Part shown: one piece after another, positions 1-64,000 of the stretch
Numbering within the stretch: the first letter of the stretch is position 1
Layout: each line of letters begins with the position of its first letter
Notes under the pieces: generated by a model
What the model was told of the DNA's origin: nothing
Database searches by the model: none
Seen by the model: only the letters and a program-made list of their open reading frames with translations
DNA from: Tomocerus qinae
Lineage: Eukaryota; Arthropoda; Collembola; Entomobryomorpha; Tomoceridae
Direction: 5' to 3'
NCBI GenBank assembly: GCA_020055645.1
Contig: CM034547.1
Coordinates: 4,402,001 to 4,466,000 of the forward strand
Length of the DNA stretch: 64,000 nt
Made by a program: the position numbers and the translations under genes

Positions 1-1548
1 TTCTCACTCCCTTATTTATACGTACCTAGTGGCGATACCTTCCTTACAAACAAACAACTTAGCTGAACTTTTATATTTTTATTTATATTTTTATTATTAT
101 CATTTATTATTATACGGAAAAGTAAAAATTATAAATTGATTTTGTAATAGAGCTTATAGCTTGGGAAGGCCGGGTGCTAATTTTAGAGGTACTTGCTGAC
201 AATACAATAGTACAAGTACGGCACATATTATAAACAGGCAAATTAAGTTTTGCGTGAGGGAGACTTTGAGACTTTCTCTCTTATTCAATGCATTTAGCGT
301 TCTTCGTCTAAAGATAATGCATAAACAAAAAAGACTGAGGTCAGCATGATACACAAAGGAGCAGTTAGAGCAGCAGCCAAGGATCTTTCATTTATTCGAG
401 AAGCCTGTCTCGATGATGATTTTAGACAATTTCTCTCGAAAGAGTTTCATAGATTAAAGAATTGATAATCTTCAGTAAAAAGCGATATTTATTGCCAAAA
501 AATGTAAATGGGAATTGAAATAAAAAGTAGCTAAATTATTTCGCAGCTGGATTTGATATAGATACCACAAATAGCCCACAGTTCATTCGCAGTTAAAATG
601 AATTTTAGTATGAATTTTGCCCTAGCGGTAAGTTTTTAGAGTTTATTCTGAATACTATATTATTTTATTTCGAAGTGCTGTATTTTTTATGTAAATGCAG
701 AGATAACCAGTGGGAGAAATGTCAAAAGTGGGAGAAATGTTCAGAGACAGGAGGAAGGAGTTGTAGTCCTTAAAACTTTTACATAAAACCACTACAACCT
801 CTTAAATCTTATTTGCACGCTATTCATATTATGTGGAATTGTGAACTGAAAACAATGATCTTATTTAGGAAAAATATATAATAGGACTACATAAATGGTC
901 TTCTTTTAAATTATTGCCTGAATTCACTTATTACCGTATTAATGTATAGGTTGTGTTGTATGTTGAGCTGGATTAGGTTGCTTTGGTTAGATTATATTTT
1001 TAGCTTCGTTTTGGTAGGTCAGACCCCCTGAGACCACACCCACTGTATACCACCATAACACGTGTCATTCTTCCACAAATTGCGTTATCGGTTGTTTTGC
1101 AATATTGGACAACACACAAAACGTGGTGCCTAATAAAATCTCATTAAATAGCTGAAAATGTTTCATTTACGGTACCTACATGGAATTGGCTGACCCATTC
1201 TTTTATTTGTGTAATTTATTCCACCGAATTATGATCATTGGAATGAAATGATATTGATCAAACCAGGATATTAAACCTAACCTACATAATATAGCTTTTA
1301 TTTTTCTCGTCATTTCTGAGAGAATGGATAGCAATGTAACTGCAAAATATTTTGAGATGGGTATATTAGATAAGGACACTCAGATGGAGATCATAATAAT
1401 TTCATAGGAAAGTTATGTCCAACCTCTTCCCATCTATCAGGAATTCTTGCCCGGTGTAAATAACAGTAGCTCAAAGAAATTGTCTTCATTTAGGAGAACA
1501 ATATCTTTCAGATTGCTTGTTAGCCCTCATCTGGGAATAGCATCAGAA
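1..1548. other. AT-rich stretch without a recognisable gene
   Basis: I see no open frame with protein-like content. A ten-codon ATG frame at 598 runs into a GTAAGT donor, but no matching downstream exon was found. The last part is presumably the upstream region of the plus-strand receptor-like gene. Confidence 0.5.
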
Positions 1549-3112
1549 ATGATAACGAAGGAAGCAATCAAGCTCTACTGCCAAGAGATCAACGCATCCT
1601 ACAGACTTTGTTTTGTCCCAATTTATTGGAATGAAAAGCAAAAATCTTTTGTAGAAGGAAAGAGCAAAATCCAAAGAACATTTTGGAAAATTAATGTTCT
1701 TCTCCTTTGGGCTTACGATTCTTTCATGATCTTTCGTTTTTTGGAGGCACTCATCAAAGGCGAAACTGAAAATCAAATTGTTTCCCTCATTTTACATTTA
1801 GATTGGATAGCCATGTAACAAAAATCTTTTCTTAAGGACCTTAAATGTATTTCAAGCTCTGCTGAGTTCAAAATATAAGATTTTATTTTACATATTTCAG
1901 GTTTACTACTGTGTCTGTCGTAGATCTCACCTATGTGACGAAGAGAAAAGACATTCTTCAGCTGCTCAACTCTCTCATGAGTTTTAACGAACGAATGACA
2001 AGTGTGTAGTTCTGAATTTATTGACACAATCCATAGATATGAGTTTAGAATGTGGATTTTTGAATTTTAGAAGAGCTGGGTGGAGGTGGGAAGGGGCCGG
2101 ACATTCTCAAAGGATTTTTTGGATTTTCTTATGCAAGCATAATTGCCAATCCTTTTGCAACGTCCATTCTAATATTTTTAAGCCCTTGTGGTGCACGATA
2201 TTTGTCATCTGTGCTCACCGAAGATTGCAGAAACATCTCTTTTCCTAATTTATTCGGCTTTTATCTCATTGAGTGCTATTTATTCACGCATGCCGTTGCA
2301 GCCACTTACTCCTTCATCTTCACTGTTCCCCTCGTCCAGTTTGGATTGATGTATGTTATTGAAGGTTTACTCAGGTAGAAAATTATACTATAGTCCTAAA
2401 TATCCTATTCTAGATCACAAAACTTCTATATTTTCTGTAGACAACCTTTGAAAGAGGAGTGTAGCCAGGAACTGAAATATCAAGCAATCATTTATCGGCA
2501 GATTCAGATACTCAACACTCAGTTCCATAATTGTTTTCAATATGGGTTTCTTCCTGGTAACAAAATAACTACAATTCAGAGAAATTAATTGCTATATTAT
2601 TTTGTAGTCTATGAATAACTTTTTGATATATTTTGCATGAATTACTTGTACGTAATGCAATGATCAGCAATCACAGTAACTGCAGTTATCACTGTTGTCG
2701 TCCCTTTAACTGGTCTTATCAAGCTGCATGATGTTCTCGGAATGGCAGGAAATTGTGGGCTTCCGTTTTTGGCTTTTGGTGGTATCACTGTCCTTCTGGT
2801 ATTATTACAAATCGAAGAACATTTCTTACAAAACATAATTTGATTCTCATTCGTATTAAAGAATAAGGTTTATAAATGCAGGCGATGACATACATGACGG
2901 GCAGATGTATCAAGATATCTCAGTTCGATTTGATGGAGCATTGGGAGAATGCGGATGCGTGTTCGTTGACCAAATGGATGACCAAGTTCAGAAAATCCTG
3001 TCAGCCGATCAGAGTTTGGATGGGCTCCTGTGTTTTTGTTGGAACCACCACCATTCTTGAGTCCGCCCATCTTTGCATTGAACAAACTGCTAATATGATT
3101 CTCATGTTCTAA
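1549..3112 (+). CDS. Divergent gustatory-receptor-like multi-pass membrane protein, copy A
   Basis: Six exons can be joined in phase: 1549-1814, 1901-2001, 2071-2374, 2441-2556, 2668-2798, 2882-3112, giving 382 aa. The ATG at 1549 is chosen because it aligns with the start of the related minus-strand gene at 4926; an upstream in-frame ATG at 1447 would add 34 residues. The protein has about six hydrophobic segments and a conserved N-terminal motif (LCFVPIYW, then K) shared with its neighbour (LCLIPFYW). A PLKEEC-type segment precedes TM5, and the tail contains TGRC and IRVWMG. The last exon lacks the TYxxxxxQF signature of classical insect GRs, so membership of the chemoreceptor superfamily is inferred from size, topology and resemblance to large springtail families. 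Splice sites are canonical; the exon 2 donor (GTGTGT) is the weakest. An AATAAA lies at 3123-3128, just after the stop. Confidence 0.68.
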
Positions 3113-3471
3113 AAATACATGCAATAAATAATGTAGCTATGTAATAAATATATGTGCCTGGCTTAATTAATATGGGTTGAATCAAGAAATAAATAAGTAA
3201 TAATAAAATTAAATACTGTATGATTAAGTAATGAACTTGAATAAACTTATGAAGCCACTTTAATAATCATAATAATGCATTATTGGGGGTCATGGACTGA
3301 ATGGACTCGAATGCAAAGACGGTATCCGGATAACTTGCTTGCATAAATTATTTCGTACCTTACGAGAATAAATAATGTTTTTTACAAATAGTATTTATTA
3401 ACTTTTTAATGTGGTATGATCTGCATCGCAGTACCATTAAGCTCTCAACACTAAATGTTATGACAGTTTCA

Positions 3472-4926
3472 TTAAAATATAAGACAAAAGCTTGCAATCT
3501 GCTCGACCGAAAATTGAGTACATTCCAGCTGGGTGAATGTTCTAATTTTATAGCCACCGACCCAACAGCGAATTGTCGAATTAGAGTTTATAAATTTTTT
3601 CATCCAAAAACTATTGCAGTTTTTGTCTGCTTTTTTCCAATGAAGAAAAAGAAGTTTGGATAAGTTGTCACATCTTCCTGTGACAAAAGTCGTGGCTGTC
3701 AAAACGGTTACACCTGAAAACGTACAACTAAACTGTAAAAACCGTCTGGGTAAGTTTTGAATAATTTCCTGCTCTGGAAAATTGAAACCCAGGTAGAGCC
3801 AAATAATTGGAAGAAATGTTTATTATTTTATTCCTTACAAGCAAATGCCATTGTTGAAAATCCAGCAATGCTTCCAATTCCGATTATAGCGTGTAGTTTA
3901 ATAATGCCTCCGAAAGATAGAACTCCGACAACAATACAAGCCAGTAGGATAGCTGGGAGGAAAAGAAATCGGAAAACATCGTGGAACATCACGTTGAGAA
4001 ATTGCATTTGTCTGTAGATTCTTGCTTGTTTCTGCAATTCCTGGCAACATTCATTTTTCAGTGGGATGCTGCAACTCATCAAATGTAATTGGAATTAAAA
4101 TCAATCAGCAATTAAATCAGATCATTGCTGAAAAATATCAAACCTCATTAGAGTCTTAAGAGTTTCAATGAAGCCAAACTGGACGAGGGCAATTTGAAAG
4201 ACGCAGACGTAGATGGTACAAACTGCATGGAGAAAGTAGTAAACTTCGACAAAAAAGAAAAACGTCAGTTGGGGAGTTGTTATCTTTTTGCAGTCGTCGA
4301 CAAAGGCGGCCGAAAAATAGCGCGGGTTACATGGAGTTAGCGCATAAAGTACCGCCGGACCTACGCAATTTCCAACGATACTCAGCAACGAAAATTTGAA
4401 AAAATACTTCAAAATATCCAGAGGCTTTTTTCTATTGCTCTTATGCAATTGTTCTGAAACAATAAAAGATTTCATAAATTATTTCAAATTGATTTGAATT
4501 TAATTATCAACTGTTAATGACATTAGAATGTTTTTTATTTAATTCTTATTTTGTTTACTTACCTTTCATCTGTCCATTGAAGATTAAAAGTGAATTGATA
4601 AGCTGAATTAATTGCTTTCTCTTCCAGATACTTGTTAAGTCAGAGACGGATATAATTGACAACGTGGCAATCCAGTCGAGAAATAAAATTATGTTAACTC
4701 CATTTCGATCTTGGCCTGTTATCGCCGTTTTAGCCAAGCGGAGATACAAAAATCCAAGATAAAACCAGACGAGGCCACATTGCAGTTTCCACATCCATAT
4801 TTTATACCAAATTTTAGTTTCCACAAGACGTTGCTGCTTTTTGTCCCAGTAGAATGGAATGAGACAAAGGAAGTAGGAAATATTTATTATTTTGAAGTTC
4901 AGAGCAAAAGCTTCGTCCGATATCAT
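3472..4926 (-). CDS. Divergent gustatory-receptor-like multi-pass membrane protein, copy B
   Basis: Four exons, read on the minus strand: 4926-4563, 4453-4144, 4068-3839, 3713-3472. The summed length is 1146 nt (381 aa) and all phases agree. It is homologous along its whole length to copy A (1549-3112), with which it forms a tail-to-tail inverted pair. Hydrophobic segments lie at about residues 48-64, 78-95, 138-160, 186-215, 255-278 and 285-310; a last weakly hydrophobic stretch ends the protein. The N-terminus carries LCLIPFYW followed by basic residues; the C-terminus has TGRC and an SVEQIASF end. A minus-strand AATAAA is at 3399-3394, about 75 nt past the stop. It is probably a plasma-membrane chemosensory receptor or ligand-gated channel of the GR type, but no signature motif proves it. 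It has fewer introns than copy A. Confidence 0.7.
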
Positions 4927-6394
4927 TTTGTCTCACTTGTTTATATAAAAATACTACTACCAAAATTCAAAATACAGTCCAAACCAAAGTACCAATTGTG
5001 AAACTATAGTAGTTGGAGAAATAATGAAGAACAATTTTTCGAAAATAAAAAGGTGCCTTTTTGCTTAATGTACTGAATTCATCAGTTATATATTATATCT
5101 ATGACCGTCTGACCGTAATAAGGGTTACTTAATGAATGAATGAAAGACCACTAACCAGCACAACCCGAGTCTGTGGTACTAACAGACTAACACAACGCAT
5201 GAAGATAAGAATCATTATTGAGAAACTGAGTGCCAACGGTTTTCTTAATTAGAAAATTATATCATTATGCTTCCATAATATTATTATCACATTGATGAAC
5301 AACCTCTTCCTGATACTTTATGATTCCTTCTCCTCCCCGTCTTTGTAATCTATTTCATCAGTATCTTAATTTCTCCGTGACAAGAAATGGGAAACAGAAT
5401 TATAAATTTTTGAAAATAATGAACTCATTAAACTATTTACTAGGGAGCATGAAGTAGTACCTCGAAGCCAAAACATTTATCTTTCGGTATATTATAGTGT
5501 TTACTATATCCACAAGGATTTCTCAACGACAATAGGTGGTTGGCTGAAATCAATTTGAACCAGGGTAGAAAAAACTTTTTATTCTAGCCTCGCAAGCGGC
5601 CGTGTGTGGATAAGGCTCACATTACATTTACATTACTGGAATTTTGTATTACCTATTTAATTCTTTTGCAATAAAGATCAAGAAGGAGAGTAGGATTTAC
5701 CCTCCCAAAATACGTCAATATGATTATGCATCCCATCCCAACAGTACTATACGTCTACTGATATGTAACTCATTCACATTTACATTGTTATAAATACTTG
5801 TGACGAAATAGCTTCCAATGTTAAACTGGAATTGGTTGCTACTTTTCTAGTTAATAAAACAGGTCACAATAGACATTCGTTTCGCAACTGTATACTACAT
5901 TAGAATACAACTGTGAATGCAAATGAATATATAATTTAAAAAACACAAACGCATCACAAGTGACAGACGGCTATGTATAAAAAATTAAAACAAACCATGT
6001 AAGCACGTAACCAGGAATTTGACCAAGGGGGGCACACCAAAATATATTTGTAAAATTATACGAACATTTTTTGGATTTTTAACTTTTTTTGACAAAAAAT
6101 TCTTTTTCTGGAAGGGGGGCCGGGCCCTCCCCTGGATACGTGCTTGAAACCATGAGTACTAAACAGTATAATATCGTAAAACCAATACTACCAAATAGTA
6201 TGAATGAACAAATTATGTTTACGAGTTACTGTTTGGTTATCCAATTTAATTTTAGATGAGTATTGATTTACCGAATGAGTTCAACTTAAGAAATAATATC
6301 ATTTAATGCTTGATCGGTTTTAATTTCAATTGTTTATTAATTACTGTATGTTCGCCTTCTCTCTTTAAAATCCAAATCCTGTCATGGGTATATA
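4927..6394. other. Intergenic stretch with one MITE and a 3' UTR
   Basis: Apart from the small transposon at 6000-6146 and the presumed 3' UTR of the giant gene (minus-strand AATAAA at 6337-6332, about 58 nt past its stop), I recognise nothing here. Confidence 0.5.
6000..6146. mobile_element. hAT-like MITE, 147 bp
   Basis: The ends are inverted repeats (AAGCACGTAACCAGG at the left; the complement of CAAGCACGTATCCAGG at the right). The element is flanked by a perfect 8-bp direct repeat, AAACCATG, at 5992-5999 and 6147-6154. It has no coding capacity. Eight-bp duplications are typical of hAT transposons; family assignment rests on that and on similar small elements in the window. Confidence 0.8.
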
Positions 6395-9300
6395 CTATTT
6401 ACGTACTTTACTTTTAATGTAATCTAAGTTGTTACTGTAAAACATTTCAAATTTTTCTGTAATTTGTTTTTGTTCTTCTGGTTGGATACCATGCATTAAA
6501 AATTGAATGACAGCCATGAGGTGAACTCTGTCGTTGTAATTTATCTGTAAATCAATTTCGCACTCTGGGCAAATCTTCAAAGCTGTAAAATCCTGGAGCA
6601 ACTTGGTAAATCCTGTGTTTACACTCTTAAGGAGATTTCGAGAGAACCTGATCAGATGATTTCGATAGTGGCTGTGAGATTCCTGAAGAGCTCTCAGAGT
6701 GAAGTCAGCAAGAAACTTAACACTCCGAGAAACACGAGTTTGAATAGATGGATTTCTATTCTCAGAGATTATTACTGCATTTGAGGTCTTGTTCAACTCC
6801 TCCGCATAAACTTTAGTGAAAATGTTCAGTTCAAATGCTTGCGAGAATTGATCCAATTGACCTTTACCAAGTTTTGTCAGATTCCTACACAATTGAAAAA
6901 TAGCATTACATGTTAATTAATTTATAATTTAAAATTTTTATTGTTTGTAAATATTTCCCGATTTAGGACTAATGGCTCAACTCTGTAGAGGTTCTCAAAA
7001 TCAGTAACAAATTGTCGTGGTTAGAATTAATAGGATAGCAAAACAATTCAAGTAACTCCTTCAAAATGGCCGAATTGCTGTCCATCAAAACAAAAATTCA
7101 CAAACTACGTTTTTCTACCCACCAAAATCGACCCATAGTAAACCTATTAATGATTTTAAGCATTCCTCCAGGTTTATAACTAAGATATGCTAGCTCTCAA
7201 TCATGAATCATGAATGTAAATGTAACATGGGAAAGTTCTTACTGATATTCACTGGTGATAGGAATTCTTAAACGATTTCCGTGCAGTTCTAAGAATCCTA
7301 GTTTCATCAATTGCTTTATTTGTACTGTGTGCTCTTCCAAACAATGTGTCCTTAGTACTGTTGTGTAGAAATGAATAATTTTGTCCTCGGTTACATCATT
7401 CTCCAAGTCTGTGGAACTTATTTTGGAAAAGGGGCAATTACCCATGCCAAAGTAGATTTCAGATTCGTATTTCAGAGTGATATTGGGGTAAATTGGTTGG
7501 TATTGAGTTTTCCATCCTGGATGAATTATTACATCCGCTACTGAATCATTTATGGAAGCTGCAAGAAAAATTAAAAACTTTTTTAATGGATGGATGATTA
7601 ACAAGCTATTCTCATTATTTGAATAAAATCATTGTAATCAGTGCCGCAGCCAGGGGGTGGCCAGCCCCCCCCCCCGAAATCGAAGAAAAGAAAAGAATTT
7701 TTGCCATAAAATCCAAAAAATTTTCGCGCTTAAAATTTGTCGCCCCCCCTAATTTTTTTTGCCTGCGGCCCTGATTGTGACAAATCATTCTAATAAAGAA
7801 TAACCAACCATTCATATCATGTATGCTTCTTCCCAATGAAGTCGTGGCTGCTTCCATTTTTCGATCGGCAGGGTGAATGTATATACCATTATTTCCTTTT
7901 GCATCTGGTTTAAATGAGTATTTTTTATTTTCTTTGGTGGCTGAAATGATTCCATTAATACCAAGTGGCTCGTTGGTAACTTTTTTCACATCACTCAAGG
8001 GATATAAAATAGCCTGGGCTTGATTTTTTGTTTCCAATGCTTGTGTCAAAAGTTCTTCTCCGCTAGAAGGTGAAAATTCGATGAGATCCACATCTTTGAC
8101 CAAAATTCTTCCCGAAAGTTTTTTCGTTATAAATTCTATGTAAAGGTTAGCATTTTCACTTGTACTTGAAACAAAGATACTTGCTTTGTCTTCGCCAACG
8201 AAATATGTACCAGTTTTCTCTTCCAACGGCAAGGCATTAGATTGGTGTTCACTGGATTTTTCAATCATATGTCTTCCCATGTCAACATTTTCAGATTTCT
8301 GTTTCGCTGCTTCAAATGTGCCAAGATCTCCAGGAATTAGCGGTTTGAAAATAAATTCATTGTCCCTCTGTCCCACTGTTAGAGATCCTTGGATTTCTTC
8401 GTCGGCTTTGGAAGATTCATCAGCGAGGAAAGCTACATTGATAGTACCTTCTTCAGTCTTGTCAGAAATTAATATTTGTGGACGACCACCCTGTAGGCTG
8501 AAAATGGCTGCTTCCCCTTGCAATTTTGAAGGAGTAAATATCCCATGCACGGCTGTGTTTCCATTATCAAATTTAATAGGGTTCTTTGCTTTCAAATTTC
8601 CGGTAACTCCTGATTGTTGTATAAAAACAAATGAATTTTTTATAGGATTGCGGAAATAAGTACCAAATTGCTTGTCTTCAAGGTTGGTTTCTACACCTTT
8701 GCTCAACGATCTACCGCTTATAGTTTTATAATTACTTGGATATGTACTATCACGATGAGGAAATGGTACTCCAACGCAATAAATGATAAAACCAGAGATA
8801 CCAGCACTGCCTTCTATATACGATCCCCTCTGTGCTGCAGAGTCCATCTTGATAATGAATTCACCCTGTGTGTAAGAAATTTTTCCATGAACCCCAACTG
8901 GAAGATCATTGGTCATGGAAATTGGCATGAATGTAACTCCTACAGAATCACCAATTAGCTTTGATTTCAAAATATCCTCATCAATGGGAGTAAATTTTGC
9001 TAAGTTTGGGTTTTTCGCTGGTTCAAAATTTCCTTGATATGTGGTGTCAATATCTGGACCATCTAAAATAATTTCACCTGTCTTGCCAGTAGCAGGGATG
9101 AAAAGGTTCCCGCCCTTCGCTCCTTTGTAAAAACTTCCTTTGACTTTAACTTGTTCTTTTGTGTTAGCATTTGTAGACGGAACATTTTGAGTTAAACTAG
9201 GATCGTTCAAAACAAAATCTCCTTTACCACTGTACACAAAACATCCTTTCGGGGGGTTTGAATTCCACACCCCTACTCTACCTGGAGTATTTAAAATGAA

Positions 9301-12300
9301 TTGTAAAGATTTTCCAGATCCGGTGAATTTTCCGGAAATGCCAGGAGTTAACTGAACTTTTGAGGAATAGTAATCTGGAATATCAACATAGAATATACCC
9401 ACAGTGTTTTTTCTTGTGCTGATCATTGTGACGTCTTCTTCAGTATCTGGTTTATAAGCAAAAGCAATGCCATCTTTGTTAGGAGTCATAAAACCATGCG
9501 TAACTCTCTTTAGATACATAACTGATTTATCAAAAATAAATTTTCCAATTGTGCCAATGAAAGGGATAAATATTTCTGTGTTAAAAGACGTTTGCACGTA
9601 AACACCATGAACGGGGCCTTGCGGAAAGGAGAAAGATTGGCTACCGCTGCTGACGTCAACATCCGGAGGAGTCATTTGAGGAGCCACAGCTTGAGAAGAC
9701 TGCACATCTTCAGAATTTGAAATTTGATTATTCACCGATTCCTGTGTTGAAATATCCTGCTTTGTTTCAGAGAAAACCCAGGCAGAGTATTTAGAATCGT
9801 GATTCAGTGTACCATATATAACAGAATTATCGTTTCCTGTAAATGATCCATGTAAAATTTCTTGATGAAGCCAAATAGAGTCAGTGACTCCTAAAACATC
9901 CGGAATGAATATGGTCACACCACCTCTTATTAAGATTCCACCTATCCTCTTATTCGGTTTGGCACTAGCAGTAAAAAATCCAAGTGTTCCGTCGGTGTCA
10001 GGAACGAAATACGGTTCAAAAAAAGAACTTTCGGAACGTATTAAATACCCCTGAATAGGGTTTAAAATATTTTCATTCGGATTTTCATATGTTCCTGGCA
10101 CAGGATTTCCGACCTCCATTAAAGGTTCCGTTTCCCCTGGGCTATCTGGGATAAAAAGCTTTGGAAGCTTTGCATCACGAACAGTCAAAAATCCATATAT
10201 AGGTACAAGGTTTACGTTATTTGACATAGGTAAAAATCGACCAGTAGATTTCTTAGGTGTCGGAGAAAATGTAGGCAATGGTGACCCTGGTTGCGTAGGT
10301 GGAGCTACTTGACCTTTCTTTAGACTTTGGAATGGACCAGGATTACCTTTTTGTGGCTCAAAGGTACCTTGTTCAGGTCGATTTGGTTGTGTGAGGTCAG
10401 TGACATCTTTTGGATTATTTGGGACAAATGTGTCACCTTTTACTAGCGTCCCTGGAATTTTCTTGTTTGGATTTGAATCTGGCACAAAGAATCCAGGACT
10501 TCCATCTGTCTCTGGAATAAAATATGGTGGACTAGATGGACTATCAGACGGAACTAAATATCCACGACTTGGGTTAGGACTACTTCCGCTAGGATCATCT
10601 GGATCTGGAGCCGGTTGATATGTTCCTGGGACAGGATTTCCTTTCTGCATTAACGGTGTAGTTTGTTTTGGACTGTCTGGAATAAATCGTTTAGGTTGTT
10701 GTGGATCATCACTAACCAAAGTGCCTGGAATACTGCTGAAAGGATTTGAAGTGGGCACAAATACACCAGTAGATTTCTTAGGTGTCGGAGAAAATGTAGG
10801 CAATGGTGACCCTGGTTGCGTAGGTGGAACTACTTGACCTTTCTTTGGACTTTGGAATGGACCAGGATTACCTTTTTGTGGCTCAAAGGTACCTTGTTCA
10901 GGTCGATTTGGTTGTGTGAGGTCAGTGACATCTTTTGGATTATTTGGGACAAATGTGTCACCTTTTACTAGCGTCCCTGGAATTTTCTTGTTTGGATTTG
11001 AATCTGGCACAAAGAATCCAGGACTTCCATCTGTCTCTGGAATAAAATATGGTGGACTAGATGGACTATCAGACGGAACTAAATATCCACGACTTGGGTT
11101 AGGACTACTTCCGCTAGGATCATCTGGATCTGGAGCCGGTTGATATGTTCCTGGGACAGGATTTCCTTTCTGCATTAACGGTGTAGTTTGTTTTGGACTG
11201 TCTGGAATAAATCGTTTAGGTTGTTGTGGATCATCACTAACCAAAGTGCCTGGAATACTGCTGAAAGGATTTGAAGTGGGCACAAATACACCAGTAGATT
11301 TCTTAGGTGTCGGAGAAAATGTAGGCAATGGTGACCCTGGTTGCGTAGGTGGAGCTACTTGACCTTTCTTTGGACTTTGGAATGGACCAGGATTACCTTT
11401 TTGTGGCTCAAAGGTACCTTGTTCAGGTCGATTTGGTTGTGTGAGGTCAGTGACATCTTTTGGATTATTTGGGACAAATGTGTCACCTTTTACTAGCGTC
11501 CCTGGAATTTTCTTGTTTGGATTTGAATCTGGCACAAAGAATCCAGGACTTCCATCTGTCTCTGGAATAAAATATGGTGGACTAGATGGACTATCAGACG
11601 GAACTAAATATCCACGACTTGGGTTAGGACTACTTCCGCTAGGATCATCTGGATCTGGAGCCGGTTGATATGTTCCTGGGACAGGATTTCCTTTCTGCAT
11701 TAACGGTGTAGTTTGTTTTGGACTGTCTGGAATAAATCGTTTAGGTTGTTGTGGATCATCACTAACCAAAGTGCCTGGAATACTGCTGAAAGGATTTGAA
11801 GTGGGCACAAATACACCAGTAGATTTCTTAGGTGTCGGAGAAAATGTAGGCAATGGTGACCCTGGTTGCGTAGGTGGAGCTACTTGACCTTTCTTTGGAC
11901 TTTGGAATGGACCAGGATTACCTTTTTGTGGCTCAAAGGTACCTTGTTCAGGTCGATTTGGTTGTGTGAGGTCAGTGACATCTTTTGGATTATTTGGGAC
12001 AAATGTGTCACCTTTTACTAGCGTCCCTGGAATTTTCTTGTTTGGATTTGAATCTGGCACAAAGAATCCAGGACTTCCATCTGTCTCTGGAATAAAATAT
12101 GGTGGACTAGATGGACTATCAGACGGAACTAAATATCCACGACTTGGGTTAGGACTACTTCCGCTAGGATCATCTGGATCTGGAGCCGGTTGATATGTTC
12201 CTGGGACAGGATTTCCTTTCTGCATTAACGGTGTAGTTTGTTTTGGACTGTCTGGAATAAATCGTTTAGGTTGTTGTGGATCATCACTAACCAAAGTGCC

Positions 12301-15300
12301 TGGAATACTGCTGAAAGGATTTGAAGTGGGCACAAATACACCAGTAGATTTCTTAGGTGTCGGAGAAAATGTAGGCAATGGTGACCCTGGTTGCGTAGGT
12401 GGAGCTACTTGACCTTTCTTTGGACTTTGGAATGGACCAGGATTACCTTTTTGTGGCTCAAAGGTACCTTGTTCAGGTCGATTTGGTTGTGTGAGGTCAG
12501 TGACATCTTTTGGATTATTTGGGACAAATGTGTCACCTTTTACTAGCGTCCCTGGAATTTTCTTGTTTGGATTTGAATCTGGCACAAAGAATCCAGGACT
12601 TCCATCTGTCTCTGGAATAAAATATGGTGGACTAGATGGACTATCAGACGGAACTAAATATCCACGACTTGGGTTAGGACTACTTCCGCTAGGATCATCT
12701 GGATCTGGAGCCGGTTGATATGTTCCTGGGACAGGATTTCCTTTCTGCATTAACGGTGTAGTTTGTTTTGGACTGTCTGGAATAAATCGTTTAGGTTGTT
12801 GTGGATCATCACTAACCAAAGTGCCTGGAATACTGCTGAAAGGATTTGAAGTGGGCACAAATACACCAGTAGATTTCTTAGGTGTCGGAGAAAATGTAGG
12901 CAATGGTGACCCTGGTTGCGTAGGTGGAGCTACTTGACCTTTCTTTGGACTTTGGAATGGACCAGGATTACCTTTTTGTGGCTCAAAGGTACCTTGTTCA
13001 GGTCGATTTGGTTGTGTGAGGTCAGTGACATCTTTTGGATTATTTGGGACAAATGTGTCACCTTTTACTAGCGTCCCTGGAATTTTCTTGTTTGGATTTG
13101 AATCTGGCACAAAGAATCCAGGACTTCCATCTGTCTCTGGAATAAAATATGGTGGACTAGATGGACTATCAGACGGAACTAAATATCCACGACTTGGGTT
13201 AGGACTACTTCCGCTAGGATCATCTGGATCTGGAGCCGGTTGATATGTTCCTGGGACAGGATTTCCTTTCTGCATTAACGGTGTAGTTTGTTTTGGACTG
13301 TCTGGAATAAATCGTTTAGGTTGTTGTGGATCATCACTAACCAAAGTGCCTGGAATACTGCTGAAAGGATTTGAAGTGGGCACAAATACACCAGTAGATT
13401 TCTTAGGTGTCGGAGAAAATGTAGGCAATGGTGACCCTGGTTGCGTAGGTGGAGCTACTTGACCTTTCTTTGGACTTTGGAATGGACCAGGATTACCTTT
13501 TTGTGGCTCAAAGGTACCTTGTTCAGGTCGATTTGGTTGTGTGAGGTCAGTGACATCTTTTGGATTATTTGGGACAAATGTGTCACCTTTTACTAGCGTC
13601 CCTGGAATTTTCTTGTTTGGATTTGAATCTGGCACAAAGAATCCAGGACTTCCATCTGTCTCTGGAATAAAATATGGTGGACTAGATGGACTATCAGACG
13701 GAACTAAATATCCACGACTTGGGTTAGGACTACTTCCGCTAGGATCATCTGGATCTGGAGCCGGTTGATATGTTCCTGGGACAGGATTTCCTTTCTGCAT
13801 TAACGGTGTAGTTTGTTTTGGACTGTCTGGAATAAATCGTTTAGGTTGTTGTGGATCATCACTAACCAAAGTGCCTGGAATACTGCTGAAAGGATTTGAA
13901 GTGGGCACAAATACACCAGTAGATTTCTTAGGTGTCGGAGAAAATGTAGGCAATGGTGACCCTGGTTGCGTAGGTGGAGCTACTTGACCTTTCTTTGGAC
14001 TTTGGAATGGACCAGGATTACCTTTTTGTGGCTCAAAGGTACCTTGTTCAGGTCGATTTGGTTGTGTGAGGTCAGTGACATCTTTTGGATTATTTGGGAC
14101 AAATGTGTCACCTTTTACTAGCGTCCCTGGAATTTTCTTGTTTGGATTTGAATCTGGCACAAAGAATCCAGGACTTCCATCTGTCTCTGGAATAAAATAT
14201 GGTGGACTAGATGGACTATCAGACGGAACTAAATATCCACGACTTGGGTTAGGACTACTTCCGCTAGGATCATCTGGATCTGGAGCCGGTTGATATGTTC
14301 CTGGGACAGGATTTCCTTTCTGCATTAACGGTGTAGTTTGTTTTGGACTGTCTGGAATAAATCGTTTAGGTTGTTGTGGATCATCACTAACCAAAGTGCC
14401 TGGAATACTGCTGAAAGGATTTGAAGTGGGCACAAATACACCAGTAGATTTCTTAGGTGTCGGAGAAAATGTAGGCAATGGTGACCCTGGTTGCGTAGGT
14501 GGAGCTACTTGACCTTTCTTTGGACTTTGGAATGGACCAGGATTACCTTTTTGTGGCTCAAAGGTACCTTGTTCAGGTCGATTTGGTTGTGTGAGGTCAG
14601 TGACATCTTTTGGATTATTTGGGACAAATGTGTCACCTTTTACTAGCGTCCCTGGAATTTTCTTGTTTGGATTTGAATCTGGCACAAAGAATCCAGGACT
14701 TCCATCTGTCTCTGGAATAAAATATGGTGGACTAGATGGACTATCAGACGGAACTAAATATCCACGACTTGGGTTAGGACTACTTCCGCTAGGATCATCT
14801 GGATCTGGAGCCGGTTGATATGTTCCTGGGACAGGATTTCCTTTCTGCATTAACGGTGTAGTTTGTTTTGGACTGTCTGGAATAAATCGTTTAGGTTGTT
14901 GTGGATCATCACTAACCAAAGTGCCTGGAATACTGCTGAAAGGATTTGAAGTGGGCACAAATACACCAGTAGATTTCTTAGGTGTCGGAGAAAATGTAGG
15001 CAATGGTGACCCTGGTTGCGTAGGTGGAGCTACTTGACCTTTCTTTGGACTTTGGAATGGACCAGGATTACCTTTTTGTGGCTCAAAGGTACCTTGTTCA
15101 GGTCGATTTGGTTGTGTGAGGTCAGTGACATCTTTTGGATTATTTGGGACAAATGTGTCACCTTTTACTAGCGTCCCTGGAATTTTCTTGTTTGGATTTG
15201 AATCTGGCACAAAGAATCCAGGACTTCCATCTGTCTCTGGAATAAAATATGGTGGACTAGATGGACTATCAGACGGAACTAAATATCCACGACTTGGGTT

Positions 15301-18300
15301 AGGACTACTTCCGCTAGGATCATCTGGATCTGGAGCCGGTTGATATGTTCCTGGGACAGGATTTCCTTTCTGCATTAACGGTGTAGTTTGTTTTGGACTG
15401 TCTGGAATAAATCGTTTAGGTTGTTGTGGATCATCACTAACCAAAGTGCCTGGAATACTGCTGAAAGGATTTGAAGTGGGCACAAATACACCAGTAGATT
15501 TCTTAGGTGTCGGAGAAAATGTAGGCAATGGTGACCCTGGTTGCGTAGGTGGAGCTACTTGACCTTTCTTTGGACTTTGGAATGGACCAGGATTACCTTT
15601 TTGTGGCTCAAAGGTACCTTGTTCAGGTCGATTTGGTTGTGTGAGGTCAGTGACATCTTTTGGATTATTTGGGACAAATGTGTCACCTTTTACTAGCGTC
15701 CCTGGAATTTTCTTGTTTGGATTTGAATCTGGCACAAAGAATCCAGGACTTCCATCTGTCTCTGGAATAAAATATGGTGGACTAGATGGACTATCAGACG
15801 GAACTAAATATCCACGACTTGGGTTAGGACTACTTCCGCTAGGATCATCTGGATCTGGAGCCGGTTGATATGTTCCTGGGACAGGATTTCCTTTCTGCAT
15901 TAACGGTGTAGTTTGTTTTGGACTGTCTGGAATAAATCGTTTAGGTTGTTGTGGATCATCACTAACCAAAGTGCCTGGAATACTGCTGAAAGGATTTGAA
16001 GTGGGCACAAATACACCAGTAGATTTCTTAGGTGTCGGAGAAAATGTAGGCAATGGTGACCCTGGTTGCGTAGGTGGAGCTACTTGACCTTTCTTTGGAC
16101 TTTGGAATGGACCAGGATTACCTTTTTGTGGCTCAAAGGTACCTTGTTCAGGTCGATTTGGTTGTGTGAGGTCAGTGACATCTTTTGGATTATTTGGGAC
16201 AAATGTGTCACCTTTTACTAGCGTCCCTGGAATTTTCTTGTTTGGATTTGAATCTGGCACAAAGAATCCAGGACTTCCATCTGTCTCTGGAATAAAATAT
16301 GGTGGACTAGATGGACTATCAGACGGAACTAAATATCCACGACTTGGGTTAGGACTACTTCCGCTAGGATCATCTGGATCTGGAGCCGGTTGATATGTTC
16401 CTGGGACAGGATTTCCTTTCTGCATTAACGGTGTAGTTTGTTTTGGACTGTCTGGAATAAATCGTTTAGGTTGTTGTGGATCATCACTAACCAAAGTGCC
16501 TGGAATACTGCTGAAAGGATTTGAAGTGGGCACAAATACACCAGTAGATTTCTTAGGTGTCGGAGAAAATGTAGGCAATGGTGACCCTGGTTGCGTAGGT
16601 GGAGCTACTTGACCTTTCTTTGGACTTTGGAATGGACCAGGATTACCTTTTTGTGGCTCAAAGGTACCTTGTTCAGGTCGATTTGGTTGTGTGAGGTCAG
16701 TGACATCTTTTGGATTATTTGGGACAAATGTGTCACCTTTTACTAGCGTCCCTGGAATTTTCTTGTTTGGATTTGAATCTGGCACAAAGAATCCAGGACT
16801 TCCATCTGTCTCTGGAATAAAATATGGTGGACTAGATGGACTATCAGACGGAACTAAATATCCACGACTTGGGTTAGGACTACTTCCGCTAGGATCATCT
16901 GGATCTGGAGCCGGTTGATATGTTCCTGGGACAGGATTTCCTTTCTGCATTAACGGTGTAGTTTGTTTTGGACTGTCTGGAATAAATCGTTTAGGTTGTT
17001 GTGGATCATCACTAACCAAAGTGCCTGGAATACTGCTGAAAGGATTTGAAGTGGGCACAAATACACCAGTAGATTTCTTAGGTGTCGGAGAAAATGTAGG
17101 CAATGGTGACCCTGGTTGCGTAGGTGGAGCTACTTGACCTTTCTTTGGACTTTGGAATGGACCAGGATTACCTTTTTGTGGCTCAAAGGTACCTTGTTCA
17201 GGTCGATTTGGTTGTGTGAGGTCAGTGACATCTTTTGGATTATTTGGGACAAATGTGTCACCTTTTACTAGCGTCCCTGGAATTTTCTTGTTTGGATTTG
17301 AATCTGGCACAAAGAATCCAGGACTTCCATCTGTCTCTGGAATAAAATATGGTGGACTAGATGGACTATCAGACGGAACTAAATATCCACGACTTGGGTT
17401 AGGACTACTTCCGCTAGGATCATCTGGATCTGGAGCCGGTTGATATGTTCCTGGGACAGGATTTCCTTTCTGCATTAACGGTGTAGTTTGTTTTGGACTG
17501 TCTGGAATAAATCGTTTAGGTTGTTGTGGATCATCACTAACCAAAGTGCCTGGAATACTGCTGAAAGGATTTGAAGTGGGCACAAATACACCAGTAGATT
17601 TCTTAGGTGTCGGAGAAAATGTAGGCAATGGTGACCCTGGTTGCGTAGGTGGAGCTACTTGACCTTTCTTTGGACTTTGGAATGGACCAGGATTACCTTT
17701 TTGTGGCTCAAAGGTACCTTGTTCAGGTCGATTTGGTTGTGTGAGGTCAGTGACATCTTTTGGATTATTTGGGACAAATGTGTCACCTTTTACTAGCGTC
17801 CCTGGAATTTTCTTGTTTGGATTTGAATCTGGCACAAAGAATCCAGGACTTCCATCTGTCTCTGGAATAAAATATGGTGGACTAGATGGACTATCAGACG
17901 GAACTAAATATCCACGACTTGGGTTAGGACTACTTCCGCTAGGATCATCTGGATCTGGAGCCGGTTGATATGTTCCTGGGACAGGATTTCCTTTCTGCAT
18001 TAACGGTGTAGTTTGTTTTGGACTGTCTGGAATAAATCGTTTAGGTTGTTGTGGATCATCACTAACCAAAGTGCCTGGAATACTGCTGAAAGGATTTGAA
18101 GTGGGCACAAATACACCAGTAGATTTCTTAGGTGTCGGAGAAAATGTAGGCAATGGTGACCCTGGTTGCGTAGGTGGAGCTACTTGACCTTTCTTTGGAC
18201 TTTGGAATGGACCAGGATTACCTTTTTGTGGCTCAAAGGTACCTTGTTCAGGTCGATTTGGTTGTGTGAGGTCAGTGACATCTTTTGGATTATTTGGGAC

Positions 18301-21300
18301 AAATGTGTCACCTTTTACTAGCGTCCCTGGAATTTTCTTGTTTGGATTTGAATCTGGCACAAAGAATCCAGGACTTCCATCTGTCTCTGGAATAAAATAT
18401 GGTGGACTAGATGGACTATCAGACGGAACTAAATATCCACGACTTGGGTTAGGACTACTTCCGCTAGGATCATCTGGATCTGGAGCCGGTTGATATGTTC
18501 CTGGGACAGGATTTCCTTTCTGCATTAACGGTGTAGTTTGTTTTGGACTGTCTGGAATAAATCGTTTAGGTTGTTGTGGATCATCACTAACCAAAGTGCC
18601 TGGAATACTGCTGAAAGGATTTGAAGTGGGCACAAATACACCAGTAGATTTCTTAGGTGTCGGAGAAAATGTAGGCAATGGTGACCCTGGTTGCGTAGGT
18701 GGAGCTACTTGACCTTTCTTTGGACTTTGGAATGGACCAGGATTACCTTTTTGTGGCTCAAAGGTACCTTGTTCAGGTCGATTTGGTTGTGTGAGGTCAG
18801 TGACATCTTTTGGATTATTTGGGACAAATGTGTCACCTTTTACTAGCGTCCCTGGAATTTTCTTGTTTGGATTTGAATCTGGCACAAAGAATCCAGGACT
18901 TCCATCTGTCTCTGGAATAAAATATGGTGGACTAGATGGACTATCAGACGGAACTAAATATCCACGACTTGGGTTAGGACTACTTCCGCTAGGATCATCT
19001 GGATCTGGAGCCGGTTGATATGTTCCTGGGACAGGATTTCCTTTCTGCATTAACGGTGTAGTTTGTTTTGGACTGTCTGGAATAAATCGTTTAGGTTGTT
19101 GTGGATCATCACTAACCAAAGTGCCTGGAATACTGCTGAAAGGATTTGAAGTGGGCACAAATACACCAGTAGATTTCTTAGGTGTCGGAGAAAATGTAGG
19201 CAATGGTGACCCTGGTTGCGTAGGTGGAGCTACTTGACCTTTCTTTGGACTTTGGAATGGACCAGGATTACCTTTTTGTGGCTCAAAGGTACCTTGTTCA
19301 GGTCGATTTGGTTGTGTGAGGTCAGTGACATCTTTTGGATTATTTGGGACAAATGTGTCACCTTTTACTAGCGTCCCTGGAATTTTCTTGTTTGGATTTG
19401 AATCTGGCACAAAGAATCCAGGACTTCCATCTGTCTCTGGAATAAAATATGGTGGACTAGATGGACTATCAGACGGAACTAAATATCCACGACTTGGGTT
19501 AGGACTACTTCCGCTAGGATCATCTGGATCTGGAGCCGGTTGATATGTTCCTGGGACAGGATTTCCTTTCTGCATTAACGGTGTAGTTTGTTTTGGACTG
19601 TCTGGAATAAATCGTTTAGGTTGTTGTGGATCATCACTAACCAAAGTGCCTGGAATACTGCTGAAAGGATTTGAAGTGGGCACAAATACACCAGTAGATT
19701 TCTTAGGTGTCGGAGAAAATGTAGGCAATGGTGACCCTGGTTGCGTAGGTGGAGCTACTTGACCTTTCTTTGGACTTTGGAATGGACCAGGATTACCTTT
19801 TTGTGGCTCAAAGGTACCTTGTTCAGGTCGATTTGGTTGTGTGAGGTCAGTGACATCTTTTGGATTATTTGGGACAAATGTGTCACCTTTTACTAGCGTC
19901 CCTGGAATTTTCTTGTTTGGATTTGAATCTGGCACAAAGAATCCAGGACTTCCATCTGTCTCTGGAATAAAATATGGTGGACTAGATGGACTATCAGACG
20001 GAACTAAATATCCACGACTTGGGTTAGGACTACTTCCGCTAGGATCATCTGGATCTGGAGCCGGTTGATATGTTCCTGGGACAGGATTTCCTTTCTGCAT
20101 TAACGGTGTAGTTTGTTTTGGACTGTCTGGAATAAATCGTTTAGGTTGTTGTGGATCATCACTAACCAAAGTGCCTGGAATACTGCTGAAAGGATTTGAA
20201 GTGGGCACAAATACACCAGTAGATTTCTTAGGTGTCGGAGAAAATGTAGGCAATGGTGACCCTGGTTGCGTAGGTGGAGCTACTTGACCTTTCTTTGGAC
20301 TTTGGAATGGACCAGGATTACCTTTTTGTGGCTCAAAGGTACCTTGTTCAGGTCGATTTGGTTGTGTGAGGTCAGTGACATCTTTTGGATTATTTGGGAC
20401 AAATGTGTCACCTTTTACTAGCGTCCCTGGAATTTTCTTGTTTGGATTTGAATCTGGCACAAAGAATCCAGGACTTCCATCTGTCTCTGGAATAAAATAT
20501 GGTGGACTAGATGGACTATCAGACGGAACTAAATATCCACGACTTGGGTTAGGACTACTTCCGCTAGGATCATCTGGATCTGGAGCCGGTTGATATGTTC
20601 CTGGGACAGGATTTCCTTTCTGCATTAACGGTGTAGTTTGTTTTGGACTGTCTGGAATAAATCGTTTAGGTTGTTGTGGATCATCACTAACCAAAGTGCC
20701 TGGAATACTGCTGAAAGGATTTGAAGTGGGCACAAATACACCAGTAGATTTCTTAGGTGTCGGAGAAAATGTAGGCAATGGTGACCCTGGTTGCGTAGGT
20801 GGAGCTACTTGACCTTTCTTTGGACTTTGGAATGGACCAGGATTACCTTTTTGTGGCTCAAAGGTACCTTGTTCAGGTCGATTTGGTTGTGTGAGGTCAG
20901 TGACATCTTTTGGATTATTTGGGACAAATGTGTCACCTTTTACTAGCGTCCCTGGAATTTTCTTGTTTGGATTTGAATCTGGCACAAAGAATCCAGGACT
21001 TCCATCTGTCTCTGGAATAAAATATGGTGGACTAGATGGACTATCAGACGGAACTAAATATCCACGACTTGGGTTAGGACTACTTCCGCTAGGATCATCT
21101 GGATCTGGAGCCGGTTGATATGTTCCTGGGACAGGATTTCCTTTCTGCATTAACGGTGTAGTTTGTTTTGGACTGTCTGGAATAAATCGTTTAGGTTGTT
21201 GTGGATCATCACTAACCAAAGTGCCTGGAATACTGCTGAAAGGATTTGAAGTGGGCACAAATACACCAGTAGATTTCTTAGGTGTCGGAGAAAATGTAGG

Positions 21301-24300
21301 CAATGGTGACCCTGGTTGCGTAGGTGGAGCTACTTGACCTTTCTTTGGACTTTGGAATGGACCAGGATTACCTTTTTGTGGCTCAAAGGTACCTTGTTCA
21401 GGTCGATTTGGTTGTGTGAGGTCAGTGACATCTTTTGGATTATTTGGGACAAATGTGTCACCTTTTACTAGCGTCCCTGGAATTTTCTTGTTTGGATTTG
21501 AATCTGGCACAAAGAATCCAGGACTTCCATCTGTCTCTGGAATAAAATATGGTGGACTAGATGGACTATCAGACGGAACTAAATATCCACGACTTGGGTT
21601 AGGACTACTTCCGCTAGGATCATCTGGATCTGGAGCCGGTTGATATGTTCCTGGGACAGGATTTCCTTTCTGCATTAACGGTGTAGTTTGTTTTGGACTG
21701 TCTGGAATAAATCGTTTAGGTTGTTGTGGATCATCACTAACCAAAGTGCCTGGAATACTGCTGAAAGGATTTGAAGTGGGCACAAATACACCAGTAGATT
21801 TCTTAGGTGTCGGAGAAAATGTAGGCAATGGTGACCCTGGTTGCGTAGGTGGAGCTACTTGACCTTTCTTTGGACTTTGGAATGGACCAGGATTACCTTT
21901 TTGTGGCTCAAAGGTACCTTGTTCAGGTCGATTTGGTTGTGTGAGGTCAGTGACATCTTTTGGATTATTTGAGACAAATGTGTCACCTTTTACTAGCGTC
22001 CCTGGAATTTTCTTGTTTGGATTTGAATCTGGCACAAAGAATCCAGGACTTCCATCTGTCTCTGGAATAAAATATGGTGGACTAGATGGACTATCAGACG
22101 GAACTAAATATCCACGACTTGGGTTAGGACTACTTCCGCTAGGATCATCTGGATCTGGAGCCGGTTGATATGTTCCTGGGACAGGATTTCCTTTCTGCAT
22201 TAACGGTGTAGTTTGTTTTGGACTGTCTGGAATAAATCGTTTAGGTTGTTGTGGATCATCACTAACCAAAGTGCCTGGAATACTGCTGAAAGGATTTGAA
22301 GTGGGCACAAATACACCAGTAGATTTCTTAGGTGTCGGAGAAAATGTAGGCAATGGTGACCCTGGTTGCGTAGGTGGAGCTACTTGACCTTTCTTTGGAC
22401 TTTGGAATGGACCAGGATTACCTTTTTGTGGCTCAAAGGTACCTTGTTCAGGTCGATTTGGTTGTGTGAGGTCAGTGACATCTTTTGGATTATTTGGGAC
22501 AAATGTGTCACCTTTTACTAGCGTCCCTGGAATTTTCTTGTTTGGATTTGAATCTGGCACAAAGAATCCAGGACTTCCATCTGTCTCTGGAATAAAATAT
22601 GGTGGACTAGATGGACTATCAGACGGAACTAAATATCCACGACTTGGGTTAGGACTACTTCCGCTAGGATCATCTGGATCTGGAGCCGGTTGATATGTTC
22701 CTGGGACAGGATTGCCTTTCTGCATTAACGGTGTAGTTTGTTTTGGACTGTCTGGAATAAATCGTTTAGGTTGTTGTGGATCATCACTAACCAAAGTGCC
22801 TGGAATACTGCTGAAAGGATTTGAAGTGGGCACAAATACACCAGTAGATTTCTTAGGTGTCGGAGAAAATGTAGGCAATGGTGACCCTGGTTGCGTAGGT
22901 GGAGCTACTTGACCTTTCTTTGGACTTTGGAATGGACCAGGATTACCTTTTTGTGGCTCAAAGGTACCTTGTTCAGGTCGATTTGGTTGTGTGAGGTCAG
23001 TGACATCTTTTGGATTATTTGGGACAAATGTGTCACCTTTTACTAGCGTCCCTGGAATTTTCTTGTTTGGATTTGAATCTGGCACAAAGAATCCAGGACT
23101 TCCATCTGTCTCTGGAATAAAATATGGTGGACTAGATGGACTATCAGACGGAACTAAATATCCACGACTTGGGTTAGGACTACTTCCGCTAGGATCATCT
23201 GGATCTGGAGCCGGTTGATATGTTCCTGGGACAGGATTTCCTTTCTGCATTAACGGTGTAGTTTGTTTTGGACTGTCTGGAATAAATCGTTTAGGTTGTT
23301 GTGGATCATCACTAACCAAAGTGCCTGGAATACTGCTGAAAGGATTTGAAGTGGGCACAAATACACCAGTAGATTTCTTAGGTGTCGGAGAAAATGTAGG
23401 CAATGGTGACCCTGGTTGCGTAGGTGGAGCTACTTGACCTTTCTTTGGACTTTGGAATGGACCAGGATTACCTTTTTGTGGCTCAAAGGTACCTTGTTCA
23501 GGTCGATTTGGTTGTGTGAGGTCAGTGACATCTTTTGGATTATTTGAGACAAATGTGTCACCTTTTACTAGCGTCCCTGGAATTTTCTTGTTTGGATTTG
23601 AATCTGGCACAAAGAATCCAGGACTTCCATCTGTCTCTGGAATAAAATATGGTGGACTAGATGGACTATCAGACGGAACTAAATATCCACGACTTGGGTT
23701 AGGACTACTTCCGCTAGGATCATCTGGATCTGGAGCCGGTTGATATGTTCCTGGGACAGGATTTCCTTTCTGCATTAACGGTGTAGTTTGTTTTGGACTG
23801 TCTGGAATAAATCGTTTAGGTTGTTGTGGATCATCACTAACCAAAGTGCCTGGAATACTGCTGAAAGGATTTGAAGTGGGCACAAATACACCAGTAGATT
23901 TCTTAGGTGTCGGAGAAAATGTAGGCAATGGTGACCCTGGTTGCGTAGGTGGAGCTACTTGACCTTTCTTTGGACTTTGGAATGGACCAGGATTACCTTT
24001 TTGTGGCTCAAAGGTACCTTGTTCAGGTCGATTTGGTTGTGTGAGGTCAGTGACATCTTTTGGATTATTTGGGACAAATGTGTCACCTTTTACTAGCGTC
24101 CCTGGAATTTTCTTGTTTGGATTTGAATCTGGCACAAAGAATCCAGGACTTCCATCTGTCTCTGGAATAAAATATGGTGGACTAGATGGACTATCAGACG
24201 GAACTAAATATCCACGACTTGGGTTAGGACTACTTCCGCTAGGATCATCTGGATCTGGAGCCGGTTGATATGTTCCTGGGACAGGATTTCCTTTCTGCAT

Positions 24301-27300
24301 TAACGGTGTAGTTTGTTTTGGACTGTCTGGAATAAATCGTTTAGGTTGTTGTGGATCATCACTAACCAAAGTGCCTGGAATACTGCTGAAAGGATTTGAA
24401 GTGGGCACAAATACACCAGTAGATTTCTTAGGTGTCGGAGAAAATGTAGGCAATGGTGACCCTGGTTGCGTAGGTGGAGCTACTTGACCTTTCTTTGGAC
24501 TTTGGAATGGACCAGGATTACCTTTTTGTGGCTCAAAGGTACCTTGTTCAGGTCGATTTGGTTGTGTGAGGTCAGTGACATCTTTTGGATTATTTGGGAC
24601 AAATGTGTCACCTTTTACTAGCGTCCCTGGAATTTTCTTGTTTGGATTTGAATCTGGCACAAAGAATCCAGGACTTCCATCTGTCTCTGGAATAAAATAT
24701 GGTGGACTAGATGGACTATCAGACGGAACTAAATATCCACGACTTGGGTTAGGACTACTTCCGCTAGGATCATCTGGATCTGGAGCCGGTTGATATGTTC
24801 CTGGGACAGGATTTCCTTTCTGCATTAACGGTGTAGTTTGTTTTGGACTGTCTGGAATAAATCGTTTAGGTTGTTGTGGATCATCACTAACCAAAGTGCC
24901 TGGAATACTGCTGAAAGGATTTGAAGTGGGCACAAATACACCAGTAGATTTCTTAGGTGTCGGAGAAAATGTAGGCAATGGTGACCCTGGTTGCGTAGGT
25001 GGAGCTACTTGACCTTTCTTTGGACTTTGGAATGGACCAGGATTACCTTTTTGTGGCTCAAAGGTACCTTGTTCAGGTCGATTTGGTTGTGTGAGGTCAG
25101 TGACATCTTTTGGATTATTTGGGACAAATGTGTCACCTTTTACTAGCGTCCCTGGAATTTTCTTGTTTGGATTTGAATCTGGCACAAAGAATCCAGGACT
25201 TCCATCTGTCTCTGGAATAAAATATGGTGGACTAGATGGACTATCAGACGGAACTAAATATCCACGACTTGGGTTAGGACTACTTCCGCTAGGATCATCT
25301 GGATCTGGAGCCGGTTGATATGTTCCTGGGACAGGATTTCCTTTCTGCATTAACGGTGTAGTTTGTTTTGGACTGTCTGGAATAAATCGTTTAGGTTGTT
25401 GTGGATCATCACTAACCAAAGTGCCTGGAATACTGCTGAAAGGATTTGAAGTGGGCACAAATACACCAGTAGATTTCTTAGGTGTCGGAGAAAATGTAGG
25501 CAATGGTGACCCTGGTTGCGTAGGTGGAGCTACTTGACCTTTCTTTGGACTTTGGAATGGACCAGGATTACCTTTTTGTGGCTCAAAGGTACCTTGTTCA
25601 GGTCGATTTGGTTGTGTGAGGTCAGTGACATCTTTTGGATTATTTGGGACAAATGTGTCACCTTTTACTAGCGTCCCTGGAATTTTCTTGTTTGGATTTG
25701 AATCTGGCACAAAGAATCCAGGACTTCCATCTGTCTCTGGAATAAAATATGGTGGACTAGATGGACTATCAGACGGAACTAAATATCCACGACTTGGGTT
25801 AGGACTACTTCCGCTAGGATCATCTGGATCTGGAGCCGGTTGATATGTTCCTGGGACAGGATTTCCTTTCTGCATTAACGGTGTAGTTTGTTTTGGACTG
25901 TCTGGAATAAATCGTTTAGGTTGTTGTGGATCATCACTAACCAAAGTGCCTGGAATACTGCTGAAAGGATTTGAAGTGGGCACAAATACACCAGTAGATT
26001 TCTTAGGTGTCGGAGAAAATGTAGGCAATGGTGACCCTGGTTGCGTAGGTGGAGCTACTTGACCTTTCTTTGGACTTTGGAATGGACCAGGATTACCTTT
26101 TTGTGGCTCAAAGGTACCTTGTTCAGGTCGATTTGGTTGTGTGAGGTCAGTGACATCTTTTGGATTATTTGGGACAAATGTGTCACCTTTTACTAGCGTC
26201 CCTGGAATTTTCTTGTTTGGATTTGAATCTGGCACAAAGAATCCAGGACTTCCATCTGTCTCTGGAATAAAATATGGTGGACTAGATGGACTATCAGACG
26301 GAACTAAATATCCACGACTTGGGTTAGGACTACTTCCGCTAGGATCATCTGGATCTGGAGCCGGTTGATATGTTCCTGGGACAGGATTTCCTTTCTGCAT
26401 TAACGGTGTAGTTTGTTTTGGACTGTCTGGAATAAATCGTTTAGGTTGTTGTGGATCATCACTAACCAAAGTGCCTGGAATACTGCTGAAAGGATTTGAA
26501 GTGGGCACAAATACACCAGTAGATTTCTTAGGTGTCGGAGAAAATGTAGGCAATGGTGACCCTGGTTGCGTAGGTGGAGCTACTTGACCTTTCTTTGGAC
26601 TTTGGAATGGACCAGGATTACCTTTTTGTGGCTCAAAGGTACCTTGTTCAGGTCGATTTGGTTGTGTGAGGTCAGTGACATCTTTTGGATTATTTGGGAC
26701 AAATGTGTCACCTTTTACTAGCGTCCCTGGAATTTTCTTGTTTGGATTTGAATCTGGCACAAAGAATCCAGGACTTCCATCTGTCTCTGGAATAAAATAT
26801 GGTGGACTAGATGGACTATCAGACGGAACTAAATATCCACGACTTGGGTTAGGACTACTTCCGCTAGGATCATCTGGATCTGGAGCCGGTTGATATGTTC
26901 CTGGGACAGGATTTCCTTTCTGCATTAACGGTGTAGTTTGTTTTGGACTGTCTGGAATAAATCGTTTAGGTTGTTGTGGATCATCACTAACCAAAGTGCC
27001 TGGAATACTGCTGAAAGGATTTGAAGTGGGCACAAATACACCAGTAGATTTCTTAGGTGTCGGAGAAAATGTAGGCAATGGTGACCCTGGTTGCGTAGGT
27101 GGAGCTACTTGACCTTTCTTTGGACTTTGGAATGGACCAGGATTACCTTTTTGTGGCTCAAAGGTACCTTGTTCAGGTCGATTTGGTTGTGTGAGGTCAG
27201 TGACATCTTTTGGATTATTTGAGACAAATGTGTCACCTTTTACTAGCGTCCCTGGAATTTTCTTGTTTGGATTTGAATCTGGCACAAAGAATCCAGGACT

Positions 27301-30300
27301 TCCATCTGTCTCTGGAATAAAATATGGTGGACTAGATGGACTATCAGACGGAACTAAATATCCACGACTTGGGTTAGGACTACTTCCGCTAGGATCATCT
27401 GGATCTGGAGCCGGTTGATATGTTCCTGGGACAGGATTTCCTTTCTGCATTAACGGTGTAGTTTGTTTTGGACTGTCTGGAATAAATCGTTTAGGTTGTT
27501 GTGGATCATCACTAACCAAAGTGCCTGGAATACTGCTGAAAGGATTTGAAGTGGGCACAAATACACCAGTAGATTTCTTAGGTGTCGGAGAAAATGTAGG
27601 CAATGGTGACCCTGGTTGCGTAGGTGGAGCTACTTGACCTTTCTTTGGACTTTGGAATGGACCAGGATTACCTTTTTGTGGCTCAAAGGTACCTTGTTCA
27701 GGTCGATTTGGTTGTGTGAGGTCAGTGACATCTTTTGGATTATTTGGGACAAATGTGTCACCTTTTACTAGCGTCCCTGGAATTTTCTTGTTTGGATTTG
27801 AATCTGGCACAAAGAATCCAGGACTTCCATCTGTCTCTGGAATAAAATATGGTGGACTAGATGGACTATCAGACGGAACTAAATATCCACGACTTGGGTT
27901 AGGACTACTTCCGCTAGGATCATCTGGATCTGGAGCCGGTTGATATGTTCCTGGGACAGGATTTCCTTTCTGCATTAACGGTGTAGTTTGTTTTGGACTG
28001 TCTGGAATAAATCGTTTAGGTTGTTGTGGATCATCACTAACCAAAGTGCCTGGAATACTGCTGAAAGGATTTGAAGTGGGCACAAATACACCAGTAGATT
28101 TCTTAGGTGTCGGAGAAAATGTAGGCAATGGTGACCCTGGTTGCGTAGGTGGAGCTACTTGACCTTTCTTTGGACTTTGGAATGGACCAGGATTACCTTT
28201 TTGTGGCTCAAAGGTACCTTGTTCAGGTCGATTTGGTTGTGTGAGGTCAGTGACATCTTTTGGATTATTTGGGACAAATGTGTCACCTTTTACTAGCGTC
28301 CCTGGAATTTTCTTGTTTGGATTTGAATCTGGCACAAAGAATCCAGGACTTCCATCTGTCTCTGGAATAAAATATGGTGGACTAGATGGACTATCAGACG
28401 GAACTAAATATCCACGACTTGGGTTAGGACTACTTCCGCTAGGATCATCTGGATCTGGAGCCGGTTGATATGTTCCTGGGACAGGATTTCCTTTCTGCAT
28501 TAACGGTGTAGTTTGTTTTGGACTGTCTGGAATAAATCGTTTAGGTTGTTGTGGATCATCACTAACCAAAGTGCCTGGAATACTGCTGAAAGGATTTGAA
28601 GTGGGCACAAATACACCAGTAGATTTCTTAGGTGTCGGAGAAAATGTAGGCAATGGTGACCCTGGTTGCGTAGGTGGAGCTACTTGACCTTTCTTTGGAC
28701 TTTGGAATGGACCAGGATTACCTTTTTGTGGCTCAAAGGTACCTTGTTCAGGTCGATTTGGTTGTGTGAGGTCAGTGACATCTTTTGGATTATTTGAGAC
28801 AAATGTGTCACCTTTTACTAGCGTCCCTGGAATTTTCTTGTTTGGATTTGAATCTGGCACAAAGAATCCAGGACTTCCATCTGTCTCTGGAATAAAATAT
28901 GGTGGACTAGATGGACTATCAGACGGAACTAAATATCCACGACTTGGGTTAGGACTACTTCCGCTAGGATCATCTGGATCTGGAGCCGGTTGATATGTTC
29001 CTGGGACAGGATTTCCTTTCTGCATTAACGGTGTAGTTTGTTTTGGACTGTCTGGAATAAATCGTTTAGGTTGTTGTGGATCATCACTAACCAAAGTGCC
29101 TGGAATACTGCTGAAAGGATTTGAAGTGGGCACAAATACACCAGTAGATTTCTTAGGTGTCGGAGAAAATGTAGGCAATGGTGACCCTGGTTGCGTAGGT
29201 GGAGCTACTTGACCTTTCTTTGGACTTTGGAATGGACCAGGATTACCTTTTTGTGGCTCAAAGGTACCTTGTTCAGGTCGATTTGGTTGTGTGAGGTCAG
29301 TGACATCTTTTGGATTATTTGGGACAAATGTGTCACCTTTTACTAGCGTCCCTGGAATTTTCTTGTTTGGATTTGAATCTGGCACAAAGAATCCAGGACT
29401 TCCATCTGTCTCTGGAATAAAATATGGTGGACTAGATGGACTATCAGACGGAACTAAATATCCACGACTTGGGTTAGGACTACTTCCGCTAGGATCATCT
29501 GGATCTGGAGCCGGTTGATATGTTCCTGGGACAGGATTTCCTTTCTGCATTAACGGTGTAGTTTGTTTTGGACTGTCTGGAATAAATCGTTTAGGTTGTT
29601 GTGGATCATCACTAACCAAAGTGCCTGGAATACTGCTGAAAGGATTTGAAGTGGGCACAAATACACCAGTAGATTTCTTAGGTGTCGGAGAAAATGTAGG
29701 CAATGGTGACCCTGGTTGCGTAGGTGGAGCTACTTGACCTTTCTTTGGACTTTGGAATGGACCAGGATTACCTTTTTGTGGCTCAAAGGTACCTTGTTCA
29801 GGTCGATTTGGTTGTGTGAGGTCAGTGACATCTTTTGGATTATTTGGGACAAATGTGTCACCTTTTACTAGCGTCCCTGGAATTTTCTTGTTTGGATTTG
29901 AATCTGGCACAAAGAATCCAGGACTTCCATCTGTCTCTGGAATAAAATATGGTGGACTAGATGGACTATCAGACGGAACTAAATATCCACGACTTGGGTT
30001 AGGACTACTTCCGCTAGGATCATCTGGATCTGGAGCCGGTTGATATGTTCCTGGGACAGGATTTCCTTTCTGCATTAACGGTGTAGTTTGTTTTGGACTG
30101 TCTGGAATAAATCGTTTAGGTTGTTGTGGATCATCACTAACCAAAGTGCCTGGAATACTGCTGAAAGGATTTGAAGTGGGCACAAATACACCAGTAGATT
30201 TCTTAGGTGTCGGAGAAAATGTAGGCAATGGTGACCCTGGTTGCGTAGGTGGAGCTACTTGACCTTTCTTTGGACTTTGGAATGGACCAGGATTACCTTT

Positions 30301-33300
30301 TTGTGGCTCAAAGGTACCTTGTTCAGGTCGATTTGGTTGTGTGAGGTCAGTGACATCTTTTGGATTATTTGGGACAAATGTGTCACCTTTTACTAGCGTC
30401 CCTGGAATTTTCTTGTTTGGATTTGAATCTGGCACAAAGAATCCAGGACTTCCATCTGTCTCTGGAATAAAATATGGTGGACTAGATGGACTATCAGACG
30501 GAACTAAATATCCACGACTTGGGTTAGGACTACTTCCGCTAGGATCATCTGGATCTGGAGCCGGTTGATATGTTCCTGGGACAGGATTTCCTTTCTGCAT
30601 TAACGGTGTAGTTTGTTTTGGACTGTCTGGAATAAATCGTTTAGGTTGTTGTGGATCATCACTAACCAAAGTGCCTGGAATACTGCTGAAAGGATTTGAA
30701 GTGGGCACAAATACACCAGTAGATTTCTTAGGTGTCGGAGAAAATGTAGGCAATGGTGACCCTGGTTGCGTAGGTGGAGCTACTTGACCTTTCTTTGGAC
30801 TTTGGAATGGACCAGGATTACCTTTTTGTGGCTCAAAGGTACCTTGTTCAGGTCGATTTGGTTGTGTGAGGTCAGTGACATCTTTTGGATTATTTGGGAC
30901 AAATGTGTCACCTTTTACTAGCGTCCCTGGAATTTTCTTGTTTGGATTTGAATCTGGCACAAAGAATCCAGGACTTCCATCTGTCTCTGGAATAAAATAT
31001 GGTGGACTAGATGGACTATCAGACGGAACTAAATATCCACGACTTGGGTTAGGACTACTTCCGCTAGGATCATCTGGATCTGGTTGAAATGTTCCTGGAA
31101 CAATGTCGCCTTTTTTCATTAGTGGAATTGTTTGTTTCATGCTTTCTGGAATGAAGGAGTTAGGTTGCTTTGTGTTGCTTGTATCCAAAGTTCCTGGAAT
31201 TGTATTGTAAGGGTTGTTTTCTGGAACAAAATTTCCTTTTACTTTATTGCTGGGGATTGAAAATTGTGGTGGGCCGCCTTCCGGAGTTTTTGGTGGAACT
31301 AGTTGACCAAATTTTGCACTTTGAAATGGGCCAGGATTATTTTTTTCTGGTGTGAATACTCCAGGTTCTGGTTGATCTTCCTCTGTGAGACTGGCTATCT
31401 CTGTAGGATTATTTGGTACGAACGTGTTAGTTTTTGTCATTATACCAGGAATTTTATTATTTGGTTTTGAATCGGGTACAAACGTTCCGGGGCTTCCCTC
31501 AGATTCTGGGATGAAGTATGGTAAGCCGCCTGGTTTTTCAGATGGTATTAAATATCCTCGTGTAGGGAGCTTTAGTCCACTGGTGTCACCTGGAGCAGGT
31601 TCGTAAGTCCCTGTGGCCTTGTTTTTTTCTTGTAATAATGCATTTATTTGTTTAGTGTTCACAGGGGAAAATGTTTTTGGTTTATTTTGTGTAGCTGGTA
31701 ATAACTTTCCTGGAACTGTGTTGTATGGATTTATATCTGGAATAAAAGCACCTTGTCTGGGTTTTGGAATTGACGGTGGTCTTGAGAGGGTAGGTTTTAT
31801 TGTTGGTTTGGGTTCACTTGAAAGTGGTTTAGGCGTTGTATTATCGTAATTATCTTTAGGCTTATATGTGGGCTTTGTTTTACGATTTCCAGCATCGTCT
31901 GTATCTGGTGTTATGAGGGACGCTAAGGTAGGTGAAGTAGACGGTTCTAGTTTAACATTATCTATGTCATTTTCTGCAGGATCGTCAGGTTTCAATTTTC
32001 CATGAGCGATTGCACTGGACAGTTTGTCAATTATTTCCTTCGGAAAATCGGGATAAAATGATATTGGAAAGGTTTCAGGATTTTCGTAATATCCGTGTAT
32101 TTCTTTTGGGGGTGTATCGTTGGTTATAAATGTACCTTGTTTCCCATTTTGGTCTTCTATTTCAAATTTTGGCTGTTCACCTGGTAATCCCGGTGAATAT
32201 ACTCCGTGAACTGGATAACCCGGAATAAAGTCATAAGTGTTAAACACCCCGCGAGTAGGTTTGTAAGGTGCACCTATGCCACTAAATTTGTCCTTGTCCA
32301 TAAAAAATTGTCCTTCCTTGCCATTAGTTGGCGGAATTATTACGCCTGGATAACTGGTATTTTTGTCGTCATCTGGAACAAAGTATCCTCTTTCTCCGAT
32401 GTAGTCCGGTACCCAAACTGGTGCCTTCCCTTCCGATGTTGGCAACATTCTTCCATGAACTCTTTTGGCTTGTTCTCTGTCATCGGTGAAGTTTCCGGAA
32501 AGAGATTTATCCGTAAAGCTTTTGTAAAACGCATCGGGCTCGTCTGGATGAAAGTTTGTTGGTAGCTCTCCAGTAGTCAAAATTCCATGATGGGAATTTG
32601 TTGGATCAGAATCTGGGGAGAAGTTACCAGATATAGAGCCATCATCCTCAGGTATGAAAGTTGCCGGTTCACCTTTGGTTCCAGGAGCAATGCTTACTTT
32701 TATGGAAGGAGAGATTTTATCTGAAGGTATGAATTGTCCTTTTGACGTCTGAAAAAATTCAGCTTCATTTTCAGGATCGGGAATGAATTGTCCTGAGCCA
32801 CCCTTTGTTGGTTTTACATAGTATCCATTCACTGGAGGATTTTTTTTATTTTCGGGATAAAATTTTCCAGGAAGTGTTGCCTTGTCGCGTAAAAACTTAC
32901 AAGGTTCGTTTGAACCCAAAAATATCATCGTTCCACGTTGTTTAGGGGCATTGTCAGAATTAGATTTTTCGGGTTTAAATACTCCTGGCATTGATCTTCT
33001 TAGCTTTACTGAATCCTCGGGGTAAAATAAATTGGGCTGGCCATAACCGGTGGTCATATTTGTTAGAATACCATGGAATGGCATTTTATCCATGTCAACA
33101 GGTATAAAAAGGCCAACTGAGGCTGCTGTCTTGGAAAAGAAGTCATACCATGATGATGCTTTGTTACGAAGGATGCTTCCCTGGATGTTGCCTTTTCTAT
33201 CAATTTTTACATCTGTTTCTCTTGCCATTTCTCTTCCCGTTTGCTTTGAAGGTTTAAAAATTCCTTGGACGATTTTAGTGTACATTGGATCTTCAATAGG

Positions 33301-35817
33301 AATAAGTTTTCCAACACCGTCATTAGCTCCTGGAACGTATAAGCATTCAAAAGAACTTGTTTCTTTGTCCTCTGGATAAAATCTACCGTACACTGCACGT
33401 TTCTCAGCAACAATAGTTAAAGGATTCTCTGGCCGACCGGAAATGACAACTCCTCGTACTATTTCGCTATTTGCCTCTTCGGGAGAGCTTTCGCCTGGCA
33501 ATTTTTGTTTCTTCCCTGCACCCTGCTTTTGAAATTGTCCTTTGACGTACTTGTTTGGCCACATTTCCCTCAACACTTCTTGGGAAACAGTTGGTACGAA
33601 GCTGTTTGCCTCTCCATTTGACCCTGGAATGTAATATGCGGGAACAGGAGGATATTTATCTTCATCTGGTTGAAATGTTCCATAATATCCCGCAGTGTCC
33701 AAAATAAACATATGTGGCCATCCTGGAACACTCGGCACCAAAGTCCCGCCACCATATACTGTCTCTTTTGAAGAATGGCTGTAGGCAGAGAAAGAGTCGA
33801 TTTGGAAGGAGCCGTGAATAGCTTGATCTTTTATTTGTGGTAGTTGTACGAAAGCTGAATTTTCGAGGATTAAACTGTGAGGACTTCCGGGAGGCGAAGG
33901 CAAGAGAAAGCCATGAATACGTGGCAAGCCGTTGTCTGGAAAAAACGTTCCTGTAATTATCAGATACAATATATTAAACTATTACTTTTATATTCATAAA
34001 CTCGTTTAGCCTTAGACAATAGATTTGATTAGACGAATAAGTCAGATTATTCTGCTGTATTAAATCATGCAGAAAATGTGACCTTAGTATGAATACATCA
34101 GGGCGTCAGCGAGTAAGGGGAGTACCTTTTGGAACACTAAATGACTATAAAGTGGCAGAAAATGAACTTCTTATTATTACGGATGATTTAGGAGAAATTA
34201 CCTGGACTTCCCAAACTATTGGTGATGAAAAGAGCAGGTGTGCCCGAGAATCCCGGAGGCATAAGAACTCCAATGACTTTGGTCTGAAGTGGGTCGTTGT
34301 CCAAAATGAAAGATCCTGTGGTGCCTCTGTCTGCAGGTAGCAGTGGGCCGAAAATATTGTAGCCACCATCAGACGCAAATACCGCTGGTCTTCCAACAGG
34401 CCCAGGTGTGAGCATGCCGTGAATCGGTCGATAATTTATGTCATCTGGGATGTACATTCCTATTACAAATAAAACATGTATTATAAGTCATATTGTTAAG
34501 TTGTAATTGTAGAATTTGAAGAAAATGTAGATTTGGATTTCTAATAATTATTATGGAAGTACCAAAGAAGTCATTTCCTGTTTGAACTAAGAAAGGTGGG
34601 TACATTACAATAGGCGTAAGTTGTACTGGCATGTAAAGCGGATAGAGTGGGGCTATAGGAATCGGGTGAATGACTTGGGTGACTCTGACAACTGTCGTCA
34701 CATATTTTCCTCTTCGATCTTTCGTGGTAATCTTCTGTTCCGTCGTTGGCGAGGTGTAGGTCCCGTCGCCTAAGTCTGGACTCATCGGTTGTGGTAAATA
34801 ACTCGGCTGCATTGGCAGAAATCGGGAGCTGGCTCTGAAACTCCGTCCCGCAATATCTGAACTTTCCAGATTAAGGTCATCGTAAAAGCTAGGGATTTGT
34901 TGAAAGTCATGAGGAGTAGGGGAGTTGACATTTTCTTGCATCGAGCCAACATCAGCAATGGCTTTTGATGATGTGGCAGCTGCATCATTATTCGCAATGG
35001 CTTCGTTGTAGGAAATGAGTTGGAAGGAAGAGGCAGGGAACGCGGAGTCATTGAACCCGCATGACAGGAGGACGGTAGAAGAACAAGTTTTCCAGTAAGA
35101 AGGCCGATGGCTCCTCCTGTCCTCCCAGGTGTCCCATTCTATCGAGTGCTTCCCAACGCCAATATCAAATTTGTTTCCGTCGTCTTCACTGGCACTCCTG
35201 AAACAGAAATAAAAATGTAACCAACACGGAAAAAAGATCGCCCTTAGTTAAGTTAGGTTAGGTTAGGGAGTTTCTCCATTATTCTTTTTCGTTTTCTTGT
35301 GTAAGTGCCAAATAATTTTATTTTTTTCTAAATCCTAACGGGGCAACAATAATACTTACCGAATATATGCTAAGGCGGCGAAATATGCATTTTTAATCGA
35401 ATGTTTTGCGTTTTTCTTCAGGACGACGTAGATGGTTCTGTTCGACCCGGTGTGAGTACCCGTGACAAAATGGGAAGGAAGAACAACAACATCTTCGTTC
35501 CCTTCAGAAGCTGCCCCTTCGTAAATGACTGTGGCCTCGTCATCGGGGAGCTTGTACGAGGCCCTGGAGTTTATTCGGTCAATTGATTGAAGGAGGATCG
35601 GGTCGTTCTCGAATTGACTCACAGGAAGATTCATCGCCTGTGACTTCACCGCCTCCAGGAACGGGTCCGTCGTCTTCTCATCATCTAATTCTCGTTTTGA
35701 CGAGAATTTGTCTTCTAGCCCTTTTCCTTTTTCTGAAAAATTGTGTTTGGAGGGCCTAGCAAACACAATAAAATAAATTACGCTGTATATAAATATTCTA
35801 ATTAGCCACAAACTCAT
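6395..35817 (-). CDS. Giant secreted proline-rich tandem-repeat protein (9,432 aa)
   Basis: Six exons on the minus strand: 35817-35360, 35197-34563, 34459-34202, 33950-7809, 7558-7243, 6884-6395. They sum to 28,299 nt, a multiple of three, and every junction phase agrees. Residues 1-21 form a hydrophobic signal peptide (MSLWLIRIFIYSVIYFIVFA), so the product is secreted. Exons 1-2 encode a non-repetitive N-terminal region; from the end of exon 2 the protein is a series of ~44-residue motifs of the form G-x-[FY]-x-P ... [IH]-[PH]-G-x-L ... F-x-P. In exon 4, 40 nearly identical 175-residue units follow each other. The unit has about 23 percent proline and no Cys, Trp or His. Exons 5-6 encode a non-repetitive, partly helical C-terminal domain (about 270 aa) with KICPEC and GNCPF cysteines. 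Estimated mass is about 1 MDa. I recognise no family; an extracellular matrix, cuticle, silk-like or adhesive role is inference. The frame reads on past the exon 4 donor at 7808 into an intronic MITE; that tail is not likely protein. Confidence 0.82.
7639..7773. mobile_element. hAT-like MITE, 135 bp, in intron 4 of the giant gene
   Basis: It starts CAGTGCCGCAGCCA and ends with the complement of CAGGGCCGCAGGCA. Flanks are ATTGTAAT (7631-7638) and ATTGTGAC (7774-7781), a decayed 8-bp target duplication (6 of 8 identical). It contains poly-C and poly-G runs. If the giant exon were read past its donor, this MITE would supply an artificial glycine-rich tail. Confidence 0.7.
9850..10240 (-). repeat. 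Diverged repeat unit at the C-terminal edge of the array
   Basis: In the giant protein, this segment still follows the unit order (GRFLP, FIPDSP, NPVPGTY, GYLI, PYFVPDTDG, GFF, GGIL) but differs from the consensus at many residues, while the neighbouring array units are virtually identical to each other. It is an old edge copy that has escaped homogenisation. Confidence 0.75.
10241..31083 (-). repeat. Tandem array of about 39.7 units of 525 bp inside one exon
   Basis: The period is exactly 525 bp (175 codons), so copy-number change keeps the reading frame. Each unit splits into four sub-repeats of 44, 43, 42 and 46 residues starting at PGTYQP, PGFFVP, GTFEP and GVFVP. The differences I found among copies are few: P to L at 10322, A to V at 10829, a synonymous change at 22714, and the same P to S change at 21972, 23547, 27222 and 28797. 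Such uniformity points to recent expansion or ongoing homogenisation by unequal exchange or gene conversion. The true copy number may differ from the assembled one. Confidence 0.95.
31084..31615 (-). repeat. Diverged repeat unit at the N-terminal edge of the array
   Basis: One full unit's worth of sequence (GTYEPAPG, RGYLIPSE, GTFVPDSKP, GVFTPEKN, GNFVPENNP) is recognisable but clearly diverged from the array consensus. Together with the C-terminal edge copy, it brackets the homogeneous core. Confidence 0.8.
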
Positions 35818-38810
35818 AATTATATTTAAAATATTGTGTAAATGTAATAAGTAATAAAATATCTAAGGGAAAGAAAATATTTTCAAGCTTTTTATTTAAA
35901 GCAGTTTAGCAAATGAAACAATATTCGTTTTTCACTGGCAAAGAAATGTTCATTGACGTGGCATAGAAAGCTGACGTGGAAGTTCAATAAACTCTACTAG
36001 AATACTTAAATTTTTACTTCCTGACTACGCCCTTTTGGAAAATTACAACTTACAATAAAATTAATTCGTCCTGCTGACGTGGCTTTACATGCACTTATTT
36101 TGTCAGTTTAAACTGGATAAAAGTAGTCCAATTAAACAATTCACGTAATAATTTCCTTATGAAGAAGCAGGTGTTCTATTTCTTGAAAAAGGAATGGACC
36201 TATTTTAAACCTACAAAATAACCTTTTATTAAGGAGTTGTTACATTTATGCGATGCATGAGTCTGTCCCAGTAAACAACTCTGGAACATTTGTTTACTTG
36301 TATATAAATAGTATATAATTGAATATATAAATAGTCTTATGTATGCGTGTTATGGGAAAACTTTCTTGGAGGTATAATCTAATCTAAGCCCCCTGCAGGG
36401 GCAATTCCTTGAAACTAAAAGAAAAGCATTTTGCATACTGTAAAAGCTTAAATACACACATGATGTTTAGAATTTTTTCCTTTACATTCGAATCAACTGT
36501 TTTTCCTCCGATCTCTTATCCAACACTCGTCCTTGGGAGAATATTTCACTTTTGAGTTCCTCTTACGATGTACCAGCTGCAGTCTTTGGATTGGAGTCAT
36601 CTACAAAAGTATCTTTGATCCTTAAATCGGGACTTATGCGCGAGTTGACAAAGATCCTATCCTGGTTTGGAAAAATGAAAAACAAATTCCGTCGCAGATC
36701 GGCTTCTTAAAATGAGTACTTGAGAAACCACCGGACTAGGCGCATACGGTATCCTCTTTGATCCTGATGACAGCAAGCAGGAAATTCTCGAACCAAAACA
36801 TCAGGCAAATTCACAGTATGAAAGTGATTGTCATTGTTGGGGGGCTATCCTCGAAATACTATTCAAAAGTACACTGGAAAAGTATACTAATAGAGGCCGA
36901 TAATGTTCCTAACGGATGCTCACTTAATTTGGGCAGGTGAAACTTGCAAAAGATATATTTGCGAATAATATTTCTTTCTGGTTCAGGCATTGCGTACAAA
37001 AGCGATGCTCTAATACGTTATTTTTTGTTGTCACAGAATGGGATGATGATCCTAACACCAAAATGAGACGAACGAGACTCGAAAAAAGGGAGAAACTAAA
37101 TAAAACTCAAATGCGCCAAGTTGTACATAACAGCTTAATAGTCAAGCCTTTTCAAAATAAGGAGTGGACAATACTACTCTGTGTCTTTTTGGAAGGGAAT
37201 TCGACATAATTCTTTTTGGAAATTCCCCATCTCCCGAGATTCAGTATCTAATAACAAGCCTCTCATCTTCTGTATACTCTTATTATGTATTTATTTTGTA
37301 TCTGCTCTACTACTGCACTCGATCCAAAGTGTAGCGTTCCAACAAACTGAAAACATGCGAGTGGCTCCAGATTGTCATCGACACACTCCCCAAACCTCTA
37401 AAATATATCACTTCGTCAAGTAAGTAAGTAATACTCAAGAATGAAGAACACTCCTTCAATAAGGTGATCATTGTCATCGGCACCAATTCAAAGTCACCTT
37501 AAAATCCCAAAATTATAGCTAAACTAAAGATGCAACGATGGAAGACCTAGATGAAGGCGGTCAGCCAGCTTGGGTAAAGGATGCTGGTTAAAGAACAAGA
37601 GGAGTATGCAGAGTCTCAATAGTCTCAAAGGAGTGATGGATCTAGAGTCTAGTACCGTTCTATATGGTTCTACCACAGTCAATCCCCATTCAGAGCTGCA
37701 AATGTGGAAATGGACTGATTACATGTGCAACTATTAGCTCACCAAAAGGTTACTGAGATTTGCTATATTTACAATGAATATTATGATCATTTCATTTTAA
37801 TAAAAGATTGTATAAAGATTAAAAAATATTACACATGAAAAACATTTTGAATTGCAAAAGAAAAGAAACGTGTCTGGAGCAGAAAAATTCTCGGGGTAAA
37901 CGAAGCGAGACTGACGTGACGTCAGCAGTCACGTCGCAAAAATGTTCTTGTGATCAGCTGATGTAATACAGAACCTAGTTGCGGCATTATTGCTTTAAGA
38001 CCAAGAGACAGCAGATTCTTACTCTCACAACCAAGATATTTATTTATTTTTGCATCAGACAATCAGACCATCAGACAGAAATCAAAAATAATATAGCAAT
38101 CATTTTGTGAATCAAACAGATCTCACTACACAAATTCCTACTGTACTGTCCAACTCAAATACATTCATACATACAAACTTACATCTATAATAATTTATTT
38201 ATTCAACACAAAAAAGACTGGGTTGCTGACCAGTAAAAGAAAAGCTATTATTAACTTCGATAACTGGTAGCCGGAACAAGTGAAAAGGTATTATTTCGTA
38301 TTTTATTTTTCACAATATTCATACGAAGATTCGAAGGTACTGAGATACAGTTCTACCAATAATACTGAGACTGTGAGACTGACTGAGACACTGACAGTGT
38401 GAAAGTACAGTGAATGAATGTGAATTCTAAATTCTAAAATATTAAAAATCTTTGCTTCTGGCTTCATGAATTAAATTAGAAACCTTCTTTTAAAACTTAT
38501 ATGCTTTTAATTTAAAAATAAATATAATTTTATCTAAAAATTGAGTGTTCTTTAGAAACTAGTTTTTAAAAAATGAATATTAGAAAGGGAATTGAAGAAT
38601 AAAAATTATGAATTTCTAAAATGCTATTAAAAAGATTTTGTTTTAAAATTATAGGAAATATTTTACTGAAGTGATAGAGTTTTATTAAATATTTACTATC
38701 CGAGAGCGCAAACCATTTACATTGGTACTTGTTGTGTATAAAATATTGTTATGTTTTGTGATTTGCAGTTTTTTGCCAAAAAACAATCGAAGATTTAATA
38801 ATAAGGGAAG
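35818..38810. other. Intergenic region between the giant gene and AOX
   Basis: This 3-kb stretch separates two divergently transcribed genes and should hold both promoters. A weak retroelement-like remnant may lie at 36735-36900: a plus-strand frame reads LGAYGILFDPDDSKQ and later ESDCHCWGAILE, vaguely like a Gypsy RNase H domain, but with stops and no neighbouring domains. A CRE-type palindrome is at 37917. A possible 5' UTR exon of AOX ends at a GTATTA donor near 38287, with an acceptor (TTTGCAG) at about 38768. Otherwise nothing is recognised. Confidence 0.45.
37917..37924. promoter_or_regulatory. CRE/ATF-type palindrome upstream of AOX
   Basis: TGACGTCA is a perfect cAMP-response-element palindrome. 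It sits in a cluster of related half sites (GACGTG to the left, CACGTC to the right) about 0.9 kb upstream of the AOX start codon. If the 5' UTR intron suggested near 38287-38768 is real, it would be close to the transcription start. Binding is not shown. Confidence 0.35.
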
Positions 38811-40789
38811 ATGTGGGAAGCTTTACGGCTGTACAATTCAGTCCCCATGTTTCATTTGGGCCAGAGCATTATGAAAATACATGGCTCTCCACGGTTGAGT
38901 AGCCTGTCCTTCATCCTCAGCAATCAGACAGCTAATTTGTCGAGAAGATGTGCTAGTACGAGTACCCAATCATCCAGTGATAAGAAAAATTCTGCAGAGT
39001 CTAAACAAAATGCAGAAGTAGTGGCTGGGGATGTGCATTTCAAACTTTCCGAAGCCAATCATCCGCTGGGTAATGAAAATGTGAAGAAATTGACTCGTCA
39101 GTATTGGGATAATCCGATTCCTCATGCAATTTACAAAGATTCGGATTTGAAGGTGGACAAGACACATTACTCCCCAGGCAAGTTAACGGATCGTGTGGCC
39201 CTTTTCGCTGTCAAATGCATGCGAGGGGGATTCGACATTGCTTCCAGATATAAGGGGCCTGGAGGAGAAATGACAAAGCGAGATTGGCTCAATCGTTGTC
39301 TGTTTCTAGAGACCGTGGCAGGTGCGTCTTTTCTATTTGTAAAAGTAAACTTATTTATTTACTTCATTTTTATTTTAATCCTTAAAGAAAATTTTACTCA
39401 CAAAATTTTTATTAATCTTTTGTGCTTTTGTCGTGTTCGTTTTTCTGTGATTGGCTGAATGAAAGTGCAGAATAACTCAAGGATGGATTTAAGATATTTC
39501 GTTCAAAATTTTTATATGTATGGTGTTATTGGTGGGATCCTATAGCATTCAGAGCCCCAGTTTGAAACTATTATAGCTTCCATCTGATCATGGATCTCGA
39601 AGTAATTTTAAAGTATTTAGTAAACTTATACTTTGAACGAACTTTTGATTTAGCTTATCTATTCAATCTATTGTTCATCTTTATTTCATCCTTCGCATGT
39701 AATATGAATGCACTTCTACAGGTTTAATTTTAATTTAACATTCTAATTTCATCTTGATATATTGAACAAGGAAAAAAGGACCTTTTTTGCCTTTTTTATA
39801 AAAAAGGTAGGAGTAAGATTTTTAAAAGGCAGTCCTTTTTTGCTTTTTACCTTTTTAGATGTAGCAGCTTGCCTCATTTACTTCCACATGTAAATAAGGA
39901 CTGCTTTTTTAGAAAAAGTAGTAATTTTTACCTTTTTTGTAAAAAAAGGAGTTTGTCTTTTATGTTCCCTGATTTTTTTGAAGAATGGCTGTGAATTATA
40001 AATGTAATAATTAAAGCAAATTATGTAAATGAAAGAAAAGCCATGAATGTTTTTCATTTGGTTGGTAATATTTTATTTATTTATTTCTGAGAAATGTTTC
40101 AAATGCCACGTTTACTACAATATTATTATTTTACAAAAATTACTATTTTGCAATTTACAATAATATTCTCCTTTAGATCAGTGAATCCCACATTTATTAT
40201 TAATTTTAGCCTTAATTCATACTTAAAATGACACCGTAAAAATATTTGTATTTTTTCGACAGGTGTGCCTGGGATGGTTGCTGGAATGTGTCGTCATTTG
40301 AAGTCTCTGCGTTCGATGCAACGAGATTATGGGTGGATCCATACTCTGCTGGAGGAGGCCGAGAACGAGAGGATGCACCTTTTGATATTTATGAAAATGA
40401 AAGATCCCGGTCTGATGTTTAGAATGATGGTAATCGGAGCCCAGGGAGTCTTCTTCAATATGTTTTTCCTAACGTACTTGGTTGCCCCTAAGGTCTGTCA
40501 CAGATTTGTCGGCTATTTGGAAGAGGAAGCTGTGAAAACCTACAGTGGGCTCTTAGAGGATTTGGATGGGCCGGAGCATTTGCAGCGTTGGCGAGATGAG
40601 CCCGCCCATCAAATCGCGATTAATTATTACAAGCTGAATGCTGATGCTACGGTCAAAGACGTTATCAAATGTGTCAGAGCTGATGAAGCACACCATAGAG
40701 ATGTTAATCACACGTTTGCGGACTTGGACTATGAACTAGATCCAAATCCTTTCCTACAAAAACGCTTAAAGGAATCCAAAAAGCCTTAA
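38811..40789 (+). CDS. AOX: Mitochondrial alternative oxidase
   Basis: AOX is a di-iron ubiquinol oxidase of the inner mitochondrial membrane. It passes electrons from ubiquinol directly to oxygen, bypassing complexes III and IV without pumping protons. Two exons, 38811-39321 and 40263-40789, join in phase to 345 aa. The N-terminus is rich in Ser, Arg and Lys and fits a mitochondrial targeting peptide. The iron-binding motifs are all present: LETVAG (Glu167), NERMHL (Glu206, His209), LEEEA (257-259) and RADEAHH (Glu312, His315). The end carries an NPF motif, as in other animal AOX. Nothing is truncated, so the enzyme should be functional. The 0.94-kb intron holds a MITE (39767-39971). A likely poly(A) signal AATAAA is at 41242-41247. 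The giant repeat gene lies upstream on the other strand. Confidence 0.96.
39767..39971. mobile_element. Palindromic MITE family 1, copy 1 (AOX intron)
   Basis: About 205 bp, almost wholly self-complementary, with alternating runs such as AAAAAGG and CCTTTTTT. It ends TGTTCCCTG, the complement of the CAGGGAACA end of the best copy (60209-60412). The left end is decayed (CAAGGAAAAAAGG), and no clean target duplication remains. Confidence 0.7.
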
Positions 40790-42417
40790 CGGGAATTAAA
40801 GTCATATATTCCTATACGCATTCACAACATAGATTTTTTGGAGAGTTAGTGTCACAATGTACTTGTATTAGTTAAATTGAAGGTGGTATACTTATTATAA
40901 TAGCATCTGATGCAAATATATATAAACCGTACGGGTTGTGCCAGTATTCGCTACTTTTGCCTTGATATAATGCATTTTCTTATGTATCTACTTACGTTAT
41001 TCATGGTTCTCGTCTACTTAAATTGCAAGAATATGAACATCCCATTCTGCTCTTTCTTATCCCACATTTTGTCTTTGTCCTATACTTATTTTTGGTGATA
41101 GCAACGATATTATTTTATTACCTGTAAATTACAGCACCTGTGTGTACGTCATACGCCTGTTTCCTAATTTATCTACCTACGCAAGCATTTTCCTAATATT
41201 GTTGCATATTAATATAATTTTTGACTAAAATGTGAATATTGAATAAAATATTAGCACACGTGTTGTATATGATATGGGACAAGCAATAGACACGAAAGCG
41301 GGGATTCTATTCTATGTAAAATATATAAAAACGTCATTGTATTTCTACACTCTGTATAATCCACTTCTACAACATAACCAGGGAACAAAAAGGAACTCCT
41401 TTTATACAAAAAAGGTAAAAATTACTATTTTTTCTAAAAAAGCAGTCCATTTACCTTATTTACATATAAAGTGGAAGTAAATGGGGCAAAAAGAACTGCT
41501 TTTTAAAAATTTTACTCCTACCTTTTTTTATAAAAATGGCAAAAAAGGTGCTTTTTTGCTCCCTGAACACCGCAATCGAATTTTAGTATTTAAGTACGTG
41601 ACATAATTTTGTCATTAGTATAGTAGAAATTCGGAATTTTATGAATGTTTTATGTATCAATAAAATTGGCTTGATTTGTTTGGCTTATTTGAAAAACTTA
41701 AAGTTTTGAGTTCATAAAACACCTTTTTTAAAATATAAAATGATTAACATGATTAACCTTGCTGCAAATTCTGTAGACTATAGACTGGTGTAGGTACATA
41801 GATTGAGATGCCCCGGTATGAAAATTTGTATATCGGAGTCAACTCTATCGTTGAATTGCTAATTGTTAGGATGAAGGAGGAATCAAAGTCATTCTTATTC
41901 CTTTCTCTCCAGCTAATACTTTCCATTATAGTTCAACTGTCCGACAAAACTTTAATCTCATTCTGAGAGAGCAAAAAATTACTCTGCATACACACATAAA
42001 TTATATAGTTTGTTGATCGTATAGAATGTACTATTGCGAATTCTCTATCCAATCTCCTTCGCATCCATTTACACATTACTATTGACAGACTGACGATTCA
42101 CAAATATTTCGCACCACAAAAGTATATCCTCCTATTCCACTGTATTTATTCCTCAACTCAACGTATGTAAATAATGATAAAGTAGTTAGTGTATAAGAAC
42201 CGTGAAACTTGTAATCACACTTCGCATTCTGATTCCCTACGTACTTCTCATATCTGTGAACTTTATGTAATTTACTCTGCTGTCAATTTTTCTGACCTAT
42301 CGAAGCGATAACATATATTATATTATAATATCTGTATTAGCAGGCAGTTAACTAAATAATTAAGTTTGTGTCATTGTGTCGTTGTAGTGCTAAGTGTCAC
42401 TTGAGTGAGCTTTCAAA
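40790..42417. other. AOX 3' UTR and intergenic stretch
   Basis: Holds the probable AOX 3' UTR, one palindromic MITE (41379-41565) and the upstream region of the P450 gene. No further gene is seen. Confidence 0.5.
41379..41565. mobile_element. Palindromic MITE family 1, copy 2
   Basis: Begins CAGGGAACAAAAAGGA and ends GCTCCCTG. The interior matches the other copies (GGTAAAAATTACTA, GTGGAAGTAAATG, AACTGCTTTTTAAAAA). Flanks AACATAAC and AACACCGC keep only the first half of an 8-bp duplication. It lies 590 bp downstream of the AOX stop. Confidence 0.8.
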
Positions 42418-45400
42418 ATGATCTTAGAAATTTTAATTTTGATATTTACTCTTGGAATTCTGTTTTACGCCAATTCAAGGAAGCCCAAGAATTTTCCTCC
42501 AGGTGTGTACAAAGTCCATTCACTCTCACTTTTTTCTGTCTAAACATTATAACCTTACTAGACCATCAACATTTCCAAACTATTTTCAAATCTTTTAATT
42601 CAACATTTACTATTAAACTTAGCCATGGGTATGCACATTTTAGTTAGACTTATATTATGCAGAATAGAATTAGAATCATCTATGACCTGCGGCTGTAATT
42701 TCGGTTGTTCTGATCTCTCTACGTACACTTTTCATTGTTACTATGCATTTGCAGTCCAAAACTGAGTAATATACTTGACAATGACCTTGAAATCCCTGCA
42801 GCATGTGTTTCTCTGTCACTAGATTCAAGTCAAGTGGATGTATGTTCGCGTGCACAATAGTACATTTTTATGCTCTCTTTGGGTTATTACTTTTTCTGCA
42901 CAAAAATTAGAGTTTAATTGTAATTAGTATTATGTATCATCTCTAAGTATGAAATGTTTTGTTGTTAAGCATCCATGTTTATATATATGCATGCATGTAT
43001 GCATATATTATGTATATTTCGACAAGCTAGATCTCAAAAATTTAATATTTGCATAATAATACATTATTATGTCAATTTGCATACTAAAAACAATACTTAG
43101 TTCACTCACACTTTCAGAATCTATTTCCAGTTTTAGCAATAGACGGCGTAAAGTATTTCAAAATAGGTGTTGCTAGTTGTTATTTCTCCGGCGTTCCTTG
43201 TCACGGCTGCTGACTAGTGACTACTGATGAATAATATATGCAATATATGCAATGATGGTGTAATAAGGAATACACTTAGACCTCATTGAGATAAAGCTCC
43301 GAAGAGATGGTGTCATAGAGAGAGAGAGAGAGAGAGAGAGTACAAGGAATGGGGCAAAGGCTACCAGGGAGAAGACTGAACAACTTCGGAGGGAGGGACA
43401 AGCAGTATATTTTATAGATATGCAAATAGCTGAAGGATGAGCCTAAGATTCCTCAACTTGTTTCTTGTACTATAGGACCATCCCGTCTACCGATCATCGG
43501 AAACCTTCATCAATTATCGTCTGAACCGCATAAAAGTTTCATGAAATTGGGCAAAAAGTATGGAAACGTGTTTTCAGTGTATTTTGGAAGCTTTCCGTAA
43601 GTATTTCAAATATATAGTTTGTCATAATTAATACGAGCAGTGCCAAAATATATCAAACGCAGTATATTAACCATAAAAATAATTCAAAAATACTGGAATA
43701 ATCAAAATCCATTTTACGATATTATATATTTAGTGCTGTGATCCTGAATGATGATAAAGCAATAAAAGAAGGCTTCTCAGAGGCAGCATTTAGTGCAAGG
43801 TTTACATTTAAATAAATAAATATGTTTTCTACAACTAGTTTACTAATTTTTAGCAAAAGATGCATAGGATTTAGGAAACTAATTTACGATTTGAACGGCT
43901 AGACCTCCACTAGCGCCATTCTTGGAGCGAAGCGGCGGGCAGGCGAGAGGAGTCATTTTCACTTCCGGTGACCATTGGCAAGACCAACGACGGTTTGTCT
44001 TGAAGAATCTTAGAGATTTTGGTTTCGGAAAAAAGACCATGGAAGACCTTGTGAAAGTAAATGAATTTGATATTAATTGCTGACAAGACGCATATACTTT
44101 CCCCAATTCACTTTTTCTATATGCTTCAAACGAAACTTTTACCAGTACTTACCAAACATTTCGTCCACTAGACATAACCATTTTGTCCGGATGAAATTGA
44201 TTTTATCCGGATATAATCAGTTTTTCCTGTGGACAAAAACCATTTTATCCAATTTGTCCACACCTCCCTATCCGGACACCGCAACCCTGACCAAAACAAA
44301 ATTTGTTCGGTGAATGATTTTCAAAAATATCTTTTAAATTGATACTATTTGATTGTTTTCAGGTTGAAATAATTGACCTCATCGAAAGTTTTAAGAAAGA
44401 TGTGGGGAAGCCAATGAAAACTTCTAATCGTTTTAATGCAGCCGTTCTTAATGGATTGTGGTCTATTGTCACTGGAACGAGATATTCTCAGGACGATCCT
44501 CGTCTTCTAGATCTCATAAAACGATTTACTTCGTATGCTAGTTATTCGTTTATTAAATCCTATTTAAATTGTGACAAAACTGACTTAAATAAATGGAATC
44601 ACTGCACATTTTTTGCTTGCATTGCAGGAGAATTTCGCAATCAAAGGCGGTTGGAGCCCTACTATTTTTCCCGTGGGTATTTAAACTTCGCAAAACGTTT
44701 CCCCGGATTTTTGGAGCTTCTGCAATAAGTGCCTCAGAGTTGATGGAAAAGTCTACTGGATTCATGAAAGCTACAATTGTGGAGCACAAAAATTCATACG
44801 ATCCCAACTCTCCTCCAAGGGATTTCATCGACGTCTATTTTCGAGAGATCTATAAAACCAAAAATGAAAATTCCAGTTTCTACGGCCAAGAAGGAGGTTA
44901 TTAATAAAATACTAGTACTTCGTTTTAAATGCGGCACGGAGTCAGTAAAAAAAGAATCTTTTTGTGTAGAAAAAAATTTAGTCATCGTCTTGCTGGATTT
45001 GTTCCTTGCGGGAGCTGAGACTACGAGTACAAGTCTAACTTGGGCTTTTCTTCTTATGGCTCTTAATCCTGAAGTTCAAGAAAAACTTTTCAAAGAAATC
45101 AAAAATGTAATTGGAATGTCCAGAATGCCTTCTTTACAGGACAGACCAATGTTGGTATAAAATATTATTAAATAGTAAATACATATTTCAAGCATCACGA
45201 ATTGTCCAATTTCCAAAATAACCTTATTATTAGCTGAAAATATCCCAGAAACGAAAAAGTTTTCATTTTTTTACGTTTTCTCCTTACTTGTCAATTTTTT
45301 AACAATTAAATTGCAAATTTCTAGAACAAAATTGCTAATTATTTGTAGCAAATAAAAGTTTTCTTATTTATTACTGTAAATAAACATGTTAATTTAATAA

Positions 45401-45870
45401 TTTTAAGGATGCCGTACACGGAGGCGGTGATAGCAGAAGTTCAGCGCTTTTCTGCGATGGTTCCACTAGGAGTTTTCCACTACGCATCGGAGGATTTGCT
45501 ATTCCGTGGCTACACGATACCGAAGGGGACGCTTGTGATTTCAAACTTATACAATGCTCTGCGAGATCCTAAAATATGGGGAGACGCAGATGCTTTCCGT
45601 CCCGAGAGATTTCTGTCCGACGACGGAACGAAAGTTGTCAAGCACGAAGCCCTCATTCCTTTCTCCATTGGCAAGAGAGTGTGTCTGGGGGAAACGCTCG
45701 CCAGAGATGAACTCTTCCTCTTCACCAGTAGTTTGTTTCAACGTTTCCGTGTTAGTACTGACCCCAACGGCGTTCCTCCTAAAATCGAGTACTTTACTGC
45801 CGCTATTCTCATTCCCAAACCCCATGATCTAGTCTTATATGACAGATACGAAGAGGTCAGTGCCGCCTGA
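42418..45870 (+). CDS. Cytochrome P450 monooxygenase, CYP2-like
   Basis: Eight exons join in phase: 42418-42502, 43476-43596, 43734-43799, 43903-44056, 44363-44532, 44628-44896, 44946-45150, 45408-45870, giving 510 aa. The product is an ER membrane-anchored heme-thiolate oxygenase. It has a hydrophobic N-terminal anchor followed by the proline hinge NFPPGPSRLP. The oxygen-binding I-helix AGAETT is at 310-315, the K-helix EVQR at 367-370, the meander FRPERF follows, and the heme loop [10 protein letters not shown] has the ligand Cys at about 449. All key residues are present, so it should be active. The hinge and multi-exon structure suggest the CYP2 clan, whose arthropod members act in hormone or xenobiotic metabolism; the substrate cannot be told. 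The donor of exon 7 is set at GTTGGT (45151) because it alone keeps frame and yields the usual DRPMMPYTEA. Intron 1 is long (0.97 kb) and holds an (AG)12 microsatellite. Confidence 0.94.
43317..43340 (+). repeat. (AG)12 microsatellite in P450 intron 1
   Basis: Twenty-four bases of uninterrupted AG dinucleotides. A likely length-polymorphic locus. Confidence 0.95.
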
Positions 45871-46700
45871 ATTGTCATTCCGTCAAATGACTCCTACTAA
45901 AAATTATGTATTGACAGACCCCGGTAAAAGGTTTTAAAACGCGTTTCAATGTTTTAATTCAATCGGTAATGTTCACTTACGACGTTACTGCACAGAGACC
46001 TTTTTGCCTTTTTTATAAAAGATAATATAAGTAAGGTTTTTAAAAAAGTAGTCCTTTTTTACCTTTTTCATTTTTGATGCATCAATTTACCACATTTACA
46101 TTAATTTACATGTAATGAAAGTTAAAAAGGACTAGTTTTTTAAAAAAGAGGAAAATAAAAAAAGCAAATTTTTTGTTCCCTGTTACTTTGTGTAAAATGA
46201 AATTCTAATTGAAGTGAAAAAAATTAAACAAGTTTACCAATCTTGACCCAAATTATTTCAGTTTATGTCGAAGTTATATTGAAGAATCATATGGCTCTGA
46301 AATTTCCTAAGCACTACCTCAAATAAGTGCAATCTGCAATGCTAAATGTACATAGAGTAGGTATTTGTATTCATAAATTCCACTTTGTTAAAATCATAGG
46401 GGATTCATGTAATAAATTGTATACAATACAATATACAATAATAGTTAGAAATAAAACAAATTTTTATTAATGATTTATTTTGCATATAATTCAAATATAC
46501 AATTTTCATGCATTTTTGTTATTTTTCTTAACACCAATAGATATAAATAAAAAATGTAAAGTGTAATTAAAATTAATTAATTAAATTAATAGGGATACAA
46601 GCTTAATTATTAAGCTTCCAGAAACAGAAGTCGATAATCATTTTAAATTAAAATCAAGTGTAGCAAGATCAAGCAAATCGCTGGCATTATCTTTATTAAA
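45871..46700. other. Gap between convergent P450 and cathepsin B genes
   Basis: The two genes are transcribed towards each other, so this AT-rich gap holds both 3' UTRs and one palindromic MITE. A minus-strand AATAAA lies directly after the cathepsin stop (about 46697-46691). No other gene is seen. Confidence 0.5.
45993..46182. mobile_element. Palindromic MITE family 1, copy 3
   Basis: Starts CAGAGACCTTTTTGCC and ends TTTGTTCCCTG, with the same poly-A/poly-T palindromic interior as the other copies. Flanks TTACTGCA and TTACTTTG share their first five bases. It is the most decayed of the four copies. Confidence 0.65.
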
Positions 46701-48281
46701 TCAAACTTTTGGTAATCCAGCAACAATGTGTCCTTCAATTCCGCATTCGTTGCTTCCTCTTTTGATTTTAAAATATCCATTGTCTCCCCAATCTGAATTC
46801 CAAGAATTGGCCACCAACCAATACGGATTTCCATTTTCTTCACCCCATCCTAATATTTTTATGGCGTGTCCGCCCAAATATGATCCAGTCACATGATGAT
46901 ACACTCCTGTAGAGTCAATAAGAAGAAAATTATTATAGCAATTATTCTAAAGTTAGTCCTAATTCTACAGTAAAACTCTCACCGGACTTGTAGAGGGGGA
47001 AATCGGAGTAAACGTACAAAGCAGCCTGTACGGGACCATTTGTCATTATTTCGGCCTGAATTTGGGCAGGTTTTTTAGAGATGGAATATGCCTTTCGTCC
47101 ATAGTGCAAATCTTGTTTGTAGTTTACATCGTAAGAATTTTCGCACATCTTTATACACTTTGGCGTCTTTCCACCTTCAGTGCAGTTAGGACGAGGGCCC
47201 TCAATGTGATGCTCACAAGGAGCGATTTGGTAAGGCTGACATCCCTGAAATCAAATTATCTATCGTTAAAAATAACACGTTTTGTCATTTAGGAAGAACC
47301 TATGTGCAATGCGACCTGGAATGGTAAATTAAAGAGTAAATTAGGTTTTGAGTCTCACTTCCTTTTCAATTCACGTGCAAATGAACAGTCATAAATAAAA
47401 CATTACCGTTGTCCCAGATGAGAGAATTTGGAATTTTAGACAGAATAAGTAAAACTGAATGGTCCTCTTTCCGCGTGAAGGGAAAGTGACACTCAAAACC
47501 TGGCTTAACAAATAATATTAATATCAAAAATGTTACCGCTGAAGAGTTATATGGCCCTCCTGAAACAAGACCGATATAAACATAATACTCCCAGGCAGCT
47601 CTTGGAAATCCCCCGTTGCATCCAAATCCACACTCCCAGCAGCAGGAGACCAAATTCTCAGCTGAAAACCGAAACTGGCTTTTTCCTTGTTGGGCAATGC
47701 AATATCGATCTGTCATGACTTCGGCGGCTGAAATGGCCTTTAGCATTCAAAATTCAATGCAATCTGATTAACTTACTGATAAATATCTCTAACGTAAATA
47801 CTTGACTTAATTAAAGCATACCCAACATGATCCACAAGAACCTTGATCTCTGATTTCTCCAATGGATGTACAAGACGGCCACTTGGTTCTGGAATCGAAT
47901 TCTTTCGGTATTTGCAGACCAGTCAATTTATGATTTCTTTCAGGAAGTCGATTTTTTTCAGGTTCTGGAAGAACACCGCAAAGTTTTCGTATGTAGTTTT
48001 CGTCAAGTTCGGGGTGAAAATTTTGACCTGCCTTTTACAAAAATAAATGTTTGTATCCATCTAAAAATAAAGTACTATATTTTAAATTGTAAAAACAAGT
48101 TCTATTTATTTCTTACTGTCCAATTTGACTGAATTCTATTGATATGCTGAATCATTTGCCTAGAATGCGTTGAATGCAATCCAGTAAAAAACATTTTACC
48201 CCTTCGACTTGGCGTTGCTTTTAACGGAAATTCAACGGCCAGGATAAAAATTAATAACACGGCACTTTTAAACGTGAACAT
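46701..48281 (-). CDS. Cathepsin B-like cysteine protease
   Basis: Five exons on the minus strand: 48281-48117, 48031-47822, 47737-47537, 47244-46983, 46906-46701. They total 1044 nt (347 aa) and all phases agree. The protein has a signal peptide, then the propeptide with the cathepsin B-type WTAGQNF motif, then the mature papain-fold enzyme. The oxyanion Gln and catalytic Cys are in QGSCGSCW (Gln118, Cys124), the His in [12 protein letters not shown] (His293), and the Asn in NSWNSDWG (Asn313). The occluding loop with its His pair (CEHH, 202-205), which gives cathepsin B its dipeptidyl-carboxypeptidase activity, is present. It should be an active lysosomal or gut digestive protease. Exon 2 begins at GCAGGTC (48031) rather than four bases later, because only that choice keeps frame. 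Confidence 0.96.
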
Positions 48282-49406
48282 TTCTCTACCTTTTCGTTCT
48301 TTAAGGGTATAATAACTGACATATAAATGTCAGCAAGGCAATTTTTTCACTAAAGACTGACCAAAGTTACAATTTAGACGTTGGTGTACTTTTTTTAATT
48401 TTAGCTTATGTACAGTTCATTTGAGTTCATTATACTATACACACAGATAATGAATATATATGATCTGTCTACATAATATTATCTATTGGTTGAATTTGGT
48501 TGTGTGAGTTATCCCTCTTCTCTGCTGTACAAGTTGATTGAGCTGATTCATGCTAGTAAACAACTTTTTGTGCTTCAGCTGATTGAAGTAGAAACTCCAG
48601 AATTAATACGCAGAAGGGAGAATACAGGATATACTGACAACTGAGTCACCGAACCATAATAATAATAGAGCCGATATTATACCAGCTACTCTTTTAGGGC
48701 TTCAAGCTATATTCTCCATTTATTAACAAATGCAATTTTATGTAAGGTAACTACGATGCAGTGGATGATATCGATTTGTATAAGTATGTACTTAATATCA
48801 AAAGAACTCCTACAGAACAAACATCTTATGAACTCTATCCGGAAATAGAAATGACTGATGTATGGAGAGGATAAAGATAGGGAGCATTATCATGAGGGAC
48901 TACAAATTTTCATGAAGAGATACAATCGAAAAGACCATACAAAATAACATTAACTTGTAGCCGAAACAGCCGAGTTCTACAATGGATTTATTATTGGATT
49001 AGAAATCGGCTATAAGCTAATTTCTTCTTTACAAATGGAATATTTCAAATGGAGTCGTTTCGGCTTTGTACCACGTTGTCGAATTCAATATTATTTGCTT
49101 TTGTATTTCTGCCTCTCCTTTCGAATTTTAAGGTTATTGACATTATTATACACATCAATAAAGAATTGACATTTCCTGGGAATCTCAGCATCACTAAAAT
49201 GTTACTACAAGTTACAAGGATGACAATATCTAAAATGCACTGTTAGTCAGTTGAATACATTTTTTATTTTTGGTTACAATACAATTGATGATTAACAAAT
49301 TCTGTTTCATCTGCAAAACGCAAGAAAGTAAGCCTTTTCAAAATTTTAATCTTTTGACACTTGAAGAAGATATAATTAAAGTGAAATATGGTGTAAATAG
49401 GTTAAC
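48282..49406. other. Intergenic between cathepsin B and a GR gene
   Basis: Contains the cathepsin B upstream region and the GR 3' UTR (minus-strand AATAAA near 49268-49263). A 65-codon plus-strand frame at 49049 with a hydrophobic N-terminus has no supporting downstream exon and is not called. Confidence 0.45.
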
Positions 49407-51845
49407 TTAAGAAGTTGTCCCAGTTGCTTGTAGCAAAACAATTTCGAAGACCATAATAACGCTGAAAAAGCTGAGTATGAAAGGTGTAGTAATGAAGAAG
49501 CATGAAAAACCATGAAATCCCGAAAATTTTCCGCTTTGTATGCTTCGCTCTGCTCTTTCCACCTAAAAACAAAAAATAGACTTAATTATTTAGATTTACA
49601 CATTTTCCTTATTTTAGCTAATAGCTATAAGTATACTGCCAAACAAATTGTATAGAGAGTATAGATAGCTGATGAGTAGGGACTCTAGGGACTAAGAGTT
49701 TTATTCATTTTTAATGAGTGGATACAGTGGGAGGGATTTCTTATGAATGATCCCCCGAAAATCGAGTTTATGCAAACCCCATCTTTGATATTTTCTGAGA
49801 TAATTAAATATTTCATAGATTTCCTTGCCTCAATTGAGTAGCAATTCTGGGGACATTTCCGATAGATTTCCAGTATGCTTACAGCATTATATTGCATTCT
49901 GGCTGCATAAACAACACCAAACAAAACTCTTGTTGTAATGTGAATTATTGACCAGACCGCATAAAGTGCTGCTCCGAAGCTGTTACTTCCAGCAGGGGTC
50001 AAGCTAATATGCAACTGAAATCGCAATCCAAATACATTAGAGTATCAACTGCCACAAGTCTTAAAAACTATCTGAATCTAAGCTTACCTGCAGACAAGTG
50101 TAATACGAATTCACAGAAAACGCTAAGAATATCAATGGCGACATAAATTTGGCGAAGTCGTCAAACAGTCCACATAACTTTTCATGGTCATGTACTAAAT
50201 TATTCCAGAATAGCGGATCTAAATAATAAAATCCATGTGAATTTATGTTTCTACAAAAAATTAAATTCAACAAGTAATGAAGATTTACTGTGAATATCCC
50301 CTGAAGTACTAGCCCTTTGAGATCCGATTTCGACCAAAGAACGGAATTTGAAGTCAAAAGCGCGGGAAAATAGTGCAATAAAAATATCTGAATAATTCCA
50401 GGCATAAAGAACGAATTTGTGCCCTACAAAGACAAAAACTGCTAGGACGTGATTGTACCGAACCAGTTTTCCCCAGTATTTGTATCCACGATAGTAGCAT
50501 ACTTCTAAGGGGAACGCATCGCTCGAGATATTGAATTTGTGAGTCACAACTAAAATTTTAAGAAAAACATTCCGAATAATATGTTCACAACTTCGGCTAC
50601 CGGGAAAAGACCCATCTTCGAAATTGGAGAAAAAGTTAAAATACCTTCTGCTTCGTCGAACACTGGAAATGCCTTGAAATGCCAAACCAAATTTTCCAAG
50701 ACACAGGATGTAAATATTATTCCAGCAATGCGATTTATGTCTCGTTTTAGATTAATGTCCTCTATACTGTAGTTGAGTGAAAGACTATTCCAGGATTGGA
50801 GAAGTCCGATAAAGATTTTTGCATATCGAGTGAAATAGCAGTAGCTAAAATAAAAATTAAAAAATATTTTACATTTTCGCATTTTAAGTATTTGTGTAAG
50901 TAAAAATGGCAATTAAAAGAATATTTTGTACATGTGAAGCCCAACTAAATAAAAGAGGAACGGTGCCAAAGTCCAGGCGATATCACTAGGGTTCTTTTTG
51001 TCATTTAGACAAAAGAAAACTGCACAGACGCAGATGTTAATGGTGCACCATACAATCAAAACGTTGACAGCAACAAACGCCACGCTAAGTTTTCTGCAAT
51101 TTCGAAATATAGTCATATCATTACAATCTTATTTATTTTGACGAAGATATTACTAGAAAAGGTTCGATTTGTGGAAATGAGCATAAACTATAATCAAAGA
51201 CTGGGCTAGGATGAACTTTTAAGAGATAACAGTAATGATGATATTTAAATCTTATATTTTTATTCAGAATTTTATTTTACACATTAGCCAGCCAGTTGGC
51301 TATTTGACAGTAAAATGAGTGATGGCTATAATGACCAAATTGTTTTAAATAGTCTATAGCTGGCTAGTCAAACACTGCTTATAATATACTAGCTAAAACC
51401 TATATAGCACGCACAGTGTGCTAAAAACTATTAAAATAAATGAAGACTTTCTCATGTGTACAGTACAAAGACATACTGACATACAAATATACGGAATTAT
51501 TCAATGGGCATGCGTCCGTTTGCGTTTATACTACAGGCATGATAATTTATTTTTAAAATATAATCAACTTTTAATCACTATTTTAAATTAGTTGCACTAC
51601 AGATAAACTTTCTTAATGCCTAAATTGGAATTTTCCTGTAAGACAGTGTCAATTTTAAGCTTAAAATGAACATGAAATTAAAAAAAAATGTCACGAAACT
51701 TGACGTGCAGATAATTCACATCCTTTTGCCCCAATCCGCTGATTGAAATGACGCCGATGTAACGTCCAAAGAGTAAATACGATCGTAAACATCGGTAAAG
51801 ATCATCTTTCCGTTCTGTAAACGACTTCTCTCGTGGATACTCCAT
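49407..51845 (-). CDS. Gustatory receptor (insect GR family)
   Basis: Seven exons on the minus strand: 51845-51700, 51093-50932, 50844-50645, 50549-50289, 50218-50088, 50014-49883, 49562-49407. The sum is 1188 nt (395 aa, the usual GR length) and all phases agree. Like other insect GRs, it should be a seven-pass ligand-gated cation channel of chemosensory neurons. The N-terminus (SYLLFGRYIGVISISGLG) precedes TM1 in exon 2. The last exon gives the typical extracellular-loop and TM7 ending, with FFSVIMVFEIVLLQ in the place of the TYxxxxxQF signature; Thr-Tyr is replaced by Val-Phe and the final Phe by Ala. The exon 1 donor (GTTTCG, 51699) is weak but is the only one fitting the phase. The open frame continues past the exon 6 donor (GTAAGC) to 49685, so an alternative 3' exon is possible. 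Confidence 0.78.
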
Positions 51846-52329
51846 GTTTTGAGCGACTATCAGCGACTTAAATATTATATTTTTGAAATTTGTCCAATAT
51901 ATTTATTCTACAATTTTATTTAAATGTGATTAGTTATTGCTATATAGTAAAATGTTGTTACAAATATGGATTATTATTATATTATACAATGTCATGCAAT
52001 GATAGATGATTATTCTGATAAAAATCCATACTATAGTACACTATACAGAGTATCCTGGTTTTTTTAGAATGAATCCGAATAAGCATTATATACTAGGTTC
52101 CAGCTATTTATATTTTCCAAATTGTCCTTAAAAGTATTGATTGAATTGAATATTGAAAATATGCCAAAGTTTCAATTCACAATGTAAATGAAAAGTTTTC
52201 TGTTTGTAAACAAAGAATACGAAAAGTTTGTCTACAAACATGCAAGGTTACGATTATACTATTTATTGCACATATTATTATTATTATCAATTATACAATA
52301 CATAGAAGTACAACACAACACATTACAAG

Positions 52330-52753
52330 TATTGGGTATCCATTATCGGTATTTAAATTACTATCAGTTTTCGGTACTTTACCGTTACCAAAAACCGAAA
52401 TATTCACGCTAATTACCGATAACTTTTCTCATAAATCGGGAGATTGTCTGTTCATTAGCAGTGTACCTAATGGAAAGTTAATATATGATTTTTGCAGCCT
52501 TAAAAATCAATCTGGAGCCTTAAAACCAATTTATTTTCCTATTTAAGGCTTCAAATGAGTTCATCCGATTTCATCCGATTTCATCCAATTTCATCAGATA
52601 ATTAATTCCATTAAATAGAACTTTTTTCAAATTATGAATTAATATATTTTAAACTTAATTAAATTTTTCGGTAATTTATTTAACAGTTTACCGAGAACCC
52701 TGATATACAAAAATTACCGTTTACCCATAAGCCTTCGGTAATTGGATACCCTA
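52330..52753. mobile_element. Non-autonomous hAT-like element, 424 bp
   Basis: The left end reads TATTGGGTATCCATTATCGG; the right end is the complement of TAGGGTATCCAATTACCG. Flanks are ATTACAAG (52322-52329) and ATTACAGG (52754-52761), an 8-bp duplication with one mismatch. The interior has repeated CGGTAATT/ACCGA motifs and no coding capacity. Confidence 0.65.
52561..52595 (+). repeat. Short 10-bp tandem repeat (TCATCCGATT)
   Basis: About three and a half copies with one substitution in the third, lying inside the 52330-52753 element. Confidence 0.8.
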
Positions 52754-54183
52754 ATTACAGGTAGGGTTGCTAATCGTTGAAAGATAGACACAAAGGCTAT
52801 AGCTTAATGCGAATATGGCGATTGTTAAATGGACGTCTCTATATATTATGTATGTCACTTTAGGCTGGCTGCAAAGATAATTCGTTCTCTTTTACATGGG
52901 CTTATCAGAGCACGCAGTAAGTTCGAAATGGATTAATCTATTGCATGCTTCTAGTGACCTAAAACTGACCCAAAAAAGTATTCGTTCCTACTGAGAACCT
53001 TTCAACGACATCGATTCAAAGAGCCTAAAATAAAATATTATACTGACAAGGAAAGGCTAATCATTTTTTGTTGCTACTGGAAAATGACGTAGCTTGCAGT
53101 ACTTTCTAAATGGGATTTATTGGAAATTAATTGTTCGAAAAGAGAATTTCCCGGTTTAAAACGATGGCTTACTGCAAATGACGTCACAAAAATATTTTTT
53201 TACCTTTTGCGATTTTCTAAGGTTATTTGCTACCACGGGTTAACATCGATTTGTCTGGAAAAGCGTTTAGATAAGGGATAAAGCGCTGAATAATTCCGTG
53301 TACACCTCCAGTTAAAACTAATTTATTATGCTCTATATTACATTCACTATCTTTTTGCGTCGGTATGCTTTATTAATGCCTCAAGTTTATTGGGACCGAC
53401 GATAGAAAACCAAAATTGCCCATTCACATTGAAAATAATAAATAAATACAACTCATACAAAAGAATTTTTGTGGTACATTACATTCACAGAACTAATAAT
53501 TGTACTACTACTCTATCTCTACCAATTACTGCAAACATTTAGTACACCACTTTACCTACATAAAATACATAGAAGGTTTGTAGAAGCTCCTCCCGGCATT
53601 TTTGCTTGTAGGCAATAGACTGGGCAATTAAGGATGAGTTTATACTATACCTTACTGTCCTGTAACCTTAAAGGGTATGTTATCGCTTTTGGGGGAACAT
53701 CATGGGAGACTGAAATTCAAACAAATTGTGGTAACACGGGTATAGAGCATGAATAGGGGTCAAAGGTTACCAGAGGTCATATTAGTGTCAAAAGTTCGAA
53801 AAAATTGAAAAAATGATGTTTTATTTATTCAATCCCTTCAATGTTGGGCTTTGTTCTCAGTCGCTACACTGGCACGGTAGAGCCACCTCTTTCAATTATA
53901 TTTATCTGTATATGACGCATTAAATATATAGGTATGTATGATTTATTGTGCGATCAGCAACCAAAAACTCAAAGACAAATCCTAATTTCAAATTGATTAT
54001 AATGGACTCTTGCAATAAATAATTAATTTTTTTTAAATGATTTGTTATGGTTTTTGATTCAAAATTCAGTCACAGTATCCATTTATTTGCTGCTGTAAAA
54101 TAAATACCAATAATAATAATATAAAAAAAACGTCATATATAGTTATCCACAAAAATTTATGGTAATTTTTCATAAACGAGTGG

Positions 54184-54190
54184 TATAAAA
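54184..54190 (+). promoter_or_regulatory. TATA-like box
   Basis: GGTATAAAAAGGC is a strong TATA consensus. It could serve a transcript reaching the GR gene at 54843 through its 5' UTR. No initiator was identified, and chance occurrence in AT-rich DNA is possible. Confidence 0.25.
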
Positions 54191-54401
54191 AGGCACTAGA
54201 AAAGAGAAAAACATCTGGAATGACTCATTTACGAAGAGGGTGTGTTGGGACATCAATTATTGTGGAAGAAAATAGAAATAAATTGTATAGCAGATTTTGT
54301 AGACATGCACTTTCTGAATTACGACTTTATCCTTGCCCTACTGTCAAGATTTTCCTAGTCCTCACTCCTTGCCTAATTATTATTGTAGTGGTTATCAGGT
54401 T

Positions 54402-54617
54402 CAAGGTAGCTGAAACCATGGCGACCTAACAAGGTATGCTTATAGTTTTTTAAAAAATTTCTCAGAACCACTAATGGGGATCAAAGGAGAAGGAGCCATA
54501 GAGTATTACTCAATGGCATGGGGACGCCTGTACGTTTCCCCCATAAGTGGTTCTGAGTAAATATCAGTCTCCACTATAAGCATACCTTGTTAGGTCGCCA
54601 TGGTTTAAATTACCTTG
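54402..54617. mobile_element. hAT-like MITE, 216 bp, well preserved
   Basis: Long, almost perfect terminal inverted repeats (CAAGGTAGCTGAAACCATGG at the left, continuing through CGACCTAACAAGG on both sides). A perfect 8-bp target duplication ATCAGGTT lies at 54394-54401 and 54618-54625. A second inverted pair (TCTCAGAACCACT and AGTGGTTCTGAG) lies inside, so most of the element folds back. It lies 226 bp upstream of the GR start codon. Confidence 0.9.
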
Positions 54618-57590
54618 ATCAGGTTAATATGTAATTTATTGTTATGTAAAATGCTATGCATATAAATTATGTAAAGAACAGGATTCGAAAGGAGAAGAGA
54701 TGAGTAAAGATGGAATGTGGATCTGTATACAAATAGCGAATATTATAGCCTGAGGAAAAGCAAAGAAGTAGAAGAGCCAGGTAGTTAAGAAAAAACAGTA
54801 AGGTAGTGTCTAATTAAGTGTAAGCTGGGAAAGAAACTAGCAATGGAGATGGAAAACTTTATTCCTGATAATTCAATTACAAAGCCTGTTAACTCGTTTT
54901 CCAGACGAATTTCAAATACTTTTAATAAAAATAAAAATCAGTTGTACTCCAAAGTATTTCACCATCTAATTTTTCTCTTTCAAATCGGCTACTACACCTG
55001 TGTCATTCCATTTTGTATCAAAAAAGGCCAAAATGGCGTTTACAAAATTCATAAAAACAAATTTCAACAGGTACGTTTACCCTGTACAATCTTACAAGGT
55101 TATTAAATAATAAGAGTTAATAAAACATCCATTTACTTTTACAACCGTTAACCCCAACAGTTAAACACAAGTTTTTTTCCTGTCTATAGGTGCTGACAAT
55201 CATTGTAAATGCAATCATTAGTTTCTGCTTAATCCGTTCTGAGTTTTTGGGTTTAGAAATCGGACAAAATTTGATCCAAAACCCTGAACATTTTGTTAAA
55301 ATGTTATCTACTATGGCAAAAATTCCTTTTTACATCACGTCCATTTACGTCTTCTGGACGAAACGAAACAGGATTGAAGAGCTACTGAAATTCTCCCAAG
55401 TTGGAGGAGAGTCGGGAAGGAGAAATGTAAGTGTAAATCAGTGATTTTGTACTTTAAGTAGTTTTTAAATGAAGTTGAATACTTAATTTGGAATTTAATG
55501 AAAATAATCTAAAAATCAGTAGTAAAAGGTATTAATGGTAAAAATAATTTTATTTCAATTTCGGACAGAATTTTGATTACCATTCTGTGCTGAAACAGAG
55601 TAAAGCTTATTTTAATACGCCTGCAGCGTATCTGTACTAATTAATCCCTATAAATTACCAGTTTTACCAGTAAGTGCATTTTTACCACTGATAGTAAAAA
55701 CCCCTTAAAAGAGGTAAATTTTGAACACTGGTAATAAAAGTATGCAATATCATAATAATAAATAAAATATTTTAAATTAAAATCAAAGTAATATCTAATG
55801 AAATGAAAGAAAATTTAAAATGATTTCAAATACTTAGAAAATATTTGAAAACTACAAGTATTTCTATTTATTTAATTAAAATTATATTTGTAATACTTTA
55901 CCAGCATAACATTTGTGTTTGCAGGTGAGAACATTGGTGATAAATGTGGTTGTTGTTGTGCTAGTAATCCATTCGGTTGGAACAAGTGTTTTCAAATGGT
56001 GCAAATTGTATAGTTCTTGGGAAACTTGGGTGACATATGGATCAATTTATGCCATCAGAATGTTTGGTTTCATAAAGTCAGATAATTTGACAGTTTTGGA
56101 TCCGAAAAATGCAACAACCCCCGAACCATATTCAGTGGAATATTCTCTAGGAGTAGTCCTTTGGATGATAGGCATGTACACTTACTATGCTGAAGATTTA
56201 TATGCTCTAGCCATTCTAGTAGCAACAATCATGATCTATCACTCTTGTGAAGGATTCCTCGCTGCTCTAAATTCAACCACTAACGATATTCAGCAAGTAA
56301 GTTTTTATGACTTTAGACGAACTCCAAATTTAATAGCAATAAAATGTTTAAGTGCAATATCGGTTTACCCTGAGACTTCCCAAGAATATCCTTATTTAAA
56401 TTATCATTACGGCGGCAGGCGTTGCTCCAGCTTTGACATCCTCGGTTTTCAGGATATTCCAAAACTTTGTTGATGTTTCTTAAAATGATTATTAATTGAT
56501 ACTTTTACATCCTTTTAGATTTCGCAGCATTATTTAAAGTTGCGAGAGATTGTGCAAATTATTAATAGTTTTTTTGGACCACTAATTTTTGTGTACGTTT
56601 TGGACCTCATATTCACCTGTTTGCACACACCATTTGAGCGTTTCGAACGAAAAAGGAGGAATATAAAATCAATTTACTATTTAGTTTAACCCATAGTTAC
56701 TAATGTGTCAATTTTTTGATAATAATGAAAAGTCAGGGGTAGGATTTACCGATGATAAGTTAGCAATTGCAATGAAAGTAAACCGTCTTTCCTGCAATGC
56801 AATTAAAGGGAACGTGTGTAAAAACAAGCAAAGAAACTTATATGGTGTCAGATCGGTTTAAGTATTGTGCACTTTTGTCCTTCATCAGTTCAATTCAGAG
56901 TCGCTTGAAATTAACTTAAACATTGGGAACTAAATTTTCTAAATAAAAAAGTAGTATTACAAATACTAGTGTAATGATTTTGTCTATTTTTCAAAAATCG
57001 CGAATTTCGGTTGACCTGCTTTGTAGTGTGTGTAGCACAGGTTACTGTTGTTTCAATGACATCCTTTTCAATAATGACAATACTTTGCATTATTGAAAGA
57101 AACGATGTCAATTTTAAATTTTGGTAATATTTAAGCACACCATTGAATTGGTGGTAGATAATCATATAATATAATACTTTATAACTAACTAAGCCCCCAG
57201 TATTAATGCTGAATTTCAAAATGATTAGGCATATTAACAATGTTCAATTTTCGAAATAAGCTAACCATTCATATTGGACTTCCTTGTTTTATGAAATATG
57301 CATAGTGTACAGTTTTATTATACAGCGATGGAGTTAAAGATTTTCACGCTAAAAGAGCGGTTCAGCTTGTTGGTAATAAATAATGAAAGCATAATATTCC
57401 CACAATAAAATTGATGTCAATTTTAGCCTAAAATGCAGGCAAAGCACGTTCAAAAGAGGGAATATAAACTTTTCACTATGTTTATTTGCTTTGAAGTAAT
57501 TGGTATTTGTGTTAACTACGATATAATTTTGTCCGTATTACATCAATAACTTGAAAACTAAATACCTAAGCCAAGATAATTTCTTACATG

Positions 57591-57824
57591 TTATTGGGAC
57601 TGGGATCAGGTAAGCTGATAGTCCGAGTAAACAAATTAAAATTTCAATTTCTTTCTTATTTTATTTTCATATGCAGCAGTAGGACTACTCTCCCTATCTC
57701 ACCCTGCCCTTTGCTTACTACCATTCATTTTGGCACAAAATTGTCGAATTTAAAAAAATGAAAAAAAATCGATTTTAATTTTTTGCATTTGACTACCAAC
57801 CTACCTGATCACAGTCCCAATAAT
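57591..57824. repeat. Inverted repeat inside the GR-exon transposon
   Basis: TTATTGGGACTGGGATCAGG at the left is mirrored at the right by the complement of TTATTGGGACTGTGATCAGG; the arms then continue as GTAAGCTGATAGTC and GTAGGTTGGTAGTC. It may be a further small nested foldback element, but no target duplication was found. Confidence 0.55.
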
Positions 57825-57947
57825 AGTCACTTAGGTAATTATTACGACTTCGTCCTTGAGTAAAACCAATCTTGTATTAATTTTTTAAAAAACCCATTAT
57901 ATTAAGTGTTGTATTATGAACTGGAACCTCGTCTTAAGTGCTGAGGG

Positions 57948-58802
57948 CATAGTTTCGGATTTTCCCATTTCCCACCTCATTTTGATAGCCAGTTGGGAAA
58001 AGTGGGAAAAGTGGGAAATACGGGAAAAGTGGGAAATTTCTGGGAAATGAAAAAAAGTCACGTGAAATGATACGATTCGCTGCGGTAACCTACGGCGGCT
58101 GTTCTTTTATGCTACAAATTACCAACCAAAAATAAAAGTAAATAATTTTGTAATTCCTCAATCCAGATGACAAGGACTGCCAATTCCATACTCTAAATTT
58201 TACTTTGGTTTATTTTCTGCTTATTAAGATCACGAAATTTATGATAAAGTGAATAATAATTTGGAATACTCGGCAGTTGCATTAGTGTTGACATGTGAAG
58301 TGAGTAATACAAGTAATTTGATTTAATAATCACATTTTGTAATTTGGGCTATGAATTTATACAGCTGAATAACGTGACTGCATCTGAAGCACAGTGCGCA
58401 GTGTTTTTATTTTAATGTACATTAATCTGTTGCATTCATTGCATAAGGCAACACAGGTAACGATATCCCGCTGACTAAAAGCCCTAAATTATTGTAATTA
58501 TTATTACGTTTACATACGTTAAAGAAAAAAACTTCAATGCAAAATTTTTACTACGTCTACAAACAACTTTCAGTAACTTACGAAATGTAAACGAGCAAGG
58601 ATGACTTGAAGAGCACTAAAGAAGTCTCGTCTCATAGGAGACTGCTAGGGAGCAGTATTTATACCTACTGTGTACTAATGTTTCATTTCCCAGTCATTTT
58701 TTTCATTTCCCATTTTCCCACCCACTAAGCCATTTTGATTCCCACTTTTCCCACTGGGAAAATGGGAAGATCCCACTTTTTGATTTCCCACCCGAAACCT
58801 TG
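57948..58802. mobile_element. Nested hAT-like element, 855 bp
   Basis: Ends are CATAGTTTCGG and the complement of CAAGGTTTCGG. A perfect 8-bp target duplication GCTGAGGG lies at 57940-57947 and 58803-58810. Both subterminal regions carry many copies of TGGGAAA/GGGAAAAG in inverted arrangement, as expected for hAT transposase binding sites. There is no coding capacity. Confidence 0.88.
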
Positions 58803-60208
58803 GCTGAGGGCTTCTCAAGACGTCCAATCGTCGAACCGATACGTAGAAATCGGCGTCTTGACGACTGTAAAAAAATTCATACCCCTAGTGCCCGTCCATC
58901 ATTTGTCGCAATTCCATAGTTGAAAAATTTTACCCCTGATATTTCATTTTTATCTTAATTGTAACTATGGATTAAATAATCATAAAATAAAACTTTATAT
59001 TCCTCCTTTTTCGTCCGAAACGCTCATTTGAACTCGCGGAAGAAGATGGAGACCACGGTTACCGCATCTTGATGTACAGTTTCATTGTTAAATTTTTCGT
59101 CCTCATTTTCATTGCTGCCGAAGCAAACAGTAAAGTACGTTTGAATTTTGCACACGCATGAATGACAATTCAAATATTTTAATAACTTTGTCAATGTTAC
59201 TAATTCCAGATACAGAACCTGAAGGAATGGCTATTTCAATTCAAAGTAGACGAATTACAAGAGTCTGAAAATGAGTCTGAACTCCGAAACAGCAAAATAT
59301 ATCATATCTTAAGCAAAGATATTGAAACCATCAGCATTGGACTCGGCTGCCACTTTTTTACTGTCACCTATGGATTCATTGGCTTGGTACTATTTCTCGA
59401 CGTTATAATTTTATTTATTTTAAAAAATTAAAGAGATAAAGGATTTTGCACAGTTGAGTTTGTTGAATGTTGTAGTACGTAGTAGAGTACACCATAATTT
59501 TATGTAGATCGAAGTACTAAAAATGAAATATTTTGCGGTTCCAGCTTGTCAGTGTGTTGGCGACATATGGAGCTATACAGTTGCAATTTTATAATGCAGC
59601 AAAAGCCAATCCTGTCGGATCTACTGAATAAGTCTACGAAAACTATTTCTTTAAAGACACTACCTTACGACTGCAAACTGCTTATTAACTCAAAATTCTT
59701 TGCAACGAGAAATTTTAGAGAGACTTATTTCTTTACTGTTCACCTTTAAAGCTTTTTACTCTCAAACTAATTAATTTACACCAACCTGAATATACATGTG
59801 TAAATAAATATGAATTTTTTTCCATTCAGTCATTACAAAAATAATATAGTGCATCAGCAAAAATAATTCATAAAATATATTATTAATTTATAAGAAATAT
59901 TTCCATCAAATAAAGCTGAAATGTAGATTAACTATGAAATAAGGGACGGATGGAGATCCTCCTTCCTAGGCTAATAGGTGAGTAAAATAGTGTATCACGA
60001 TATTCTTAATATTATATTGAAAAATTTGCACAAAACTTTTCATCTCATTGGTACAACAATCATCCGTGAATGCGTGTCATAGAAGTTCATGCCTACCTTC
60101 ATAAAAATTACTACTTGGTTTTCATACCATTGGAGGCAATAAAATGAGGGAAAAGAACGTAATTACTACAAAATAGTATTTGAAATGCGTTTGAACAAAT
60201 ATATACAA

Positions 60209-60412
60209 CAGGGAACAAAAACTCATTTTTACAAAAAAAGGTAAAAAGTACTACTTTTTCTAAAAAAGCAGCCCTTTTTTACCATATTTACATGTAAAGT
60301 GGAAGTAAATGAGGCACGCTGCTACATTAAAAAAGGCAAAAAGGACTGCTTTTTAAAAATTTCCTCCTGCCATTTTTATAAAAAAGGCAAAAAAGTTCCT
60401 TTTGGTTCCCTG
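60209..60412. mobile_element. Palindromic MITE family 1, copy 4 (best preserved)
   Basis: Begins CAGGGAACAAAAACTC and ends TTTTGGTTCCCTG, 204 bp. A perfect 8-bp target duplication ATATACAA lies at 60201-60208 and 60413-60420, which places the family with hAT-like elements. The whole element can fold into one long hairpin of A/T tracts. Confidence 0.92.
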
Positions 60413-60521
60413 ATATACAAATATCAATGTAAAAGCTCAATCAGCATGCTTTTCTCATTGCTAAGTGTAATGTAAACCAATTACATTTATCCGTATGACG
60501 TATAATTGTATGTTGTGTTAT

Positions 60522-60764
60522 CAGGGCCGCACGCAATCATAAAAAAATATTTCGGAGGGACACATTTCCCCCTTTCTTCAACTTTGGGGTGAGGACTTGT
60601 GACCAATTAATGAATTTTAAAAGATTTATTAAGTCATACTTGATTTATTTTTATTTATTTCCAATATAATGGAAGCGTCAGTTAAAGTGTTGTCACATCT
60701 CCTCATCCTTAAATCGCATTGAGGGGGCTCGGGGATTCCCTCTTGGGCGAATTGCTACGGCCAG
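60522..60764. mobile_element. Decayed MITE with CAGGGCCGCA end
   Basis: The left end CAGGGCCGCACGCA resembles the ends of the 7639 element; the right end is GCTACGGCCAG. Flanks (TGTGTTAT and GTGTTCGA) are only loosely alike. G- and C-rich runs in the interior match the same family. Confidence 0.45.
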
Positions 60765-61006
60765 GTGTTCGATTCTAAACTGTATTTATACTAATTGTAC
60801 TTCCTCACTCAGCAATTTGAAAAGGCGAGAATGAAAACGGAAGTTGTGATCAACACGAAAAAATTTCATTGAATATTCTCAAGAATTTACGTCAATCGAC
60901 GTCATTGAATTTGCGAGCGTATAGTTGTTAAAATGTTTAATAAGGAATTTATTCGATCAGTCCCTTCACAATATCAGCATCTAAAGCATCAATCGTTATA
61001 ATCGCG

Positions 61007-61432
61007 ATGAATAAAAATATAATCGGGATGAGGTTTTTGTGGATTTTCGTCACATTTACATTTACTGCGACATTTGCTGCAATTGCCAATGTTAGTTAAA
61101 CATTTTGGTAAAAAGTTTGAATTTTGTTACCTTCATAATAGTTTTGTTATTCAAAGATTGGGGCGATTTTTAAAAGTAATTTATTCTTTATATAGAATTG
61201 TCAACCTACGGATATGATGAAGCTGATCGATGGAACTGGGTTTACGAAAAATAAATTCGATACTTTACTAAACGATTGTATATGTAATAAACCCGTTGTG
61301 AAGAAATTTTGTGAGCCCATTAAATCAGCAACAGCCAAGTATTTTGCCGAAGACGGGAAATTTGATGTTGCCAAGATTAAGGGTATCGTTGAACCGTACT
61401 TAAAAATGTATGAGATTGCTAAAAAAGGATGA
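61007..61432 (+). CDS. Small secreted four-cysteine protein (106 aa)
   Basis: Two exons, 61007-61090 and 61196-61432, join in phase 0 (GTTAGT donor, TATAG acceptor). Residues 1 to about 26 form a clear signal peptide (hydrophobic core FLWIFVTFTFTATFAA). The mature part is about 80 residues, lysine-rich, with cysteines in the pattern C, then CxC, then C (NNCQ, DCICN, KFCEP), enough for two disulfide bridges. The rest looks helical (VVKKFCEPIK, IKGIVEPYLKMY). I do not recognise the family. It might be a small carrier, a defence or a saliva-type protein. A candidate AATAAA lies near 61618. Confidence 0.72.
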
Positions 61433-62331
61433 ATTTTTACTCTACTCGCCCACATGTCGATTTTCGATGCTTATCTCTACTTGTTCAGGCTTGACCAAAA
61501 TAGCAAATTTGTAAAACTACCTAAACTGTGCTGCAACATTACCAACAAACAAAAGACAAAATGTTATTATTTCAAAGTTGTAATTATTTCTATTTGGTTG
61601 ACACGATATTTGATGTACAAATAAAAAAGTTTTCGTTCACTTATTTAGTAACAAGTAGAATTAGAATCAATTTGTATTCATTCCTATTTAGTGTAATTAG
61701 GTTGGATTGTTTAAAAATGAATGAATACCTAAATAAATGTATCAATGCAATTTATGATTTACATTTAAAGTCTTCGTGGCCTTGGAAGGACAAGTTTTTG
61801 TACTCTTGTCGTTATTATGTCTGCTTGATTAGCATTTACAATATTCACTTTACATTATTATGGTATCTATTTACTTATTACGTCTTCTAAACGAATCAAA
61901 CTGCACCAAAGAATCAAATTTGGACGAATGAATTTAAAACGAAATGCAAAATGAACGAATTGAAATGTTACACATACTCACCCTACAAGCCTAATCTAAT
62001 TTGTTATAATTTAACCTAATCTAGGACGCACTATAGCCTAAAATGCTGTTTAGTCATGACGATATTATTTCATAGTGGATGCTTATTACTATTATATTTG
62101 TCATTTTAAATGTCTTTCAAATTAATATGTCCAAATTTGATTCATTCAGTTTGATTCGTTCAAATTCAAAAGCAATACAGAATACAGATATAGTTACGGA
62201 AACATGTACTCTTTTGTTTTTCCAAAATGATCTCATGCTTAACATTGTACATTATTCTGACCCTCTCTTACTTAACTGGACCTGTCTGTCTGGACTCCCA
62301 ACCGGAATGACAGGATTTCTACCGTGTATAC

Positions 62332-62481
62332 CAAGGCAAGGCCGTAGCCAGAAAAACATTTCGGGAGGATCCCAACAACTTATAAGTGAAATTTGAAAAT
62401 ATATATTATTTCCGTACCAGATTTTGAAGCAAAAACTTTCTTTTCTTCGATTTCGAGTGGGGCCCGTCTCCCTCCCCCCTG
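62332..62481. mobile_element. hAT-like MITE, 150 bp
   Basis: Begins CAAGGCAAGGCCGTAGCCAG and ends CCCCCCTG. A perfect 8-bp target duplication GTGTATAC lies at 62324-62331 and 62482-62489. Its interior shares TTTTCTTCGATTTCG and G/C runs with the 7639 element in the giant gene's intron (reverse orientation), so they are one family. Confidence 0.85.
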
Positions 62482-63351
62482 GTGTATACACAACTTGGTA
62501 GGTAGGATAAAGGTGAAAGGGTCATAAAGGTAGAGGTAGAGTCGAACAAGAAGCATTTCTGAATTATTAAGGATAGGAGGATAGATGATAGACATCTAGA
62601 AAGACAACGTAGGTTAAAATAAATAATGTATATTGCTAATTGCTACAAAGACAAAGCGAAATCCTTCATAATAATATGCATACATAACACGACATTTAAT
62701 TAAATTAAATGAATGTAAATATAGTCAACTATATGCACCAGTATACGATATACCTATAATGCCACTACAACAATAGTGCACTATTGTAAACAAAGGAATT
62801 GTTTTTTGTCACCAAACAAAAAATATAGCTGGCAAAATATACAGGCTAGGAGGCGGGGTGTTGTGTAACGTAACGTAACGCATAACTGCTTATAATAGTG
62901 TGTGAGTAGAGTGCGATGCGAATATTGTTATAAGATCGCCGATCGATTGCAACAAAATCTTTTTAGTGAATCTGCCCATCTGCTTGGCATGTGTGACCTT
63001 CTTTCGAGATTTTCATTGTCTGACTTAGAGAAATAAGCACAGTAACCATCCGGGGTACCATATACTTTTGCAGGTAACAAAATATCAAAATAATTATTCG
63101 CAAAATCTTATCATTTTAAATAACTTGAAGTATGAGCGATTAGAAATGTAAAATAGACTAATTGTAACTTTTCTTATATACCCTAGTTCTTATATAGCCT
63201 ACCCTAGTGTTGATTTTGCCAAATTACAATAGATTTGCAATAGCTTAAATTATTTATTTTCAACTGTGGTAGGTAAGGGTTAAGGAAGGAAATTTGAAAT
63301 AAATTGTGTATATGCAGTGCACAAGATAGAAGAGGTCAGGCTAAAAGGCGT

Positions 63352-63381
63352 AAAAGGCCCCATCCTAGGGTGGGGCCTTTT
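63352..63381. repeat. 30-bp near-perfect GC-rich palindrome
   Basis: Two arms AAAAGGCCCC and GGGGCCTTTT enclose a CCTAGG centre, with a single mismatched pair (63363/63370). It could form a hairpin or be the end or centre of a decayed transposon. Confidence 0.8.
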
Positions 63382-63722
63382 ACCCTTTTCACCCTACAAA
63401 TCTAACCTATTTAATCATAATCTAACTTAATCTAAGGATGGCCTCTTAGTCTTGCCGGGTGAATGAGGGTGTGTGGCTCATCGGGACTCTAGTACTATAT
63501 ACTATAATAGGATAATATTGCGTATACGAAACTAAAAGCTTGCAGATATTGAAAACGTTAATTGACTTTTGGTCTTATGCCTGTCGCATCCTGCCTGGGT
63601 ATATACTTGTACCGCCTCTAGTTGTAATGGCGACCTTATACGATTACGAGCTTGACGTGCTTACAAACTTTGAGTCGTTGAGTATACTGACTTTTGTTTT
63701 TAGAAATTGGAAGAATCAAAAA

Positions 63723-64000
63723 ATGGCCGAGAAAGGACGTGAGCAGTTTGTGGGGTCAGTGGTTGTGGTGGTAGACGACTATGATGAGGCGATACGTTTC
63801 TACACGGAGAAACTGGAATTTGATCTGATCTGTGACGAGGTACAATCACCCAAAAAGCGTTGGGTTCTCGTCCGACCGCCATCAACCAATTCTGTTCCGA
63901 GTCGGACTAGTATTCTACTGGCCAAAGCAGACGGAGACATCCAAAAGTCATCCGTTGGAAATCAAACTGGCGGGAGAGTCTTTCTATTCCTGCACACAGA
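63723..64000 (+). CDS. Glyoxalase/VOC-superfamily protein (5' part, runs off the window)
   Basis: The frame is open from the ATG at 63723 (good context, AAAATGG) to the window edge: 92 codons seen. The content is that of a vicinal-oxygen-chelate fold: VVVVDDYDEAIRFYTEKLEF, then KRWVLVRPP, SILLAKA, and NQTGGRVFLFLH. This order matches short bacterial-type glyoxalase/dioxygenase-like proteins, in which metal ligands sit on paired beta-alpha-beta units; the second half lies outside. An in-frame ATG at 63627 would add 32 residues, but a TTTTTAG acceptor at about 63704 suggests the upstream part is intron. The function and metal are not known. The bacterial look raises horizontal transfer. Confidence 0.8.
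   Translation, partial: MAEKGREQFVGSVVVVVDDYDEAIRFYTEKLEFDLICDEVQSPKKRWVLVRPPSTNSVPSRTSILLAKADGDIQKSSVGNQTGGRVFLFLHT

Follow-up and report, generated by a model that had tools for sequence, protein, structure and literature searches.

What kind of gene holds more than 26 kb of uninterrupted coding frame, and is so long a frame really coding? The window (the whole stretch of springtail DNA analysed here, 64,000 nt from Tomocerus qinae) carries on its minus strand, at 7615..33978, a frame of 8,787 codons that extends from stop to stop. Between a presumed splice acceptor at 33950 and a donor at 7809 this frame runs for 8,713 codons with no stop, and the remaining two minus-strand frames have 285 and 848 stops over the same span. 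An earlier reading of the sequence alone had proposed a single coding exon of about 26.1 kb here, in a gene for a secreted protein of about 9,400 aa with three upstream and two downstream exons in phase. Our analysis agrees on each of these points: the six-exon model has phases that agree throughout and a CDS of 28,299 bp, i.e. 9,432 aa plus the stop codon, with a predicted protein mass of about 1.008 MDa. The features are as follows.

35360..35817, minus strand: exon 1, hydrophobic signal-like N terminus and start of the conserved N domain (...ALAYIR); donor GTAAGT.
34563..35197, minus strand: exon 2, second part of the N domain (IEWDTWEDR...C...C) and a linker.
34202..34459, minus strand: exon 3, first GxFxP motif copies; symmetric phase 1-1, starting in a split glycine codon.
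7809..33950, minus strand: exon 4, the giant exon of 26,142 bp; phase 1-1, starting in a split glycine codon.
30859..33950, minus strand: 5' part of exon 4, unique or diverged, 1,030 open codons, with motif copies that have diverged and, at the 3' end, an incomplete array unit.
10384..30858, minus strand: tandem array of 39 complete 525-bp (175-aa) units, with 6 substitutions in total against the consensus.
7809..10383, minus strand: 3' part of exon 4, a partial unit, diverged motifs and a linker; 858 open codons.
7243..7558, minus strand: exon 5, first part of the conserved C domain (GWKTQ ... FxGxGNCP ... VLRTxC).
6395..6884, minus strand: exon 6, second part of the C domain and the stop codon.

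An AATAAA lies 57 bases past the stop codon of exon 6. Two alternative in-phase donors for exon 4 were noted, one at 7887 (ATG/GTATAT) that shortens the exon by 78 bp and one at 7782 (TTT/GTCACA) that lengthens it by 27 bp; the donor at 7809 is preferred because it keeps a GRS motif, seen by eye near the junction in some relatives. The exon had also been suggested to rank among the longest known in animals. On the figures quoted from PMC6553539, the spider-glue gene AgSp1 has 42,270 bp of coding sequence in two exons of similar size and AgSp2 has 20,526 bp in one short and one large exon, so that exon 4 is longer than the exons of either; its rank among all animal exons is only partly checked, our literature search having found no survey of exon lengths that settles it.

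The unique flanks of the array within exon 4 give a test of openness that is independent of unit copying. They run for 1,030 and 858 codons without a stop, whereas the longest open run in 500 base shuffles of each flank was at most 192 and 154 codons, respectively. The 525-bp unit taken alone makes a weaker case (175 open codons versus at most 174 in 500 shuffles), and the openness of the array counts as one instance because the array is mostly one 175-codon unit copied. Differences among the diverged units beside the array fall mostly at silent sites. Pairwise comparison of four units, one from the array and three diverged ones beside it, gave omega 0.31-0.43 in five of six pairs (the sixth is saturated in dS), some pairs having array-derived stretches in common; in one unit, the half that is fully diverged gave 0.21. 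Purifying selection acts on the diverged motif units, and the giant frame is therefore very probably translated.

The array itself is strikingly uniform. Its unit is exactly 525 bp long, and the 39 full copies occupy 20,475 bp of the 26,142-bp exon, at C2:4412384-4432858. The substitutions are P163S in copies 4, 7, 14 and 17, a silent change in copy 16 and A27V in copy 39; copies 18-38 (21 units, 11 kb) are letter-identical, and a query unit is matched at 100% by 34 of the 39 copies and at 99% by the other five. The P163S pattern recurs at a ten-unit shift, as a block duplication of ten units would leave. Both ends of the array pass in frame into unique coding sequence, and a genome search, in which 64 candidates were scored, found no stray unit copies on other contigs. 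On the opposite strand, 39 open frames of 101 aa recur at 525-base spacing (window 10313-30568, plus strand); these follow from the copying of the unit and therefore give no evidence of a gene.

A motif of about 44 residues running through nearly the whole chain had been described from the sequence, and it is real. The module (G-x-[FY]-x-P, IPG-x-L, F-x-P) occurs four times per 175-residue unit, and diverged copies lie on both sides of the array as well as in exon 3. An example unit peptide of the array is GYLVPSDSPSSPPYFIPETDGSPGFFVPDSNPNK. The array is rich in proline (P 22.8, S 10.9, G 8.6, T 8.6, A 1.1%; S+T 19.5%) and has no cysteine. A structure model of the unit, built from the four window units only, reached a mean pLDDT of 67 (the other four models, 62 to 45), and its residues 44-132, i.e. 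two modules, form six strands and one helix. This, the only usable model, suggests that the unit folds compactly into beta structure and is neither disordered nor a poly-alanine fibre, and the five models disagree in confidence; a pairing of modules into one small barrel is conjecture. Fold searches, in which PilZ-like and split beta-barrel folds were considered, gave no significant match, and Pfam had no match for the unit or for the scanned parts of the exon 4 flanks, which are most of them.

The ends of the protein place the gene in a family. We searched the same genome (334,443,149 bases in 115 contigs, with contig C1 of 140.5 Mb and contig C2 of 71.8 Mb) with both ends. The N part (exons 1-2) matched 27 stretches at E<=10; sorted by eye, they fall into 17 loci, counting that of the window gene, and a stretch at E<=0.001 is present in 15 of them, the remaining two having been confirmed by profile. 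The C part (exons 5-6) matched 39 stretches at E<=0.001, which we grouped into 22 loci, again counting its own, of which some are broken copies; genome searches with exon 5 and with two relatives gave 19, 20 and 8 stretches. Gene readings are limited to 20 fetched stretches, comprising 15 relatives with both ends and broken copies. The end domains are split by introns at conserved places: in all 16 genes compared, the window gene included, a GT stands in the same phase in the N domain after Y-x-x-[IVL]-[RK], and, judged by eye, 17 of 19 rows have an AG a short way upstream of the exon 6 domain (the two without it are fragments). The exon 5 domain has an invariant tryptophan and two invariant cysteines in 16 members. 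A hydrophobic stretch follows a methionine in 15 of 16 N-exon frames, the 16th being cut off by the edge of its fetched stretch; the best 12-residue mean hydropathy is 1.65 to 3.18 (weakest in L038, at 1.65), on a crude score with no threshold or control that is not a signal-peptide predictor. The signal peptide claimed at the start of the window gene corresponds to a hydrophobic, signal-like N terminus, and the product is probably secreted.

Some loci deserve separate mention: (i) Fragmentary copies of the C domain, probably pseudogenes, lie beside an intact one at C1:9515000-9530500 (L039-L040). (ii) Two members at C1:68319500-68331500 and C1:68733401-68743400 (L030-L032), about 0.41 Mb apart, have end domains that are near-identical by eye, and the pair looks as if from a recent duplication.

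The libraries searched gave no credible match to the end domains. Pfam gave no match for exons 1-2 at E<=10 and two unrelated matches below cutoff for the C part; when members were scanned singly (16, 15 and 16 of them), 9, 4 and 2 stray families appeared, each in one or two members and none of them a spidroin model, the best at E 0.00077 and still below its cutoff. Profile searches against PDB chains with three end-domain profiles gave nothing below E 0.4, and of 98 pattern matches to exon 6 in a scan of prokaryote genomes, none was confirmed as a relative. No published description of such a family was found in a literature search that had most subscription journals outside its reach. The domain search that had been proposed for the unit and for the N and C ends thus gave no credible match in Pfam or PDB, and the sequence-only reading was sound in recognising no mucin, titin or silk: none is credibly matched among Pfam models or PDB sequences. 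Its further suggestion, a new class of giant extracellular structural protein, needs changing: the gene does not stand alone, its N end having 17 matching loci in this genome and its C end 22, with the gene itself counted in each. By sequence comparison, the end domains and the module appear new relative to Pfam and PDB, in a layout that is already known.

Between these ends the cores differ. By eye, in the part of the fetched genes that was compared, they have little in common beyond a repetitive or low-complexity character, and some members have short cores. The relative at C1:113852000-113860500 (L033) has, at 1559-6498 of its stretch, a silk-like core rich in Gly, Asn and Ala between the family end domains, with repeats GGNAxSNAxA, GPGGAPNN and also GGGNN; three stretches of it have G 33 N 20 A 13, G 23 A 26 and G 22 A 22%. 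A springtail antifreeze protein (PMC10235112) was considered for this core and set aside by eye, as glycine does not stand at every third place. The relative at C2:1.40 Mb (L034) has both the module (profile E about 1e-8) and a stretch rich in Gly, Ala, Ser and Asn, and the pair at C1:68.32 and 68.74 Mb appears similar by eye, but the module profile detects it only weakly (E 0.07 and 0.46).

A further relative, at C1:3.39-3.43 Mb, bears nine related motif-bearing exons in succession, six of them near-identical and five of them 489 bp between the sites found. An in-phase acceptor is present for 9 of 9 and an in-phase donor for 7 of 9; the split codon is glycine in seven and valine in two, and omega is 0.03-0.44 in 36 pairs. 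The N and C domains of this locus (L025-L029, C1:3386400-3432399) stand about 44 kb apart around the nine exons, and retroelement-like sequence was seen by eye between them (L026 6666 to L027 3662). Since the motif exons are in tandem at C1:3.39 Mb and the array of the window gene lies within one exon, cores in this family lengthen by two routes, the copying of whole exons and copying inside an exon. The module also occurs at C1:77616500-77620900 (L048, profile E 0.003) and C1:15272000-15276500 (L049, 6e-11), in two frames that resemble each other (859 and 934 aa or more), are rich in a GxWxP/HGxLxP/FxPD version of it and end in a similar cysteine-containing tail; no family end domains were found there within the fetched 4.4-4.5 kb.

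Several known systems share parts of this organization. Spidroins, especially AcSp1 and AgSp1/AgSp2, likewise have conserved ends round a repetitive core, form a multigene family, and combine very long exons with strong homogenisation of long units. The AcSp1 of Argiope argentata, in the data quoted from PMC3933166, consists of 20 repeats, of which the first 19 measure 204 aa each, at 98.7% average nucleotide identity; compared with those data, the window array has more units and is more uniform. Both the conserved ends with a core that differs between paralogues (the cores judged by eye in part of the fetched genes) and the homogenisation of long repeats at the DNA level (6 substitutions in 39 x 525 bp) are found here. 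The differences are that the unit is proline-rich and alanine-poor, that the end domains are split by introns, and that no sequence homology to spidroin N and C domains was detected in Pfam or PDB. Both libraries include spidroin end domains. The best reading of these comparisons is a spidroin-like layout with no detected spidroin homology.

The heavy-chain fibroin genes of Lepidoptera and caddisflies have one or more small first exons followed by a giant repetitive exon. The exon layout of the window gene resembles theirs; the composition differs, and the sequences were compared via Pfam and PDB only. The Gly/Ala/Ser-rich crystalline repeats of these fibroins are lacking in the array (G 8.6, A 1.1, S 10.9%), which has little alanine and no more than a moderate glycine content by the standard of classical fibre silks; the L033 core, unlike the array, is rich in Gly, Ala and Asn. 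This glycine-rich core, part of a predicted secreted product, resembles the repetitive or low-complexity cores of the silk-like structural proteins, a loose class (PMC4944945); the class is descriptive and membership needs evidence of a material. Mucins such as MUC16 also have a very long coding exon, and are marked by Ser/Thr-dominated O-glycosylation domains together with domains of the VWD, C8 or SEA type. The array has the long exon and the presence of P, S and T in common with MUC16-type mucins, but its proline (22.8%) exceeds S+T (19.5%), and Pfam detected no mucin domain in the ends, the unit or most of the exon flanks. Nor did Pfam find the Ig/Fn3 arrays of a titin-like protein in the unit or the scanned flanks.

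On balance, we think that the window gene probably encodes a secreted structural (matrix, fibre or glue-like) protein, from a multigene family with conserved ends and a fast-evolving core. By analogy with spidroins, storage and assembly would be governed by the conserved N and C domains on either side of the repetitive core, and the core itself would determine the properties of the material. In the window gene, the core would be the module of about 44 residues, four to a unit, which unequal crossing-over would have multiplied to 39 copies and kept uniform, giving the 26-kb exon; the frame would survive such multiplication because the unit is a multiple of three and has no stop. What counts against a structural role is that Pfam, PDB and the fold searches tied neither sequence nor structure to any known structural protein. 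The composition of the array, unlike that of classical fibre silks, and the compact beta fold suggested by the model also weigh against it. Since cores are short in some members, the ends may serve a purpose by themselves, and one may suppose instead that the family is non-structural, with the ends as the working part (in binding, immunity, gut or saliva) and the cores as freely varying spacers. The conservation of the ends, with the invariant residues of exon 5, and the wide variation of the cores down to short ones would fit such a family; we nevertheless hold it to be unlikely, given that the motif itself is under purifying selection and is reused at C1:77.6 Mb and C1:15.3 Mb, where the 4.4-4.5 kb fetched gave no end-domain hit. 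More improbable still is an open frame whose array is skipped or split by cryptic splicing, leaving no protein of megadalton size. The donor at 7809 (GTTGGT) does look weak and has two further in-phase GT sites for company, but the unit is under purifying selection, none of its 39 copies has acquired a stop, and all 16 genes compared keep the splice position within the N domain.

A different doubt concerns the size of the protein and leaves its gene real. The length could be partly a product of assembly, copies having been gained or lost and polishing having erased real differences between units, and we give this appreciable weight while thinking it the lesser possibility. In its favour are the identity over 21 successive units, with only 6 of 20,475 bases off the consensus, and the ten-unit shift of P163S, which is also expected from a mis-assembly loop; another springtail assembly was made from PacBio CLR reads with a NextPolish step (PMC10432511). 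Against it stand the absence of stray unit copies on other contigs among the 64 scored candidates, the in-frame unique coding sequence on both sides of the array, and the many synonymous differences retained by the duplicated exons at C1:3.39 Mb, because of which repeats cannot have been erased everywhere in the assembly. The count of 39 depends on the assembly and is not secure, since reads shorter than the identical run cannot count units.

A bolder version of the structural reading may be put forward tentatively: a non-insect hexapod would have evolved a silk-type family of its own, independent of spidroins and insect fibroins and with new end domains, whose largest member, of about one megadalton, would be a chain of about 80 small beta-barrels, each made of two 44-residue modules, all from a single 26-kb exon; other members would have glycine-rich silk-like cores, and the same ends would serve several materials. 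If the structural reading is right, the family would add a case of the silk-gene layout that is apparently independent, and in it both routes of core lengthening occur together. One could then ask what in silk genes is dictated by function and what is owed to ancestry, and materials research would gain new end domains along with a proline-rich module. The coding array is also a test case for methods of assembly and annotation.

Bacterial origin or contamination was considered through a search for bacterial small-subunit rRNA: five of 1,584 first-look candidates were scored, and these five, all of about 1.82 kb, lie on C1 and C2 as host genes would, so that the search leaves room for a bacterial contig. 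The rest of the window carries other genes. An alternative oxidase gene of at least two exons lies 3 kb upstream (38805-40789, plus strand), with a Pfam E of 1e-76 for its second exon; alternative oxidase is not known from insects. Farther along are frames matching a cytochrome P450 (45349-45870, plus strand) and a gustatory receptor of the trehalose-receptor type (50251-50751, minus strand), and one weakly matching a glyoxalase-like protein (63516-63998, plus strand).
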